Assembly: GCF_003201775.1 (NCBI RefSeq)
Contig: NZ_QJJZ01000002.1
Location: 248,001 to 312,000 of the forward strand
Length of the DNA stretch: 64,000 nt
DNA from: Arenibacter sp. ARW7G5Y1
GTDB lineage: Bacteria; Bacteroidota; Bacteroidia; Flavobacteriales; Flavobacteriaceae
Direction: 5' to 3'
In this document: positions 1 through 64,000 of the stretch, one piece after another
How positions within the stretch are numbered: position 1 is the first letter of the stretch
Layout of the letters: the number at the start of each line of letters is the position of its first letter
Position numbers and translations under genes: made by a program
The notes under the pieces: generated by a model
The model's input: only the letters and a program-made list of their open reading frames with translations
Database searches by the model: none
What the model was told of the DNA's origin: nothing

Positions 1-118
1 GGGGAATATAAGTCCCTCCTTGAACGGTAACCATATTTTCTGATTGGGCGGAAACAATATTTACTGTTATGATACCGATCACTGTAATGGCTACTTTAAA
101 AAAGGGACTTATGTTCAT
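1..118 (-). CDS. Formylglycine-generating-enzyme-like protein, N-terminal fragment (runs off the left edge)
   Basis: Only the first 39 codons lie in the window. The minus-strand ATG is at 116-118, 20 bp after the nitrite reductase stop. The peptide starts with a hydrophobic signal segment ending near VSAQ, followed by ENMVTVQGGTYIP. That 'MV.VQGGTY' opening is typical of the secreted formylglycine-generating enzyme/SUMF1-like fold. Placement directly after nirK on the same strand suggests co-transcription, perhaps with a maturation or accessory role in denitrification. The function is inferred from the first residues only; the catalytic part is outside the window. Confidence 0.55.
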   Translation of the reverse strand, partial: MNISPFFKVAITVIGIITVNIVSAQSENMVTVQGGTYIP

Positions 119-138
119 TTTATTGTTATGCAATTATG

Positions 139-1599
139 TTATTTATTTCTTACACTTTTAACCATGGCTGGAGTGACGTCCTTTTTGGAATTGCCCCAAC
201 TGTTGTACACATAGGTCAGTACATTGGCAACCTCTTCGTCAGATAAGGTCTGCGCGGTCATAACACTGTTGTATTTTTGTCCGTTCACGGTTATTTCACC
301 TGTTTTTCCGTGCAATACTATATCTATAGCGCGATTAACATCGGCATTCAGGTAATCGGATTTCGCCAAGGGCGGGAAAGCGTTGGCAATACCTTGGCCC
401 TCTGCTTGATGGCAGGCAAAACAGGTTTGCATATAGGTGGCTTTTCCAAACTCCATCTTTTCCTCCATTGATTTGGCGGGAATTTCGGACTCCACAACGC
501 CATTGGTCGATGGCATTTTTTGTATCCCACTACCTTCGGGCAGGTATATTCCATCTTCCAATTCTCCGGAATAGATAGTCTTATTTTTTTCGCCCTGCAC
601 CTTCAACATTCCCAATGCACCTTTATTAAATGCTCTGAAAATGGAATGGTCTACCAGGATAAAGGTTCCGGGAACATCTACTTTAAATTCTACTATAGCG
701 GCCCCACCGGCGGGGATTAAGGTGGTTTGCACATTTTCATTGATCAAATCGCCACCTTCAACATGCACCTTGTCAAAAATCTCACCAATTACATGAAAGG
801 AGGATACCAGATTTGGTCCACCGTTGCCAACGAACAGGCGTACTGTTTCTCCCACGTTGGCTGTAATTGCATTATCCCCGGTCAAGGCGCCCATTTTACC
901 ATTGAAAACCACATAGTCTGCGCGTTCATCCACCGCTTTTTGCATATCAAAAGGTTGTAAGCCTCGCTCCCCATTGGCACCTTTGGTATAAAAGTCGCCT
1001 TGCATAATGTAATATTCCTTATCCACCAATGGCAATCCACCTTCCGGTTCTACTAAAATTAAACCGTACATTCCGTTGGCAATATGCATACCAACCGGTG
1101 CGGTAGCACAGTGATAAACGTACAGCCCAGGATTTAAGGTTTTAAAGGAGAATACTTTCTCGTGTCCAGGGGCTACAAAAGAAGATTCTGCACCGCCTCC
1201 AGGGCCCGTAACCGCGTGTAAATCAATATTATGGGGTAATTTATTTTCTGGGTGATTTTTTAAGTGAAATTCAACCTCATCACCAACCCTTGTTCTTATA
1301 AAGCTTCCTGGTACGGTACCTCCAAAAGTCCAATAAACATATCGAACGCCATTGGTCATTTCTCCTTCCTGTTCCAGGATTTCCATATCGACCTTTAGCA
1401 ACTTGGCCTTTCTGTCGCCAACGGGGGTTGGTACATGTGGAGGGGATGTTAATTCTGCAATCATTTCACGATTCGCTGGAATATCCGCTGTGCTTTCATA
1501 AACTTTCTTTTCCTTTTTTGCACATGAGAGGATCAGGCTTCCAAATCCTACTGCCAATATTAGGGAGAGGAATATTTTTTTTGTCAGTTGTGTGTTCAT
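139..1599 (-). CDS. nirK: Copper-containing nitrite reductase with C-terminal cytochrome c domain
   Basis: Reduces nitrite to nitric oxide in denitrification, in the periplasm or anchored to a membrane. The N-terminus is a lipoprotein signal (hydrophobic stretch ending LILSC). Two cupredoxin domains follow. Copper ligands are visible: the type-2 site motif HNIDLHAV, the type-1 site [11 protein letters not shown], a later FHVIG and the VDHSIFRAF histidine. The last ~100 residues form a cytochrome c domain with CFACH near residues 392-396, so electrons can be delivered within the chain. The ATG at 1599 is preferred because it puts the basic n-region MNTQLTKK directly before the signal; an ATG at 1626 would add nine residues. 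It is preceded by a promoter and palindrome at 1659-1705. Confidence 0.93.
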
Positions 1600-1658
1600 A
1601 AAAATATGTTTTGGTTGTACATTCAAATAATAAAGGATATTTTAGTCTTTTATTAAGG

Positions 1659-1666
1659 CAAAAATA
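1659..1666 (-). promoter_or_regulatory. Predicted nirK promoter, -7 element
   Basis: Read on the minus strand this is TATTTTTG, a perfect match to the Bacteroidota -7 consensus TAnnTTTG. It would place the transcription start near 1653-1655, leaving a leader of about 55 nt before the ATG at 1599. The palindrome at 1686-1705 is then centred about 41-42 bp upstream of the start. That is the class II spacing used by CRP/FNR-type activators. The consensus is established; the start site is inferred. Confidence 0.6.
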
Positions 1667-1685
1667 ATTGCCATTGATAAATAAT

Positions 1686-1705
1686 AACATGACAGTTGTC
1701 ATGTT
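1686..1705. promoter_or_regulatory. CRP/FNR-family operator candidate upstream of nirK
   Basis: The 20-bp site is a perfect inverted repeat: AACATGACA, two bases, TGTCATGTT. The core TGAC-N4-GTCA has the 4-bp spacing of FNR/DNR/HcpR-type sites. Its centre lies about 41-42 bp upstream of the predicted nirK start. Control by an oxygen- or nitric-oxide-sensing CRP/FNR regulator is inferred. No regulator gene of this type is seen in the window. Confidence 0.6.
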
Positions 1706-1782
1706 TAAAATTAAGTACTGAAATTAAGTGTTTTACAAGGGTCAATTGCAAATACTAAATTATACTGGGTATAATAAAGCCT

Positions 1783-1802
1783 GTCCTAATGCTAATTAGG
1801 AC
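1783..1802. repeat. Inverted repeat GTCCTAAT-N4-ATTAGGAC in the nirK/araC gap
   Basis: Perfect 8-bp arms with a 4-bp loop, followed on the plus strand by ACTGTTTTTT. It could be a weak terminator or an operator. The two flanking genes are both on the minus strand, so its partner transcript is unclear. Apart from this and the nirK regulatory region, the 1600-2002 gap holds nothing I recognise. Confidence 0.35.
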
Positions 1803-2002
1803 ACTGTTTTTTGATAGAAGTTGTCCTATGTAAATTTTTAGGTCGATTAGTACGAAGAGGGTATAGTAAAAAGAATTATAAAAGGAAAAACTTTATAAGT
1901 TTGCTTGGGTTTTTTAAATCTTAGCAGGGAATATTTTATTAAGGTGCCATTTATAGTGGTAAATGCACACAATGGATTGCCAATATCTTTAGTGCAATAA
2001 AC

Positions 2003-2854
2003 CTATTGAAAACTAATCCTATATTGTTTAGGGGTCTTCCCCATTAATTGCTTAAACTTTTGATTAAAATGTGTCATATGATTATAACCTGAAAGAAAAC
2101 AAACTTCGGCAATGGAAAGATCGGTATCCATAAGTAATTTACATGAATGTCCAATTCGGACTTCCGCAACAAAATCCGTAAAATTCTTATTCATTGATTT
2201 CTTAAAGAGCCTGCAAAAGGTGGCTGGCGACACACTTATCAAATCTGATAGCTCTTCCAGGGATAATTTTTTATCAAAGTTTTCCATTATATAATTGTAA
2301 ACTAAGGTCATGCGCTTTTCTTCCTTTTTTTTTGCTACTGGTTGATATCCGGGGCTACTTAATAGTGTATAGCTTTTTACCTTACTTAAATCGTTGAGCA
2401 CATCTAAAAAACACATCATTTTGTGAAACGGTTCCAAATCGTTTATAAGTCTAATTTTTTCTTTTAAATCTTCAACCTCCGGTCCATAAAAATGGCAGCC
2501 CAGCGAAACAGTGGAAAGTAATTTTGCAATACTGGCATTTTGCGGGGTATCAAAGAAATTATGTCCAAACGAGTCTTTTGTAAAATGGATGCAAACGGCA
2601 TGACTTTTTTCAGGATTATCTACAATCAAAGTATGAGGCAGGTTAGGACCCAAAAGAAACATATCCTCTTCATAGAAATTATGGATGCTGTTACCTACGA
2701 TTCTTTTTCCCGAACAATTATACAGCACCGTAAGTTCATATTCCTCATGTACTTTAAAGACTGGCGGCCCAACACTTTGTAATGATTTGTAAACTGAAAT
2801 ATCGAATGAAATTCCTTGGCTAGGATTAAACTGCTCAACTTGAATCGATCTCAT
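2003..2854 (-). CDS. AraC-family transcriptional regulator
   Basis: A 283-residue one-component regulator. The first ~150 residues form a cupin-like sugar-sensing domain (YELTVLYNCSGKRIVGNSI, then MFLLGPNLPHTL). The last ~100 residues carry two helix-turn-helix motifs of the AraC/XylS type (SLEELSDLISVSPATFCRLF, and SIAEVCFLSGYNHMTHFNQKF). It is transcribed away from the susC/susD pair at 3143, with a 288-bp shared upstream region containing a palindrome. It is therefore the likely local activator of the sugar-acid locus, responding to a mono- or oligosaccharide. The inducer cannot be told from the sequence. Confidence 0.9.
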   Translation of the reverse strand: MRSIQVEQFNPSQGISFDISVYKSLQSVGPPVFKVHEEYELTVLYNCSGKRIVGNSIHNFYEEDMFLLGPNLPHTLIVDNPEKSHAVCIHFTKDSFGHNFFDTPQNASIAKLLSTVSLGCHFYGPEVEDLKEKIRLINDLEPFHKMMCFLDVLNDLSKVKSYTLLSSPGYQPVAKKKEEKRMTLVYNYIMENFDKKLSLEELSDLISVSPATFCRLFKKSMNKNFTDFVAEVRIGHSCKLLMDTDLSIAEVCFLSGYNHMTHFNQKFKQLMGKTPKQYRISFQ

Positions 2855-3075
2855 TTTAAGACATTTATTGATGTTAATTGATTCAATTATACAAAAAAAT
2901 GCACATATACTGCTATTTAATGATTAAATCATGTAATTAAATGAGCTAGATACCTAATAAGTTTGTATCCGATGAAATTTTAAATAACTATTGTTTAACC
3001 AATTATTAATATAAAAGTAATATGATTTAAACTCAAGTTTAGCATGGACAAAATCGTGTGCAGCTAAATATTTTG

Positions 3076-3099
3076 CACTATTTAAACTAGCAAATAGTG
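3076..3099. promoter_or_regulatory. Palindrome CACTATTT-N8-AAATAGTG before susC
   Basis: Perfect 8-bp inverted repeat with an 8-bp spacer, ending 43 bp before the susC ATG in the region shared with the divergent AraC gene. It overlaps a weaker TTTGC/GCAAA repeat (3072-3094). It may be an operator for the AraC regulator or a leader hairpin of the susC transcript. No perfect TAnnTTTG element was found next to it. Confidence 0.45.
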
Positions 3100-3142
3100 T
3101 TTCATTGAATTAATATAATTAACTAAAACCAATCAAAAAAAT

Positions 3143-6100
3143 ATGGAAAAATCTTATCGCAGTTTGTATACTGTAAGAAATAGTATATTTTCAATTTTAA
3201 ACTTAAAAACAAGATTAGTGTTTCTCTTGTTTATAACTATCGCACTTTTCTGTCCTAATTTTTCTTCAGCAAGTTTCACTGAAAATTTAGGATTCCTAGA
3301 GGTAAAGGAACAAACAATTGTACAAGGTGCCATAGTTGATCAGGAAGGCGCTCCTCTTCCAGGGGTAAACGTACTTCTAAAAGGCACAAATAATGGTACA
3401 CAATCAGATTTTGATGGGAAGTATAGTATTCAGGCCAAAAGTGGGGATCAATTAGTGTTTTCTTATTTGGGAATGAAAACTATAACCCTAACTGTGGGAG
3501 ATAATACAATTATGAACCTTACCATGGAGGAAGATGCCAGTAGTTTGGATGAGGTAGTTGTGGTTGGATATGGATCTCAGAAAAAAGCAACATTAACTGG
3601 TGCTATTACCAACATAAAGACGGAGGAGATTTCAGAAATTTCAGCATCTAATTTAACGTCTTTGCTAGCAGGGAGACTGGCTGGTGTTAGCATTTCTAGC
3701 TCGACCGGAACTCCAGGTGTAGCTTCAAATTTAACCATACGGACTAGGGGTACATGGAATTCGGATTCACCAATTTATGTAATAGACGGAATTGTAAAGG
3801 ATAAATCCGATTTTGACGCTTTGGATGTTAATGAAGTAGAAGAAGTCAGTATATTAAAAGATGCAGCCTCTGCCGCAATTTATGGTTCAAGAGCTTCTAA
3901 TGGTGTTGTGTTGGTCAGTACTAAAAAAGGTAAGTCGGGTAAACCTACAATAACCTATAACAGTTCCTATAATTTCGAAAAGCCAACAAAATTACCAAAA
4001 ATGATGTCCGGGGTTGATATTGCCAATATGGTCAACACTGTGAGCACTACTGAATGGTTTTCATGGAGTCAAGAAGATATCGACTGGCTTAAAACAGTAA
4101 ATAATGGGTACGGTTATGATTATCTGGATGAAGTGTATAAAGATCCCGCTAGTAATAGGCATGCCTTAAGTATATCTGGCGGTAATGAAAACGTTAAATA
4201 TTATTTGGGGGGTTCAATTTTCGAACAATCCGGATTCTTGAAGCCATTGAAATTTGATAAACAGAACTTAAGGGCAAATGTAGAAGTAAAAATAAGCGAG
4301 AATTTAACTGCTAATGTAAATTTGGCCATAGTAAATAGTAAGCGCGAAAAATTCAACTGGCCATATGACTGGGGAGACGACGCCCTTCCAGACTTATGGA
4401 AAAAATTACAGACTTGGCAGTTTTATGAACCTCTTAGTGTTGAAGGTAAGCCGTCGAATTTAGGATGGTTGGGAAATATGCAGGAGTTGATCAATAATTC
4501 AGGGTATTGGAGCAATAGAACCCAGAATCAAAGTGCCATCCTAAGTTTAAATTATAAGATTCCTGGAGTTAAAGGTTTATCTGTAAAGGCAACTTATGCT
4601 TTCGATAATTCCGTAAGTGATTTGAAAATCTTTGAGAAAAAGCATACTCTATATAATATTACGGGACAAACCATTCATAATTATTCCAATGCTCAACTTG
4701 ATGGCACAACTGTTTTAAGTGGCAATCCTTCAAGAGAATATATATCTGAAACTGCTAGTTTTGATAGGTCTTATCAATTCAATACCCAAATAAATTATGA
4801 CAGGACTTTTGGAGATCATCACATAGACGCACTATTTGTTTATGAGCAAAGTGAAGGGTTCAACAATAATTTTAATGCTACACGCTATGATTTTCCAATC
4901 TTAGTAAGGGATCAGTGGAATCAGACTAGTGGTGCAGCTGAAGATTCAAGAGCCGGGGGTGGAGAAAGTGAAACAGGAAGACTTTCATATATTGGTAGAT
5001 TAAATTACGATTTTGGCTCAAAATACTTGTTATCTGCCTCCTTTAGGTATGACGGCTCCCTGATTTTTAAACCGAGTGAACGTTGGGGCTTTTTTCCTTC
5101 TATTTCTGGTGGTTGGGTTATCTCAGAAGAAGAGTTTTTTAATATTGATTATATAACAAGACTTAAGCTAAGAGGGTCTTTTGGTACCTTGGGTAACGAT
5201 AGGGTTGATCCTTGGAGGTGGCAGGAGCAATATGTTGCGGATAATGGCTTCTATTTCGGGGAAACCCCAGCCGAGGTCAAAGGAATTAGGTACGGGGGTA
5301 TAACCAATCAGTTAATGACATGGGAAACCTCGGAGTCTACAAATATTGGGTTGGATTTTAGCTTAAACAACCATTTTGATTTTACCCTGGATGTGTGGGG
5401 CAAGAAGACCAAAGATATTTTAGGAACCCAGATTAGTGAGCTGCCTTCAACTTTCGGAGGATCATTGCCAAATGTGAATTATGGTGAAATGAAATCAAGT
5501 GGTTTCGAAATTGATGTAAATTATGATAATAATATTGGGGAATTCAATTATTATCTAGGTGCTAATTATGGGTATGCAACAAATGAGGTGGTAAAAATAT
5601 CCCAAGGTGAGAACATTAGGGACTACCAAAATAGAATAGGTCGTTCATGGAATTATATTGTGGGTTATGAATACGACGATATTCTTAGAACCCAGGCAGA
5701 TATTGATGCACTTCCTGCAGGATATACTATTGGAGGGCAAGCTCCCCAACTCGGACAAATTAATTATAAGGATTTAAGTGGTGTTGATGGGGTTCCGGAT
5801 GGAAAAATTGACAGTTGGGACCAAACTGTTATTGCCGATAATGCGGCTCCTACCTCTACTTATGGTATAAGATTTGGTGGAGAATTTAAAGGCTTTAGCG
5901 TAGATGCATTATTTCAGGGAGCAGGAGGTTATAAAAAAATTCTAAGTGTGCAGCCCCCTTATGCTTGGACTAGAGTGTATGGTATATGGGAAGATTATTA
6001 TTCAACCGATAACCTTAATGCCTCAATGCCTAAGCCAGATACAAACGTAGGTGCAAATCAATGGACATCAACATTTTGGTTAAAAGATGCCGATTACTTG

Positions 6101-6301
6101 AGATTGGGGTATTTAAATGTTGGATATAGTCTCCCTAGAGATGTTATAGGTCAAATAGGCCTGAAAAGTGCTAAGCTATTCGTTTCGGGAACTAATTTGT
6201 TCACTTGGTCACAATTCAAAGCATACGATGTTGAATTGAGTTCCGCAGGTTCATATCCGAACATGAAGAATTATAGTTTAGGCGTAAATATTACTTTTTA
6301 A
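3143..6301 (+). CDS. SusC/RagA-family TonB-dependent outer-membrane receptor
   Basis: Imports oligosaccharides across the outer membrane with the SusD lipoprotein that follows. The 1052 residues show a signal peptide, a carboxypeptidase-regulatory-like beta domain (about 70-150; VDQEGAPLPGVNVLLKG, SDFDGKYSI), then the SusC signature DEVVVVGYG and the plug domain (LAGRLAGVSI, YVIDGIV, ILKDAASAAIYGSRASNGV). The remainder is a beta-barrel ending in a C-terminal aromatic residue (LGVNITF). There is no STN domain, which fits control by the neighbouring AraC protein rather than an ECF sigma/FecR pair. susD follows after 17 bp. The substrate is unknown but is probably rich in uronic or deoxy sugars, judging from the operon downstream. 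Confidence 0.95.
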   Translation: MEKSYRSLYTVRNSIFSILNLKTRLVFLLFITIALFCPNFSSASFTENLGFLEVKEQTIVQGAIVDQEGAPLPGVNVLLKGTNNGTQSDFDGKYSIQAKSGDQLVFSYLGMKTITLTVGDNTIMNLTMEEDASSLDEVVVVGYGSQKKATLTGAITNIKTEEISEISASNLTSLLAGRLAGVSISSSTGTPGVASNLTIRTRGTWNSDSPIYVIDGIVKDKSDFDALDVNEVEEVSILKDAASAAIYGSRASNGVVLVSTKKGKSGKPTITYNSSYNFEKPTKLPKMMSGVDIANMVNTVSTTEWFSWSQEDIDWLKTVNNGYGYDYLDEVYKDPASNRHALSISGGNENVKYYLGGSIFEQSGFLKPLKFDKQNLRANVEVKISENLTANVNLAIVNSKREKFNWPYDWGDDALPDLWKKLQTWQFYEPLSVEGKPSNLGWLGNMQELINNSGYWSNRTQNQSAILSLNYKIPGVKGLSVKATYAFDNSVSDLKIFEKKHTLYNITGQTIHNYSNAQLDGTTVLSGNPSREYISETASFDRSYQFNTQINYDRTFGDHHIDALFVYEQSEGFNNNFNATRYDFPILVRDQWNQTSGAAEDSRAGGGESETGRLSYIGRLNYDFGSKYLLSASFRYDGSLIFKPSERWGFFPSISGGWVISEEEFFNIDYITRLKLRGSFGTLGNDRVDPWRWQEQYVADNGFYFGETPAEVKGIRYGGITNQLMTWETSESTNIGLDFSLNNHFDFTLDVWGKKTKDILGTQISELPSTFGGSLPNVNYGEMKSSGFEIDVNYDNNIGEFNYYLGANYGYATNEVVKISQGENIRDYQNRIGRSWNYIVGYEYDDILRTQADIDALPAGYTIGGQAPQLGQINYKDLSGVDGVPDGKIDSWDQTVIADNAAPTSTYGIRFGGEFKGFSVDALFQGAGGYKKILSVQPPYAWTRVYGIWEDYYSTDNLNASMPKPDTNVGANQWTSTFWLKDADYLRLGYLNVGYSLPRDVIGQIGLKSAKLFVSGTNLFTWSQFKAYDVELSSAGSYPNMKNYSLGVNITF

Positions 6302-6318
6302 TTTTAAAATAAAATCTG

Positions 6319-8037
6319 ATGAATATTAAAAATTATATTTTAAAGCTTTTCATGTTAAGTGCAATAGTACTCACTTCATGTGAAGATGTTTTCGACAAAG
6401 AAAATTTGAATGCGGTGACTCCTGAGGATGTATGGATGGATGAGGGACTTGCTGAGGCATACGTAAACAATATTTACAGTCTATTTATGCCAGGTATGCC
6501 CTTTAGCGGGGGCTCTTCGGACGAATCTCCCAACAGTAATGGCATTACAATGCAAACCTTGTTGAAAGGTGCAGCGGACATAAATACTGTAAATTATTGG
6601 CCATACGAGAGTATTCGAAAAGTCAATATTCTGTTGGAGGAGTTGGAAAGTAGCGAACTTGATGCGGAGTTTAAAGAAAATCTGAAGGGTCAGGGCCTAT
6701 TCTTTAGGGCGTGGGCATATTTTAATATGACAAAACTATATGGAGGTGTACCTTTAATTTTGCGATCTCAAGGAATTGATGAAGAAGAATTATCAGTGCC
6801 CAGGAGCAATGCTGCTGCATGTTTTGCCCAAATCGTTGAGGATTTGGACGAAGCCACATCTCTTTTGCCAGAGGAGTGGACTGGAAGGGATTACGGCAGG
6901 ATAGATAAAGGAATTGCCATGGCATTTAAAGGAAGGGTGTTATTATTTGCGGCCAGTCCGCAATTTAATCCCTCAGGAGATATCGCCAAATGGACCACGG
7001 CATATAATGCAAACAAGGCCGCTAAGGAGTATTTAGAATCCAAAGGTAAAGGATTGTTTCAAGGGAATTTTGCGGATATATGGTACCAAGAACAACATGA
7101 AGAGGTGATTATGGTTAATCAATATTTTAATCCAGGCCACACGCACAATCAGAATTTTCTTAGACCACTTTGGGCAACAAGAGATAATGTAGGTTTTGAT
7201 CGGCCTGCACTGAATTTGGTTAATGCTTTTCCAATGAAAGATGGTTCACCATTTGACCCATCAGGTGGATATGGTGAATTTTATAAAAACAGGGATGATC
7301 GTTTCTATGCAACCGTTGCCTATAATGGGACAACTCATTATGATATCAAGGAATTGGTTGATAGAGGGTCTTACCTCTGGTTGTACGATGACGCTACCGG
7401 GGCACATTCAGAGCAAGATCTATATGGGGTTTACGGAAACAACTGGACGGGGTTTTATAGACTGAAAGCTGTGGATAAGGATATAGATGCAGCTGCCATT
7501 GATCAAGCGGATGTGGATTGGATCGAAATTAGATTTACTGAAGTTCTGATGAATTTTGGAGAGGCTGCCAATGAAGTTGGAAATACCGCCGAGGCATTGC
7601 AAGTACTTTACGACGTAAGGGCACGTGCAGGAATAGATATGGGATCTGGAAATTATGGAGTTACTGCTACCGATAAAATTGGAATTAAAGAAGCCTATAT
7701 CAATGAAAGATTTGTAGAGTTTGCATTTGAAAACAAAAGATGGGATGATATAAGAAGATGGAGAAGATTTGATATTTTAAACGATCAAGTTGTTCATCAG
7801 GGTTTATTGTTTAAGCTTAATCCTGGTGAGACCGCTCCTAAATTATTAGATAATATCGATGATTTCTGGGATAAATTCTCATGGGAGGTTTTTGATGTTG
7901 AATCTGCTGCAGGAGAAATCTTTAATATTCCAGATAACTATTATTTTTATGGTATCCCGGAATCCTATATTCAACAAGATGTCAATTTGGAACAGACCGT
8001 TGGTTGGGATGGTGGCACATTTGATCCATTGTTATAA
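6319..8037 (+). CDS. SusD/RagB-family surface glycan-binding lipoprotein
   Basis: Surface lipoprotein that caps the SusC channel and binds glycan. The N-terminal signal ends in a lipobox (VLTSC) and is followed by EDVFDKENLNAVTPEDVW, the usual SusD opening. The tetratricopeptide-rich RagB/SusD fold is visible (GQGLFFRAWAYFNMTKLYGGVPLI). Near the C-terminus is the conserved stretch INERFVEFAFENKRWDDIRRW. At 572 residues it has normal family length. It is translationally close to susC (17 bp) and is followed by a GTTAGT-rich stretch and a strong terminator. Confidence 0.95.
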   Translation: MNIKNYILKLFMLSAIVLTSCEDVFDKENLNAVTPEDVWMDEGLAEAYVNNIYSLFMPGMPFSGGSSDESPNSNGITMQTLLKGAADINTVNYWPYESIRKVNILLEELESSELDAEFKENLKGQGLFFRAWAYFNMTKLYGGVPLILRSQGIDEEELSVPRSNAAACFAQIVEDLDEATSLLPEEWTGRDYGRIDKGIAMAFKGRVLLFAASPQFNPSGDIAKWTTAYNANKAAKEYLESKGKGLFQGNFADIWYQEQHEEVIMVNQYFNPGHTHNQNFLRPLWATRDNVGFDRPALNLVNAFPMKDGSPFDPSGGYGEFYKNRDDRFYATVAYNGTTHYDIKELVDRGSYLWLYDDATGAHSEQDLYGVYGNNWTGFYRLKAVDKDIDAAAIDQADVDWIEIRFTEVLMNFGEAANEVGNTAEALQVLYDVRARAGIDMGSGNYGVTATDKIGIKEAYINERFVEFAFENKRWDDIRRWRRFDILNDQVVHQGLLFKLNPGETAPKLLDNIDDFWDKFSWEVFDVESAAGEIFNIPDNYYFYGIPESYIQQDVNLEQTVGWDGGTFDPLL

Positions 8038-8096
8038 AGTTATAATGAATTAATGTGGTTATATATTAGGTTGATCATTATGACAATATAAGTGAA

Positions 8097-8120
8097 TTGA
8101 GTTAGTAATTTGTTAGTTGA
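8097..8120 (+). promoter_or_regulatory. GTTAGT-rich element in the susD 3' UTR (copy 1)
   Basis: The stretch has GTTAGT twice and lies between the susD stop and the hairpin terminator at 8125. Similar stretches occupy the same position after the other two susD genes (42814 and 54511). A role as a post-transcriptional element is inferred only from this recurrence. Confidence 0.4.
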
Positions 8121-8124
8121 TCCA

Positions 8125-8161
8125 GAATGGAGTGGTCAAAAATCACTCCATTCTTTTTTTA
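8125..8161 (+). terminator. Intrinsic terminator after susCD
   Basis: A perfect 10-bp stem (GAATGGAGTG / CACTCCATTC) with a 9-nt loop is followed by a run of seven to eight T. It ends the susC-susD transcript, or attenuates it before the VCBS gene that starts 14 bp later. Confidence 0.85.
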
Positions 8162-8174
8162 TTTCTCGTAAGAC

Positions 8175-11100
8175 ATGAAGATTAATACAATTGTGTTTCT
8201 TGCTTTATTTGGTGTATATGGTCTAAGTTCTCAAACTGGGCCTAAAACGCGTTTTACACTTCTAGATTCCATAACTACAAATGTTTCTTTTATTAATTGG
8301 ATTGAAGATAATTCTGAAACCAATATTTTTGAGGAAGAAAATTTTTATAATGGTGGAGGGGTAGCAATTGGAGATATTAATAATGATGGGTTGCTGGATA
8401 TTTATCTCGGAGGGAATCAGGTTCCCGATAAACTTTATTTAAATTTAGGTAATTTACAATTTAAGGATATAACCCCAAACGCGGGTATTTCCAATAATGG
8501 AACATGGTCTTCAGGTGTCACCATGGTAGACATAAATGGTGATGGGTTATTGGATATTTATGTATGTAAGGATACCGATCCAAATGCAGATTTCCGAAAG
8601 AATAAACTGTACCTGAATAAGGGAAATTTAACTTTTAAAGAAGTAGCAAATGATTTGGGCTTGGATAGTGATCGCCGATCAGTTCAAGCTACTTTTTTCG
8701 ATTATGACCGAGACGGCGATTTAGATGTTTATCTATTGAACAGACCGCCAAATTACGGTTATTTTTCAGATAGGACTCAAAACGTGATGATTCCAGAGAA
8801 TGGGAGCCAATTTTTTCAGAATAATAATGGGCAATTCACAGAAATTACGGAAGAAGTAGGTTTAAGCTCGATTGCCTTTACTTTAAATGCCATTACTTCT
8901 GATTTTAACAATGATGGCTGGATTGATATATATGTGTGCAATGACTTCGCCACACCAGATCTTCTTTTTATTAACAATCAAGACGGAACTTTCAAAAATG
9001 TTATTGATAAAGCCGTTAAGCACCTGTCATATTTCAGTATGGGATCTGATGCAGCTGACATTAATAATGATGGTTTTTCAGATTTTATTTCGGTAGATAT
9101 GGTATCGGAAGATAATCGTAGGCTGAAAGCGAATATGAGCGGCATGAATCCTGATAAATTTTGGGATAATGTTGCTAACGGAGGCCACTATCAGTACATG
9201 TTTAATGCCTTACAGTTAAATAGGGGGATAGATAGTAATGGTGATTTGCATTTTAGTGAAATAGCTCAAATCTCTGGAGTGGCCACAACGGATTGGAGTT
9301 GGGCACCACTTTTTGCCGATTTTGATAATGACGGCTTCAAGGATTTATTTGTGACAAACGGATTGAGAATTGATTTTCGAAATACGGATGCTACCAAGCA
9401 ACTTACAAAATATGCAGAAACGGTTTTTGAATCCTATATGAAACAGGCAAATTCTAAACCTAAAAGTGTCTGGGATGTTTTGGATTTTGATACTGTTTTC
9501 GAAATGTACCCTTCTGAAAAATTATCTAATTATATTTTCAGAAATATGAATGGTATTCAATTTGAAAACAAAGTTGAACAATGGGGTTTAGAAGAAAAAA
9601 CGTTTTCCAACGGAGCAGCATATGGCGATTTGGACAATGATGGTGATATAGATCTGGTAATAAACAATATTAATCAACCAGTTTTTATATATAGAAATAA
9701 CACCGAAAGTTTTGATAATAGTAATTACTTAAAGGTAGAATTGATAAATAAGGATAAAACTAATTCTCTTTTTGGAGCTAAAATTAAAATCGATTATATA
9801 GAGGAGGAAAAGAATAAAAGTCAATTTTTTGAATTCACCAGTTCGCGTGGTTTCCTTTCTTCAAGTTCACATATAGCACATTTTGGACTGAATAAGGTGA
9901 ATAAAATTGACAAACTAACCATATTCTGGCCTGATGGGTTACAGACTGTAAAAAATAAAATTAGGGCTAATCAATCAATTGAGATTGACTATAAAGAGGC
10001 TAAAGCAAAAAATACCAATAAGGAAAATGCAACTCCCTTTTTTGAGGAAATAACAGCATTCATTGGAGTGAATCATAAACATCAAGAAACAAATTATGAT
10101 GATTTCAAAAATGAAGGATTATTGCCGCATAAAATGTCAACTGTGGGGGCATCGGTAAGTGTAGGTGATTTAAATGGAGATGGGTTGGAGGATTTCTTTG
10201 TAGGAGGAGCTTCAGGCCAATTTGCCGTATTTTATTTTCAAAATACCGATGGTTCTTTTTATAAAAAAGAACTTGGAGAGGATAAAAATCAAGAAGATTT
10301 AGGGTCTACTTTTTTTGATGCGGACAATGATGGGGACCTGGATTTGTATGTGACAAGCGGGAGTAATGAAATTGACGTTAAGCTTGCTTATTATTACTAT
10401 GATCGTTTGTATCTTAATAATGGACAAGGAACCTTAACTAGGGCCAATAATAGTTTGCCATTGATTGCAGAAAGTAGTTCAGTTGTAAAACCATTTGATT
10501 ACGATCAGGATGGAGATTTGGATTTATTTATTGGAGGTAGGCAAATTCCGGGGAAATACCCGTCACCTGCCAGTAGTTATCTTTTAAAAAATGAGGGAAC
10601 CAATCTAAAGGGCGAACCAATCTTTGTAGATGCAACGAATGACAATGCTCCCGAATTGATAAATGTTGGCATGGTAACGGACATGCAATGGTTGGACTTT
10701 GATAATGATAAACAAGTTGATATAGTGTTAACTGGAGAATGGATGTCACCAACTTTTTTAAGGAATGATAATGGGCAATTTACAAATGTCACAGCATCTA
10801 CAGGATTAGCAATTGATGTTGGTTGGTGGTTTTCCATGAATAGTGCCGATTTTGATAATGATGGTGATGTGGACATTGTTTTTGGTAATTTGGGGCTGAA
10901 TTACAAATATAAAGCTAGCAAAAGTGAGCCTTTTGAAATTTTTTATAACGATTTTGATCAAGATGGGAAGTTTGATATAGTATTGAGCTATTACAATTTT
11001 GGGGAGCGTTACCCACTACGTGGAAGATCTTGTAGTTCTACCCAAATGCCTGTTTTAAGAGAAAAATTCCCTGATTATGCTAGTTTTTCAACAGCAAACC

Positions 11101-11528
11101 TCGATGAGGTATATACGCCTGCTAAATTGACGGAATCAATCCATTATAGTGCTACGGAGTTTGCATCGATATATGCAGAAAATTTGGGGAACGGTACATT
11201 TAGGGTTCATTACCTTCCTATTGAAGCACAAGTTTCCAACATTGAAGATATATTGATCGACGATTTTAACAATGATCAATTTTTAGATATAGTTATCGCT
11301 GGAGGATTATATGATTCTGAGGTAGAAACATCTAGAAATGATGCTGGAGTAGGGCTCTTATTAGTGGGTGATGGTAAAGGAAACTTTACAACAATTAGTC
11401 CATCAAAATCTAAACTTTATTTAGATTCCAATGTAAAAGATATGGAGTTTATCAATATTGGTAAAAGCAGAAATATTATTTCCACATCGAGTAATGACTA
11501 TGTTAAAATATGTAAGATTCAGGAATAA
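8175..11528 (+). CDS. Secreted VCBS/FG-GAP repeat protein with ASPIC/UnbV domain
   Basis: An 1117-residue exported protein with a short signal peptide (MKINTIVFLALFGVYGLSSQ). It carries about fourteen calcium-binding repeats of the form D-x-(N/D)-x-D-G-x-x-D (for example DINNDGLLDIYLGGN, DFDNDGDVDIVFGN), which fold into beta-propellers. Between the repeat blocks, near residues 500-610, lies an ASPIC/UnbV-like segment (FGAKIKI, then KLTIFWPDGLQTVKNKI). Such CRTAC1-like proteins are common just after susCD in marine Bacteroidota and are assumed to bind glycan or act as adhesins at the surface. No catalytic residue set is evident. It starts just after the susD terminator. Confidence 0.88.
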   Translation: MKINTIVFLALFGVYGLSSQTGPKTRFTLLDSITTNVSFINWIEDNSETNIFEEENFYNGGGVAIGDINNDGLLDIYLGGNQVPDKLYLNLGNLQFKDITPNAGISNNGTWSSGVTMVDINGDGLLDIYVCKDTDPNADFRKNKLYLNKGNLTFKEVANDLGLDSDRRSVQATFFDYDRDGDLDVYLLNRPPNYGYFSDRTQNVMIPENGSQFFQNNNGQFTEITEEVGLSSIAFTLNAITSDFNNDGWIDIYVCNDFATPDLLFINNQDGTFKNVIDKAVKHLSYFSMGSDAADINNDGFSDFISVDMVSEDNRRLKANMSGMNPDKFWDNVANGGHYQYMFNALQLNRGIDSNGDLHFSEIAQISGVATTDWSWAPLFADFDNDGFKDLFVTNGLRIDFRNTDATKQLTKYAETVFESYMKQANSKPKSVWDVLDFDTVFEMYPSEKLSNYIFRNMNGIQFENKVEQWGLEEKTFSNGAAYGDLDNDGDIDLVINNINQPVFIYRNNTESFDNSNYLKVELINKDKTNSLFGAKIKIDYIEEEKNKSQFFEFTSSRGFLSSSSHIAHFGLNKVNKIDKLTIFWPDGLQTVKNKIRANQSIEIDYKEAKAKNTNKENATPFFEEITAFIGVNHKHQETNYDDFKNEGLLPHKMSTVGASVSVGDLNGDGLEDFFVGGASGQFAVFYFQNTDGSFYKKELGEDKNQEDLGSTFFDADNDGDLDLYVTSGSNEIDVKLAYYYYDRLYLNNGQGTLTRANNSLPLIAESSSVVKPFDYDQDGDLDLFIGGRQIPGKYPSPASSYLLKNEGTNLKGEPIFVDATNDNAPELINVGMVTDMQWLDFDNDKQVDIVLTGEWMSPTFLRNDNGQFTNVTASTGLAIDVGWWFSMNSADFDNDGDVDIVFGNLGLNYKYKASKSEPFEIFYNDFDQDGKFDIVLSYYNFGERYPLRGRSCSSTQMPVLREKFPDYASFSTANLDEVYTPAKLTESIHYSATEFASIYAENLGNGTFRVHYLPIEAQVSNIEDILIDDFNNDQFLDIVIAGGLYDSEVETSRNDAGVGLLLVGDGKGNFTTISPSKSKLYLDSNVKDMEFINIGKSRNIISTSSNDYVKICKIQE

Positions 11529-11895
11529 AATTGAACAGCATATAATTGATCAATTGCGAGGCAGATATTTTATATCTTGGTAAAGATCATAAAGCTAAAG
11601 TTAGCTCTGATTTTCAATTATGTTAGTTTTTTATAAATATATTATGGTACCATTATATAATAAAAAACATCTCAAAATTGTATCAGGGCATGCCATTCTT
11701 TATGGCGAAATATAGCTTTTTTAACAAGTGTCTTGCCTATTTGCCACTGGATCAGAATTGATTAGTATATGTAATTTGGCTGCCAGTGTTTTATTTACTT
11801 GCCAGCAATTAAATGGGAATTTATTGTGAAAAATGAACTTAATTATGACGGTTTAATAAACCGATTGAGAAATAAATAAACTTGATTGAATATAG
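11529..11895. other. Intergenic gap between VCBS gene and first unknown lipoprotein
   Basis: The 367-bp AT-rich stretch has no open frame that looks coding. I see no clear hairpin terminator and no exact TAnnTTTG promoter in it. A separate promoter for the sugar-acid operon is expected here but cannot be pointed to. Confidence 0.5.
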
Positions 11896-14244
11896 ATGAA
11901 TTACAAAATAAACTTTACAAAAAATCTTAAAGCTAGCACATTAAATGATTCCATCGCAACGATTAATAATTGCAGGGGAACTATACTTTTAATACCCTTT
12001 TTGATTTTAATCTTAAGCTGTGCCAATAATGACCAAACCAATTATAAGACCAAGTATTTGGACATTAGCTTGAATAATGAAGGGCGTATATACAGCCTAA
12101 AGGATATTACAAAGCAACAAGCTCGGGAATTGAGTCCGTCCGATAAGACATCATCATTGTTGTCCTTGTACAACAGTAAACTTGACACCATTTACGAGGC
12201 ACAAAGTGCCGGATATAACAAGTCCGAGAATTCAATTAAACTTACCTTTCCCAATAATTCCGTAGCTGAAATCAGGGTTGAGCCCAAGGACAAGTACCTT
12301 AAATTCACCTTACTTTCACTTACTAATCGCGAAGATATTGAGGGCGTGCAATGGGGTTCAATCCACACTAATATCACCAATCTTTTTGGTGAAATAATTG
12401 GGGTGGCCCGAGATACTAGTGAAACTATCAATTATGCCATAGGAATGCTCGCCCTTAACGACAATACCCTTGGAGGACCTTCAAGGACCATAGCCGACGC
12501 GGCCCCTTTTCAATATGTCATTCACTCCCCTGATACTCTCCAATACCCATTGCCCAAGGACCTTAATGAAGGACAGGTTTTTACCCTAGGTGGTAATGGA
12601 ATAAGTGATGTGGCCTTTTACGCCCATAAGGAGCCCTATTATAGGATTGTGTACGGCAATGCTGCTGAAGTAGATGATAAGGGAAGAATATCCATTACTT
12701 ATAATTCAAGGGATAGGACTAAAAAAAGGGAAGTGTATTTTTCACTAATTCCGAATATGCCAGCTAACATTCCTAATCATATTGATGTTGAACCGATACC
12801 CGAGGTGGATTATATTGGGTCATCGGTAGCATTATGGGGTAGCCCGGATCATACAGCACTTATGGATGTTATTCACGACATAGTAAAGGAAGAAAACCTG
12901 CCATACCCTACCATCAAGGATAAATGGGTCAAAGATCCTACTGCCTTTGTACCTGATGTACTTACTTACGGCAAGTTATATGATAGTATTATTTCGTACA
13001 CCCACCAACTTGGTTTTAAAACCATCAGTTTATATGATCAAGGATTTATTCGTGCAGATCGAGGTAATAAGGGATATTTGGATGGTTTTAATTTTGAAAA
13101 GAAACCAATACGATTAACTGCAGGCAATGTGTCTCACAAAGAATATGCAGATATGGCCGCTAAATACGGAATTACCATCGGAAGAACGCCTATTACCACA
13201 GCATTGGCCCCTGGAACTAAAGATGCCAGTCCCGTTCCGAGCGATAGTTTGTGTTATCAGCAAAAGCGCATATTGGTAAATAATATTAGTCCTACAGATA
13301 CCATAATAATTGTGGATGACCCCAAGTATTTGGATGAGATTGCCAGTTGGGAGGGTCATGCCAAAAACCTGAATATGGTAAAAATAGGGAAAGAACTTAT
13401 CCATTATCTAGGTATATCGCAAGAGGAACCCTACCGCCTATTAAATGTAAAGCGTGGCTATTGGGACACAACACCCAACCACCACCAAGAAAACGATACT
13501 ATTTATAAATTACAAGTAACCATTAATTATGGGTATGATGGTCTGATTCCAAATCTGGCATTACAAGATGAAATTGCAGAATATTACGCCGATGTGTGTA
13601 AAATAAATGGTCTTGGTTATTACGATTTTGATGGACAAGAATTCTTATTTAATAACGGACACGGTTATTACTCGGCGAAACGTTTTTTTGGTAAAATGTT
13701 TAAAAAAGCCAATGAATACGGATTGCCTTCAATTCGTTTTACGGGAGCCACCCTATCCGAAGGCTCATGGCATTACCAAAGCATCTGGAATGTTGGGGGC
13801 GGTAAGAACCTATATGATATAGATACTAGGGAATGGGGTAGTACAACAAGTCAAGGTAAAGATTTAAGGGATGTTACATATGCTAACTTTTTCCCAGTTG
13901 GTGTTGGGGGCAATTTCCCTATTACGGCCAGTTCTACTGTTGAACAATACGAGCACATTATGGCCTTATCCTGTGGTATTGGCATGACATTTAGTTTAAA
14001 ACTTAGTCAAAAGGATGTGGAGAGTTGTCCCCAGAAATATGACATATTTAAAGTGATAAGAACTTGGCAAGAGGCCCGAGAAGCAAATGCCTTTCCGAGG
14101 GATATAAAAAAACTTTTGGTAAAACCGGATAGAGATTGGCAGTTGGAGAAAGTAGATGATAATAATTGGGATCTATTTCCAATATTAAATAATACAAGGG
14201 GCGCCGTTATAAAATTATCCAGGGATGTTGCAGAAGGATATTAA
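11896..14244 (+). CDS. Secreted lipoprotein of unknown family, putative glycan-active enzyme (paralogue A)
   Basis: A 782-residue exported lipoprotein (long n-region, then LILSC). I do not recognise the family. Residues ~45-330 look like a beta-sandwich of the galactose-mutarotase/GH-N-terminal kind. Residues ~350-750 look like an alpha/beta barrel with acidic strand ends (YYDFDGQEF). It is clearly related to the gene at 23195: shared features include an EE.LP.PTI segment, LVNNI, an RG-containing segment with downstream His, and the (Y/F)DFDG-like strand. It lacks the C-terminal ~100-residue beta domain present in that paralogue. With susCD upstream and sugar-acid enzymes downstream, and no known CAZyme nearby, a depolymerising glycosidase or lyase role is inferred. 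Confidence 0.6.
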   Translation: MNYKINFTKNLKASTLNDSIATINNCRGTILLIPFLILILSCANNDQTNYKTKYLDISLNNEGRIYSLKDITKQQARELSPSDKTSSLLSLYNSKLDTIYEAQSAGYNKSENSIKLTFPNNSVAEIRVEPKDKYLKFTLLSLTNREDIEGVQWGSIHTNITNLFGEIIGVARDTSETINYAIGMLALNDNTLGGPSRTIADAAPFQYVIHSPDTLQYPLPKDLNEGQVFTLGGNGISDVAFYAHKEPYYRIVYGNAAEVDDKGRISITYNSRDRTKKREVYFSLIPNMPANIPNHIDVEPIPEVDYIGSSVALWGSPDHTALMDVIHDIVKEENLPYPTIKDKWVKDPTAFVPDVLTYGKLYDSIISYTHQLGFKTISLYDQGFIRADRGNKGYLDGFNFEKKPIRLTAGNVSHKEYADMAAKYGITIGRTPITTALAPGTKDASPVPSDSLCYQQKRILVNNISPTDTIIIVDDPKYLDEIASWEGHAKNLNMVKIGKELIHYLGISQEEPYRLLNVKRGYWDTTPNHHQENDTIYKLQVTINYGYDGLIPNLALQDEIAEYYADVCKINGLGYYDFDGQEFLFNNGHGYYSAKRFFGKMFKKANEYGLPSIRFTGATLSEGSWHYQSIWNVGGGKNLYDIDTREWGSTTSQGKDLRDVTYANFFPVGVGGNFPITASSTVEQYEHIMALSCGIGMTFSLKLSQKDVESCPQKYDIFKVIRTWQEAREANAFPRDIKKLLVKPDRDWQLEKVDDNNWDLFPILNNTRGAVIKLSRDVAEGY

Positions 14245-14322
14245 TTATATATTCCTTATTTAGAATACTTTATGAATAATTGGAAATAAGTAAATATGTA
14301 ATTTTTATATGTAGAAAAAATA

Positions 14323-14990
14323 ATGGAATTTCAATGGGATAACGATGTCGAATTGTTTGATATTTTCAGGAAAGTATTATATACCCCAGTAGTAGGTGAT
14401 ATTTTGGATGAACTTGGATATTATCACCAGTTTCTGTCGCAAGAGATTTATCCTATAAGGTTAACGGATAAAATTGTAGGGCGTGCCATGCCAGTTTTGA
14501 TGAAGGATGTTTACGGGCCACAGCAAAAACCTTTCGGAAAATTGACTGAGGCTCTTGACCAACTTATGATTGGTGAAGTATATTTAGCCAGTGGGGGAGC
14601 CATGAACTGTGCATATTGGGGGGAAGTTTTAACTGCTACAGAAAAAAAAGAGGTGCTGTAGGGGCTATAATTGATGGATTTCACAGAGATACTCATCAAG
14701 TAATGGAACAGAACTGGCCAGTCTTTAGCCGAGGAAGGTTTGCTCAGGATTCCGGTGTAAGATCGGTAGTGCGAGCTTACCGGTGCAATATTGAAATTGG
14801 CGGAGTATGGATATCACCGGGTGATATTCTATTTGGAGATATGGATGGGGTACTGGTCATCCCTAATAAAATTGAAAAAGAAGTGATAACAAAAGCTCTG
14901 ATAAAAGCTAGTCGAGAAAAAGTAGAACGGAAAGAAATAGAAAATGGAATGTCGAGTACGGAGGCATTTAAGAAATATGGCATTTTATAA
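14323..14990 (+). pseudogene. RraA/HMG-aldolase-family protein, split by a -1 frameshift at an A8 run
   Basis: Frame one (14323-14661) gives [20 protein letters not shown] through [10 protein letters not shown], then runs into a stop. The family sequence continues in the -1 frame from [16 protein letters not shown] to KKYGIL at 14990. The join is the A8 run at 14642-14649; one more A would restore a single frame. The signature [18 protein letters not shown] is intact. RraA-fold proteins include class II pyruvate aldolases such as HMG/CHA aldolase, so the intact protein could cleave a 2-keto-3-deoxy sugar acid. The zero-frame codons GAA AAA AAA GAG also form a slippery heptamer. Three explanations remain open: a true mutation, programmed or transcriptional slippage, or a homopolymer sequencing error. 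Confidence 0.8.
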
Positions 14991-15007
14991 ATAAAAATGG
15001 TGCAGAT

Positions 15008-16075
15008 ATGAAACTTGGATTAGGTCTATACCGACATATGCTTGATAAAAATCATTTTGCTTTTGCGAAGCAATGTGGTTGTACCCATGTAGTGGTACAC
15101 CTCGTGGATTATTTTAACAAGGGAGTTAATGCAAACAAAAACAATCAACCTGTTGGTTCCAATAATGGTTGGGGCATTGCAGGTAATTCTAAAGAACTCT
15201 GGAAGTTAGATCATCTTATTAGACTTAAAAAAGAAATTAATGACGCCGGACTTGAATTGGAGGCGGTAGAGAACTTTGATCCTGCGGATTGGTACGATAT
15301 TTTATTGGACGGCCCCAATAAACAGCAGCAGTTAGAAGTCATTAAACAGCATATACGTAATGTTGGGCAGGCGGGCATCCCAACGATTGGTTATAACTTT
15401 AGTTTGGCGGGAGTTTGCAGTAGAACTACAGGGGATTATGCAAGAGGTAGTGCTGTATCCGTTGGAATGGAACATATAGACACTAGCCCTATTCCCAAGG
15501 GAATGATTTGGAATATGACCTATGACAGCAATCCGTCAGATGGCGTCATGGAAAATGTTACTCGGGAAGAATTATGGGAACGATTGCAATACTTCCTTAA
15601 CGAAATAATTCCGGTTGCCGAAGAAGCTGGGGTTACAATGGCGGCACATCCGGACGATCCACCCATGCCCGTATTACGGAATACACCAAGGTTAATTTAT
15701 CAACCCAACATGTACAGGAAATTGTTGAGCTTAAACCCAAGTAAGCATAATGCCCTAGAGTTTTGTCTAGGGTCTATAGCTGAAATGACAGAAGGTGATG
15801 TGTATGAGGCTACAGAAGAGTATGCCAACAATATTGCATATGTGCACTTTAGGAATATTAAGGGCAAGGTGCCTAATTATAAAGAAGTTTTTTTGGATGA
15901 AGGGGATATTGATATGATCGAGATATTAAAGATTTTAAAACGTAAAAATTTCAAGGGTGTATTAATACCCGATCACACTCCTCAAATGAGTTGTGAAGGA
16001 CCTTGGCATGCTGGAATGGCATATGCATTAGGGTACATCAATGCAGCCTTAAAGTTAATTAAGATGGTGGATTAA
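15008..16075 (+). CDS. uxuA: D-mannonate dehydratase
   Basis: Dehydrates D-mannonate to 2-keto-3-deoxy-D-gluconate in hexuronate catabolism, in the cytoplasm. The 355-residue protein shows the family TIM-barrel features: MKLGLGLYRHML at the start, the metal-site region AAHPDDPPMPVLR, the YVHFRNIKG strand, and FLDEGDIDM followed by IPDHTPQ. The length is normal. It starts 17 bp after the RraA gene and is probably in the same operon. The next steps (KDG kinase and KDPG aldolase) are not in the window. UxuA here implies the imported glycan yields glucuronate, mannuronate or a related uronic acid. Confidence 0.9.
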   Translation: MKLGLGLYRHMLDKNHFAFAKQCGCTHVVVHLVDYFNKGVNANKNNQPVGSNNGWGIAGNSKELWKLDHLIRLKKEINDAGLELEAVENFDPADWYDILLDGPNKQQQLEVIKQHIRNVGQAGIPTIGYNFSLAGVCSRTTGDYARGSAVSVGMEHIDTSPIPKGMIWNMTYDSNPSDGVMENVTREELWERLQYFLNEIIPVAEEAGVTMAAHPDDPPMPVLRNTPRLIYQPNMYRKLLSLNPSKHNALEFCLGSIAEMTEGDVYEATEEYANNIAYVHFRNIKGKVPNYKEVFLDEGDIDMIEILKILKRKNFKGVLIPDHTPQMSCEGPWHAGMAYALGYINAALKLIKMVD

Positions 16076-16197
16076 TGACTGTAAAGGATGTAAAAATAAA
16101 TTTCGGAGATAAAAGAAAAGAATATGGTTGGGACGAATATCTTTGAGATGAAGTTTTAAAGGGATTTTAAAGAAATGTACCATAAAAATTTATTGTA

Positions 16198-17076
16198 ATG
16201 AAATTGGTAAAGGTAGTAGTTGATTGTAAAAATGACTTAGGAGAAGGTCCGGTTTGGGATCAGGTAAATGGGAAATTATTATGGGTAGACTACAACAATG
16301 GAAAGATCTGCCAATATAATCCCAAGTTGAAGGCATATTCATTTATTGAAATAGCGGATACCGTTATGGTGACTATACCGACCAATCGAAATAACTGGAT
16401 TGTGGCAATAGATAAAAATGTCTCTATTTACGATCCGAATAATAAGCATTTTGTTAAAAAGGTAACCATTCAAGAAAATAAGCCGAATAACAGGTTGAAC
16501 GATGGTAAATGTGATGCCAAGAACCGTCTGTGGATTGGTACAATGAGTACGACCGCAGATGCCCCAGTTGGGGCTTTGTACAAGGTAAATGCCGATTTAA
16601 CGTATCAAAAAATGGACGAACCTTTTATTATACCCAATGGCATCGCATGGAATAAAGAAAACACCGTCATGTATGTGGTGGATAGTATGATGAAAAAGAT
16701 TTTTAGCTACGATTTTAATTTGGAGAACGGAACTATCAGCAATAAAACGGTCTTTATAGATACTTCTAATGAACGGGGATTACCGGATGGTATGACCATT
16801 GATGCTGATGGTAATTTATGGGTGGCCTTCTGGCAAGGGCAATCGATACTATGTTACGAAACTAAATCCGGTAAAGTGCTGAAGCGTATTATTGTCCCAA
16901 CTGTTATACCAAGTTCATGTTGCTTTGGGGACGAGGACCTGGGCACATTATACATTACCTCAAGTCGCAGATATGACACAGTAGAAAACATCGAAAATTT
17001 CCCCTTTGCAGGGGGATTATTTTCTTTTAAACCAGGCGTAAAAGGATTGCCGACCCAGATTTTCAACGAAAGTTAA
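16198..17076 (+). CDS. SMP-30/gluconolactonase family lactonase (copy 1)
   Basis: A cytoplasmic six-bladed beta-propeller of 292 residues that opens sugar-acid lactones. Family landmarks are the metal-ligand Glu in DLGEGPVWD, the RLNDGKCDAKNRLWIGTM strand, the asparagine in IIPNGIAWN, and the catalytic Asp region GLPDGMTIDADGNLWVA. No signal peptide. The mutarotase follows after 6 bp, so epimerase and lactonase are probably translated together. With the dehydrogenases downstream this fits a route of aldose to aldonolactone to aldonate. A second copy lies at 26987. Confidence 0.88.
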   Translation: MKLVKVVVDCKNDLGEGPVWDQVNGKLLWVDYNNGKICQYNPKLKAYSFIEIADTVMVTIPTNRNNWIVAIDKNVSIYDPNNKHFVKKVTIQENKPNNRLNDGKCDAKNRLWIGTMSTTADAPVGALYKVNADLTYQKMDEPFIIPNGIAWNKENTVMYVVDSMMKKIFSYDFNLENGTISNKTVFIDTSNERGLPDGMTIDADGNLWVAFWQGQSILCYETKSGKVLKRIIVPTVIPSSCCFGDEDLGTLYITSSRRYDTVENIENFPFAGGLFSFKPGVKGLPTQIFNES

Positions 17077-17082
17077 TAATTT

Positions 17083-18057
17083 ATGTTCGCAATCAATAAA
17101 ATTCCATTTGGAAGTACTTATTTAATCCAGCTTCGCAATGAGTATACCAGCGAATATGTCACTGTAATTCCAGAAATGGGTGCTAGTATATGCCAGATTT
17201 GTTTGGCCTGTAATAATAACTTACACCCTTTACTTTGGGCCGTAAGTGATGAAGATGAACTATATAAGGAAGGTTTGCCTCAATATAGGGGTTCATTGCT
17301 TTTTCCATTCCCCGATAGACTTGAAAAAGGTAAATATACTTTTGAAAACATTGAATACACACTGCCCTGCAATGAAGCCAATCATAAAAACGCCCTACAT
17401 GGCTTTTTTAACAATCAATCATTTCAGGTTTTACATTTAAACTACCACAAGGAAGAGGCATCGGTCGAACTATTTTATAAATATGATGGCACTTTGGAAG
17501 GCTATCCTTTTGCATGTTCAGTTACAATCCAGTACGTTTTGGATGCAAATGGGTTTAGCTGTAAGACCAAGGTTCAGAACATGAGCGGCCGCAGAATGCC
17601 GGTAGGTATGGGCTGGCATCCATATTTTCGTATTACAGAAGACCCTTCCCAATACGAGGTGTTAGTCCCAGCTGAAGCTTCGTTTATAACTAGGGAAGAT
17701 TATATTAATACAGGGAAGAAATTGCCCATTGGGAATATCGGTAAATTCTTAAAAATAGATAACTTTTCTTTTAATGTCTTTGCCCTTGACCAAGATAAAG
17801 ACAGTGCCAATACGATTGTGAGGGATAAGAAAAAAAAGTTGGATATAACAATAGATAGTTATGGATTCCCTTTTTTGCAATTATATGTAGTGGACAATAA
17901 AGCTATTGCTATTGAGCCTTGCACGTGTATCGGAAATGCATTCAATAATGGCATTGGGCTTACCGTCTTATTGCCCACTGAGATAATGAAAAATAGATTT
18001 GGGGTGAAGCTTTCTCCCTATAATGGCATAGAAGGATTGAACGCTTCCAGATCGTAG
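17083..18057 (+). CDS. Aldose 1-epimerase family protein
   Basis: Interconverts alpha and beta anomers of a sugar before oxidation or isomerisation. The 324-residue beta-sandwich carries the two expected catalytic elements: a histidine in GWHPYF and a glutamate in IAIEPCTC. The family ALHGFF motif is also present. It starts 6 bp after the lactonase stop and has no signal peptide, so it acts in the cytoplasm. The precise sugar is unknown; the galactose mutarotase fold is broad. Its presence next to the RhaM-type mutarotase suggests that more than one sugar is processed. Confidence 0.85.
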   Translation: MFAINKIPFGSTYLIQLRNEYTSEYVTVIPEMGASICQICLACNNNLHPLLWAVSDEDELYKEGLPQYRGSLLFPFPDRLEKGKYTFENIEYTLPCNEANHKNALHGFFNNQSFQVLHLNYHKEEASVELFYKYDGTLEGYPFACSVTIQYVLDANGFSCKTKVQNMSGRRMPVGMGWHPYFRITEDPSQYEVLVPAEASFITREDYINTGKKLPIGNIGKFLKIDNFSFNVFALDQDKDSANTIVRDKKKKLDITIDSYGFPFLQLYVVDNKAIAIEPCTCIGNAFNNGIGLTVLLPTEIMKNRFGVKLSPYNGIEGLNASRS

Positions 18058-18087
18058 TATTTTGGATTAATTATTAAATATTTAATT

Positions 18088-18843
18088 ATGCAGTTTACAA
18101 ACAAAAAGGTCATTGTTACTGGTGGGGCCAAGGGAATTGGTGAGGCCGTGGTAAATAAGTTCTTGGATGAGGGAGCAACAGTAATAATTTTGGACAGGCA
18201 TAAACCGCTAACTTATTCCAAGGAAAAAACTCCAGCCCTTCATTATTATAAGTGTGATGTATCAAAGTATGAAGAATTAGAAAAAGTGTTTTCAAATATC
18301 AAGGATACGTTTAAAACCATAGATGCATTGGTCAACAATGCTGGGATACAAACCTATGGAACAGTAACGGATACTTCGGAAGAACTTTGGGATAGAACCA
18401 TGAATGTAAATGTAAAAAGTATGTTCCTATGTTCTAAAATGTGTATTCCATTAATGGTCAAAAGTAAAGGTGCTGCCATCATAAACGTAAGCAGTGTCCA
18501 GGCAATGGTTACTCAACGGGAAGTAGCTGCTTATGCTACTTCAAAGGCAGCTATACTGGGGTTGACCAATAGTATTGCCGTGGATTATGCTCCTAGTATT
18601 AGGTGCGTCGCTATTTGCCCTGGCGCCGTTATGACGCCAATGCTAAAAAACACGATTGAAGGGTTGGCAGATTTCGATGAGGCGATTAAAGATACAGAGA
18701 ATATTCACCTCTTGAAACGTATCGCTAAACCTGAAGAAATTGCAGATTTTATAGTATTCGCAGCAAGTAGTAAAGGTAGTTTTATGACGGGTCAACACTA
18801 TCGTATTGATGGGGGCATCGGCGTAGAACTTGGAGGGAGATGA
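18088..18843 (+). CDS. SDR-family oxidoreductase (copy 1)
   Basis: A classical short-chain dehydrogenase of 251 residues. The cofactor motif is TGGAKGIGEA, followed by the NNAG strand, a catalytic Ser in INVSSVQ and the YATSK catalytic pair. The C-terminal GQHYRIDGG is the usual ending. An acidic residue after the second strand (IILDRH) favours NAD over NADP. It probably oxidises a sugar or a keto-deoxy sugar acid in the operon. It starts 30 bp after the epimerase gene. The exact substrate cannot be assigned. Confidence 0.88.
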   Translation: MQFTNKKVIVTGGAKGIGEAVVNKFLDEGATVIILDRHKPLTYSKEKTPALHYYKCDVSKYEELEKVFSNIKDTFKTIDALVNNAGIQTYGTVTDTSEELWDRTMNVNVKSMFLCSKMCIPLMVKSKGAAIINVSSVQAMVTQREVAAYATSKAAILGLTNSIAVDYAPSIRCVAICPGAVMTPMLKNTIEGLADFDEAIKDTENIHLLKRIAKPEEIADFIVFAASSKGSFMTGQHYRIDGGIGVELGGR

Positions 18844-19043
18844 AAGTAAAAGAGAGGTTTAATAAAATCTATGGAGAAAGGTAAAACAGAAAGTACTGGT
18901 TCCGCGATTTAAGGTTTAGTGCAGGTGGTTTCAGTCATTACTCATATTGAAATTATCTATTCTGCCGAAACGGGGACTGAAAATAATTGGTTGTTTGAGA
19001 ATACAAATTTAACCCAACATAGGAAGAAGTAAAATTAATTACT

Positions 19044-20621
19044 ATGAATATTATTGATAAACTTACCGGCTTAGACTTTGCTGTAATCATTTTGTATGTT
19101 CTAGTATTATTGGGCATTGGTTTTTGGGCTAGTAAACGTTCAAACGACATCGGGGGCGATCTATTCTTGGGTGGGCGTCAACTAAAATGGTACAATATTG
19201 GTTTGTCTATTTGGGGGACTAATGTGGGTCCTTCTATGTTGATTGCGACTACAAGTTTGGCTTATTCTACGGGGTTGGTGGGAGGTAATTTTTCATGGTT
19301 GGCATTTCCCATTCTATTCCTTTTATCCAGAGTATTTATTCCACGTTATTTACATGCGCAGATAAATACAACCCCCGAATATTTAAGTTTTCGATTTAAT
19401 GAAACTACTCGGGATATCGTCGCGGTATATAGCGTAACGTCTATCCTCATTCTTTGGTTAGGGGGAACATTATATGCAGGGGGAATTATTGTCAGCCAAA
19501 TGATAGGTTGGCCCTTGTGGATATCCGTAACTGTTTTAATGGTAATAGCTATGAGTTTTACCATAACTGGAGGTCTAACGGCAGTTGTTTATACCGATAC
19601 CTTTCAAATGATATTATTGATAATCAGTTCCATCGGCCTATTAGTAATGGGGATTAATGCCGTTGGTGGTATAACAGTCCTTTATGAATCCACACCTGAC
19701 AATTATTGGAAACTTTTTTTGCCTTCATCCGATGAGGTATACCCATGGCATGCCCTTGTTTTAGGTTATCCTGTTATTGGAATTTGGTTTTGGTGTACCG
19801 ATCAGACTATTGTGCAAAGAGCCTTAGGTGCAAAAAATGTAAGGCATGCGCAAAAGGGGGTATTGTTGACGGCCGGATTAAAAATCATGGACACTTTTAT
19901 TTTTGTAGTTCCGGGAATCGTGTGCTATTTGTTATTTCCAACCTTAGAAAATCCCGATGAAGCCTTCCTTACACTTTCTATTGAAGTTTTACCAGCTGGT
20001 TTATTTGGTCTTACCATTTCGGTGATTCTTGCGGCGCTTATTAGTACAGTGGATTCTGGCTTAAATTCCTTGAGCACTGTTTTTACCTTGGACATCTATA
20101 AGAAAAGATTCAACCCCAACATTGCAAAAAATAAAGAACGAAAATTGGGGCAATGGGTTACTTTCATTGGAGGCCTATCGGCAATAATCTTGTCAATTTT
20201 CTTAGATAAAGTTGATAAAGATCTATTTGGGTTATTACAATCCATAATTGGTTATTTGGCACCACCAATGGCAGCGGTATATTTATTAGGGGCCCTATGG
20301 AAAAAGGCAACTGCTCCTGCGGCAAATTTAACACTCATTGTTGGGTTTATTCTATGTTTATTTGTTGCCGTTGCAGATTTAGGCGGATTTCCATACAAAG
20401 GCTTTTTTCCGCCCTATCTGTTAATGTCCTTTTATTTGTTTGTTCTTCTTTCTATTATGATGATAGTAGTTTCATTTATTACTTGCAGTGAAACTAAAAA
20501 AGATAAATTTTATTCTTTAAAAAGTATATACCAACAATTGCAATTATCATCCACCTATTTAGTGGCAGGTTGGATACTAATTGCCTTAATTATGTTAAGC
20601 ATTTATGTGTTTTTCAATTAA
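19044..20621 (+). CDS. Sodium:solute symporter, SSS family (copy 1)
   Basis: Inner-membrane Na+-coupled sugar or sugar-acid importer of 525 residues with about 13-14 transmembrane helices. Family hallmarks are the first-helix region LTGLDFAVIILYVLVLLGIG, the DLFLGGRQLKW loop, and GIWFWCTDQTIVQRALGAK, which is shared with SGLT-type sugar transporters and with the second copy at 27955. It is embedded between SDR and mutarotase genes, so it probably carries the monosaccharide released in the periplasm into the cytoplasm. The 200-bp gap before it holds no clear gene. Confidence 0.92.
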   Translation: MNIIDKLTGLDFAVIILYVLVLLGIGFWASKRSNDIGGDLFLGGRQLKWYNIGLSIWGTNVGPSMLIATTSLAYSTGLVGGNFSWLAFPILFLLSRVFIPRYLHAQINTTPEYLSFRFNETTRDIVAVYSVTSILILWLGGTLYAGGIIVSQMIGWPLWISVTVLMVIAMSFTITGGLTAVVYTDTFQMILLIISSIGLLVMGINAVGGITVLYESTPDNYWKLFLPSSDEVYPWHALVLGYPVIGIWFWCTDQTIVQRALGAKNVRHAQKGVLLTAGLKIMDTFIFVVPGIVCYLLFPTLENPDEAFLTLSIEVLPAGLFGLTISVILAALISTVDSGLNSLSTVFTLDIYKKRFNPNIAKNKERKLGQWVTFIGGLSAIILSIFLDKVDKDLFGLLQSIIGYLAPPMAAVYLLGALWKKATAPAANLTLIVGFILCLFVAVADLGGFPYKGFFPPYLLMSFYLFVLLSIMMIVVSFITCSETKKDKFYSLKSIYQQLQLSSTYLVAGWILIALIMLSIYVFFN

Positions 20622-20631
20622 ACCGACAATT

Positions 20632-21066
20632 ATGAAAAAAGTTATTCAAGTAACACTTATCTGCTGTTTACTATTTTTTTCAAACGGCTGTAAACAAGAT
20701 ATACCACAGTTTGACGAATATGTGTTTGCCGTTCAATTGGTGAATGATTCCCATAAAAAACGGGAATATTTGGATTATCACAAAAAGGTATGGCCTGATG
20801 TAGAAAAAGGGTTCAAAAAGGCCGGTTACCATAGTATCAAGTTATATATATATGATAATTATATAACAATGGTTGTAAAAGTGCCAAAGGGTACCGATTT
20901 AGAACAAATGGGGGCCACTAAAGAATTGAATACAGACAAAGTTAAGGACTGGAACTCACTTATGTCTTCCTATCAAAAGGGATTGCCTGGAACAACTGAA
21001 GGAACAACATGGGTTCCAATGGTTAAATTTTATGAATTCGAAAATAATAAAAGCTCAAATGACTAA
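20632..21066 (+). CDS. RhaM-type L-rhamnose mutarotase-like lipoprotein
   Basis: A 144-residue protein starting at the ATG of MKKVIQVTLICCLLFFSNGC, a lipoprotein signal; an upstream in-frame ATG at 20605 lies inside the transporter gene. The mature part matches the L-rhamnose mutarotase ferredoxin-like fold: YVFAVQLVND, then KREYLDYHKKVWPDVEKG and SIKLYIYDNYITMVV. Rhamnose mutarotases are usually cytoplasmic, so export as a lipoprotein is notable. It would equilibrate anomers in the periplasm before uptake. It overlaps the next gene by 8 nt, a sign of translational coupling. Confidence 0.82.
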   Translation: MKKVIQVTLICCLLFFSNGCKQDIPQFDEYVFAVQLVNDSHKKREYLDYHKKVWPDVEKGFKKAGYHSIKLYIYDNYITMVVKVPKGTDLEQMGATKELNTDKVKDWNSLMSSYQKGLPGTTEGTTWVPMVKFYEFENNKSSND

Positions 21067-21955
21067 TAATAAACGAGTCTTTGAGCGGGTCACCTTGGGG
21101 ACTGCTGGTTTAGGTGGGGCTTGGTATCCTGTTGATTTGGAGAAGTCCGTGGATACGATACACTACGCATTGGAGCAAGGGATTACAAACCTGGATATGG
21201 CACCCGCATATATGGATGCAGAATTGATTGTCGGAAAGGCACTAAGGCAATGGGAAGGCGAGGCTCCCTTTTTAAGCACCAAGGTAGGAAAGCGTAGAGG
21301 TCGGGCAGATAAACAAGGGCTGAGCGATTATAGGGTAAACAGTATAAAATCTAGTGTAGATAGAAGTTTAGAGCGGTTGGGCAGGGATAATATAGATTTA
21401 CTCTTTTTGCACGAGCCCGGGGAAGTTCCAGTAAGCGCTCTTAATGGCGTTATGGACACCTTACTACTTTTTAAGGACCAAGGTTTGGTAAAAAAAATTG
21501 GCCTGGGAGGGAAACCACCATTAGTATTTGCCCCTTTTATTGAGATGGGTTACTTCGATGTGGTGATGGATTTCAACGGATATAATTTGGTAGAAAATAA
21601 AGCCTTGAAAGTTGATTTTCCATTCTATAGACGAAACAAGTTAGAGATTTATGAGGGTAGCCCTTTAATGATGGGCCTATTGGGAAGTAGATTGGATACT
21701 TATGCCGAAAAAACACCTAAGTGGTTGCCATTAAAAACTTTAGAGCGGGCTATGACGTTAAGGGCTTTGGCTTCAAAATTTAAGATGTCCTTGCCGTCAA
21801 TGGCACATCGCTACCTAATGCTGGACTATAATATAGATAGGATGGTTATTGGTCCTGATAATTTAGAACAATTGAAGGCTACGTTAACTGATTTAAAAAT
21901 GGGTCCATTGGATAAACAATTAACTATGGAAATAATTAAAATAATAGAAATATAA
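21059..21955 (+). CDS. Aldo/keto reductase, probable aldose 1-dehydrogenase
   Basis: Cytoplasmic AKR. The ATG at 21059 is chosen because it gives MTNNKRVFERVTLGTAGLGG and overlaps the preceding stop by 8 nt; the in-frame ATG at 21032 sits deeper in the upstream gene. The catalytic tetrad can be read: Asp and Tyr in NLDMAPAYMDAE, Lys in LSTKVG, His in LLFLHEPG. The subfamily resembles D-threo-aldose/L-fucose 1-dehydrogenases. With the lactonase and the enolase-family enzyme this suggests aldose to lactone to aldonate to 2-keto-3-deoxyaldonate. The substrate is inferred, probably a 6-deoxyhexose. Confidence 0.82.
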   Translation: MTNNKRVFERVTLGTAGLGGAWYPVDLEKSVDTIHYALEQGITNLDMAPAYMDAELIVGKALRQWEGEAPFLSTKVGKRRGRADKQGLSDYRVNSIKSSVDRSLERLGRDNIDLLFLHEPGEVPVSALNGVMDTLLLFKDQGLVKKIGLGGKPPLVFAPFIEMGYFDVVMDFNGYNLVENKALKVDFPFYRRNKLEIYEGSPLMMGLLGSRLDTYAEKTPKWLPLKTLERAMTLRALASKFKMSLPSMAHRYLMLDYNIDRMVIGPDNLEQLKATLTDLKMGPLDKQLTMEIIKIIEI

Positions 21956-21958
21956 ATA

Positions 21959-23101
21959 ATGAACGATTACAACATTCTTAAAGAACGCTTCTCAATTACT
22001 GAAATTCGCTGTAAAATATTAAAACCTGAAACCTTGCCAAAACCTTTTTATGATGCCACCATGGGTCCCTTTAGCTCTTACCATACAAGTATATTGACTT
22101 TGGTTGACAACAGTGGATTTAAAAGTGAAATTGAATATCCACTATCATGTTTGGAAATATTCAAGCAGTATTTTGCCGCTGTACTATTGGAGTCTAAGGA
22201 AACTTTGTATTCTGACCTTTACAACACCTTGTTTTGGAGAATTAGGAACGAGGGTTTTAGAGGTGAGGCGGCCAGGGCCTTAGGGTACTTGGATAGGGCA
22301 TTTTATGATATTGCCTCACAACGGGCCTCCATGCCATTGCATCATTATATTGGAGCAAAGAGGAATTGGGCTAAATTATATGCCTCTGGTGGAAGCACAG
22401 GCTTGTCGGATGAAGAGCTAGTGGATGAATGTTTAAGCTTTAAAGAAGCAGGGTATAGCATAATTAAAATTAAAGCTGGAGGTGATTTTGGCACGCACTT
22501 AAAAGAAGATGTTAGAAGAATTGGGAAGGTGAGAGCAGGATTAGGTGATGATATTAGATTGGCGGTAGATTTAAACCAAGCGTTAACTGTTCCGCAAACT
22601 CTGGATTTTATAAAGGAAATTGAAGACCTTGACATAGAATGGTTGGAGGAGCCCATACATTCTGCAGATATTAAGGGCATGGAAGAATTAACCTCAAAAA
22701 CATCAATGTGCATTTCCTTTGGTGAATCAGAAAGGACATTTTACCCTTTTCAATTAATGGTAAATGCAGGCATAGGACATTTTCAACCCGTGGGCAATAA
22801 TATGATTTCCATGATAGAATTTGATAAGGCCTGCAAATTGGCAACTAAACATAATCTAATGCTTAGTTGTGGGTCTTTTCCCAATGTAAATGCTCAATTA
22901 ATTGCGGCACAAAAGGAGGATTCCATGTGCGAATATCTTATCCCCTATTTAAAGCCTATGGAAAAATATTATAAAATTCAACCGATTATTAAGGACTGTA
23001 AGGCATATTTGCCGGAATTAAATGGTATATCTACTAGGTTCGATTGGGAGAGGATCAAAACAGAAAAAATGATTCAGGATTCAGTGTGTTGGAAAAAATA
23101 A
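21959..23101 (+). CDS. Enolase-superfamily sugar-acid dehydratase-like protein with altered active site
   Basis: A 380-residue member of the mandelate racemase/muconate lactonising group. Metal ligands look intact: D204 (VDLNQ), E230 (WLEEP) and E256 (FGESE). The second-strand base motif K169-I-K171 is also present. The usual His-Asp dyad is not visible: the late-strand His position reads LSCGSFPN (C304) and the preceding Asp position reads FQPVGNN. Many aldonate dehydratases need that His, so either the enzyme uses the KxK lysine alone or it has a different reaction. It starts 3 bp after the aldo/keto reductase, and its operon position supports sugar-acid dehydration. Confidence 0.78.
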   Translation: MNDYNILKERFSITEIRCKILKPETLPKPFYDATMGPFSSYHTSILTLVDNSGFKSEIEYPLSCLEIFKQYFAAVLLESKETLYSDLYNTLFWRIRNEGFRGEAARALGYLDRAFYDIASQRASMPLHHYIGAKRNWAKLYASGGSTGLSDEELVDECLSFKEAGYSIIKIKAGGDFGTHLKEDVRRIGKVRAGLGDDIRLAVDLNQALTVPQTLDFIKEIEDLDIEWLEEPIHSADIKGMEELTSKTSMCISFGESERTFYPFQLMVNAGIGHFQPVGNNMISMIEFDKACKLATKHNLMLSCGSFPNVNAQLIAAQKEDSMCEYLIPYLKPMEKYYKIQPIIKDCKAYLPELNGISTRFDWERIKTEKMIQDSVCWKK

Positions 23102-23194
23102 AAATGTTAATAGGTGAGCTAAAATTAAATGTTTTGGTCTTTCATGAATTAAATTATGTATTACTAAAACGCTATTAAAACGACCTAATAAATC

Positions 23195-25633
23195 ATGAAA
23201 ATGAAAATTATAAAAATTGCAGCATTTTTTCTAATCGGAGTATTCACGGCCTGTACTACCAGTAATGAAAATATATATTCTGCCGGAAATCTAACTATTG
23301 GATTTGATTCGGAGGGAAAAATTACGGATCTGAAAGATTCTAAAAATAATATCCAATATGCTTATACCAATACAGATCCCAAATCCATATTGGCCATCAG
23401 GGTCAATGGTGAATTGGAATATCCAGCATCCTTTGAAATAAAGGAAGATGAGGAAACTATTTTGTTAAGCTATCCTAAAAACGGGGTAGAAGCTACGGTC
23501 AATGTCATAAAAAAGGAACGATATCTTACTTTGGAGCTCACCTCAATAACCAAGGAGAAGGAGATTGAATTGGTTCTGTGGGGCCCTTTTGAGACCAACA
23601 TTAAGGAAACTGTTGGAGAAACCGTAGGAGTGGTTCGCAACACGGATTTTGCAATTGGTATTCAAGCCCTGAACAAAAGAACACTGGGAGGTTATCCTTC
23701 CATGGAGGACGATTCAACACCCTCCTTTGATATTTTTGGAACCACAAGTTTGGTGGATATTTCAGACTCCTTGAATATTCTTTATAGGGGCCATACAGCG
23801 CTGCCAAAGGAGTACGGGAGCTCTTTACAGGCCTATACCAGAAATAGGGACAAGGAAAGGGTGATAAAGGCAATGGGGCACGATCATTACGTGGCTCCGG
23901 CATTCAAGGATGAAGGAATTGTAGGGTCCAAAATAGCCTTATTTGGTTGCGAACCTGAAGAAGTTTTGAATACTTTGGAGGTCATAGAGTTGGAAGAGGG
24001 ATTACCGCATCCTACCATAGATGGGGTATGGAGCAAACGTGCCGTTTCCGCCACTTCTGCTTATTTAATTCAGGATTTTAGCACCGCTACAATTGATGAT
24101 GCAATTGCATTGACCAAAAAGGCCGGCTTACAATATCTGTATCATTCGGGCCCATTCTTAAATTGGGGGCACTTCGATCTGCATGAAAAGGCATTCCCGG
24201 ATAATTGGGAAAGCATGAAGGAATGTGTTGATAAGGCAAAGCAGGCGGGGATTAAATTGGGGGCCCACACTCTTTCAAATTTCATAACCAGCAATGACCC
24301 CTATGTAAGCCCTATTCCAGATGAAAGACTGGCCAAGGTAGGATCTAGCGTTCTTGTAAACAATATAGATGAACAGGAAAAAAACATTGAAATCAAGGAC
24401 CCTACCTTTTTTAACCAAATGAGCAACAATAGCCTTCATGCGGTGGTAATTGGAGAAGAGATAATTAGGTACGAAAGTGTTTCGGAAACTGCTCCTTGGG
24501 TTTTATTGGATTGTCAGAGAGGAGCATTTGGCACACGGACCAGTAGTCATAAAAAAGCCGATAAAATTTCGAAATTGGCAGACCACGCCTATAAGACCTT
24601 TTTGACCAATACGGAACTGGGTATTGAAATGTCCACAAGAATTGCAGATCTCTATAATCAGACTGGTCTAAAACAAATATCCTTTGATGGTTTGGAGGGG
24701 AATTATTCCACAGGAATGGGTGCCTATGGGGAATTGTTGTTCGTTGATGCCTGGTACAATAATCTGGAGGCAGAGGTAAAGAACAATTACATAATGGATG
24801 CCAGTAGGCCGGGACATTATTTTTGGCATATGTTTACCCGTATGAATTGGGGTGAGCCTTGGTATGCCGGATTCAGGGAGAGTCAGACCTCCTATAGACT
24901 CCTGAACCAGGATTATTTTAGAAGAAATTTCATTCCGTGTATGCTCGGTTGGTTTAGTATGCGGGACAACACCAGTTTGGAGGATATAGAATGGATGCTG
25001 GCCAGAAGCGCCGCTTTTGATGCAGGCTACGCCTTGGTTACCTCTGTGGATTTGGTGGACAAGAATGGATTTGGTGATGAAATTTTGGAAAAGATCAAAG
25101 AATGGGAAAAAGCAAGGTTGGGAGGAGCCTTTTCTGTAGCACAAAAAAAGAGAATGGAAAATATTAAGGATGAATTTTCCTTGGTGAAATTGACCGAAAA
25201 TAGTTGGAATTTAATTCCCTATGATGTCCAACGTTTTGAGCACGAGTTAAAAATAAGACAGCCAGGAGAGCCAGTGTGGTCGGTGTTCCAGTACAAGAAT
25301 GAATTTGCTCCACAGCCTTTGCAGTTTATTTTGACCACAAAGAACAGTACCGTTTCCCAAATAACCATTGAGATCGATGATTTCAAAACAGTTGAATTGG
25401 ACATATCCATTAATAAGGGGGAGAATCTTAAATACGATGGCGGCAACGAGGTAGTACTCTATGATAAATCATGGAACAGAATAAAAGGAATCCCTATGGA
25501 CCCGGGAAAACTGAATGTCAGTAGCGGGGATCATAAGATAAAGGTCCACTGTACGTTTTCTGCCAAAGAGGAGGCAAGCCTGAAATTGGAAATTAAAACA
25601 GCGGGAGCACCAGAGGGAGTAGCGATTAATTGA
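23195..25633 (+). CDS. Secreted lipoprotein of unknown family, putative glycan-active enzyme (paralogue B)
   Basis: An 812-residue lipoprotein (signal ending VFTAC), related along most of its length to the gene at 11896. The order appears to be: beta-sandwich (~25-270), a linker with LEEGLPHPTIDGVWSKRA, a probable alpha/beta barrel (~285-670) containing QISFDGLEGN, and a C-terminal beta domain (~690-812) that is missing in paralogue A. Other marks are a CQRGAFGT segment followed by SSHKK, and RPGHYFWHMFTRMNWGEPWY, which is rich in aromatics as in carbohydrate-binding clefts. I cannot name the family. A periplasmic or surface glycosidase or lyase acting on the SusCD ligand is inferred. A strong terminator follows. 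Confidence 0.6.
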   Translation: MKMKIIKIAAFFLIGVFTACTTSNENIYSAGNLTIGFDSEGKITDLKDSKNNIQYAYTNTDPKSILAIRVNGELEYPASFEIKEDEETILLSYPKNGVEATVNVIKKERYLTLELTSITKEKEIELVLWGPFETNIKETVGETVGVVRNTDFAIGIQALNKRTLGGYPSMEDDSTPSFDIFGTTSLVDISDSLNILYRGHTALPKEYGSSLQAYTRNRDKERVIKAMGHDHYVAPAFKDEGIVGSKIALFGCEPEEVLNTLEVIELEEGLPHPTIDGVWSKRAVSATSAYLIQDFSTATIDDAIALTKKAGLQYLYHSGPFLNWGHFDLHEKAFPDNWESMKECVDKAKQAGIKLGAHTLSNFITSNDPYVSPIPDERLAKVGSSVLVNNIDEQEKNIEIKDPTFFNQMSNNSLHAVVIGEEIIRYESVSETAPWVLLDCQRGAFGTRTSSHKKADKISKLADHAYKTFLTNTELGIEMSTRIADLYNQTGLKQISFDGLEGNYSTGMGAYGELLFVDAWYNNLEAEVKNNYIMDASRPGHYFWHMFTRMNWGEPWYAGFRESQTSYRLLNQDYFRRNFIPCMLGWFSMRDNTSLEDIEWMLARSAAFDAGYALVTSVDLVDKNGFGDEILEKIKEWEKARLGGAFSVAQKKRMENIKDEFSLVKLTENSWNLIPYDVQRFEHELKIRQPGEPVWSVFQYKNEFAPQPLQFILTTKNSTVSQITIEIDDFKTVELDISINKGENLKYDGGNEVVLYDKSWNRIKGIPMDPGKLNVSSGDHKIKVHCTFSAKEEASLKLEIKTAGAPEGVAIN

Positions 25634-25682
25634 GCAGACTTAAATGAAAAAGTAATTCATTGTAAAGGCACAAAAAAATATG

Positions 25683-25718
25683 AAAGGGTTGGACTACTAT
25701 ATTGTCCAACCCTTTTTC
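25683..25718 (+). terminator. Intrinsic terminator after the first sugar-acid operon
   Basis: Perfect 12-bp stem (AAAGGGTTGGAC / GTCCAACCCTTT) with a 9-nt loop and a short T run. It lies about 50 bp after the 23195 gene and ends the long operon. The A-run on the left arm means it may also work on the other strand. Confidence 0.85.
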
Positions 25719-26045
25719 ATTTGTCGGATGTAATATTTTAACCATATCTACCTAAGCAATTATATAAATTCCTTAAAAAACGGTCTATTTATTTCAGAAA
25801 AGTTCACGATATTGAAGCCTGCAAATAAGTATTGAGTGAAATGTTCACAATAAAATGAGTATTTATAAAAACGTATTCCACCAGAATATCATAGGGGGAG
25901 CAACTACAGTTTTGTAGATTTTTTTGAAAACCCAAACGGGATTTAGTGTTGTGGTTGTTTGTTGACAGCGCCAATTTATTTGAATATAAATACAGTAGAC
26001 CATGAAAACGATGGCAAGAAAAAAAGAGCAATACCGTCCCCAATT

Positions 26046-26156
26046 ATGGATAGGGGCTATGTAAATTTATATGAGGTACATTTGGACGCGGATATGGATT
26101 TTTTACAAGGGAAATCGGGAGGTGAGGTCCCTAGGGATTCCCATAAATACTATTGA
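26046..26156 (+). pseudogene. C-terminal remnant of an IlvD/Edd-family dehydratase
   Basis: The frame reads MDRGYVNLYEVHLDADMDFL and then QGKSGGEVPRDSHKYY before a stop. This resembles the last ~35 residues of dihydroxy-acid/sugar-acid dehydratases (RGY..LY..HV.QA..G.D.DFL, then VPR.SH). The rest of such a gene, some 500 residues, is absent; upstream of 26046 the frame has no similarity I recognise. It lies directly before the second SDR/SMP-30/SSS set, where an aldonate dehydratase would be expected. The rest of the 25634-26162 gap holds only the terminator at 25683 and no clear promoter. Confidence 0.6.
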
Positions 26157-26162
26157 TTAATC

Positions 26163-26927
26163 ATGGATTTTAAGGATAAAGTTGCTATTGTTACAGGAGC
26201 TGGACAGGGTATAGGCTTGGAGATTTGCAAACAATTGGTGGCCAACGGGGCCAATGTTATTTTAAACGATTTGGACGCCGCTTTAACAAAGGAAGCGGTG
26301 GCCAACTTGGATGGTAATGAAGGAAATTGTATTGGTCTTGCAGGTGATTCCAGTGATATGCAGCTAATAGATAAAATGGTAGATTCGGCAGTGACAGAAT
26401 TCGGGAAACTGGATGTGGTGGTGGCAAACGCAGGCATTACCCTATTTGGGGAATTCCTTAGCTATACTCCGGAATCTTTTTTTGAGGTTATGAAAGTGAA
26501 TTTGGGAGGGAGTTTTTTTCTGGCCCAGGCGGCAGCCAAATTAATGAAAAAGCAAGGCTTTGGAGGGTCAATTCTTTTTATGTCTTCGGTAACAGGGCAT
26601 CAGGCACATGAAAACTTGGCGGCCTATGGTATGAGCAAGGCCGCACTGGAAATGCTGGCCAAGAATTTGGTCATAGAGCTATCTCCCTATAAAATAAACG
26701 TCAATACCGTGGCGCCCGGTGCTACCTTGACCGAAAGGACAATGAGTGATAAGGACTATTTTGGAACTTGGCAGAAGATCACTCCAATGGGTAGTCCGGC
26801 TACTGTTAATGACATAGCCCAGGCCGTGTTGTTTATGGTTTCCGATAATGCCAAGCACATTACGGGTCAGAGTTTGGTGATCGATGGAGGTTGGACCGCG
26901 GTCAGTCCGTCTCCTTACAAGAAATAG
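26163..26927 (+). CDS. SDR-family oxidoreductase (copy 2)
   Basis: A 254-residue short-chain dehydrogenase. Motifs: VTGAGQGIGLEI for the cofactor, NDLD after strand two (favouring NAD), VANAG, the catalytic Ser in LFMSSVTG and YGMSK for the Tyr/Lys pair, ending in GQSLVIDGGW. It heads a three-gene set (SDR, lactonase, transporter) that mirrors the first operon but is a different paralogue. It probably oxidises an aldose to its lactone for the lactonase that follows. The gap to the next gene is 59 bp. Confidence 0.88.
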   Translation: MDFKDKVAIVTGAGQGIGLEICKQLVANGANVILNDLDAALTKEAVANLDGNEGNCIGLAGDSSDMQLIDKMVDSAVTEFGKLDVVVANAGITLFGEFLSYTPESFFEVMKVNLGGSFFLAQAAAKLMKKQGFGGSILFMSSVTGHQAHENLAAYGMSKAALEMLAKNLVIELSPYKINVNTVAPGATLTERTMSDKDYFGTWQKITPMGSPATVNDIAQAVLFMVSDNAKHITGQSLVIDGGWTAVSPSPYKK

Positions 26928-26986
26928 CGGTTTCCAGATGTTTAACCGATTTAAATTTAATATGACCTTAATTGGTCAAGAAATAA

Positions 26987-27883
26987 ATGACATTTCTAAT
27001 TATGAGTCCAGAAGTTGTATGTGATAAAATATGTGAATTAGGGGAGGGCCCGCTGTGGGATCCAACCAGAAAGTTAATCTGTTGGGTAGACATCCTAAAG
27101 GGTCATATCCATGAATGGTCAGTAGTATCCGAAGAACTAAATACCATTCAGGTAAGTCAAATGATCGGAGCCATGGCCATATGTAACGATGGGAACTATA
27201 TTGCCGCCATGAAAAATGGTTTTGGTTTTGTGAATCGCGAAACCGGTAAAGTTGATATGATTGCCAATCCAGAGGAACATTTACCGGAAAATAGGTTTAA
27301 CGATGGCAAATGTGACCCTTACGGTCGCTTTTGGGCTGGCACTATGCCCATTGCAGAAGATAAATCCTCCGGAAGCCTGTACTTTTTGGATACTTCATTA
27401 AATGTTCAAAAAAAGGAAATTAATATTGGTGTGTCCAATGGTCTGGCTTGGAGTCTGGATCATAAAACAATGTATTTTATAGATTCCCCGACCCGCCAAG
27501 TAGTGGGATATGATTACGATAAGGAAAGTGGGAAATTGGCCAATAAAAGAACAGCCATTGCGATTGCCGAGGAAGACGGCTTCCCCGATGGCATGACCAT
27601 AGACCATGAGGGAATGTTATGGGTTGCACATTGGGGAGGATGGCAGGTGGCCCGTTATGACCCTGTAACAGGAAAAAAAATGTTGTCCATTAGTATGCCG
27701 GTTTCCCAGGTTACCTCCTGTTCTTTTGGGGGTGATTCCATGGAAGATTTGTACATTACTTCGGCAAGGAAGGGGCTTAGTAAGGTGGAGCTGGAAAAGC
27801 AACCCTTGGCGGGGTCTTTATTTGTGGTTAGGAATAGTGGTCACAAGGGGTTCCCTGCCCATCGGTTTATGAACCTGACTTAG
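26987..27883 (+). CDS. SMP-30/gluconolactonase family lactonase (copy 2)
   Basis: A 298-residue beta-propeller lactonase, paralogous to the one at 16198. Metal and catalytic signatures are ELGEGPLWD, RFNDGKCDPYGRFWAGTM, GVSNGLAWS and GFPDGMTIDHEGMLWVA. An ATG at 27002 (MSPEVVCDK) is an equally good start; the first five residues have no family counterpart. No signal peptide, so it is cytoplasmic. Placed between an SDR and an SSS transporter, it most likely hydrolyses the lactone made by that SDR. Confidence 0.88.
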   Translation: MTFLIMSPEVVCDKICELGEGPLWDPTRKLICWVDILKGHIHEWSVVSEELNTIQVSQMIGAMAICNDGNYIAAMKNGFGFVNRETGKVDMIANPEEHLPENRFNDGKCDPYGRFWAGTMPIAEDKSSGSLYFLDTSLNVQKKEINIGVSNGLAWSLDHKTMYFIDSPTRQVVGYDYDKESGKLANKRTAIAIAEEDGFPDGMTIDHEGMLWVAHWGGWQVARYDPVTGKKMLSISMPVSQVTSCSFGGDSMEDLYITSARKGLSKVELEKQPLAGSLFVVRNSGHKGFPAHRFMNLT

Positions 27884-27954
27884 GATATTGTCCTTCCAAA
27901 TCTATCTACAGAAATTGCTAATAACATAAATCAACGAAACCAAATTAAATTATA

Positions 27955-29580
27955 ATGAAGGGACTGGACGTACTGGATTGGGTTGTGATCATTGCTTATT
28001 TTGTGATACTGCTTGGTGTTGCCTGGTGGGTAATAAAACAAAAGCAGAAAAATACAGAAGACTATTTTTTGGCAGGACGGAACATTGGCTGGTTTATGGT
28101 AGGTGCCTCCATATTTGCTTCCAATATTGGATCGGAGCATGTGGTGGGATTGGCAGGCAATGGGGCCGGGGATAAAATGCCATTATTGATTTATGAGCTC
28201 CATGCCTGGATCGTTTTAATGTTGGGTTGGGTGTTTTTGCCATTTTATGCGAGAAGCGGGGTATTTACAATGCCCGAATTTTTGGAAAAGAGGTTTGACG
28301 CTCGTTCCCGTTGGGTACTTTCCATAGTGTCCTTAATTGCCTATATCCTTACAAAAGTATCCGTAACCATTTATGCTGGCGGGGTAGTGGTATCTGCCCT
28401 TTTGGGAATTCCCTTTTGGATCGGGGCTGTGGCTACGGTGGCTCTTACCGGATTGTATACGGTTTTGGGTGGAATGCGGGCGGTAGTCTATACAGAGACC
28501 ATACAGGCCATTGTATTGGTACTCGGGGCAGGAATCCTTAGCTTTATGGGACTTGAAGCGGTAGGAGGCTGGGGAGAGTTAAAGGAAACCATTGGAGTGG
28601 ATTATTTTAATATGTGGCGGCCCAATTCGGATCCGGATTATCCATGGCTTCCATTATTTCTTACCAGTACCATAGTTGGAATCTGGTATTGGTGCACAGA
28701 CCAAGTAATTGTGCAAAGGGTGCTTACTGCCAAAAGTATTAAGGCGGGTAGAAGGGGAAGTATCTTTGGGGCACTTTTAAAGCTGATGCCCGTTTTTCTT
28801 TTCCTTATCCCAGGGGTAGTGGCCCTGGGGCTTAAAATGCAGGGGAAATTGGACTGGGACAGCCCGGATGAGGCTTTTCCGGTATTAATGAGCAACCTAT
28901 TGCCTTCCGGTCTCCGAGGGTTGGTGGCGGCAGGCCTATTGGCAGCCTTGATGAGTTCACTGGCTTCCGTATTCAATTCCTGCTCCACTTTGTTTACCTT
29001 GGATATTTACAAGAAACTAAAACCGGATAAGCCGGAGGAGGAGTTGGTGAAAACCGGTAGGACGGCAACCTTTTTTGTGGTAGGTCTGGGCCTATTGTGG
29101 ATACCTGTAATTACAAGGTTGTCCGATGGGTTGTACGAATACCTGCAGAATGTACAGGCCTACATTTCCCCACCGATCACCGCGGTGTTTCTTCTGGGGA
29201 TTTTTTATAAGCGAATAAATGCCAATGGGGCAATTGCTACCTTGGTAGGTGGATTGATTATAGGGTTTTCCAAACTGACCTTGGAAATTATGAAATCCAG
29301 TTTTTCGGAGGGCAGTTTTCTTTTTAACCTGGCCGACATTAACTGGTTGGTATTTGCGGCTTATTTCTTTGCCCTCTGTGTGGCTATCGCGGTTATCGTG
29401 AGTATGTTTTATCCGGCCCCGTCGGCAGCACAGTTGTCCGGTCTCACTTTTGGTTCGGTAACGGATAAACAGAAGGATGAAAACAAGGCCAGCTATAATA
29501 TGTGGGATATTATGGCCTCCGTACTGGTGGTGATCATAGTGGTGTACATCATGATATCTTTTAGTACGCTTGCGTTGTAA
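27955..29580 (+). CDS. Sodium:solute symporter, SSS family (copy 2)
   Basis: Inner-membrane Na+-coupled importer of 541 residues with about 14 transmembrane helices. It carries the sugar-transporter-type marks DYFLAGRNIGWFMVGAS, SNIGSEHVVGLAG and GIWYWCTDQVIVQRVL. It is closer to SGLT-type sugar carriers than to proline carriers. It ends the second sugar-acid set. The base composition is slightly more GC-rich than the first set, which may mean a separate origin. The substrate is unknown. Confidence 0.92.
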   Translation: MKGLDVLDWVVIIAYFVILLGVAWWVIKQKQKNTEDYFLAGRNIGWFMVGASIFASNIGSEHVVGLAGNGAGDKMPLLIYELHAWIVLMLGWVFLPFYARSGVFTMPEFLEKRFDARSRWVLSIVSLIAYILTKVSVTIYAGGVVVSALLGIPFWIGAVATVALTGLYTVLGGMRAVVYTETIQAIVLVLGAGILSFMGLEAVGGWGELKETIGVDYFNMWRPNSDPDYPWLPLFLTSTIVGIWYWCTDQVIVQRVLTAKSIKAGRRGSIFGALLKLMPVFLFLIPGVVALGLKMQGKLDWDSPDEAFPVLMSNLLPSGLRGLVAAGLLAALMSSLASVFNSCSTLFTLDIYKKLKPDKPEEELVKTGRTATFFVVGLGLLWIPVITRLSDGLYEYLQNVQAYISPPITAVFLLGIFYKRINANGAIATLVGGLIIGFSKLTLEIMKSSFSEGSFLFNLADINWLVFAAYFFALCVAIAVIVSMFYPAPSAAQLSGLTFGSVTDKQKDENKASYNMWDIMASVLVVIIVVYIMISFSTLAL

Positions 29581-29600
29581 GGATTATTCGAACCCTTTTT

Positions 29601-29627
29601 AAGTTCGGCTCTTACCGAAGTTTTTTT
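29601..29627 (+). terminator. Probable terminator of the second sugar-acid operon
   Basis: Stem AAGTTCGG / CCGAAGTT with one G-G mismatch and a 6-nt loop, followed by five or more T. It overlaps the last codons of the convergent gene at 29612. Confidence 0.5.
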
Positions 29628-30496
29628 CTAAAAAAATCGATGGTCCGTCCCCAGGCCAATTCGGCCGCTTCCTGGTCGTACCTTGGGGTGGTATCATTGT
29701 GGAAACCGTGATTGGCCTTAGGGTATATATAGGCCTTATATTCCTTACCATGTTTCTTTAAGGCTTCTTCATAGGCGGGCCACCCTTTATTGACCCGTGT
29801 ATCCAATTCGCCAAAATGGAGCATCAAGGGGGCGTTAATTTTGTCTATGTCTTCTGTGGGTTGTCCGCCGTAAAAAGGAACGGAGGCCCCCAGATTCGGC
29901 ACTTTTACAGCCATCATATTGGATATCCAGCCTCCAAAACAAAATCCGACCACCCCCACCTTCCCGGAGCACTCAGGGTGGGATGTCAAATGTTCGAAGG
30001 CGGCTATAAAATCCTCCAACATCTCATCGCGATTTCGATTGCTTTGTAGTTCACGGCCCTCATCGTCATTGCCAGGATAACCGCCCAGAGGTGTCAAGGC
30101 ATCTGGGGCCAAAGAAATAAACCCTGCAAGGCCGGCTCTACGCCCAACGTCTTCGATATGTGGATTTAATCCGCGGTTTTCATGGACCACAATTATTCCT
30201 GGTAGCTTTCCCTTGGCATTGGCCGGTCTGGAAAGCAAGCCTCTTATAGTACCTCCACCCTTGGGGGAATTGTAATGGATGTGCTCCGATTTTAGTTTTG
30301 GATCATTAGGCTTTATCTGGATTTTCTTTACGTAATCAGGAGAAATAAAACTAAGCATTGAAGCTACTGTAAGCCCACCTACTGCATAGGTCGATAATTT
30401 ATCCATGAACAGCCTTCTGCTCACCCTGTTGTGGGCGTAGTCATCATAAAGGTCAAAAACCTCTTGTGTAATGTCTTCTTTTTTCAATGGTTTCAT
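29612..30496 (-). CDS. Dienelactone hydrolase-family alpha/beta hydrolase with Tat signal
   Basis: A 294-residue hydrolase. The N-terminal part (~30-55) has a twin-arginine motif, SRRLFMDKLSTYAVGG, before a hydrophobic stretch, so export in folded form is likely. The catalytic triad of the family is visible: nucleophile Cys near residue 186 in GFCFGGW, an Asp near GELDTRV and a His in ANHGFHND. Dienelactone hydrolases open unsaturated lactones, but many members act on other esters; the natural substrate here is unknown. It is convergent with the transporter gene and stands alone. Confidence 0.85.
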   Translation of the reverse strand: MKPLKKEDITQEVFDLYDDYAHNRVSRRLFMDKLSTYAVGGLTVASMLSFISPDYVKKIQIKPNDPKLKSEHIHYNSPKGGGTIRGLLSRPANAKGKLPGIIVVHENRGLNPHIEDVGRRAGLAGFISLAPDALTPLGGYPGNDDEGRELQSNRNRDEMLEDFIAAFEHLTSHPECSGKVGVVGFCFGGWISNMMAVKVPNLGASVPFYGGQPTEDIDKINAPLMLHFGELDTRVNKGWPAYEEALKKHGKEYKAYIYPKANHGFHNDTTPRYDQEAAELAWGRTIDFFRKKLR

Positions 30497-30857
30497 GAGT
30501 GTATATTTATCGTTAAATGTGTTTTGCCTCCATAGGATACATAAGGCAAAAATGAAGCCTTATAATGCAGTACTTATTAAAAGTATGAAATTAGTTTTAA
30601 CTTTTATGGGTAATTATGGGGCCTGGCTTATATTCTTGTGTCAAGAGTACAATTATTGTTGAAACAAGGGAATTATTAAATCGAAGTTGCATGTGTGGTT
30701 GTATTGTGAAATGGATTTCTGCATGTCTATTTTAACAGTGGTTCGGAAGGTAAATTCTTAAAATGATTTAAAATTAATAATGAATTTTAAGGTTGAATTT
30801 TGCTTATATTTGTTTTCCGATTTAATGGGAAATTGAACCATTAAGGCTTCCCCCCAA
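30497..30857. other. Intergenic region between the hydrolase and the histidine kinase
   Basis: No convincing gene. It holds the promoter at 30805 for the kinase. No obvious promoter for the divergent hydrolase was found. The stretch is AT-rich without repeats of note. Confidence 0.5.
30805..30812 (+). promoter_or_regulatory. Predicted promoter (-7 TATATTTG) of the histidine kinase gene
   Basis: Exact match to TAnnTTTG, 45 bp before the ATG at 30858. It predicts a transcript start near 30818 and supports the 30858 start. No clear -33 TTG at the expected spacing. Confidence 0.5.
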
Positions 30858-32735
30858 ATGAGTTTGTTATGCATTGGCCGGTGTTCGGATTCCAACATTA
30901 GGTTTAACCATATAATAGATTTCAATTTGCTTAAACGATTGCTTTTAAAATTTGTCAAATATTACCTTCCAATACTTATATTAAGTGTTTTGGCGGTTTT
31001 TTGGCTATACAAAAAGGAGCATAAAAAGTTGATTTCCTTACAGCAAGAAGAACTCTCCGATACAAAGCAACTGATCGTTGAACTTCTAAAACCCATGATA
31101 GCCAGTCTCTATTATTGGGAGAAATATAATTTTGTTGCGAGCGATTTTGATCCAGAACAGAATGCACATTTAGAAAAGAAAATTGGTGATTTTGTCATTG
31201 GGATGGACAGTTATAATCAATTTAGACTTATTGACTTATCAGGAAAGGAGGTATATAGACTTAATAGGCAGGACGATGGCAAAATAGTAAAGAGTTTAGC
31301 GCTTCAAGATAAAGCCAATAGGGATTATTTTAAAGAGACTACAAACCTTAAAAAAAATCAAATCTATTTGTCGCCATTAAATCTAAATCGGGAAAACGGG
31401 GTATTGGAATTGCCATATAAGCCAATGATTCGAGGGGTGGCACCTATATTCGATGCTCATGGAGCCCGGTTGGGAATAGTAGTCATTAATTTTAGTGCCG
31501 AAAGGTTCTTGAACTTGTTGAAAAAGGACAATCTTTATTCCTTTTTGTTGTTAGATCGTTTTGGCAATTACCTTGTAAGTAAGGATGGCACAAATGAGTT
31601 TGCCCATTTAATTCCCAATAGCCGTAATGTTACGTTTTATGAAGAACATCCCGACATGGCCGATTCATTGCGTAGTAAAGAATCTATATCCCTATACAAA
31701 AATGGGGGTCTCTGGATAAAAACCGAATTGGATTTTAAAAATGAACTCGCCCAAACTCCTTTGTTTCAGAATAGATTAGCAGACATTAAGACCAACAATA
31801 AATGGGTGCTTATAAAACATCTGGATTCCAAGATTTTAAATGCAAGGCTGAAAAGCGAGATCATTACAATACTCCTTATCAATATGTTGGCTATAATGGT
31901 TGTTTTTTGTTTGTCATATCTTGAAGCAAAAAGTGATACTGCAAAAAAGAAGTATATGCAGGCTCTTGAAATGATTAACAAGGAACTGGAGGACAAAACT
32001 ACCGAGCTGGAAAATAAAAATAATACCTTGGCGGTCATGCAGAATAAACTGGAACTGCGCAATGCCCAACTTTTGGAGTATAACAATATTGTTGCCCATA
32101 ATCTAAGGGCACCTACCACAAGCGTTTCTGCTTTGGTGTCCATGTTAAATGAATCCAAGGATTATGAAGAGGCCAAGAGTTATTTTCCCAAATTGCAAAA
32201 AATAACCCATGCCATTAATACCCTAGTGGATGACCTTCTGGTCTACGTAAGGATTCTGAACGATGATGACCAGGTTGATATGGAAAATATTGACTTGGAA
32301 CCGCTGATTGAGGCCACCTTGGATTTATATGTAGAAACTTTGGATAAAGAAACCATAGACGTGAAGACCGATTTTAGTGCATGGAAAGAATTGACTTTTT
32401 CAAAAATCTATTTGCAGAGTATAATGCAGAATCTAATTTCCAATGCAATAAAATATAGGGATCCCAACAATAAGTCCGTCATTTTTATCCGTACCTTATG
32501 GGAGAACCATCGGAAGGTTCTGGTAGTGGAAGACAATGGTGTAGGGGTGGATCTGGATCGTTATGGCCGTGATATTTTTAAATTATATAAAAGATTTCAT
32601 CGTGGATTATCTGGAAAAGGTATGGGTCTGTTTCTGGTGAAAACACAATTGGAATCGTTGAACGCCAACATTGAAGTTACCAGTAAATTGGGTGTGGGGA
32701 CCACCTTCAAAATAATATTTGACAGCTATGAATGA
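30858..32735 (+). CDS. Membrane sensor histidine kinase with extracytoplasmic sensor domain
   Basis: A 625-residue kinase. A first membrane segment lies near residues 30-50, then a ~270-residue periplasmic Cache-like sensor domain with FRLIDLSGKEVYRLNR, then a second membrane segment (IITILLINMLAIMVVFCLSY). A coiled coil (ELEDKTTELENKNNTLAV) leads to the H-box with His ~413 (VAHNLRAP). The ATPase domain shows NLISNAIKYRD (N-box), VVEDNGVGVD (G1) and GKGMGLFLVKTQ (G2). It overlaps the response regulator gene by 8 nt, so they form one unit. The first ~20 residues look unlike a normal n-region, so a later non-ATG start is possible. Confidence 0.88.
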   Translation: MSLLCIGRCSDSNIRFNHIIDFNLLKRLLLKFVKYYLPILILSVLAVFWLYKKEHKKLISLQQEELSDTKQLIVELLKPMIASLYYWEKYNFVASDFDPEQNAHLEKKIGDFVIGMDSYNQFRLIDLSGKEVYRLNRQDDGKIVKSLALQDKANRDYFKETTNLKKNQIYLSPLNLNRENGVLELPYKPMIRGVAPIFDAHGARLGIVVINFSAERFLNLLKKDNLYSFLLLDRFGNYLVSKDGTNEFAHLIPNSRNVTFYEEHPDMADSLRSKESISLYKNGGLWIKTELDFKNELAQTPLFQNRLADIKTNNKWVLIKHLDSKILNARLKSEIITILLINMLAIMVVFCLSYLEAKSDTAKKKYMQALEMINKELEDKTTELENKNNTLAVMQNKLELRNAQLLEYNNIVAHNLRAPTTSVSALVSMLNESKDYEEAKSYFPKLQKITHAINTLVDDLLVYVRILNDDDQVDMENIDLEPLIEATLDLYVETLDKETIDVKTDFSAWKELTFSKIYLQSIMQNLISNAIKYRDPNNKSVIFIRTLWENHRKVLVVEDNGVGVDLDRYGRDIFKLYKRFHRGLSGKGMGLFLVKTQLESLNANIEVTSKLGVGTTFKIIFDSYE

Positions 32736-33153
32736 CCTAAGTTTTTTTCTAATCGATGACGATGAGATTTTTCAGTTCATAATGAGAAATACGATTTCGG
32801 AAATAAGTCCAAATATTAAGATCCAGTTTTTTTCCGATGGCGAAAAGGGAATCGAATTCCTGAAACACAATCTAGGTACTGCAACCAATCTTCCGGATAT
32901 TATCCTTTTGGATGTAAACATGCCTTTTATGGATGGATGGGAGTTTCTTAACGAATATAAGTCACTTCAAACCGAAATTAAAAAGGATATTAACATTTAC
33001 CTATTAACATCTTCCAATAATCCCAATGACATAGCCATGGCAAAAGAAATTAGTACATTGTCGGGTTATTTGGTAAAGCCAATATCAAAGGAAGGAATCA
33101 AAAAACTAATTGGTCATTTTCCAACAGATGAATGGTATCATAACGACTTTTAG
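32728..33153 (+). CDS. Stand-alone response regulator (receiver domain only)
   Basis: A 141-residue single receiver domain. The acidic pocket is FLIDDDE, the phospho-acceptor is D62 in LLDVNMPFMDGWEF, the switch residues are LLTSS, and the conserved Lys is in YLVKPIS. No DNA-binding output domain, so it signals by protein contact or in a phosphorelay. The ATG at 32728 overlaps the kinase stop (32735), which argues for coupling; an in-frame ATG at 32719 is less likely. Confidence 0.9.
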   Translation: MNDLSFFLIDDDEIFQFIMRNTISEISPNIKIQFFSDGEKGIEFLKHNLGTATNLPDIILLDVNMPFMDGWEFLNEYKSLQTEIKKDINIYLLTSSNNPNDIAMAKEISTLSGYLVKPISKEGIKKLIGHFPTDEWYHNDF

Positions 33154-33197
33154 ATGACAGCCTATTTTTAGGTTTATTTCAAGGTTAGTTTATGGTA

Positions 33198-33236
33198 AAG
33201 CAATAAAACAAATGCACCAAAACCGTTTTATTGCTT
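33198..33236 (+). terminator. Hairpin after the two-component genes
   Basis: A 12-bp stem (AAGCAATAAAAC / GTTTTATTGCTT) with a 15-nt loop, 45 bp after the response regulator stop. There is no following T run, so it is a weak terminator or an mRNA-stabilising hairpin. Confidence 0.45.
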
Positions 33237-33405
33237 GTTGATCTTATTGTTCATATTTGGGACGGGGGAGCCTGCCAAAACTACCTTAGACTTACGTTTG
33301 CCATAGCCACCACTATCCCTTTTAAGGGAGTTGGTTCTTATGTTTCTCCCTCCAGGCTTTAATATTATAGAAAATTTCCTGCTTAAATAAGAACATTGTA
33401 AGCCC

Positions 33406-33413
33406 TATATTTG
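33406..33413 (+). promoter_or_regulatory. Predicted promoter (-7 TATATTTG) of the metallo-beta-lactamase gene
   Basis: Exact TAnnTTTG match 31 bp before the ATG at 33445. No -33 TTG at canonical distance. It suggests the gene has its own short transcript. Confidence 0.5.
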
Positions 33414-33444
33414 CTCAATTCCATTATCATTAATCATCTCCATT

Positions 33445-34248
33445 ATGGTCAAATATATATTATTCATTTTTGCATTTGGCAGTTTATTGTTGGTTGTGTA
33501 TAATGGTGTCCCAAACAAACAGAATTGGACCGATCGGAAAGTTGTTGCCCAAACAGGTCAAGTTTTATTAACGGACAGCTCGATAGTTTATAAAACAGAT
33601 AATTTAATTGTTCAGCGCCTGTCCAATCACATTTACCAACATGTCTCATTTTTAAATACTAATGATTTTGGAAGGGTTGCCTGCAATGGAATGTTGGTTG
33701 TAAACGAAAATGAAGCCATTGTTTTTGATACCCCAACGGATGAAGAATGTTCGTTGGAGTTGGTAAACTATGTCACCGAAAAACTCAATTGTAAAATTAA
33801 AGTAGTGGTTCCAACGCATTTTCACGGAGATTGCGTAGGGGGGTTGGAAATCTTCAATAAACACGACATTCCAGTATACGCATCCAAAAAAACGATGGAA
33901 TTGTTGGGGGACAGGGGCAAAGAATTCTCGAAGCCCTTAAACGGTTTTGTCGATAGCCTTACTTTAAATATTGGGAGCAAAAAAGTTTATGTGGCATATT
34001 TTGGGGAGGGACATACAAAAGATAATGTTATAGGCTATTTTCCTTGGGACAATGCCATTTTCGGCGGATGTCTTATTAAGGCAGTAGGCGCCAATAAAGG
34101 TAATTTGGAGGATGCCAATGTAAAGGCATGGTCCAATACGGTGGAAAAAATAAGTCAAAAATATCCCGACATTAAAATTGTAATTCCGGGACACGGAAAT
34201 TATGGAGGAACCGAATTATTGGAATATACCATAAAACTGTTCCAATAA
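33445..34248 (+). CDS. Subclass B1 metallo-beta-lactamase family protein
   Basis: A 267-residue exported zinc hydrolase. The N-terminus is one hydrophobic signal segment. All ligands of a two-zinc B1 active site are readable: H125-F-H127-G-D129 (site THFHGDCVGG), a later His in GEGHTKDN, the diagnostic Cys in FGGCLIKA and the last His in IPGHGNYGG. The GGC.IK pattern matches chromosomal B1 enzymes of Bacteroidota such as CcrA, BlaB and IND, which hydrolyse most beta-lactams. It has its own promoter and terminator and no mobile signature right next to it, so it is probably a resident gene. Activity against particular drugs is not shown by sequence. Confidence 0.88.
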   Translation: MVKYILFIFAFGSLLLVVYNGVPNKQNWTDRKVVAQTGQVLLTDSSIVYKTDNLIVQRLSNHIYQHVSFLNTNDFGRVACNGMLVVNENEAIVFDTPTDEECSLELVNYVTEKLNCKIKVVVPTHFHGDCVGGLEIFNKHDIPVYASKKTMELLGDRGKEFSKPLNGFVDSLTLNIGSKKVYVAYFGEGHTKDNVIGYFPWDNAIFGGCLIKAVGANKGNLEDANVKAWSNTVEKISQKYPDIKIVIPGHGNYGGTELLEYTIKLFQ

Positions 34249-34340
34249 GTATGTTCTATTCCTCAGCTATGTATTGAGGATCATACTTTACAAAATATTT
34301 GATTCCTGATCGGCGCTTAAGGAAGTGGTTAAAAAATAAA

Positions 34341-34376
34341 AACCCCATAAACCATATGATTTACGGGGTTTTGTTT
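34341..34376 (+). terminator. Terminator after the metallo-beta-lactamase gene
   Basis: Stem AACCCCATAAA / TTTACGGGGTT (one A-C mismatch) with an 8-nt loop, flanked by an A run on the left and a short T run on the right. It can act on both strands. Confidence 0.65.
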
Positions 34377-34449
34377 GTACTCGAGGTGGGAGTATCCTAA
34401 AACAGGCCTAAAGCCATATTCTAGGGCATTATCAATGATGCGATTTGGA

Positions 34450-34468
34450 GTGCGACCGAATGTCGCAC
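34450..34468. repeat. Inverted repeat GTGCGAC-N5-GTCGCAC
   Basis: Perfect 7-bp arms, GC-rich relative to the surroundings, between the metallo-beta-lactamase terminator and the IS relic. No T run follows. Its role is unknown. Confidence 0.35.
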
Positions 34469-34594
34469 CTTTAACATAAGTTTAATATTTGCATAATGAT
34501 TTTTTGGGTGCTTTTGTTTGAATTAGGTAAACAGGTTGGGTCATTTTTGCACCAATTTTAAGGTGCGGAATCATGACTCCAAAATCCTTGTCAA

Positions 34595-35200
34595 AACTTA
34601 ACTGGACTTGCAACAAAAAAGTGGACTATTAGATAAGAGTCATGCAGCTAATTTTTGATTATACAATTCTGATTCAATTTCCTTTATTTATTTCCTAAGT
34701 AAGAGTGTATTCTTTTACTGTTATTCTAGGTCTCAAACCATTGGAACACTGATGATGCAGTTACTACTACGTGCTCCCAACAATAACCATTTCTGCTCAT
34801 ACTTTGTTTTACCGATCCAATACAACTATTCAGGATCTCAGTAAAACAGGAACTCGCATACTGTGAACCTCTAGCCCGGTGGAATATAAGTTCTTTTATA
34901 AAATTGCTAGATCTAGTTGCCATATTCCATACAATGATGACTGTGTAACTGTTGCCCCAAGATCGGCCTATTGTCCAATCAAGGACCAGGTCTCGATAAT
35001 TTGGAAATCCCATTACGGAATTTGCCCTCTTTGATTCCATTGCCAGATACATACTCCTTTTGGCTCTGGGTAAGGTGCCGAAACTCCTTTACCCATTTAC
35101 TCCCCCGCAACGAGGGACCCTTTTTGTCATAACACAAAGAGTTTACGCCAAAGGAAAAAAGCGAAATCAAGATAAAAAAGAAGTGGTTAAAACGTGCGAA
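34595..35200 (-). mobile_element. Decayed IS3-family insertion sequence
   Basis: The relic contains an eroded transposase (34640-35052). Past its end, read on the minus strand, comes a stretch GTCCACTTTTTTGTTGCAAG around 34605-34630 of the kind seen near IS3 termini. Boundaries are approximate and no target duplication was found. Only this relic and the repeats listed lie in the 34249-35567 gap; the part from 35200 to 35567 is very AT-rich with no gene seen. Confidence 0.55.
34640..35052 (-). pseudogene. IS3-family transposase OrfB remnant
   Basis: An open stretch (34726-35052) reads DLVLDWTIGRSWGNS, then VWNMATRSSNFIKELIFH, RGSQYASSCFTEILNS and VKQSMSRNGYCWEH. This is the DDE catalytic region of IS3 OrfB. 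The D of HSDRGSQYAS has become A (HRARGSQYAS), and the DNAVAES motif is destroyed. After a frameshift the usual C-terminal ending reappears as ELYNQKLAA, with the stop at 34640-34642. The gene is non-functional. Confidence 0.8.
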
Positions 35201-35567
35201 ACATTGAAATATTATTAGTTAATATGGAACCTCACCCTAGTATAAAAAATATGATAATTAATTAACCATTCATTAAAAGACGAGCCATTTTATTTTTTTA
35301 GATTTGAACTGTAAAGATTAGAATAATGTGACTTATGTTATAAAAATTTTATTTTAACTAAAATATTGATATATGGCCATAATTGACGAAAATTTTTTAT
35401 TTTGTAAAAAATTCTTGAACATCATTAATTCTCATGAATCTATAATTTAGGTTCTTTGTATAACTTACTGGTAGGTTATAGTGCGATTATTGTATTGAAA
35501 ATTAGTTGATTATGTTTAATTTCGTTATAACTTAGATTAGAGGGTGATCAAATAACAATTTGGACTA

Positions 35568-36152
35568 ATGTTAGATATATTTGGGAAAAACATCTTTGAA
35601 AACAAAAAAAAATTGGAAACCCTTGTTAAAAAGGAGCCCGAATTTGTTTTTGAAACCATTTTCCGTTTGTATTATGATAAATTGTTTCAAATAGCTAAGA
35701 TATACCTAAACAATAAGGAAGATGCCGAGGAGATAGTCCAAAATGTATTTTTAAAACTTTGGGATAAATTAAATCTGTTGACCGGGATCAATAATATTAA
35801 TAGTTATCTATTTACGCTTACCAAGAATGCATGTTTAAATTTCTTAAAGCATCGGAAAATTAGATCAAATTTCCATAACAATAAGAAGGAGGCCATTCAG
35901 ATCCAATATCTTCGAAGCGAGACAGAATCACTTTTGTTGGAAAATGAACTTCAAACTAAAATTGATGAGGGCATTGAAGCACTACCTGAAAAGTGTAAAT
36001 TAATTTTTATCCAAAGTAGATTTGAAGGACTAAAAAATGCCGAAATCGCAGCGATTCACGGGATTTCCAAAAAAACTGTGGATAATCAAATTTCCAAGGG
36101 AATAAAACACTTAAGACTCCACCTAAAGGAATTCACACTTCTTTTTTTATAA
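35568..36152 (+). CDS. ECF-type RNA polymerase sigma factor (FecI-like)
   Basis: A 194-residue sigma-70 family member with regions 2 and 4 only. Region 2 is visible in FRLYYDKLFQIAKIYLNN and AEEIVQNVFLKLWDK; region 4 in ALPEKCKLIFIQSRFEGLKN and AEIAAIHGISKKTVDNQIS. It is followed after 63 bp by a FecR anti-sigma gene and then by a SusC with an STN domain. This is the standard trans-envelope circuit in which ligand-bound SusC frees the sigma factor. It should drive the locus 37532-47331. Confidence 0.92.
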   Translation: MLDIFGKNIFENKKKLETLVKKEPEFVFETIFRLYYDKLFQIAKIYLNNKEDAEEIVQNVFLKLWDKLNLLTGINNINSYLFTLTKNACLNFLKHRKIRSNFHNNKKEAIQIQYLRSETESLLLENELQTKIDEGIEALPEKCKLIFIQSRFEGLKNAEIAAIHGISKKTVDNQISKGIKHLRLHLKEFTLLFL

Positions 36153-36215
36153 TTTTTCATACTCTTCAGTAGGTATATTTCTTTTCTAGATTGTCTTTAT
36201 TATATAGTCAATTGT

Positions 36216-37361
36216 ATGGATAGGAATTTACTTGTAAAATATTTGGAAGGTTTAACCTCCCCAGAAGAAACTGCAAAAGTTGAGGATTGGATTTTATACT
36301 CAGTTGACAACGCACAGGTCTTCAATAGGATTAAAACCAATTTGGCCATAGGTTCGCTGGGGAAGACTCCATCGGAAATGGAAAAAGATGAGACTTTTCA
36401 AAATTTTAAGGCTGTACATCTCAAAGAAGGAAAAGCTATTTCATCTAAATGGACTCCACTTTTACGTTATGCGGCTGTAGTGGTTTTAGCACTGATGACA
36501 ACTTTTTTAATTTATCATGGTCTTGGGCAAAAAGAACAATTAATTGTACCTGATAATGCCATAACCCTAAAACAGGAAGATGGATCTATTAAAGTTATAG
36601 ATGAAATTGGAAATAATAATGTGCAAGATGGTACGGGGAACATTATCGCCAAGCAAATTGGGAAAAGTTTAGTGTATTCAAAAGATGCTGCCAATAGTAA
36701 GTTGGAGTATAGTACTCTTACCGTACCATATGGAAAAACGTTTGAAGTGGCCCTGTCCGATGGAACCTATGTACACCTAAATTCAGGTTCCTCACTTAGA
36801 TATCCGATCCAATTTATAGAGGGGATGAAGAGACAGGTTTTTGTCCAAGGGGAAGCATTTTTTGATGTTGCCAAGGATTCCCTCCATCCTTTTCTGGTAT
36901 CTGCGGCTGAGTTGAATGTGAGGGTCTTGGGCACCACATTCAATGTAAGTGCATATAAGGAAGACGAGGTAACGGAAGTAGTACTTGTTGAAGGTTCAGT
37001 TAGCCTGTTTTCGAACAGCAATGGGGATGACCCTATTAAGAACACTATGATGGAACCTGGTTATAAAGCTTCTTTTGAAAAAATACAGGAAGGGATTAAG
37101 TTAACACCTGTCACGACAGATGTCTATACTTCTTGGAGACAGGGCGAACTTGCTTTTAGGAATATGACCCTTGAAAATATCCTTAAAAAATTGGAAAGAC
37201 ATTACAATATTAACATAATCAATATGAATGGGTCAGTATCTAAAAAACGCTTCAATGCCAATTTTGGCAATGAGCCTATACTATCCAATGTTCTAGAAGA
37301 TTTAAAACGAAATTATGGAATTGATTATAAAATTGAACGTAACATAATAACCATCTATTAA
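36216..37361 (+). CDS. FecR-family anti-sigma factor
   Basis: A 381-residue inner-membrane protein. The cytoplasmic N-terminal part (1-~85) would hold the ECF sigma factor. A single membrane helix lies at about 87-108 (YAAVVVLALMTTFLIYHGL). The periplasmic part carries the FecR domain (TVPYGKTFEVALSDGTYVHL, GEAFFDVAKD, VLGTTFNVSAY, VEGSV) and a C-terminal DUF4974-like domain (LAFRNMTLENILKKLERHYN). It receives the signal from the STN domain of the SusC protein encoded next. Confidence 0.92.
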   Translation: MDRNLLVKYLEGLTSPEETAKVEDWILYSVDNAQVFNRIKTNLAIGSLGKTPSEMEKDETFQNFKAVHLKEGKAISSKWTPLLRYAAVVVLALMTTFLIYHGLGQKEQLIVPDNAITLKQEDGSIKVIDEIGNNNVQDGTGNIIAKQIGKSLVYSKDAANSKLEYSTLTVPYGKTFEVALSDGTYVHLNSGSSLRYPIQFIEGMKRQVFVQGEAFFDVAKDSLHPFLVSAAELNVRVLGTTFNVSAYKEDEVTEVVLVEGSVSLFSNSNGDDPIKNTMMEPGYKASFEKIQEGIKLTPVTTDVYTSWRQGELAFRNMTLENILKKLERHYNINIINMNGSVSKKRFNANFGNEPILSNVLEDLKRNYGIDYKIERNIITIY

Positions 37362-37448
37362 CCAAAAATAACCAAAGCGCCAATGAAATAAAAAATGTCA
37401 CAAACATATAAATCATGATTTTAATAGTTCTCTAATTAAGAACAAAAA

Positions 37449-37480
37449 AAATCGGAAAATGCGTCAACATTTCCCGATTT
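37449..37480 (+). promoter_or_regulatory. Hairpin with CGTCAA loop before susC (copy 1)
   Basis: Arms AAATCGGAAAATG and CATTTCCCGATTT pair over 13 bp with one mismatch, around the loop CGTCAA. It ends 51 nt before the susC ATG. On the minus strand it is followed by an eight-base T run, so it may also terminate antisense transcripts. A similar hairpin precedes the susC at 49621. Confidence 0.45.
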
Positions 37481-37531
37481 CAAAATCGTGATTAAACAAA
37501 GAGTTTATCACTAAAAAAACATAACAAAAGT

Positions 37532-40500
37532 ATGAAAAAATTATATAGGCTAAAACATGGCCCTATTTTACTATTGAAATTAGACTTAAAGATGAAGCTA
37601 AGTGTTCTGTTGTTTATTGCTACGTTTTTTGCCCTCCAGGCAAATACTTCTTACGGGCAGTTGACCAAAATCACTTTGAATTTAAAAAATGTCTCGATAG
37701 AGCAATTGCTTGATGAGATTGAGAAAAATACTGAATTTAGATTTGTTTATAAGATAGAGGATATCGATTTAAATAGGATAGTATCGGTTAAAGCGAAAGA
37801 GGAAAAGATAACCAAAATACTACATGGAGTGTTTTTGCAGGACAATATTGAATTTGACATTAGAGATCGTCTTGTGTATCTGGTAGAACAAAAGTTATCT
37901 CCTATTAAATCAAAAAAAGATGTGGTCCATCTACAAAAACAATATAAGATTTCAGGTATGGTCTCCGATGAAAACGGGCTGCCATTATCTGGAGCCAGCA
38001 TCTTGGAAAAAGGGACAGTAAATGGAACACAGGCCGATTTTGATGGGAATTTTTCAATAGACGTAGAGAATGAAGATGCAATACTGGTTATTTCCTACAT
38101 AGGTTTTGCTACTATAGAGCTGAATACGAATGGGCAGTCCTATTTTAAAATTGCATTAAAAGAAAGTGCTTCAGGTTTGGAAGAGGTAATTGTGGTAGGC
38201 TACGGTACCCAAAGGAAATCGGATATTACGGGGGCCGTATCACAAGTTAAAGGCGCTGATTTTGTCGAAGAAAGGCCAGTTATATCTGTTGGACAGGCAT
38301 TGCAAGGAGTTGTTCCAGGACTTACTGTAAGCAAATCCAATGGAATCCCTGGTGAAGGATATTCTTTTAATATTCGGGGGTACAACTCCATAAACGGTGG
38401 GTCGCCATTGGTATTGGTAGATGGTTCTGAATTGGATCCAAATCTAATACCTCCATCAGACATTGAGAGTGTTACCGTCTTAAAAGATGCTTCTTCAGCT
38501 GCGATTTACGGGGCCAGGGCTGCTTTTGGGGTTATTCTTATCACTACTAAATCCGGGAAAAAAAATACCAAGACTCAATTTACATATACCAATATTCTGT
38601 CTAGTACAAGACCAACCACTTTTCCGGATAAGGTTGACCCTGTAACACAGGTTAAGGTGGGAGGTATTCAATGGGAAAATGCAGGTAGAACCCCTGGCTG
38701 GTATTGGGGCAGAAATGTGGATACTTGGGCGGGGCTTTACGAGTCCCCGGATTATGTCCCAAATTCCATTCCTGTCATAAATGATATAGCATATCCCTTA
38801 GGAGATAATAACAATATGATCGAATATATGGTTGAACCAGGATTGACACTTAATCATAATTTATCTGTTTCCGGTGGATCAAATAATACGACTTATTTTT
38901 TAAGTGCGGGTTTAATGAATCAAAACGGCGTGCTGGTACTGGATAAGGACAGATACAATAGAAAAAACGTTATGACAAAGGTTGATTCCGAAATCAATAA
39001 TTGGCTAAGTATCGGGGCTACCCTGGGTTTTACTAGAGGAATACAGAATATGCCCTATATTCCAAATAATGCCTCATATATGTATAGTGTTTCCTATTTA
39101 AGACCTACATTCTGGCTAACCGGAACAGATGAGGTATCGGGTGCTCCATGGGGCTTTTCACCTGCTATGGTAGATTTGGGTGCAAAAAACACATACGAAA
39201 CGAAAAATACCAATGTTCAATTAAGGGCGTCAGTAAAACCTTTTGAAGGGATGAACATTGAAGCAAATTATACTCATAGGAGTATTAGCCAAAATGATAG
39301 TTACCATGTAAACAAATACGCAATGGCCAATCCTACGGATGGTCCAGGTATCGTTTACTATTACAGGAACGACCCAAATAGCCTTCGGAAAACGGCAGGG
39401 TTCAACAACTATGACAATCTATATTTTACTGGGGAATACCAAAAAAAAATCTTGGACCATAATTTTAAATTAATGGTAGGATATAGTCAAGAAGAAAGCA
39501 GTGAGAACTCTTTCTTTGCCCAGAGACAAGGGTTAATTTCAGATGAGGTACCGGCCTTAAGCTTAGCTATAGGAAATTCTAGCGTAGGAGATGGCACCAC
39601 TGAATGGGCTACACGTTCTGGATTGTATAGGCTTAATTACGATTATAAGGGAAAGTATCTTTTGGAAACCCTTGGGCGATATGATGGTTCGTCTAGATTC
39701 GAAAGGGATAACCGATTTATTTTTTCTCCTTCGGCCTCTGTTGGTTGGGTAGTTTCTAGGGAGTCTTTTATGGAAAGTACCAACACTTGGCTGAATTTCT
39801 TAAAGATAAGGGCCTCATATGGTACCCAGGGTAATCAACAAGTTGGTGCCTATTCCTACATCCCATCCATGAATACAGGTACGGCCAACTGGATTTTGAA
39901 TGGCGAAAGACCCCTCTATACTGGACCGGGCGGGCTTGTAAGTGATTACTATACTTGGGAAAAAGTGAACTCCATCAATTTTGGTATGGACCTAGCTTTC
40001 TTTAAGAATAAACTACAAACAACTCTTGAGGTCTATGAAAGGGAAACCATTGGAATGTTGACAGCAGGGCAAGTACTGCCCGATCTCTTGGGAACGTCAG
40101 TGCCCAATGAGAATTCGGCAGATCTAAAAGTGAAAGGCTGGGAACTTAGTTTGAATTGGGCGGATAGGGTCTCCGATAAGTTTTCATATTCTACCAATGT
40201 AATACTCTACGACGACAAGGCCACCATTACCAGCTATGAAAATCCAACAGGATTTTTGGGAAGCCTTTATGAAGGCAAGGAAGTTGGAGAGATTTGGGGA
40301 TATGAAACCGATAGATTGTTCCAGGAGACAGATTTTGAGAGCGTGGATTCGGAACGCCAATATGTTCCAGGGATACCTACACAGAATTTTATCTTTGGGA
40401 ATAGGATACCCTATCCCGGAGATGTCAAATATAAAGATCTTAACAATGACGGGGTAGTAGATAGAGGTGAATACACTTTGGAAGATCACGGAGACCTTAC

Positions 40501-40984
40501 CATTATTGGAAATTCACGTTCAAGATACCAATATGGTATTAAACTTGGTGCGGCCTATAACAATATAGACTTTTCCATATTCCTGCAAGGTGTAGCTAAA
40601 AAGGATTATTGGACCGGGGGTGCCTTTGGGTTTACCGCAGGTTCCCAATATGAATCTATCCTTTCACATACCCTGGATTATTGGACGCCCGAAAATACGG
40701 ATGCTTTTTATCCAAGGCCTGACGATCGTAGTTATAATAAGCAGACCCAGACCAGGTATTTATTGAATGCAGCCTATATGCGGCTTAAGAATATTAGAAT
40801 TGGTTATTCCTTGCCCAAGGATGTGTTGAGTAAGATAGGGATAGAATCAATAAAAATATATTTTAGCGGCGAAAACCTAATGTTGTTTTCAAAATTGCCA
40901 CAAGGTATGGACCCGGAATTGGGCGCATCACATACCTTTCCACTGGCAAAAGACTTGTCTTTTGGAACAACCATTTCTTTTTAG
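37532..40984 (+). CDS. SusC-family TonB-dependent receptor with STN signalling domain
   Basis: An 1150-residue outer-membrane receptor. After the signal peptide (ending TSYGQ) comes an STN domain at about 50-125 (NVSIEQLLDEIEKNTEFRFV), which contacts FecR and gives signal transduction. Then a carboxypeptidase-like domain (NGLPLSGASILEKGTVNGTQ), the EEVIVVGYG signature and the plug (GQALQGVVPGLTV, PLVLVDG, VLKDASSAAIYGARAAFGV). The barrel ends in GTTISF. It pairs with the SusD that follows; transport is energised by TonB. The ligand is unknown, perhaps a phosphorylated glycan. Confidence 0.95.
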   Translation: MKKLYRLKHGPILLLKLDLKMKLSVLLFIATFFALQANTSYGQLTKITLNLKNVSIEQLLDEIEKNTEFRFVYKIEDIDLNRIVSVKAKEEKITKILHGVFLQDNIEFDIRDRLVYLVEQKLSPIKSKKDVVHLQKQYKISGMVSDENGLPLSGASILEKGTVNGTQADFDGNFSIDVENEDAILVISYIGFATIELNTNGQSYFKIALKESASGLEEVIVVGYGTQRKSDITGAVSQVKGADFVEERPVISVGQALQGVVPGLTVSKSNGIPGEGYSFNIRGYNSINGGSPLVLVDGSELDPNLIPPSDIESVTVLKDASSAAIYGARAAFGVILITTKSGKKNTKTQFTYTNILSSTRPTTFPDKVDPVTQVKVGGIQWENAGRTPGWYWGRNVDTWAGLYESPDYVPNSIPVINDIAYPLGDNNNMIEYMVEPGLTLNHNLSVSGGSNNTTYFLSAGLMNQNGVLVLDKDRYNRKNVMTKVDSEINNWLSIGATLGFTRGIQNMPYIPNNASYMYSVSYLRPTFWLTGTDEVSGAPWGFSPAMVDLGAKNTYETKNTNVQLRASVKPFEGMNIEANYTHRSISQNDSYHVNKYAMANPTDGPGIVYYYRNDPNSLRKTAGFNNYDNLYFTGEYQKKILDHNFKLMVGYSQEESSENSFFAQRQGLISDEVPALSLAIGNSSVGDGTTEWATRSGLYRLNYDYKGKYLLETLGRYDGSSRFERDNRFIFSPSASVGWVVSRESFMESTNTWLNFLKIRASYGTQGNQQVGAYSYIPSMNTGTANWILNGERPLYTGPGGLVSDYYTWEKVNSINFGMDLAFFKNKLQTTLEVYERETIGMLTAGQVLPDLLGTSVPNENSADLKVKGWELSLNWADRVSDKFSYSTNVILYDDKATITSYENPTGFLGSLYEGKEVGEIWGYETDRLFQETDFESVDSERQYVPGIPTQNFIFGNRIPYPGDVKYKDLNNDGVVDRGEYTLEDHGDLTIIGNSRSRYQYGIKLGAAYNNIDFSIFLQGVAKKDYWTGGAFGFTAGSQYESILSHTLDYWTPENTDAFYPRPDDRSYNKQTQTRYLLNAAYMRLKNIRIGYSLPKDVLSKIGIESIKIYFSGENLMLFSKLPQGMDPELGASHTFPLAKDLSFGTTISF

Positions 40985-41009
40985 TAAAGATTATAAAATT
41001 ATAAGAACC

Positions 41010-42779
41010 ATGAAGAATCTATATAAAATAGTACTAATAGGATTCATACTATGTATGGTATCCTGCAACGACGATTTCTTGGAAAAAATCCCACAGGATC
41101 AGATAACCAATGAGAATTACTGGCAAACAGATAGTGATTTTCAAACCTATTCACTGGGACTTTACAACTTTTACGGCTATGGAGTGGGAAATTCTTATGG
41201 TATTGCCGTTAATTCGGATGAAGTAGTTCAGGCAAATCAAGTCCAAAGTAGCCGAATTTTTGACCGAATTACCATACCGAACTCGGGAGGTGGATGGTCA
41301 TGGAGTACTTTGCGGGCCATAAATATAATGATCCGGGAAGCTCAAAATTCTGATTTGGAAACAGAGGTTAAGAATCACTGGGAAGGTGTTGGAAGGTTAC
41401 TTCGAGCCCGTGAATATTTCTCCAAGGTTAAAAATTTTGGCGATGTCCCTTGGATAGATCATGAATTGGGTACTGCGAGTCCTGAACTGTATGAAACCCA
41501 AGATTCCAGAACCATGGTTATGGGACATGTTTTGGAAGATTTGAATTTTGCAGTACAGAACATTAGATCTGAAGCTGGGGACAACCTGATAAATCGCGAT
41601 GTTGCACTTGCCATTAAATCCGAGATATGTCTCTTCGAGGGAACCTTTAGAAAATACCATGATGAGTTAGGCTTAACTGATGCTCCTTTATGGTTTGCAC
41701 AAAGCGTTTCGGCATCTGAAACCCTAATGGAAGAGGGAAACTATTCCCTGTCTCCTGATTTTAGGGATATATACTCGTCCATAAACTTGGGAGATAATCC
41801 CGAAGTCATACTATATAAACATTATGAGCCAGGAGTAATCGTGAACATTCAGGCGAGGATGATGGGTCTTAGGGATTATTTTGGGGCCACAAAGGATGCT
41901 GTGGAAAGTTTTCTATGTTCAGACGGCTTACCCTTCGGTGTAAGTGATTTACATGCGAAAGCCAAGGCAGGTCTTCCAGAATTCGTAATGGAAGAATTTG
42001 AGAATAGGGATCCGCGTATGGGCAAGACCTTAGTCATACCATACGATGAGAATATGGTTCCCCAAAATGAACCGGCCATATTCAATAGCAGTACAGGAAC
42101 AACACCTTCATATTCCCCTGCATTTATAGGAGAGTCAGGGATATCAAATCCAACTGGGTATCCCTTGTACAAGTGGTGGTCTACCGACACACCTGTAGAC
42201 GATGTCAATGGATTTTTGGACGCCCCTCTTTATAGCTTCAATAAAATTTTATTGAACTATGCCGAAGCAAAGGCAGAGTTGGGGGAAGTGGATGATGCTG
42301 TACTGGATAAAAGTATAAATCTGTTAAGGTCTAGGGTGGGGATGCCCAGATTAACGTTAGCTTTCGTCGATAGTTTTGACGACCCAAAAAAGGCTGTTGA
42401 TGCTCCAGAAATATCCAACCTCCTGTGGGAAATAAGACGGGAACGGCAAGTTGAATTAATGTTAGAAGGATCTAGGTTCGATGATATCCTAAGATGGAAA
42501 AAGGCCAGTTATTTTGGAAAACCATTTGTTGGAGCATTTGTAGATCTCAACGACCGGCCGGCTTTCGAATACAATACAGACGGTTCCAATAAGGCAACGA
42601 TTGTTTTGGGTGATAGGAATGGAAATCCCTTGCCTGCTGACGCAAAGGAGGGATATATACTGCCTTATTTGGAAAGACAACCAAATTGGACGGATGATGA
42701 TATAAAACTGTATTACTCACCCATAAATTCGGAGGCACTTACCATTAATCCCAATTTAAAGCAATCCCCTGGTTGGTAA
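41010..42779 (+). CDS. SusD/RagB-family lipoprotein
   Basis: Surface glycan-binding partner of the SusC above. The ATG at 41010 is preferred, giving a lipoprotein signal MKNLYKIVLIGFILCMVSC; an in-frame ATG at 40962 lies inside susC. The SusD fold is seen in NDDFLEKIPQDQITNENYW, GRLLRAREYFSKVKNFGDVP, and a late WEIRRERQVELMLEGSRFDD. About 590 residues, normal size. A GTTAGT-rich stretch and a terminator follow. Confidence 0.94.
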   Translation: MKNLYKIVLIGFILCMVSCNDDFLEKIPQDQITNENYWQTDSDFQTYSLGLYNFYGYGVGNSYGIAVNSDEVVQANQVQSSRIFDRITIPNSGGGWSWSTLRAINIMIREAQNSDLETEVKNHWEGVGRLLRAREYFSKVKNFGDVPWIDHELGTASPELYETQDSRTMVMGHVLEDLNFAVQNIRSEAGDNLINRDVALAIKSEICLFEGTFRKYHDELGLTDAPLWFAQSVSASETLMEEGNYSLSPDFRDIYSSINLGDNPEVILYKHYEPGVIVNIQARMMGLRDYFGATKDAVESFLCSDGLPFGVSDLHAKAKAGLPEFVMEEFENRDPRMGKTLVIPYDENMVPQNEPAIFNSSTGTTPSYSPAFIGESGISNPTGYPLYKWWSTDTPVDDVNGFLDAPLYSFNKILLNYAEAKAELGEVDDAVLDKSINLLRSRVGMPRLTLAFVDSFDDPKKAVDAPEISNLLWEIRRERQVELMLEGSRFDDILRWKKASYFGKPFVGAFVDLNDRPAFEYNTDGSNKATIVLGDRNGNPLPADAKEGYILPYLERQPNWTDDDIKLYYSPINSEALTINPNLKQSPGW

Positions 42780-42813
42780 CATGGGATCTTATTAAAATTT
42801 TACATTAAGTATT

Positions 42814-42840
42814 ATTAGTTAGTTAATGTGAGTTAGTTGT
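42814..42840 (+). promoter_or_regulatory. GTTAGT-rich element in the susD 3' UTR (copy 2)
   Basis: The stretch contains TTAGTTAGTTAATG and GAGTTAGTTG. It sits between the susD stop and the terminator at 42849, as in the other two loci. Confidence 0.4.
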
Positions 42841-42848
42841 TTAGTACG

Positions 42849-42878
42849 GATAGGGCATAGAAATATGCTCTATCTTTT
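42849..42878 (+). terminator. Intrinsic terminator after the second susCD pair
   Basis: An 11-bp stem GATAGGGCATA / TATGCTCTATC (one G-T pair) with a GAAA tetraloop and a TTTT tail. It separates susCD from the phosphoesterase genes. Confidence 0.75.
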
Positions 42879-42900
42879 AATAATAAAAACGATTACTAAA

Positions 42901-43809
42901 ATGAAACATATATTTAAATTACTGTTGTTTATTATTTTTACCTTAAATGTAAAAGCGCAAAATACAATTAAAGTAATTACATATAATGTACTTGAAGGGC
43001 TTGGCAATGAAAAAGATTATGGAAAAGATAGACATAAGCATGGTGTAAAATGGATCACGGAACAAAATGCAGATATAATCGCATTGCAAGAATTATATAG
43101 TAGTGAGGAGAAACTCTCAAACGATGCCAAAAAATGGGGACATAAGTATTATGCCAAGTCTGGTCCTATTGGATTAACATCCAGAGCTCCAATAAAAGTC
43201 AAAAAAATATATTCCAATAAAAATCTAAGAAATTCTGTTTTGCAATGTGAAACTTACGGTATTAATTTTTTTGTTATTCATCTAAGTCCTGCCGATTGGA
43301 AATATCGTTTACAGGAAACCAAAATTATTAAGGGAATTATAGATTCTGTGAAGCAAACAACAGATAAATATGTATTATTGGGGGATTTTAATGCGCATTC
43401 TCCTTTTGATGCAGAGCTTTATAATCAGAATCCTGAGTTAATCAAGAAGTATCAAAAAGGCGATAAAAATAATAAATTAAAAGGTTATCCCGATCGGAAC
43501 CTACTCGGTGACTACCTTGACTACAGTGTAATGTCTTCATTTTATGCCTTCCCTTTAGTAGATGTTACAGAACGTCTTGTGCCATGGTATCAACGTTTTA
43601 CATTTCCAACTCCAATTTTAATAGATGTGTGGCGTACTGCCGGTAATATAGGACGTACTCCAGAGCGAATCGATTATATTTTAACAAGTTTGCCTATGAG
43701 TTTATTGTGCAAAAGTGTGAAGATACATAATGGGGAGGAAAACGATTATATTTCTGATCATTATCCATTAGAAGCGATTTTTGAATTGGATGTTTCGAAA
43801 GGATTATGA
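42901..43809 (+). CDS. Exported endonuclease/exonuclease/phosphatase (EEP) family enzyme, copy 1
   Basis: A 302-residue secreted phosphoesterase. The ATG at 42901 gives a clean signal peptide (MKHIFKLLLFIIFTLNVKAQ); an in-frame ATG at 42865 overlaps the terminator. DNase-I-fold residues are present: Asn in ITYNVLEGL, Glu in IALQELYS, DxN in LLGDFNAHS, and the terminal SDHYPLEA. The family includes sphingomyelinases, inositol-phosphate phosphatases and nucleases, so it cuts phosphate esters or diesters. A paralogue is at 54642, and both are followed by a metallophosphoesterase. The substrate is not known; location in a SusCD locus suggests a glycan or lipid head group. Confidence 0.85.
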   Translation: MKHIFKLLLFIIFTLNVKAQNTIKVITYNVLEGLGNEKDYGKDRHKHGVKWITEQNADIIALQELYSSEEKLSNDAKKWGHKYYAKSGPIGLTSRAPIKVKKIYSNKNLRNSVLQCETYGINFFVIHLSPADWKYRLQETKIIKGIIDSVKQTTDKYVLLGDFNAHSPFDAELYNQNPELIKKYQKGDKNNKLKGYPDRNLLGDYLDYSVMSSFYAFPLVDVTERLVPWYQRFTFPTPILIDVWRTAGNIGRTPERIDYILTSLPMSLLCKSVKIHNGEENDYISDHYPLEAIFELDVSKGL

Positions 43810-43836
43810 TATACCTATTTTTTTTAAAGAAGGGAA

Positions 43837-44742
43837 ATGAAATTACTGCTGATTATAGTCTGTGTCGGCTTGCTGTCGACAACATTATTGGCCTGCCGTT
43901 CAATAATAGTGCCTCCAGGGAAGACACAAAATAAATTCTCCTTTGGAATAATTGCGGATTGCCAATATCATAATGAAGAAGGTTCTGGTGTGCGCAAATA
44001 CGCTAAATCAAAAGAGAAATTGGAGTCGTGCGTAACACATTTTAATTCCCTGGATTTGACCTATATTATACATTTAGGTGATTTTATAGACCGTGATTAT
44101 GAAAGTTTTGATGTGGTAGTCCCTATTTATAATAAATTAAAAATGCCAAAATACCATGTTTTGGGAAATCATGATTTTTCAGTATCCGATGATATGAATG
44201 AAAAGGTACCTAGAAAAATGGGTATGTCCTCGTCCTATTACGATTTTGAAGTGAAAGGTTGGCGATTTATCGTGCTTAACGGAAATGATATAAGTTTCCA
44301 TGCCTATCCCAAATATTCGAAAGAATATAATTTTGCTTCAACTTACTACATACAAAATAAAGTTAGTTCTCCAAAGTGGAATGGAGCCATTGGAGAAGAA
44401 CAGATGGTCTGGTTAAAGAAAAAATTAGAAAAAGCAACCAAGAAAAACGAGAAAGTCATTGTCTATTGTCATTTTCCAGTATATCCAGAAAATATTCACA
44501 ATCTGTGGAATGCTCACGAAGTTATTGCTTTACTTGAAAACTATCCTGTTGTCAAAGGGTATGTTAATGGTCATAATCATAAAGGAAATTACGGCTTTAA
44601 GAATGGTATACACTACTTGACTTTCAAAGGTATGGTGGATACTAAGGAAACAGCATATGGTATTGTAATGATCTTTACTGATTACATAGAGGTATTGGGA
44701 TATGGTAGAGAAGTAAATAGAATACTTAAAATATCTGATTAA
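43837..44742 (+). CDS. Metallophosphoesterase lipoprotein, copy 1
   Basis: A 301-residue calcineurin-like phosphoesterase with a lipoprotein signal (TTLLAC). The di-metal motifs are complete: FGIIADCQY, LGDFIDRDYE, LGNHDF, YCHFPVY and NGHNHKG. It lies 27 bp after the EEP gene and is probably co-transcribed. It resembles ADP-ribose/CDP-alcohol phosphohydrolase-like members; phosphodiester or pyrophosphate cleavage is likely. A tract of 83 bp (44096-44178) is identical to part of the paralogue at 55663. Confidence 0.88.
   Translation: MKLLLIIVCVGLLSTTLLACRSIIVPPGKTQNKFSFGIIADCQYHNEEGSGVRKYAKSKEKLESCVTHFNSLDLTYIIHLGDFIDRDYESFDVVVPIYNKLKMPKYHVLGNHDFSVSDDMNEKVPRKMGMSSSYYDFEVKGWRFIVLNGNDISFHAYPKYSKEYNFASTYYIQNKVSSPKWNGAIGEEQMVWLKKKLEKATKKNEKVIVYCHFPVYPENIHNLWNAHEVIALLENYPVVKGYVNGHNHKGNYGFKNGIHYLTFKGMVDTKETAYGIVMIFTDYIEVLGYGREVNRILKISD
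44096..44178 (+). repeat. 83-bp identical tract shared by the two metallophosphoesterase genes (copy 1)
   Basis: Identical, base for base, to 55925-56007. It encodes YESFDVVVPIYNKLKMPKYH and on to GNHDF, including the central metal-binding motif. The flanking parts of the two genes differ clearly at DNA level, so this looks like a gene-conversion or recombination tract. Confidence 0.8.
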
Positions 44743-45033
44743 ATAATTAAATTAAGTTGCATTAGACTTTTTGCCAACATGTTTTAGGGAAGGCTACAAT
44801 TGTTTGAATAGATAATTATGAAATGGAGTATTGATGGTGAAGCTTTTATTGAAGAGAAAAGATTTTATTCAAGTTGATATCCCATAGCCCTATACTGATA
44901 CAAGAAGTGTATGAAAAATAAATAATTACGAACCCTGGCAACACAGGTAGATTAAAAAGGTATGTACTAAAAAAAGAATTTAGGATAATAATATTAAGGA
45001 TAAATAAGCGAAATATACTTTAAACATAGAAGA

Positions 45034-47331
45034 ATGAAGAAAATAAGTATTGTAATATTCATAATATCAATAAGCTTTAGCTGTCGAACTGCCAAATCAA
45101 ATGAGGAGAGTAGTTATGTAGATCCTTATAATGTAGTATGGGAGAGCCCTTCTAAAGACCATCATGGATCAATGCCCATTGGCAATGGAGATATTGGTCT
45201 GAACCTATGGGTAGAAGAAAGTGGTGATATTTGTTTTTATATAGGGAAGACAGATTCATGGGGAGATAATGGGCGCCTATTAAAACTGGGCAAAGTACGG
45301 GTACAATCCACTCCTTCAATTGTTTTTTCTAAGAGCCAATTCAAACAGGAATTGGATTTAAAGTCCGGAACTATAAAAATCAGTTCTAAAGGGGAATTAG
45401 ACGGTAAATCGGTAACAATAAATTTTAAAATCTGGGTTGATGCCAACAACCCGGTAATTCATATAGATCAGTCTAGCTCACTACCTGTTACGTTAAAGGC
45501 AACTATAGAACTTTGGCGTACACACGAATATTCTTTGCCTGAAATAGGCGTTAGCGACCTCTTGGAAAAAAGAGATGCCCATGGAAGACTCTTTCAACCT
45601 GTCATAGTAGAGCCTGATAATTTAATTGAATCGGACAAAAATTATATTGGCTGGTACCATTACAACAAGAAGTCCGTAGGTTTCGATTTAACCAATAAAT
45701 TACAAGGGCTTTCTGAATATTTCCAAGAAGACCCTATACTTCACCGGATTTTTGGAGGGGTTATTACCGGTACCGATGCAGTTAGGGTCAATAATTCAAC
45801 TTTAAGAACTCTATCTACAAAAGAAAACAATATAAGTGTACATATTCTTACCCAGCACCCTTCTTCACCAGAACAATGGCTAAATGCACTGGAAGAAAAT
45901 ATTGCAAAAGTTGAGAATATATCCATAACGGACCGTTATCGAAAACACAGAAAATGGTGGAATCAATTTTGGAATCGAAGTTGGCTAATGGCAACACCTG
46001 CCGACAGTACAGAATTGTCAATTAACACAAATGATGCCTATATTGTTTCCCGTGCATATCATCTCCAAAGGTTTATTGACGCCTCTGCAGGACGCGGAAA
46101 GTACCCAATAAAATTTAATGGATCCCTATTTACTGTTCCCACTGAAGGTTACCCTGGGGGACCTGATTATAGACGGTGGGGCCCAGGGTACTGGTGGCAA
46201 AATACGCGTTTGCCCTACTTGAGTATGTGTACAGCGGGAGATTTTGATTTAATGGAACCATTTTTTAAAATGTATGCCGATGACATTTTAGAGCTCTCAA
46301 AATATAGAACGAAAAAATATTTTGGTTTTGACGGAGCCTATTTGCCTGAATGCACTTATTTCTGGGGAGCTACATTTACAGCAACCTATGGTTGGACACC
46401 ATATGAGGATCGTGAAGATCCTTTACAAGAAAGCCCTTGGCATAAATGGGAATGGGTTTCTGGACCAGAGTTAGTGTTTATGATGTTGGATTATTATGAT
46501 TACACGGAGGACACCGATTTTCTACAACAACAATTATTACCCGTTGCCAACGAGATATTAAATTTTTTTAATAACTATTATCAAACCGATGAAAAAGGGA
46601 AACTGGTAATGTATCCAAGTATGGCCGCTGAGACATGGTGGGATACTACTAATCCCATGCCTGAGTTGTCAGGGCTACATAGTATCACCCAACGTCTAAT
46701 GTATTTACCTGAAAATTTGACCACTGCAAGCGATAAAATTTTCTGGGAAGAAATGAATTCAAAATTACCAGAGATTCCATTACGTAACACCCCTTCTGGA
46801 ATGGCATTAGCACCTGCAGAACGTTTCGAGAATAAGAAAAATGTAGAAAACCCAGAATTGTACGCCGTATTCCCGTTTAGACTTTATGGTGTTGGCATGC
46901 CTAATATTGACTTCGGAAAAAAGGCGTTGGAGCACCGATGGGACAAGGGCGCTTTTGGTTGGCGGCAAGATGATATTTTTATGGCCTATCTAGGGTTGAC
47001 CGAACAGGCCAAAGCAAATCTAGTGGAGCGTTCCAAGAATTATGACAAAAACTCACGTTTCCCTGCTTTTTGGGGGCCCAATTACGATTGGACGCCAGAC
47101 CAAGACCACGGTGGAGTTTTGATGAAAACCTTTCAATCAATGTTACTGCAGACCGATCCTTATTCTGACAAAATATACCTACTTCCTGCTTGGCCCAAAG
47201 AATGGAATGCAGAATTTAAATTGAATGCACCGAAAAATACAATAATCACTGGTAATGTGAAAAACGGGAAAGTCCAAGATCTAATTGTTACCCCAAATTC
47301 ACGATTAAAGGATATTAAAATAATGCAGTAG
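45034..47331 (+). CDS. Secreted GH95-like (DUF5703-type) glycoside hydrolase
   Basis: A 765-residue exported lipoprotein (SISFSC). The N-terminal beta-sandwich has NVVWESPSKDHHGSMPIGNG and GDIGLNLWVEESGDICFYIG, matching the DUF5703/GH95 N-terminal style. The central part is a likely (alpha/alpha)6 barrel with long aromatic segments (RRWGPGYWWQNTRLPYLSM, ECTYFWGATFTATYGW, MYPSMAAETWW). GH95 enzymes remove alpha-L-fucose or alpha-L-galactose with a Glu/Asp pair; the exact residues cannot be assigned here. It is the last gene of the second locus, 291 bp after the phosphoesterase. Confidence 0.75.
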   Translation: MKKISIVIFIISISFSCRTAKSNEESSYVDPYNVVWESPSKDHHGSMPIGNGDIGLNLWVEESGDICFYIGKTDSWGDNGRLLKLGKVRVQSTPSIVFSKSQFKQELDLKSGTIKISSKGELDGKSVTINFKIWVDANNPVIHIDQSSSLPVTLKATIELWRTHEYSLPEIGVSDLLEKRDAHGRLFQPVIVEPDNLIESDKNYIGWYHYNKKSVGFDLTNKLQGLSEYFQEDPILHRIFGGVITGTDAVRVNNSTLRTLSTKENNISVHILTQHPSSPEQWLNALEENIAKVENISITDRYRKHRKWWNQFWNRSWLMATPADSTELSINTNDAYIVSRAYHLQRFIDASAGRGKYPIKFNGSLFTVPTEGYPGGPDYRRWGPGYWWQNTRLPYLSMCTAGDFDLMEPFFKMYADDILELSKYRTKKYFGFDGAYLPECTYFWGATFTATYGWTPYEDREDPLQESPWHKWEWVSGPELVFMMLDYYDYTEDTDFLQQQLLPVANEILNFFNNYYQTDEKGKLVMYPSMAAETWWDTTNPMPELSGLHSITQRLMYLPENLTTASDKIFWEEMNSKLPEIPLRNTPSGMALAPAERFENKKNVENPELYAVFPFRLYGVGMPNIDFGKKALEHRWDKGAFGWRQDDIFMAYLGLTEQAKANLVERSKNYDKNSRFPAFWGPNYDWTPDQDHGGVLMKTFQSMLLQTDPYSDKIYLLPAWPKEWNAEFKLNAPKNTIITGNVKNGKVQDLIVTPNSRLKDIKIMQ

Positions 47332-47580
47332 GGTTATTTTATGGCAAAACGGACTTTTACTTTTGAACCATATTGTTTTGTAATGGAGAACTTTATAGAA
47401 GTTATAGATTATAGAATTTTAAAAAGTAAAGTTAATCAAGTTGCTAAAAGATTTATTTAGGAACATGGAATATTACAATATTATACTACGGTTGTAAATT
47501 TTTTCACCTTTTTTGGCAAAAGCTACAAAATACCTTGAAGTATAAAACCAAGGGGAGGTGCTGTGGGTTACGAAAATTAT

Positions 47581-47625
47581 AGAGGTTGAAATCATTGCAA
47601 GAGGAGTGGTTAAACAACCTCTTTT
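47581..47625 (+). terminator. Possible terminator of the GH95-like gene
   Basis: Arms AGAGGTTG / CAACCTCT pair perfectly across a 26-nt loop, followed by TTT. It overlaps the 3' end of the convergent sigma gene. The long loop makes it uncertain. Confidence 0.35.
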
Positions 47626-48203
47626 CTTATCCTAAATAGTAAAAACAAAAGGGTGTTTATTTTATAACTTACTTTTGTGCGTATGATACTGAATGCCTTA
47701 CTCATCTGATTTTCTACTGTTCTGAAAGAAACATTCAAATATTCGGCTATTTCGGTGTAGGTTAATCCTTCTTGCTTTCCTAAAATAAATATTTCTTTGC
47801 ATTTAGGAGGTAATCGCTGTATCTCTGCTTGTACCAATATTATCAATCTTGTTAAATCCTTATCATCATCATCATCAAATATTTCTTTAAAGGTCTTTAT
47901 ATATTCCGTTTCAAGTGGTATCATATTATCTTTCTTTCTGTACTGATTGATAAATTCGTTATAAACGGATTGATACAAGTAATTTTTTATAGATAGGTTT
48001 TCATTTAAATTTCGATGTCTTTCCCAAACCCTTAAGAAAACATTTTGTACAATATCCTGTGCCAAATATGTATCGCGACAAAGGCCTTCTGCATAAATAC
48101 ATAATTTATGATGATAGGTTTCCATTAAATACTCATAGGCAGCAACCTTTCTGTCTTTTAGGCTTTCTGCCAATATTTTATTAATGGAATAATCTTCAAT
48201 CAA
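47610..48203 (-). CDS. ECF-type RNA polymerase sigma factor (FecI-like)
   Basis: A 197-residue sigma-70 protein with region 2 (YEYLMETYHHKLCIYAEGL, AQDIVQNVFLRVWERH) and region 4 (RLPPKCKEIFILGKQEGLTY, EIAEYLNVSFRTVENQMSKA). It is read away from the FecR gene at 48330, with a 126-bp gap. This differs from the locus at 35568, where both genes point the same way. It should drive the locus 48330-60424 and be held by that FecR. Confidence 0.92.
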   Translation of the reverse strand: MIEDYSINKILAESLKDRKVAAYEYLMETYHHKLCIYAEGLCRDTYLAQDIVQNVFLRVWERHRNLNENLSIKNYLYQSVYNEFINQYRKKDNMIPLETEYIKTFKEIFDDDDDKDLTRLIILVQAEIQRLPPKCKEIFILGKQEGLTYTEIAEYLNVSFRTVENQMSKAFSIIRTKVSYKINTLLFLLFRIRKEVV

Positions 48204-48329
48204 AACAAAGCTTTGCCAGTTGGGTTAAATAGTCTTGTAAACTTATAAAAATATTTTTTAAAAAAAATCAAAATAAATTGTGGGTGGTATTAAATGTGAA
48301 ACGTAATATATATAAACAGAAGTGAAGAA

Positions 48330-49490
48330 ATGAGCCAAAAAATGGATACTATTATTGTCAAGTTTTTAATGAATACCGCTGATGTTGATGAGATTGAAAT
48401 GTTAACAGAATGGTTGAAAAAAGCAGAGAACAAGCAATATTTCAAGGATTATATCAAGACGAATTATGCCATAAATTATAATTTGAAAAACTATAATTCC
48501 AAAAATTTCAAAAAAGATTTTTTACGTAAAATAAAATTGAATAAAAGCATTTATGTCAGATACAAATTCCATAAGATTCTTGAGTATGCAGCAGTAGCAG
48601 TATTGGTTTTCGGGTTAGCCTATATTTTTGAAGGTAGCTTATTCAGTAATTCCGACACCACCACTCCCTCAATTGTAAATACTAACACTATTCTACCTGG
48701 TACGGATAAAGCCACTTTGACTTTGGAAGATGGATCAGTGGTTGAATTGGAAAAGGGAAGTACTTTAAAAACTACAAATGCCAACAGTAATGGTGAACAG
48801 ATAGTTTACAAGGGGGGTGAACATAATTCACTCGAGACAGTCTATAACTATTTAACCGTACCAAGGGGCGGTGAGTTTTTTGTAATTCTAGCGGATGGCA
48901 CAGAAGTCTGGTTAAATTCAGAATCTCAATTAAAATATCCAGTGAATTTTAATAAGGGATCAACCCGTCTAGTAGAATTAATTTATGGAGAAGCCTATTT
49001 TTCGGTATCACCAAGTACGGCCAATAACGGAACAAAATTCAAGGTACTTAATCACTCTCAAGAAATTGAGGTTTTGGGTACGGAATTCAATATAAAAGCT
49101 TACGCGGATGAAACTAATGTTTACACTTCTGTAGTTGAAGGAAAAGTAACTGTAAATAACGGAGATTCCATCCAAGAGCTGAATCCCAATCAACAATCAA
49201 TTCTGAATATTGAAACCAACAGAATGACTGTAGGGACGGTGGATATAAAATCTGAAATTTCTTGGAAAAATGGAATTTTCAGTTTTATGGACCTACCATT
49301 AAAGGATATTATGAAGGTAATATCCAGATGGTATGATGTAGAGGTTATTTTTGAAAATAAAGCATTGGAATCCGTTGAATTTGTTGGGGTATTAAGTAAA
49401 CGACAAAGCATTACCCAAATTTTATCAATTATTAAGTCAACTTCAATAAATAATTACGAAATAAAAAACAAAACAATAATTTTAAAATAG
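48330..49490 (+). CDS. FecR-family anti-sigma factor
   Basis: A 386-residue inner-membrane protein with one helix at about 89-107 (YAAVAVLVFGLAYIF). The N-terminal part is cytoplasmic. The periplasmic part has TVPRGGEFFVILADGTEVWL, GEAYFSVSPS, VLGTEFNIKAY, VEGKVTV and a C-terminal DUF4974-like domain (SFMDLPLKDIMKVISRWYDV). It is divergent from its likely sigma partner and followed by the STN-bearing SusC. Confidence 0.92.
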   Translation: MSQKMDTIIVKFLMNTADVDEIEMLTEWLKKAENKQYFKDYIKTNYAINYNLKNYNSKNFKKDFLRKIKLNKSIYVRYKFHKILEYAAVAVLVFGLAYIFEGSLFSNSDTTTPSIVNTNTILPGTDKATLTLEDGSVVELEKGSTLKTTNANSNGEQIVYKGGEHNSLETVYNYLTVPRGGEFFVILADGTEVWLNSESQLKYPVNFNKGSTRLVELIYGEAYFSVSPSTANNGTKFKVLNHSQEIEVLGTEFNIKAYADETNVYTSVVEGKVTVNNGDSIQELNPNQQSILNIETNRMTVGTVDIKSEISWKNGIFSFMDLPLKDIMKVISRWYDVEVIFENKALESVEFVGVLSKRQSITQILSIIKSTSINNYEIKNKTIILK

Positions 49491-49528
49491 ATATGTCTAT
49501 GAAGTAAAAAGGATCCTAAAAAAAAGGA

Positions 49529-49564
49529 GGATAAAGTTTACCCGTCAAAGTAAAAACCTTATCC
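49529..49564 (+). promoter_or_regulatory. Hairpin with CGTCAA in its loop before susC (copy 2)
   Basis: Two stacked stems, GGATAA/TTATCC and TTTAC/GTAAA, enclose the loop CCGTCAAA. It ends 57 nt before the preferred susC ATG at 49621. Position and loop recall the hairpin at 37449. Confidence 0.4.
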
Positions 49565-49620
49565 CCTCAGAAGTATCACCAATTAATTAAATGTTTAACC
49601 AACTGATAACACACAAATTT

Positions 49621-52600
49621 ATGGAAATTAAATTTACCTGTGCCCGATTTTTATTCAAAAAACGGCTCTTAATGAATATTATGAGAACTTTCCTTTTCTT
49701 GTTTTTTACTACAATTTATGCTTTAACACCAGAGAATGTAGTGTCTCAAAATTCTAGAATTAAGATAGAAAGTGACAAAACATTGTCCGTGGATGAAGTC
49801 TTTAAATTGATAATGAATCAAACTGATTATAAATTCTTTTACGAAAAAGGAATTTTTTCAGAATTCCCTAAAGTAAACGTAAAAAAAGGAATTGTAAGAA
49901 CAAATAAATTGCTTAAGCGATGTTTATCGCAGGGGAATCTAGATATTACTGTTACCGATGACAATGCTGTTGTTATAAAAGAAAAAATAATTGAACCGCG
50001 AATCACCAATAGGGCCGTACAACAGCTGAAAATTTCAGGAACTATAACTGACACTAAAGGTGAACCCTTAGCAGGGGCCGGTATTCTTGAAAAAGGAACT
50101 TTAAATGGTACTCAAACCGATTTTGATGGTAATTTTTCACTTGATGTACAAGATGGCAATGCTATTTTAATCATTTCTTACATTGGTTTTGCATCCAAAG
50201 AAATTGCTGTGGGCGGCCAAACAAATATTTCAGTCACTCTAGAGGAAAGCGCCTCGGAGTTGGATGAGGTGGTAGTTGTAGGTTTCGGAACGCAAAAGAA
50301 GGTTAACTTAACTGGTTCCGTAGCGCATGTATCGGCAGCGGAGTTGACCAATCGACCAGTGTCGAATGTGCAAAATTTATTACAAGGGAAAGTCCCAGGA
50401 TTACAAATAGTGCAGGGCAGTGGTCAACCAGGAAAGGAATCATCTACAATGCTAATTCGTGGTTTGGGTACTTTTAGTGGAGCTGGTAATACGCCATTGG
50501 TTCTTGTTGATGGTGTTCAAGGTAACTTATCTCAATTAAACCCGGATAATATAGAGTCTGTTGCTGTTTTAAAAGATGCTGCCTCTGCTGCTATTTATGG
50601 AGCTAGAGCCGCAAATGGGGTTATACTTGTAACTACAAAAACTGGGAAATCTGGCCAATTAAATATTAGTTACCACGGCAATACTCAAATTCAACAAGCA
50701 ACTCGAATGCCAGATTTTGTTACCAATTCTGCTGATTTTATGAGTTTATGGAATCAAGTAAGGGTTCGTCGGGGATTAACCGAACATTTTACACAGGGGG
50801 AAATTGATGCATTTCGCAATAATGTTGGAAACCCAAATTACCCAAACACAGACTGGTTGGACCTAATGGTTCACTCTGCAACTGCACAAAATCATCATTT
50901 ATCCGTAAATGGTGGAAATGAAAAAACGCGATATAATTTCGGGTTGGGATATTTTGATCAAGATGGAATTATTGACGGTCATGATTACCAAAAGTATGAT
51001 TTAAGGCTTAACGTAAACTCAAAGATAAATGATGTAGTATCATTTGGCGCCAACGTTGGTGCATCGCAGAGAAATATAACTGAGCCCTCATTAGTAGATG
51101 ATGATCTTATTTTAATCATATATGCAGCCGGACCAAACTATTCTCCATACTTGCCTGACGGAAGTGGGAATTATGTATCACGTTATAATTCAAGAGCAGG
51201 ACATAATAGAAATCCTGTATCACTAACAAAGGAAGGAGGACATAAAGAGTCAATCTATGCCCTAAATGCACAGGCATTTTTGAACATTAACTTAACCCCT
51301 AATTTAATATGGCACACAAAAGGGGCTATTAACTTTGACCATTCCTTCTATAAATCCCATAATTACTCTGTACCCCACTACAGGTTCTCAGATGGTGAAT
51401 TTGAGCACGATGGTTGGCCGGTAAATAAAGGGGTTTATGATTCCAATAACACTTCTGTACTTACCACTTTGTATTCCACGTTGGAGTTTACAAAAACTTT
51501 TGGCAGGGATCACAATTTTAAACTTTTGGGAGCTTATAATCAGGAATCCTATTTCAGTCGTTACCTACAAGGTGGAAGACTGGATTTTCCCACTCCATCA
51601 ATAAAGGAGATCAATGCCGGATCTACGGAGGGACAGTATGTAAGGGGTTCAGCAAGTGAATGGGCTATTCAATCTTTATTTGGGCGTGTCAATTATGACT
51701 ATAAAGGAAAATATCTAATTGAGGCAGTAGCGAGATATGATGGTACCTCAAGAATTCATGAGGATACTCGTTGGGGAGTTTTTCCTTCAGTTTCAGCCGG
51801 ATGGAGATTGTCGGAGGAAGCATTTATGAAAGACAGAAACTGGTTAGACAACCTAAAATTTAGAGCTTCTTGGGGTCAATTAGGAAATCAGAATATTGGA
51901 TTATACCCCTATCAGGAATTAATGTCATTAACAGGATACCCATATTCATCAACCGTTCAACAAGGCGCATATGTCAGTAGGTTGACCGATAAAAACCTTA
52001 AATGGGAAACAACAACAACATTAAATTTTGGATTAGACCTAAGTATACAGAATGGATTATTTTCAGCAACTGCTGATTGGTTTAACAAAGAAACCACTGA
52101 TATTCTGTATGGAGCAGTAATTCCTGCAAGCGTCGGGCTCTCCGCGCCAACTATAAATTACGCTGCGATGAGAAATAAAGGGTTCGAAATAGACCTTGGA
52201 CATAGAAATAACATAGGGGAATTAAACTATTCGGTCAATGTTAATTGGTCAACATATAATAACGAGGTTACGAAGGTTAGAACTCCTTCATATGGTTCCA
52301 CCACAATTCAAGAAGGGTTGCCTTGGAATTCCTTTTACATGATTGAATGGATAGGAATTTTTCAAGACGAGGCAGATATTGCTTCATCTCCAACCCACCC
52401 ATATGATCCACAACCAGGGGATTTAAAATTTAGGGATGTAAGTGGTCCTGATGGTGTTCCAGACGGAAAAATTACTGCTGATGACAGAGTAGTTGTAGAT
52501 GGAGCCCACCCTGATTTTTACTATAGTGGTACGCTTAATCTGGAATGGCGCAATTTTGATTTATCTGCTTTTTTTCAAGGTGTAGAAGGGAACAAGCACT

Positions 52601-52989
52601 ATGTAAACGGCTGGGGAATCGACCCTTTTGTCCAAGGCACGGCGCCTCGAAAAAGTCAAGTTGAAAATGCATGGACCCCTGGTAGCGGAATTAATGATTA
52701 TCCAGCCTTATATGAATCAGGTTATGGGCCTGTAACTGGTACCACTTCAACGTTCTTTTTACAGGATGCATCATATTTCAGGTTAAAAAACCTTTCACTA
52801 GGGTATAATCTACCCAAACAATATGTCAATAAAGTTGGCATGAAGAACCTTAGACTCTATTTATCTGGCGACAATTTATTTACAATTACGAAATATCCTG
52901 CCGTAGATCCAGAAAGAACAGGTGGTGGGCGCTTTGCAGCATATCCGCAATTGACAATCTTTAGTGTTGGGCTTAAAGTTAATTTTTAA
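49621..52989 (+). CDS. SusC-family TonB-dependent receptor with STN signalling domain
   Basis: Outer-membrane receptor of about 1122 residues. Start candidates are 49591, 49621 and 49672; 49621 (MEIKFTCARFLFKKRLL) best fits the usual opening of these proteins. An STN domain (LSVDEVFKLIMNQTDYKFFY) follows the signal, then the carboxypeptidase-like domain (PLAGAGILEKGTLNGTQ), the DEVVVVGFG signature and the plug (NVQNLLQGKVPGLQI, TPLVLVDG, VLKDAASAAIYGARAANGV). The barrel ends in VGLKVNF. It pairs with the SusD 10 bp downstream and signals to FecR. Confidence 0.94.
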   Translation: MEIKFTCARFLFKKRLLMNIMRTFLFLFFTTIYALTPENVVSQNSRIKIESDKTLSVDEVFKLIMNQTDYKFFYEKGIFSEFPKVNVKKGIVRTNKLLKRCLSQGNLDITVTDDNAVVIKEKIIEPRITNRAVQQLKISGTITDTKGEPLAGAGILEKGTLNGTQTDFDGNFSLDVQDGNAILIISYIGFASKEIAVGGQTNISVTLEESASELDEVVVVGFGTQKKVNLTGSVAHVSAAELTNRPVSNVQNLLQGKVPGLQIVQGSGQPGKESSTMLIRGLGTFSGAGNTPLVLVDGVQGNLSQLNPDNIESVAVLKDAASAAIYGARAANGVILVTTKTGKSGQLNISYHGNTQIQQATRMPDFVTNSADFMSLWNQVRVRRGLTEHFTQGEIDAFRNNVGNPNYPNTDWLDLMVHSATAQNHHLSVNGGNEKTRYNFGLGYFDQDGIIDGHDYQKYDLRLNVNSKINDVVSFGANVGASQRNITEPSLVDDDLILIIYAAGPNYSPYLPDGSGNYVSRYNSRAGHNRNPVSLTKEGGHKESIYALNAQAFLNINLTPNLIWHTKGAINFDHSFYKSHNYSVPHYRFSDGEFEHDGWPVNKGVYDSNNTSVLTTLYSTLEFTKTFGRDHNFKLLGAYNQESYFSRYLQGGRLDFPTPSIKEINAGSTEGQYVRGSASEWAIQSLFGRVNYDYKGKYLIEAVARYDGTSRIHEDTRWGVFPSVSAGWRLSEEAFMKDRNWLDNLKFRASWGQLGNQNIGLYPYQELMSLTGYPYSSTVQQGAYVSRLTDKNLKWETTTTLNFGLDLSIQNGLFSATADWFNKETTDILYGAVIPASVGLSAPTINYAAMRNKGFEIDLGHRNNIGELNYSVNVNWSTYNNEVTKVRTPSYGSTTIQEGLPWNSFYMIEWIGIFQDEADIASSPTHPYDPQPGDLKFRDVSGPDGVPDGKITADDRVVVDGAHPDFYYSGTLNLEWRNFDLSAFFQGVEGNKHYVNGWGIDPFVQGTAPRKSQVENAWTPGSGINDYPALYESGYGPVTGTTSTFFLQDASYFRLKNLSLGYNLPKQYVNKVGMKNLRLYLSGDNLFTITKYPAVDPERTGGGRFAAYPQLTIFSVGLKVNF

Positions 52990-52999
52990 ATTCTGAATC

Positions 53000-54496
53000 A
53001 TGAAAAAATTTAATATATACATACTAATTGGATTATTGGGAATTTTATCTATGTCCTGTGAGGATTTCCTTGACAAGCAACCACTGGATCAGATATCGAG
53101 TGAGACTTTTTGGAAAGATGAATCGGATGCGGATATGGCTCTTGCAGGGGTATATTCTCAAATGAGAAGTAATACCCTAAGTTGGGATAGAAATTTTTAT
53201 GATGCCTTGTCCGACAATTCCTTTGCACGAAATGCCGAAGGAGGAAATGTGTCGCCATTAGCTCAGGGGATTATTGAACCAAGTTCAGGTGGGCTCGTAA
53301 GCAGTGTTTATAATGCAGCATTTACAGGTATTTCACGTTGCAACATTTTTTTGCAAAATATTGACAATGTAGAGATGGAAGAAACCAAAAAAAACATCTA
53401 TAAGGGAGAGGTTTTGTTCCTTAGGGCCTATTTATATTTTACTTTAACCCAATTTTATGGAGGAGTCCCACTATATATAACTCCCCCAACAATAGAAGAA
53501 TCAAAGGTAAAACAATCAACAAAGGAAACGGTAATCAATCAGGTGTTGGCCGACTTGGATGAGGCAATCGGATATTTACCCGATGATGTATACGATGGCC
53601 ATGCAGTTAAGGGCTCTGCTTTATCTTTAAAAGCCAAAATACTGTTACATCAAGAAAAATGGGTTGAAGCAGCTGAAACGGCTAATTTGGTTATCCAGTC
53701 CGGCACATTTAGTTTATCCAGTTCCTACCCAGATCTATTTTTAGCGGCAGGTCAAGAAAATAATCCGGAAATAATATTCTCAACAAAATTTTTAAATCCG
53801 GATTATAACGCATGGTATGGCCCAGATATTCGAATTGGCTGGTGGTCATCTTTAAATCCCTTTCAAAATTTGGTAGATGAATATGAATGTACTGACGGCT
53901 TGTCCATTTCAGAATCACCTTTATACAATCCAGTAGATCCTCGCGAAAACAGAGATCCTCGATTAAGCCATACAATTCGGTTTTGGAATAATGGTATTGA
54001 AGAATTAATTGGAGGAAGCTATGATCCAGGTGGTGTTACAGAGACTGGCTATTTCTATGTAAAATATGTTGACCCAAATAATGCACCATTTGATTATTCA
54101 ATTAAAAGTGAGCAGGATTTTATTCATCTTCGTTATGCGGATGTATTATTAATGTACGCTGAGGCAAAAAATGAAGCCAGTGGTCCTGACGCAACCGTGT
54201 ATAATGCTATTAATAATATACGTGACCGGGTAGATATGCCTCCTTTGCCTGCAGATTTAACAAAGGATCAAATGCGTGAACGTATTAGGCACGAGAGTAG
54301 AGTTGAACTAGCAATGGAGGGGCACCGATATTTTGATTTAAAACGGTGGAAGACTATAGAAAATATAATACCGGCAATAACAGATCCCGGGGGTAACCAA
54401 AGACAATTTGATCCAGCGAAGCATTATCTCTTTCCTTTCCCGCAAAGTGAAATAGATCGTAACGAAAATTTGGATCAAAATCCTGGATATAATTAA
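53000..54496 (+). CDS. SusD/RagB-family lipoprotein
   Basis: A 498-residue surface lipoprotein (signal ending LSMSC) that partners the SusC ten bases upstream. SusD marks: EDFLDKQPLDQISSETFWKD, GEVLFLRAYLYFTLTQFYGG, HLRYADVLLMYAEAKNE and the late RIRHESRVELAMEGHRYFDL. It is slightly shorter than the other two SusD proteins in the window. A GTTAGT-rich stretch and a terminator follow. Confidence 0.95.
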   Translation: MKKFNIYILIGLLGILSMSCEDFLDKQPLDQISSETFWKDESDADMALAGVYSQMRSNTLSWDRNFYDALSDNSFARNAEGGNVSPLAQGIIEPSSGGLVSSVYNAAFTGISRCNIFLQNIDNVEMEETKKNIYKGEVLFLRAYLYFTLTQFYGGVPLYITPPTIEESKVKQSTKETVINQVLADLDEAIGYLPDDVYDGHAVKGSALSLKAKILLHQEKWVEAAETANLVIQSGTFSLSSSYPDLFLAAGQENNPEIIFSTKFLNPDYNAWYGPDIRIGWWSSLNPFQNLVDEYECTDGLSISESPLYNPVDPRENRDPRLSHTIRFWNNGIEELIGGSYDPGGVTETGYFYVKYVDPNNAPFDYSIKSEQDFIHLRYADVLLMYAEAKNEASGPDATVYNAINNIRDRVDMPPLPADLTKDQMRERIRHESRVELAMEGHRYFDLKRWKTIENIIPAITDPGGNQRQFDPAKHYLFPFPQSEIDRNENLDQNPGYN

Positions 54497-54510
54497 AGTA
54501 TAAAAATGTA

Positions 54511-54530
54511 TTGAGTTAGTAGTTAGTTAA
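54511..54530 (+). promoter_or_regulatory. GTTAGT-rich element in the susD 3' UTR (copy 3)
   Basis: Reads TTGAGTTAGTAGTTAGTTAA, very close to the copy at 8097 (TTGAGTTAGTAATTTGTTAG). It lies between the susD stop and the terminator at 54543. Confidence 0.4.
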
Positions 54531-54542
54531 TTATTGTTTGTT

Positions 54543-54574
54543 AAAAAGAACCACTGGCAATGGTGGTTCTTTTT
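54543..54574 (+). terminator. Intrinsic terminator after the third susCD pair
   Basis: A 12-bp stem AAAAAGAACCAC / GTGGTTCTTTTT with an 8-nt loop; the right arm supplies the T run. It is nearly symmetrical, so it may act on both strands. Confidence 0.8.
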
Positions 54575-54641
54575 GTTTTTATCAAAGGATAACATACCTA
54601 TATATATTCTGAATCCGAATTAATACTTTATGTAAGCTTAA

Positions 54642-55535
54642 ATGAAACCGAAAAACATAAAATTCAGCTATTTAATACTTCTAAACATTTTTGCCTATCT
54701 ACTACCTGTGGTCCTATTAATGGGCTGTAAACCAAAACATTTATCTATTCAACCTAATCATGACTTAAAGGTTGTCACCTATAATGTCTGGGTAGGTTAT
54801 CAAGATAGAAAGCATCCAAGGTTACCATGCTTGGAAATTGGTATCGAAAGGAAATCATTGATTTATGAATGGTTAAAAGAGCAAGAGGCTGATGTGGTGG
54901 TATTTCAAGAACTCATGGATTATTCAGCTGAAAAATTAAAAAATGAATCAAAATTCTGGGATCACAACTATGCGGTGACCCTTAGAGATCAAGGAATGGC
55001 TATTGGAATTAGTTCAAGATATCCAATTAAGGTTAAGGAAATATTGACTGAGGGAATGCAACATGGTTTAATATATTGTACAATTAACGGTGTCGATATA
55101 ATTGCGACACACCTTTGGCCGAGTTTTGATCATACAATACTGGATGAAGTAAATATCGTTAAGGAAAGAGTTGATTCATCATTAACGTTGGGACATCCAC
55201 TGTTATTGTTAGGCGATTTTAATGCATTTTCTCCCGAAGATGAACTTTTCATTAGCGATGAAACAATGGATTTGTACAAGCTATGGGGTTGGGGATTGGT
55301 AGATGGTCGGCCTAATTATCAAGTGATTCAAGCGCTTTTAAATAGTGGTATTAAGGATGTATGTACAAAATTCAGGAAGAATGATAAGGCCAGAAAACAG
55401 CGATACGATTTTATTTTCGCATCACCTAATTTATGGAATGAATGCACAGATGCCAATCATTTTCAAGAAGCTGAATTTTTAAGATTTTCAGATCATTATC
55501 CAGTAACAGCTACTTTTTCCAATATAAAGAATTAA
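54642..55535 (+). CDS. EEP-family phosphoesterase lipoprotein, copy 2
   Basis: A 297-residue secreted enzyme with a lipoprotein signal (VVLLMGC). DNase-I-fold motifs: VVTYNVWVG, VVFQELMD, THLWP, LLGDFNAFS and RFSDHYPVTA. It is a paralogue of the gene at 42901 but has a lipid anchor instead of a cleaved signal. It shares the same position after susCD and before a metallophosphoesterase. A phosphodiesterase acting on a lipid or glycan head group is inferred; nuclease activity is possible. Confidence 0.85.
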   Translation: MKPKNIKFSYLILLNIFAYLLPVVLLMGCKPKHLSIQPNHDLKVVTYNVWVGYQDRKHPRLPCLEIGIERKSLIYEWLKEQEADVVVFQELMDYSAEKLKNESKFWDHNYAVTLRDQGMAIGISSRYPIKVKEILTEGMQHGLIYCTINGVDIIATHLWPSFDHTILDEVNIVKERVDSSLTLGHPLLLLGDFNAFSPEDELFISDETMDLYKLWGWGLVDGRPNYQVIQALLNSGIKDVCTKFRKNDKARKQRYDFIFASPNLWNECTDANHFQEAEFLRFSDHYPVTATFSNIKN

Positions 55536-55662
55536 AGTTATTAATAGAAAATGAAAACAGAACTAATATCAACTGTTGTTCAAGTTAAAAGTTAGTTCCT
55601 GACTTCTAATAAACTGTTGAAAATCAACGCACAACATTAGCATCTAAATTCCAAAGAAAATT

Positions 55663-56568
55663 ATGAATTTTAAAAAACAAGTAAGTGTTATTCATTTTGG
55701 ATTGATTCTTATCATTTCTAGCTGTACTTCAAAATCTAATAATAGTACACAATTAGCATCTGAATTCTCGTTTGGTATTATTGCTGATTGCCAATTTTCT
55801 GATTATCCAGCCAATGGTACAAGAGAATATGCCATGTCAGATGATAAACTTGAGGAATGTGTAACCCATTTGAACACTATGGATTTGGAATATACCATTC
55901 ACGTGGGTGACTTTATAGACCGTAATTATGAAAGTTTTGATGTGGTAGTCCCTATTTATAATAAATTAAAAATGCCAAAATACCATGTTTTGGGAAATCA
56001 TGATTTTGTAGTTCCTGGTGACAAGCGATCCAATGTTTACAAAAAGATGGGAATGCCATCAAGATATTACGAGTTCAAAATCAAAGATTGGCGATTTGTT
56101 GTATTGGATGGTAATGACATAAGTTTTCATGCCTCTAATGAGGGTAGTAAAGATTACCAATTTGCTGAAAACTATTACAAAACCAACAAAATTAACTCCC
56201 CTAAATGGAATGGAGCCGTTGGAGAATCCCAGAAAAACTGGTTAATTTCAGTTTTGGAAAACGCCACAAAAAATCAGGAAAAGGTAATTTTATTCTGTCA
56301 CTTTCCTGTATTTCCTGAAAATGTACATAACCTATGGAATGCTGATGAGCTCGTGGAAATTATTGAAAACTATGATTGCGTTAAGGCCTATATAAATGGT
56401 CACAATCACGAGGGGAATTTCGGTTATAAAAAGGGGGTACATTATTTAACGATGAAAGGTATGGTTGAAACCAAAGAAACGGCTTATGGGATCATTACAT
56501 TAACAGATAAATACATACAAATTGCAGGATACGGAAGAGAAGGAAATAAAAAGCTTCAAATAAAATGA
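55663..56568 (+). CDS. Metallophosphoesterase lipoprotein, copy 2
   Basis: A 301-residue calcineurin-like phosphoesterase, same length as its paralogue at 43837, with a lipoprotein signal (LIISSC). Complete metal motifs: FGIIADCQF, VGDFIDRNYE, LGNHDF, FCHFPVF and NGHNHEG. Like copy 1 it follows an EEP gene, and here an alkaline phosphatase comes 22 bp after it. It carries the 83-bp tract identical to copy 1. Confidence 0.88.
   Translation: MNFKKQVSVIHFGLILIISSCTSKSNNSTQLASEFSFGIIADCQFSDYPANGTREYAMSDDKLEECVTHLNTMDLEYTIHVGDFIDRNYESFDVVVPIYNKLKMPKYHVLGNHDFVVPGDKRSNVYKKMGMPSRYYEFKIKDWRFVVLDGNDISFHASNEGSKDYQFAENYYKTNKINSPKWNGAVGESQKNWLISVLENATKNQEKVILFCHFPVFPENVHNLWNADELVEIIENYDCVKAYINGHNHEGNFGYKKGVHYLTMKGMVETKETAYGIITLTDKYIQIAGYGREGNKKLQIK
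55925..56007 (+). repeat. 83-bp identical tract shared by the two metallophosphoesterase genes (copy 2)
   Basis: Second copy of the tract at 44096-44178; the coding frame and position within the gene are the same. Confidence 0.8.
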
Positions 56569-56590
56569 TTATTAAAAGTAAGAAAGTAAC

Positions 56591-57691
56591 ATGAAACATC
56601 CTTTATTAGATATTATAGCTTTATCGCTTTTGGTATTATTTATAAGTTGTAAGTCTCAACGACCATTAGTTAATTCAGAAAAATCAATAGCACCTAAAAA
56701 TGTGATATTGCTAATTGGAGACGGTATGGGACTCTCCCAAATTTCAAGTAGTTTTTATTTTGGAAACACCAACCCTAATTTTGAAAGGTTTAAGCATATT
56801 GGGTTGATAAAAACCTCCTCACAAAATGGTCTAATTACTGATTCGGCAGCAGGGGCTACCGCTTTCTCAGCAGGTATTAAAACCTACAATGGAGCAATCG
56901 GGGTGGATAGTGACACTTTAGCTGTTGAATTATTAACCGAAATAGCTGCCAAAAAGTTTATTTCTACAGGTGTTGTAAGTACCTCCTCGGTCACCCATGC
57001 CACGCCTGCATCATTTTACGCCCATGTTAGATTCAGGAGCCAAGAAGAAGAAATTGCAGCACAATTACCCAGATCAAGTATCGATTTTATTGCTGGTGCC
57101 GGTACGGATTACTTCTTTAAGCGAAAAGATCACATTAACCTAAGCACCATGTTTTCAAATCAAGGTTTTATTCTGGACACATTGGCCTTAAATAGACCTA
57201 AAGACTTTAGTTTAGAGCATAAAATTGCGTTTTTATTGGCACCCAACCACATGCCCAAAATGAGTGAGGGGAGAGGTCATTTTCTTTCTAAGGCTACACA
57301 GTTAGGGCTTGAATATTTATCACAAAATGAAAATGGATTTTTTTTGATGGTTGAAGGTTCCCAAATTGATTGGGGAGGGCACAATAATGATTCCAGCTAT
57401 ATAATAGAAGAAGTAAGGGATTTTGATAGGGTTATTGGGGAAGCACTTGATTATGCCCAAAAGGAGGGCAACACCCTTGTTATAGTTACAGCCGATCATG
57501 AAACAGGAGGATACACTCTAGCGTCGGATAAAGGGAACTATAACAAAATAAAAGGTTCGTTTTCAACAACAGGACATTCGGCCACTTTGATTCCAGTATT
57601 TGCCTTTGGTCCAGGATCTGAAAATTTTCAGGGCATATATGAAAACAATGCTATTTTCCATAAAATTCAAAATTCAGTAAACTGGAAGTAG
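56591..57691 (+). CDS. Alkaline phosphatase lipoprotein
   Basis: A 366-residue exported phosphomonoesterase (signal ending LFISC). Motifs of the alkaline phosphatase superfamily: metal Asp in LIGDGMGLSQIS, the nucleophile serine in ITDSAAGATAF, VEGSQIDWGGHNND, the ADHETGG metal site and a late His in TTGHSATLIPVF. It is shorter than the usual 450-500 residue enzymes but no core motif is missing. It would release inorganic phosphate from products of the EEP and metallophosphoesterase enzymes encoded just upstream. Confidence 0.9.
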   Translation: MKHPLLDIIALSLLVLFISCKSQRPLVNSEKSIAPKNVILLIGDGMGLSQISSSFYFGNTNPNFERFKHIGLIKTSSQNGLITDSAAGATAFSAGIKTYNGAIGVDSDTLAVELLTEIAAKKFISTGVVSTSSVTHATPASFYAHVRFRSQEEEIAAQLPRSSIDFIAGAGTDYFFKRKDHINLSTMFSNQGFILDTLALNRPKDFSLEHKIAFLLAPNHMPKMSEGRGHFLSKATQLGLEYLSQNENGFFLMVEGSQIDWGGHNNDSSYIIEEVRDFDRVIGEALDYAQKEGNTLVIVTADHETGGYTLASDKGNYNKIKGSFSTTGHSATLIPVFAFGPGSENFQGIYENNAIFHKIQNSVNWK

Positions 57692-57799
57692 CGTTATAAT
57701 CTAGCCTTCAATTTCATAATAACAAATCAAATTAAGGGGCAAGACTAGCAATTTAGGGTCTTCCAGCTTAAATTTTAAAAACACTTTATTATTAAAACA

Positions 57800-60424
57800 A
57801 TGATTTTCAAATATTTATCGGCTACTTTATTGACATTATGTTTATTCTCCACAACATATTCTCAAACTACGGGAACAAAGGATTTGAAATATATAGGCAT
57901 GCCAGTAGGAGGAATTGGTGCAGGACAAGTATATCTCGGTGGAGATGGTCAGCTGTGGTATTGGGATATTTTTAATATTCAACGAATCCAACCAGGTGGA
58001 CCAGGTGATAAATTTTATATCAACCCAATGACACAGGACCATCAGTTTAATCAGGGCTTTGCGATTCGTATTAAAAAACTATTACCTTCATTCAGCACAC
58101 CAATTGTGAAACCTCTGAATAACAATGGTTTTTCTGAAATAAAATTTAAAGGAGAATACCCTATCGGTAAAATAAGCTTTAAAGAGCCTAACTTTCCAGT
58201 TTCCGTAAAATTAAAGGCCTATACCCCTTTTATACCTACGGACCACAAATCGTCAGATTTTCCAGCCATTGTTATGGAATATACACTAAGCAATGATTCC
58301 CGCACTGAAGTTACGGTGGAGCTTTTTGGTTGGCTTCAAAATATGGCGAATTTTAAAATGGCCAATGCAGCGGACGGAACTCATATCAATACTATTGCAA
58401 GACATGAAAATACCATACAATTGATTACTTCTTCGAAGGTTTCTGCTAAAAACAAAGATTTGCCTGATTATGGTAATATGGCTTTGACCTTAATGGAAGG
58501 TGAAAATGCTTGGGGAACACCAAAAACTTCAGATGACTTAGAATTCAATCTTCCAGAAGTTTCTGGGACTAATGAGCATTCAGCTGAAGCGGCCTTGGGA
58601 CAAATTTTAACTGGGGCTATTGGTAAGGAATTAAAGTTGAAACCAGACGAAAGGAAAACACTTACGTTTATCGTTTCTTGGTATTTTCCTAATGTCCATA
58701 GACAGGAAAGCGGACTTAATCCATTAAAAAACAAAGAAAATTTAAGACGGAATTATAGTAAAAAGTTTAGTTCTGCAGGGCATGTTGCCCATTCGATAAT
58801 AGCTAAAAAAGAATACTATCTCAAAACTACAAAAGTTTGGAACAACACTTGGTACAACAGTTCTTTGCCGACATGGTTTTTGGATAGAACCTTTGCTAAC
58901 ACCAGTACTCTAGCTACATCATCTTGCTATATACTTGATGATCTTACTGATGACCAGGACAATGAAGGTCGATTTTATACCATGGAAGGAGTGTATTTGG
59001 GTTATGGAACGTGCACTCATGTTTTTCACTACGAACAAGCATTGGGACGAGTATTCCCTAATCTTGCTAGACAATTAAGAACACAAATAGATTATGGATT
59101 ATCATTCAAATCAAACGGCATTATTCAATATAGAGGAGAGTTGGATCAAGGTAAGCATTTAGACTACTACGATGGTAGCGGATATGCCGTAGATGGGCAG
59201 GCCGGTACTATATTAAGGGCATATAGAGAACATACTACTTCAGTAAATAGTAACTTTTTAAAGGAATACTGGCCTAAAATTAAAAAAAGTATTGAATTCA
59301 TGATAAATCATGATGCCTCTGAAACAGGAAGACCTGATGGAATATTGGAAGGTGGTCAATATAATACGCTGGACAGAATGTGGTATGGTAAAATTGCTTG
59401 GACCAGCAGTATGTACAATGCCGCGGTACAGGCAGGTGCGATTATGGCGAATGAGATAGGTGACAAGCGTTTTGCCAATATGTGCAATCGAATTGTAAAA
59501 TCTGGCAAAAAAAATATGACCCATTTATTATTCAACGGAGAATACTTTATAAACATTTTAGATCCTGAAAATCGGAGAGCTCCAAATACCTATATTGGTT
59601 GCCATATTGATCAAATATTAGGGCAGTCGTGGACGATCCAAGCTGGCTTACCTAGAATTCTGCCGAAGAAAGAATCAGTTAGTGCCCTCAAATCAATATA
59701 TAAGTATAATTTTCAGGAAGATATTGGAGCATATATCGATACGGCTTCGATTAAAAATGTACGTTTCTATGCCCTTCCAGGAGAGTCGGGAACTGTAATT
59801 TGCTCCTTTCCTAAAGGTGGCATTGAAAAAGTCTCAGGGAGAGTTAATAATGATTGGGAGAAACTATCCATTGGTTATTATAGCGAATCCATGACGGGGT
59901 TTACATATCAGGCAGCAGCACACATGATCGGTGAAGGTTTGGTTGAAGAAGGAATGACTATGATAAAAGCCATCAATGATAGGTATGCTCCGTCTAAAAG
60001 AAACCCTTATAATGAAGTAGAATACGGCAATCATTATACAAGAGCAATGTCAAGTTATGGAGCATTTGTGGCGGCAACCGGTTTTAAGTATCATGGACCA
60101 AAATCCTTTCTAAGTTTTGATCCAAAGGTAAATCCGGATAATTTCAAATCAGCGTTTATTACAGCCCAAGGTTGGGGCAGTTTTGTTCAACAGCGAATTG
60201 AAGGAAAACAGTTAAATTCAATAACATTATCCTTTGGAACTCTGGGGTTATCAAGCCTTGAGTTGTTTTTGGAAAAAAAAATAAATAAAGAGGTGATTAT
60301 AACGATGAATGGAAAACCTATCGAATTTAATTCAAATTTAAAAGAACGAAAATTAACACTAAAATTTAAAAAAATAACTTTATCTAAGGGAGATAAATTA
60401 AGGATTCATGTTTTTTCTGAATAA
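57800..60424 (+). CDS. GH116-like glycoside hydrolase (glucosylceramidase/beta-glucosidase type)
   Basis: An 874-residue exported protein (signal ending TTYSQ). The N-terminal beta-sandwich begins with the GH116 mark [20 protein letters not shown]. The catalytic (alpha/alpha)6 part has [20 protein letters not shown], where the acid/base Asp region of GH116 is expected, and a [11 protein letters not shown] helix. The family includes bacterial beta-glucosidases/xylosidases and human GBA2, a non-lysosomal glucosylceramidase. With phosphodiesterase and phosphatase genes directly upstream, a phosphoglycolipid or phosphorylated beta-glycan substrate is plausible. It ends the third locus. Confidence 0.78.
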
Positions 60425-60450
60425 AGGAAGGTATTTGGCAATGGCAGTTC

Positions 60451-60464
60451 TTATAAGATAGTCC
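60451..60464 (+). repeat. 14-bp direct repeat TTATAAGATAGTCC (left copy)
   Basis: Exact match to 63483-63496. It sits at the end of the group II intron remnant. See the right copy for context. Confidence 0.6.
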
Positions 60465-61085
60465 TCAAAGTAGTAACGGACTGCGCCTCTCACACCAAAG
60501 TACGTACGGGTCTCGTATACGGCGGTTCGCAATCCATCTTTTCAATCGCTCTTTACACCAATCGAAACTATTCTGTACTTTTTCAAAAGGCTACAGATTT
60601 TCTTGGGAATCGGTCACCCAATAGCGAAAATCAATGCTCCCGTTCTAATTTCCTGAAGGATTGCGTTCAGTCCTTCCCCACTTGTGAGACCTGTGCAGTT
60701 TTATGCAACTCGTTTCCCGTTGGTACTATGACCTCGGCTGACTTCTCCGTTATATCAACACGTAATTACGGAGACCTCCCCAGGTAATGGCATCTTTCCT
60801 GCCACGCCGATAGGCGCGGTTTCCCTCGATTCCTGCCAGATCTACTGCTTCGGCATTCACTTAAAAGTGTTTCGGACTTCACAATGATGTGCTTGCTCAT
60901 CCATCCTCACAGCCTCGTATCTGGTTCCTGTTCGTCAGTACCGAGTTTTGTAGTCCTGCTTCCTTCAGTCCTAGCTTCGCAACTAGCAACCTTGCAGCTT
61001 ACTAATGGTTCAAAGAGCCTGTCCTGAGCGAAGTCGAAGGGTTACCCCTGCCCATAAGGGACCTGCCTGTCCGTCAGGCAGGCTT
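60465..61085 (-). mobile_element. Group II intron remnant without its reverse transcriptase
   Basis: Read on the minus strand, the stretch has domain I-like sequence (GCAAGGTTGCTAGTTGCGAA, GGACTGAAGGAAGC), then the pre-ORF region with GGTCATAGTACC and GAAGGACTGAACGC. It goes directly to the domain V region at 60489-60530 (GAACCGCCGTATACGAGACC, then GTGTGAGAGG). The ~1.2-1.8 kb maturase/reverse transcriptase frame expected in domain IV is gone. The right arm of domain V has TT where a pairing GG is expected, so splicing is doubtful. The 5' end near GTGCAAG (~61088) and the 3' boundary are uncertain. Apart from this, the palindromes and the transposase tail, the 60425-61332 gap shows no gene. 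Confidence 0.72.
61017..61082. repeat. Dispersed palindromic (REP-like) repeats
   Basis: Two elements sit side by side. GCCTGTCCTGAGCGAAGTCG (61018-61037) is a widely seen intergenic repeat in bacteria. CCTGCCTG-N5-CAGGCAGG (61062-61082) is a perfect 8-bp inverted repeat of a type common in Bacteroidota. They lie at the 5' edge of the intron remnant. Confidence 0.6.
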
Positions 61086-61091
61086 GCACCC

Positions 61092-61274
61092 TCTAGATTA
61101 ATACCATATCTTAGATATGATAAAGATGCCCATGCTGGGTACACACACGGTATAGAGCAAATAGACAATGGCATTTGGAGGGTATATTATAGAAACGTAT
61201 TTTTAGGATACTTTGATGAAAAACATTTAAGAAATAAAGAACAGGCTACAAGATTGGAAACCAATTTAGTGTAA
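61092..61274 (+). pseudogene. C-terminal tail of a transposase
   Basis: The frame reads HGIEQIDNGIWRVYYRNVFL, then GYFDEKHLRNKEQATRLETN, with a stop at 61274. Short strands of this kind form the C-terminal end of integrase-core (DDE) transposases. The catalytic domain is absent; upstream the frame runs through palindromic repeats, so the apparent ATG at 61005 is not meaningful. The family is not certain. Confidence 0.5.
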
Positions 61275-61332
61275 AGGTTAATATATAACTTTTGTAACCA
61301 TGTATCTTAACGAACACTAAAAAAATAGTAAA

Positions 61333-63426
61333 ATGAAAAAATCAAAATTACACCTTCTTTCTATTCTGATTTTATGTGCTATTATTTCCTGTAAAGAAAT
61401 TCCAAATTCTGGATCTTATGACCATATAAAAAGCATAACAAGTGAAATTGATGACGATAAGCTAGTAAACATTGAAAAAATAGAAAATGAATGGTTAACC
61501 CATGGAGGTAATTATCAAGAAAACAGATATAGTTCACTTCATCAAATTAATAAATCAACAATTGATAGTTTAGGTTTAGTTTGGAGTATTAACTTAGGAA
61601 CCTCAAGAGGTTTGGAAGCGACCCCTTTGGTTGTAGATGGCATTATGTATTTGACAGGAACGTGGAGCATGGTTTATGCTATTGATATAAGGAAAGGTGA
61701 GGTTATTTGGACTTTTGATCCTGAGGTGCCCAGAGAATATGGTGAAAAAGGCTGTTGTGGTGTTGTTAATAGAGGAGTAGCTCTTTACAAAGGGAAAGTC
61801 TATCTGGGAGCTTTTGATGGAAGGTTAATTGCAATTGATGCGGTGACCGGCAAAAAGGAATGGGAAGTTTTGACAGTTGATCAAAACAAAGGTTATACAA
61901 TAACAGGAGCCCCCCGAATAGTTAAAGGAAATGTAATTATTGGAAATGGCGGCGCAGAATATGGAGTGCGAGGTTATATAACTGCATACGATGCAATAAG
62001 TGGGGAACAACAATGGAGATTTTACACTGTACCTGATAATCCCGGAAATGGTTTTGAATCAGAAGCGATGAAAAAAGCAGCAGAAACTTGGACTGGTGAA
62101 TGGTGGAAATTTGGCGGAGGAGGAACAGCTTGGGATGCCATAGTATTCGACCCTGAACTAAATCAATTATATATCGGAACAGGTAACGGCTCACCTTGGA
62201 ATAGAGAAATCAGAAGTCCGGGAGGGGGAGACAATCTATACCTTTCCTCAATAGTGTCCTTGAATCCAGATAATGGTGAAATGATTTGGTATTATCAGAC
62301 TACACCGGGAGAATCTTGGGATTACACCGCTACTCAACCAATAATTTTAGCAGATTTAGAAATAGACAATAGGCAAAGAAAGGTTTTAATGCAAGCCCCC
62401 AAAAATGGCTTCTTCTATGTCATTGACAGAACAAACGGAGATTTTATTTCTGGTGAACCATTTGTCTATACAAATTGGGCAAAGGAAATTGATTACCAAA
62501 CAGGGCGTCCCATTGAAAGTCCTTTTGCCAGATACAAAGATGTAAACGCACAGATTGCTCCACATCCAATTGGTGGACATAATTGGCACCCCATGGCATA
62601 TAACAAATCCACAGGTTTGGTTTATATTCCTGCTAGGGAGGGTTCATCTTGGTATGGACAGGAAGAGAGTTTTAACTTTGAAGATGATGGAAGATCTTGG
62701 AATACGGGCAAAGGCTGGGCGGAAGATAAACCTTCAGTTCAAGATTCATTAATTCCTAAAACAATCGGGAAATTAATTGCCTGGGACCCAATCAAACAAG
62801 AGGAAGTATGGAGTGTAGTTCATCAATCATCATATAATGCTGGAGTTCTTACCAGTGAAGATTTAGTATTCCAAGGTACGGGAGAAGGAGATTTTGTGGT
62901 TTATGATTCAAAGACCGGAGAGAAGTTATGGGACTTTCCACTGCAAACCGGTATTGTTGCACCTCCAATTACATATATGGTTGATGGTTTGCAATATGTA
63001 ACCTTAGTAGCTGGTTGGGGCGGAGGTTTAGCTACTTGGGTGAAGTATGTAGATCAAATAAACCCAGGTGGTATTTATACTTTTGCTATTGGTGGAAAAA
63101 AATCGCCTCCAACTTTTCCAAAAAAGGAGCCAAGTGAACTCATCAATCTCGATTTAACAGCTACACAAGAACAAATTGATAAAGGCCAAAGATTATTTAG
63201 GCGATATTGTAGTCATTGTCATGGAGATGGAGTTATCCCTAACCTGAGCTATTCAAGACCAGAAATATTTGAGTCATTTCCTCAAATAGTAGGAGACGGA
63301 ATATTTCTTGGAAATGGAATGCCCAAATTTAATGACAGGTTATCAGAACAAGACATTGATAACATAAAGAATTTTATCATATCAAATGCAAAGCAACAAA
63401 GAACAAAATTAATTGGAGAAGAATAA
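61333..63426 (+). CDS. PQQ-dependent quinohemoprotein dehydrogenase (alcohol/aldose type)
   Basis: A 697-residue exported lipoprotein (signal ending IISC). An eight-bladed PQQ propeller is followed by cytochrome c. Visible marks: NRYSSLHQIN at the start of blade one, the adjacent-cysteine pair C141-C142 (GCCGVVNRG), TGNGSPWNREIR and SPGGGDNLY for PQQ/metal binding, and the catalytic-base Asp D330 in WDYTATQP. The position two after that Asp is Thr, not the second Asp of lanthanide-dependent enzymes, so a calcium type is expected. The C-terminal haem site is CSHCH near 626-630. It oxidises an alcohol or sugar in the periplasm. It is flanked by mobile debris on both sides. Confidence 0.9.
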   Translation: MKKSKLHLLSILILCAIISCKEIPNSGSYDHIKSITSEIDDDKLVNIEKIENEWLTHGGNYQENRYSSLHQINKSTIDSLGLVWSINLGTSRGLEATPLVVDGIMYLTGTWSMVYAIDIRKGEVIWTFDPEVPREYGEKGCCGVVNRGVALYKGKVYLGAFDGRLIAIDAVTGKKEWEVLTVDQNKGYTITGAPRIVKGNVIIGNGGAEYGVRGYITAYDAISGEQQWRFYTVPDNPGNGFESEAMKKAAETWTGEWWKFGGGGTAWDAIVFDPELNQLYIGTGNGSPWNREIRSPGGGDNLYLSSIVSLNPDNGEMIWYYQTTPGESWDYTATQPIILADLEIDNRQRKVLMQAPKNGFFYVIDRTNGDFISGEPFVYTNWAKEIDYQTGRPIESPFARYKDVNAQIAPHPIGGHNWHPMAYNKSTGLVYIPAREGSSWYGQEESFNFEDDGRSWNTGKGWAEDKPSVQDSLIPKTIGKLIAWDPIKQEEVWSVVHQSSYNAGVLTSEDLVFQGTGEGDFVVYDSKTGEKLWDFPLQTGIVAPPITYMVDGLQYVTLVAGWGGGLATWVKYVDQINPGGIYTFAIGGKKSPPTFPKKEPSELINLDLTATQEQIDKGQRLFRRYCSHCHGDGVIPNLSYSRPEIFESFPQIVGDGIFLGNGMPKFNDRLSEQDIDNIKNFIISNAKQQRTKLIGEE

Positions 63427-63439
63427 AAATAATGGCGAG

Positions 63440-63482
63440 GTGCTAATCGAGTAGACGGTTGACGACTTACTATTTACACACT
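63440..63482. other. Sequence resembling a group II intron 3' end or an IS256-type terminus
   Basis: On the minus strand it contains GTCTACTCGATTAG, like the 3' end of the intron class seen at 60465. Immediately before it (minus strand) comes CTTATAAAGTGTGTAAATAG, like the terminal repeat of IS256-family elements. No transposase lies next to it. Both readings are inference. Confidence 0.4.
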
Positions 63483-63496
63483 TTATAAGATAGTCC
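63483..63496 (+). repeat. 14-bp direct repeat TTATAAGATAGTCC (right copy)
   Basis: Exact copy of 60451-60464, same orientation, 3.0 kb apart, bracketing the intron remnant, transposase tail and PQQ dehydrogenase gene. It may be a shared element end, a recombination scar or a target duplication. Confidence 0.6.
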
Positions 63497-63899
63497 CTTT
63501 TACATCAGCCAGTCTTATTAAAAAAAACTGGTCCTGTTCCCTAAAAGGTTAATATTTTTTTACTTTACAACCCCTAAAGTCGATTTAGATCTGAAGAATT
63601 GTTCAGCCTCTGATCCCGTTGCACATACTCGAATACCACAGATAGTATTCGCAATATGCCCTTTAGGTTTCCCGCAACTTCCAATTCCAGCAATTAATTT
63701 TCTTTATATGCATATTTTAAACAAGCCAATGAAGGTCAGAACCGACAAAAATAGGGCAGGGTCAGAAGAGCCCTAAACCATAAAATTAATAACTAGGGCA
63801 ACTAAAAAGTCTTATTAAATTAGACCTATAAAAGAAAAATAGTCAATAACTATATCCAATTGAATGTAATGTGAAACTACATTCTCGAAAACAAATAAA
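63497..63899. other. Intergenic region before the DinB-like gene
   Basis: No gene recognised. It includes the inverted repeat CGAATAC-N8-GTATTCG (63630-63651) inside a longer imperfect hairpin. A minus-strand open stretch across this hairpin lacks a start codon. Confidence 0.4.
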
Positions 63900-64000
63900 A
63901 TGACTCAATCTGAATTCATAATTTTAAATTTTGCTGAAATAAGGAGGAAAAGCGTCAAACTTTGGAAAGCACTTCCTAAAAGCTATTACAATTGGAAACC
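63900..64000 (+). CDS. DinB-family protein, N-terminal fragment (runs off the right edge)
   Basis: The ATG at 63900 opens a frame MTQSEFIILNFAEIRRKSVK, then LWKALPKSYYNWKP, which runs to the window end. The opening helix and W..LP...YNWKP match the start of DinB-like four-helix-bundle proteins, which include thiol-dependent enzymes and damage-inducible proteins of unknown role. Only 33 codons are visible, so the family call is tentative. Confidence 0.5.
   Translation, partial: MTQSEFIILNFAEIRRKSVKLWKALPKSYYNWK

Follow-up and report, generated by a model that had tools for sequence, protein, structure and literature searches.

The window analysed here, a stretch of 64,000 nucleotides from Arenibacter sp. 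ARW7G5Y1, contains two adjacent loci, locus 1 at 35568-47331 and locus 2 at 47610-60424. Each combines an ECF sigma factor, a FecR anti-sigma factor, SusC, SusD, an EEP-fold enzyme and a metallophosphoesterase; locus 1 adds a GH139 protein, and locus 2 an alkaline phosphatase and a GH116 protein. The open frames were found at the positions given in the earlier note, with families above the Pfam cut-offs, and the shared gene set that it described stands in both loci by Pfam; the STN domain that it placed on the SusC proteins does not, since the match on SusC1 (24.0 bits) lies below the cut-off of 28.4 and the Pfam scan gives none on SusC2. On the plus strand, locus 1 begins with the sigma factor (35568..36152; Sigma70_r2 5.7e-12, Sigma70_r4_2 3.9e-13), followed by FecR (36216..37361; FecR 1.7e-15, FecR_C 2.4e-17), the TonB-linked outer-membrane receptor SusC1 (37532..40984; TIGR04056, 829 bits) and the SusD1 lipoprotein (40962..42779; SusD_RagB 1.1e-38), for which the lipobox scan gives a Cys and then NDD. 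The sigma factor of locus 2 (47610..48203; Sigma70_r4_2 4.6e-12) lies on the minus strand, divergent from FecR (48330..49490; FecR 2.5e-18), which is followed on the plus strand by the TonB-linked outer-membrane receptor SusC2 (49591..52989; Plug 7.7e-22) and the SusD2 lipoprotein (53000..54496; SusD_RagB 2.5e-50). The adjacent SusC and SusD genes and the presence of a carbohydrate-active enzyme, GH139 or GH116, mark both loci as putative polysaccharide utilisation loci (PULs); Pfam called no sulfatase among their 15 proteins. The loci are twins in gene order only, and neither is a duplication of the other, because SusC, SusD and EEP are only 32%, 25% and 29% identical between them, the metallophosphoesterases 60%.

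EEP1 (42865..43809, plus strand; Exo_endo_phos 2.6e-12), a putative phosphodiesterase or phosphatase, has an N-terminus that by eye resembles a signal peptide, and that of EEP2 (54642..55535, plus; Exo_endo_phos 8.7e-14) looks lipoprotein-like, with MGC. Their place in the EEP superfamily is indicated by the Exo_endo_phos match together with conserved Asn, Glu, His, Asp-x-Asn and Asp-His: Asn41, Glu76, His139, Asp174, Asn176, Asp270, Asp298 and His299 of EEP1, presumably the catalytic residues, are invariant in 20 aligned relatives, and EEP2 keeps these positions. The calcineurin-like phosphoesterases MPE1 (43837..44742, plus; ADPRM type; Metallophos 4.2e-15) and MPE2 (55663..56568, plus; Metallophos 3.7e-15) both begin like lipoproteins. 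Their profile is nearest to PDB 2nxf, which we take to be the zebrafish ADPRM, a dimetal phosphatase of the nucleotide-type diphosphatases, at 4.2e-43 over positions 28-295, nearly the full length and including the initial D-x-Q; the window proteins differ from it in the lipoprotein-like N-terminus and the SusCD setting. The alkaline phosphatase of locus 2 (56591..57691, plus; Alk_phosphatase 5.0e-74) is likewise lipoprotein-like at its N-terminus, and its weak match to the Sulfatase model (26.1 bits against a cut-off of 25) is expected, because both belong to one superfamily.

The glycosidase of locus 1, previously called GH95-like, belongs instead to GH139 (DUF5703; 45034..47331, plus; DUF5703_N and Glyco_hydro_95_cat). 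Its N-terminus is lipoprotein-like and its residues 32-764 match the GH139 structures PDB 9HMB (3.1e-130) and 9HYQ (7.5e-102; PMC12282258), a full-length likeness to BT0984 in which the catalytic residues are kept. Among the retained Gln389, Asn390, Glu533, Asn603, Glu605, Trp643 and Asp685, Glu533 corresponds to the acid Glu561 of BT0984, Asn390 to the base Asn412, Gln389 and Trp643 to the subsite residues Gln411 and Trp683, and Asp685 to the activating Asp723. The protein is predicted to be a 2-O-methyl-alpha-L-fucosidase; the sole activity reported for the family concerns the 2-O-methylfucose of plant rhamnogalacturonan II (RG-II), a point against the glycan model set out below. Action on RG-II chain B is disfavoured by the Trp triad with which BT0984 binds that chain, of which Trp403 and Trp490 are kept and Trp162 is aligned with Arg in a single pairwise alignment compared by eye.

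The glycosidase of locus 2 (57800..60424, plus; PDB 8ic6, 1.1e-72) is an ExoMA2-like GH116 protein (subfamily 4), predicted to be an exo-beta-D-arabinofuranosidase or a related furanosidase. Its Glu396, His407, Arg445 and Asp525 correspond to Glu431, His446, Arg483 and Asp557 of ExoMA2, against which it scores 248.6 bits, compared with at most 66.7 for glucosylceramidases. Subfamily 1 (glucosylceramidase/beta-glucosidase) was rejected, as His507 and Asp452 of TxGH116, read through the corresponding ExoMA2 positions, are replaced by Arg445 and His407.

From these gene families and their neighbours we infer the chemistry of both loci, that is, the identity of the substrate and of the head group, the order of action, and the enzymes' export and location in the periplasm. 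The model, to which we give slightly less than an even chance, is that of two distinct, separately regulated PULs importing oligosaccharides of a complex glycan with phosphodiester- or phosphonoester-linked substituents on its sugars. The ECF/FecR pair would sense the transported ligand and switch on each locus, and SusC and SusD would carry the decorated oligosaccharides to the periplasm. There, the EEP enzyme would cleave the ester, freeing a small head group or leaving a phosphomonoester, and the remainder would be removed by the metallophosphoesterase, assisted in locus 2 by the alkaline phosphatase. The unblocked glycan would then be trimmed, in locus 1 by GH139, acting on 2-O-methyl-L-fucose, and in locus 2 by the ExoMA2-like GH116, acting on beta-D-arabinofuranose or another furanose like it.

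At the level of sequence, the families, the conserved catalytic residues and the existence of several related loci of like make-up are firm. A locus from another family of the same class (L083) holds ECF, FecR, SusC, SusD and EEP, the last three forming an orthologous trio, 65%, 73% and 64% identical to SusC1, SusD1 and EEP1; MPE, alkaline phosphatase, GH139 and GH116 were undetected on its 20 kb. L077 contains SusC2-like and SusD2-like proteins and an EEP, its SusC being 45% identical to SusC2 and grouping with it in the tree (100/100). In both, the EEP gene lies directly behind SusC/SusD, which, with the separate ECF/FecR pair of each window locus, points to a ligand-specific role. A rich set, in genome G307 (L091 and L076), has ECF/FecR/SusC/SusD and, downstream of them, an EEP together with three more EEPs, two GH116 proteins (one of them 66% identical), a sulfatase, a PF01663 phosphodiesterase and MPEs. 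Further EEP relatives occur with GH29-like, GH20 and SusCD genes (L073 and L080), with a sulfatase and a 78%-identical MPE (L015) and, on C21 of the Arenibacter genome itself, about 9 kb or less from GH139, a sulfatase and GH29. GH139 adjoins GH116 within one ECF/FecR/SusCD locus (L131). Against the model, no phosphoesterase was seen at L130, where relatives of SusC2 and SusD2 are paired with GH116.

The neighbourhood counts tell against it too. Over the 29 EEP1-family places outside the window (fetched or adjoining stretch), SusC/SusD occur at 10 and MPE at 8, one of the latter matches being weak. Around the MPE relatives (33 places fetched outside the window), seed proteins reveal SusC/SusD in only two (L015, L047) and two more resemble glycan loci (L027, L028), most of the neighbours at the other places being unannotated. 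The comparison of EEP neighbourhoods with control windows (15 each) is weak or negative: MPE was found at 6 versus 1 (p 0.04), another EEP at 5 versus 1 (p 0.08), SusD at 5 versus 2, SusC at 4 versus 5 and GH116 at 1 versus 1. When the test was run forward from SusC1, a profile match to EEP lay near 3 of its 20 homologues, and 14 of the 20 had sulfatases. The phosphoglycan substrate advanced in the earlier note is partly supported, by the union of phosphoesterases and glycosidases in one SusCD system and by EEP relatives accompanied by SusCD, glycosidases, sulfatases and phosphoesterases, though SusC is no commoner near EEP than in the controls.

A more specific version, possible if unlikely, is that the twin loci belong to an undescribed class of PUL for phosphonoglycans, sugars with 2-aminoethylphosphonate esters, possibly from marine invertebrates or protists. 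EEP and metallophosphoesterase would free 2-aminoethylphosphonate from the polymer for phnWYA, after which GH139 and GH116 would trim. The strongest hint, a link to 2-aminoethylphosphonate catabolism that lay beyond the sequence-only view of the earlier note and that also counts for the general model, comes from a congener (G302), in which phnY-phnW-MFS-FAD oxidase-HTH is followed, after two genes, by an ECF/FecR/SusC/SusD and EEP/GH116/MPE set; the suggestion also draws on a phnA-phnY-phnW-MFS-oxidase-MPE-EEP-EEP cluster in G779. Among 230 relatives outside the genus, phnW is present in 3, each of which also carries an EEP1 relative, a feature of 7 in all (Fisher p 1.7e-5, ignoring shared descent). 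The Arenibacter genome carries phnAYW on another contig (C10, the sole phnW match), no phnW, phnY or phnA was called in or beside the twin loci among the 40 window proteins scanned, and no phnW match was found in G307 or G303 despite their rich EEP/GH116 loci.

Scavenging of nucleic acids or nucleotides, which we regard as rather unlikely, would make EEP a secreted nuclease, MPE a nucleotide diphosphatase and the alkaline phosphatase the last phosphatase, with SusCD importing oligonucleotides and the glycosidases as bystanders. It agrees with the 2nxf likeness of the MPEs and with the solved structures nearest to the EEP profile, which are DNA-repair nucleases of the ExoIII/APE1 type, and the available text of Lapebie et al. 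2019 proposes nucleic acids as the target of phosphodiesterase SusCD loci (PMC6499787). However, EEP1 reaches at most 36.4 bits against the ExoIII equivalog TIGR00195 (cut-off 182.55) and 35.6 against TIGR00633 (99.05), and EEP2 scores lower still, so exodeoxyribonuclease III was rejected as the identity of either; no nucleoside hydrolase or named nucleoside transporter was found among the 40 window proteins scanned, out of 45 listed ORFs, and EEP relatives stand near glycosidases, sulfatases and phosphonate genes. General phosphate scavenging, in which phosphoesterases of glycan loci would take phosphate from any imported phosphoester with no special phosphoglycan, is improbable: the many differing places of MPE relatives and the alkaline phosphatase of locus 2 suit it, but not the dedicated ECF/FecR pairs or the position of EEP behind SusC/SusD in L083 and L077.

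Very doubtful is the removal of head groups from phospho- or phosphono-glycosphingolipids by a sphingomyelinase-C-like EEP and a glucosylceramidase GH116. Another locus of the same genome (L014), SusCD-EEP-EEP-PAP accompanied by two matches to the neutral ceramidase family, speaks for it; but the sphingolipid argument built earlier on the GH116-like enzyme loses its main support, because the subsite residues are of the ExoMA2 and not the beta-glucosidase type and the ExoMA2 score is far higher, while no sphingomyelinase is among the 50 PDB matches of the EEP profile (E up to 1e-5) and no ceramidase-like call was made among the 40 window proteins scanned. Use of actinobacterial D-arabinan or lipoarabinomannan, with EEP removing phosphoinositol caps and GH116 releasing beta-D-arabinofuranose, is extremely unlikely, for although all four tested ExoMA2 residues are kept, GH139 does not fit and the Arenibacter genome has no match to DUF4185 (GH183) or DUF2961 (GH172), on which the control genomes are equally silent.

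If the phospho- or phosphono-glycan model is right, it would describe a route by which Bacteroidota use such glycans. According to the available text of PMC9381506, methylphosphonate and 2-hydroxyethylphosphonate esters of polysaccharides account for up to 20% of the phosphorus in high-molecular-weight marine dissolved organic matter, and the same source names 2-aminoethylphosphonate as the most abundant marine phosphonate; invertebrate and protist glycans are described, in the accessible parts of PMC6994554 and PMC8699351, as decorated with 2-aminoethylphosphonate and phosphocholine. For cleavage of the polysaccharide ester bond, alkaline-phosphatase-like enzymes are merely postulated in the available text of Sosa et al. 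2017 (PMC5649143), and SusCD with EEP/metallophosphoesterase and glycosidases would provide candidate enzymes for this step. GH139 outside an RG-II setting would broaden the known targets of its family.

Several known systems resemble parts of these loci. The window GH139 shares with BT0984 of the RG-II system (PMC12282258) its family and the catalytic Gln/Asn, Glu, Trp and Asp, but has Asp at the position of Asn729, and no further RG-II enzyme was recognised in the window loci. The GH116 protein retains the nucleophile, the acid/base, His446 and Arg483 of ExoMA2 (PMC10509167; PDB 8IC6, 8IC7); unlike ExoMA2, it has a signal-peptide-like N-terminus and is linked to phosphoesterases. With 2-aminoethylphosphonate catabolism (phnW-phnY-phnA) the likeness lies in EEP/MPE relatives inside or beside such clusters in related genomes, the window differing in having no called phn gene. 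Finally, the combination, previously judged unusual for polysaccharide loci, is not wholly without precedent: in the available text of Lapebie et al. 2019 (PMC6499787), PF00149 or PF01663 phosphodiesterases accompany SusC/SusD in 576 of 14,713 SusCD loci without known CAZymes, sulfatases or peptidases, whereas the window loci unite such an arrangement with EEP and with GH139 or GH116.

The reading we prefer, on which we are almost evenly divided, is that the two adjoining loci of Arenibacter sp. ARW7G5Y1 (locus 1, 35568-47331; locus 2, 47610-60424) are polysaccharide utilisation loci for glycans with phosphodiester- or phosphonoester-linked substituents. Expression would be induced by a ligand through the ECF sigma and FecR pair, the substrate would be imported by SusCD, its ester would be cleaved by the Exo_endo_phos-fold enzyme (EEP), the phosphate would be taken off by the calcineurin-like metallophosphoesterase (MPE) or the alkaline phosphatase (AlkP), and GH139 in locus 1 or GH116 in locus 2 would carry out the exo-trimming. 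This route would release a fucose-type sugar, a pentose and the head group, and the sugars could be used, since the same window contains, at 14-30 kb, a cluster of sugar-oxidation type with two SSF transporters.

The assembly comprises 5.73 Mb in 46 contigs, the window being G000:C2:248001-312000 (G000, the organism's own genome; C2, the contig). ORF listing and Pfam recovered, in order, all the genes named in the earlier note; in locus 2, the sigma and FecR genes are transcribed divergently. The description of the loci as twins holds for their similar plan but not in the sense of copies: the pairwise identities between them are 60% for MPE, 32% for SusC, 25% for SusD and 29% for EEP, and since MPE is the only close pair, a tandem duplication of one locus was rejected. 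Elsewhere in the window, an RraA-like protein (14323-14990) is divided between two ORFs that overlap and cover positions 2-82 and 75-152 of the model, which suggests a frameshift or a sequencing error, and two large proteins of 782 and 812 aa (11896-14244 and 23195-25633) have no confident Pfam match, a relative of the second being placed behind SusCD in another fetched stretch (L092). A PQQ-dependent methanol/ethanol-type dehydrogenase with a cytochrome c domain (61333-63426), 0.9 kb past the GH116 gene, could act on a substrate-derived alcohol.

In a 20-member alignment, EEP1 and EEP2 (numbered, like the other proteins, by locus) keep all the presumed catalytic residues. In the PDB, their profile comes closest to nucleases of ExoIII/APE1 type and to a number of unnamed EEPs, and both score far under the ExoIII cut-offs. 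The profile of MPE1 and MPE2 relatives retrieves the zebrafish structure PDB 2nxf (4.2e-43), presumably ADPRM, and matches purple acid phosphatases and SMPDL3A at a greater distance. The surface-export rule of Bacteroidota links the residues that follow the lipid-anchoring cysteine to surface placement. Acidic residues occur shortly after the presumed anchoring cysteine of SusD1 (CNDDFLEK) and SusD2 (CEDFLDK), and the first five places after it are devoid of them in MPE1 (CRSIIV), MPE2 (CTSKSN), AlkP (CKSQRP), EEP2 (CKPKHL) and GH139 (CRTAKS); the lipobox scan used a simple pattern, which missed the cysteines of SusD2 and EEP2, read by eye. By this rule, the motifs suggest that both SusD proteins are on the surface and that MPE1, MPE2, AlkP, EEP2 and GH139 are on the periplasmic side.

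Of 248 related genomes, 20 have relatives of EEP1 (E up to 1e-30), and a phylum-wide sample of 296 genomes gave 6 (E up to 1e-25), the own genome being counted in both. At the 29 places surveyed (all 28 outside the own genome and the own one on contig C21), SusC/SusD accompany EEP at ten (three of them on an adjoining fetched stretch) and MPE at eight, one of which is weak. A comparison of 15 representative EEP loci with blind windows of the same genomes, by pairwise seeds within 8 kb, found SusC at 4/15 vs 5/15 in the controls, that is, no SusC enrichment near EEP in this small test. In the same comparison, the counts were 6/15 vs 1/15 for MPE (p 0.04), 5/15 vs 1/15 for another EEP (p 0.08), 5/15 vs 2/15 for SusD and 1/15 vs 1/15 for GH116, one control window (L094) extending into another GH116 locus; phn seeds (3/15 vs 1/15) were given no weight, their loose threshold admitting other aminotransferases and dehydrogenases. 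A Pfam tally of neighbouring ORFs counted EEP in 7/115 vs at most 2/107 (p 0.10) and MPE in 6/115 vs at most 2/107 (p 0.16), neither significant alone and both bounded by a control table of the top 25 families, and sulfatase in 9/115 vs 4/107; it left out two of 117 ORFs for size, as well as ORFs longer than 1200 aa, truncated ones and reading frames interrupted by stops.

The clearest related locus, in another family (L083), consists of ECF/FecR/SusC/SusD/EEP with 65/73/64% identity to SusC1/SusD1/EEP1, and none of the remaining enzymes of the set was detected on its 20 kb. A SusC2-like/SusD2-like/EEP row occurs in L077, and GH29-like and GH20 proteins stand at the EEP loci of L073 and L080. 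The richest run, in genome G307 (L091+L076), has ECF/FecR/SusC/SusD, a few ORFs, then an MPE with a beta-propeller, a PF01663 phosphodiesterase, four EEPs, a GH116 66% identical to that of the window, a second GH116, a sulfatase and MPEs. Large proteins at L042 1333-4713 and L073 1988-6115 have starts that look, presumably, Cas9-like. MPE was rejected as a locus marker, SusC/SusD being found by seeds at 2/33 fetched MPE places; many of these adjoin dnaK, sdaA or cbb3-oxidase assembly genes (named by eye), and the dnaK- and/or sdaA-like neighbourhood recurs in L009-L013, L020-L022, L024 and L025, from many relatives and the own genome. A scan of genome contigs for MPE by two peptide patterns gave one named locus, L008 from a Bacteroidetes MAG, without SusCD.

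A sulfatase above 100 bits is present at 17/29 EEP1-relative places, nine of which represent one orthologous locus of the genus whose own-genome counterpart is C21, where a stretch of about 12 kb unites the EEP1 relative with genes for a GH139, a sulfatase, a GH29 and an enolase-family protein. The SusC tree that first suggested an EEP-specific transporter clade was made of rows collected around EEP genes, and this view was dropped after a forward test on 20 SusC1 homologues, in which EEP was nearby by profile at 3/20 (L111, L117, L122) and sulfatases at 14/20, L127 having an EEP by a weak pairwise match alone. These 20 were the best-ranking homologues after removal of the own SusC1, four previously inspected places and G301:C37, which is cut off downstream by a contig end. 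The counts suggest a general role of the SusC1 clade in the use of substituted glycans.

A narrower reading, in which the twin loci serve phosphonoglycans, strikes us as unlikely, even though several rows of genes associate EEP with 2-aminoethylphosphonate catabolism. Genome G779 has phnA-phnY-phnW-transporter-FAD oxidase-MPE-EEP protein of 533 aa-EEP, the three phn genes being above their NCBIfam equivalog cut-offs (PhnW by TIGR03301, not TIGR02326). In G302, a phnY cut by the stretch is followed by phnW, a transporter, an oxidase, an HTH gene, two genes, ECF/FecR/SusC/SusD and an EEP/GH116/MPE set, a row joined from two fetched stretches whose overlap is exact over the 101 bases compared; in G329, phnW is about 9 kb away from both EEP and MPE. 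The own contig C10 (119500-139400, L044) carries phnA-phnY-phnW, MFS transporters, a PF01663 phosphodiesterase, a FAD oxidase, an HTH gene and an MPE that scores 619 bits with its close counterpart in G779. In the draw of 248 relatives, phnW is found in 16 genomes, 14 of which also have an EEP1 relative; among the 230 outside the genus it is found in three, each from its own genus and all among the seven with EEP (Fisher 1.7e-5, uncorrected for descent), the two genes being on different contigs in G317. In G303 and G307, genomes with rich EEP loci, phnW gave no match, so that 2-aminoethylphosphonate cannot be the head group in every case.

The protein of locus 1 at 45034-47331 (DUF5703), previously termed GH95-like, belongs to GH139: it matches PDB 9hmb (3.1e-130) and 9hyq (7.5e-102), both from the paper on GH139, a family of inverting 2-O-methyl-alpha-L-fucosidases for which an Asn is proposed as the base (PMC12282258), and pairwise alignment finds the base Asn412, the acid Glu561 and Gln411 kept as Asn390, Glu533 and Gln389. 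Trp403, Trp683, Asn639, Glu641 and Asp723 are likewise kept as Trp382, Trp643, Asn603, Glu605 and Asp685, the mapping allowing for a one-residue offset between PDB chain and paper numbering. The position of Asn729 is occupied by Asp, the residue found there in GH95 according to the same paper (PMC12282258); the C21 GH139 keeps the checked residues except at this position, and in that of L131, which adjoins a GH116 behind ECF/FecR/SusC2-like/SusD in G302, the Asn639 and Glu641 positions are not aligned as Asn and Glu. The Trp triad tied to RG-II chain B has Trp403 and Trp490 intact and, by eye, an Arg opposite Trp162, so that the enzyme likely has some other target. A single activity is reported for GH139, and wider ones are expected by the authors, as stated in PMC12282258; the term 2-O-methyl fucose in marine polysaccharides was absent among the literature matches listed. 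Structure prediction of this protein without relatives gave no usable model (mean pLDDT 32.7).

The glucosylceramidase link that the earlier note drew from the GH116-like enzyme of locus 2 (57800-60424) falls, and with it a sphingolipid or glucosylceramide reading of this enzyme: it scores 248.6 bits with the exo-beta-D-arabinofuranosidase ExoMA2 vs 66.7 with the best glucosylceramidase, and retains as Glu396, Asp525, His407 and Arg445 the nucleophile Glu431 and acid/base Asp557 of ExoMA2 and the His446 and Arg483 that separate ExoMA2 from beta-glucosidase in the account of PMC10509167. The four residues are present in 5/6 checked GH116 relatives, that of L130 having Thr aligned with Arg. GH183 and GH172 models, as a test for mycobacterial D-arabinan, gave no match in the own genome, and the control genomes were silent too. 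Outside the window, GH116 occurs at nine places in 149 genomes, four of which fall in three EEP loci; it adjoins a protein similar to the L044 PF01663 phosphodiesterase in L128 and L129, lies in loci with a sulfatase in L131 and L132, and stands behind ECF/FecR/SusC2-like/SusD2-like in L130, where no phosphoesterase was detected. A 122 aa GH116 piece right before a full GH116 gene in G302 (L074 10550-10918) is probably a decayed copy; G307 has two full genes. Separately, L014 (own C26:6000-25900) contains at 4092-18721 a SusC-SusD-EEP-EEP-purple acid phosphatase row, continued by a neutral ceramidase-like protein, a DUF7133/HEAT/cytochrome protein and a second ceramidase-like protein, and is a candidate sphingophospholipid locus. 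In L046 and L058 (own C8), a further SusC gene has in its vicinity a PAP-like phosphoesterase and three proteins with weak similarity to these ceramidase-like ones.

Relatives of SusC1 mostly stand with sulfatases, and locus 1, in which no sulfatase was called, may be the phospho counterpart of such sulfatase-bearing loci. Among the matches listed from the open-licence literature, none described a SusCD locus equipped with EEP for the use of phospho- or phosphono-glycans; none, either, dealt with DUF5703 or with sphingomyelinase and ceramide aminoethylphosphonate, and aminoethylphosphonate in connection with polysaccharide utilisation gave a single paper, on root Bacteroidota. SusCD loci with phosphodiesterases have already been reported by Lapebie et al. 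2019 (PMC6499787), where nucleic acids are suggested as their target.
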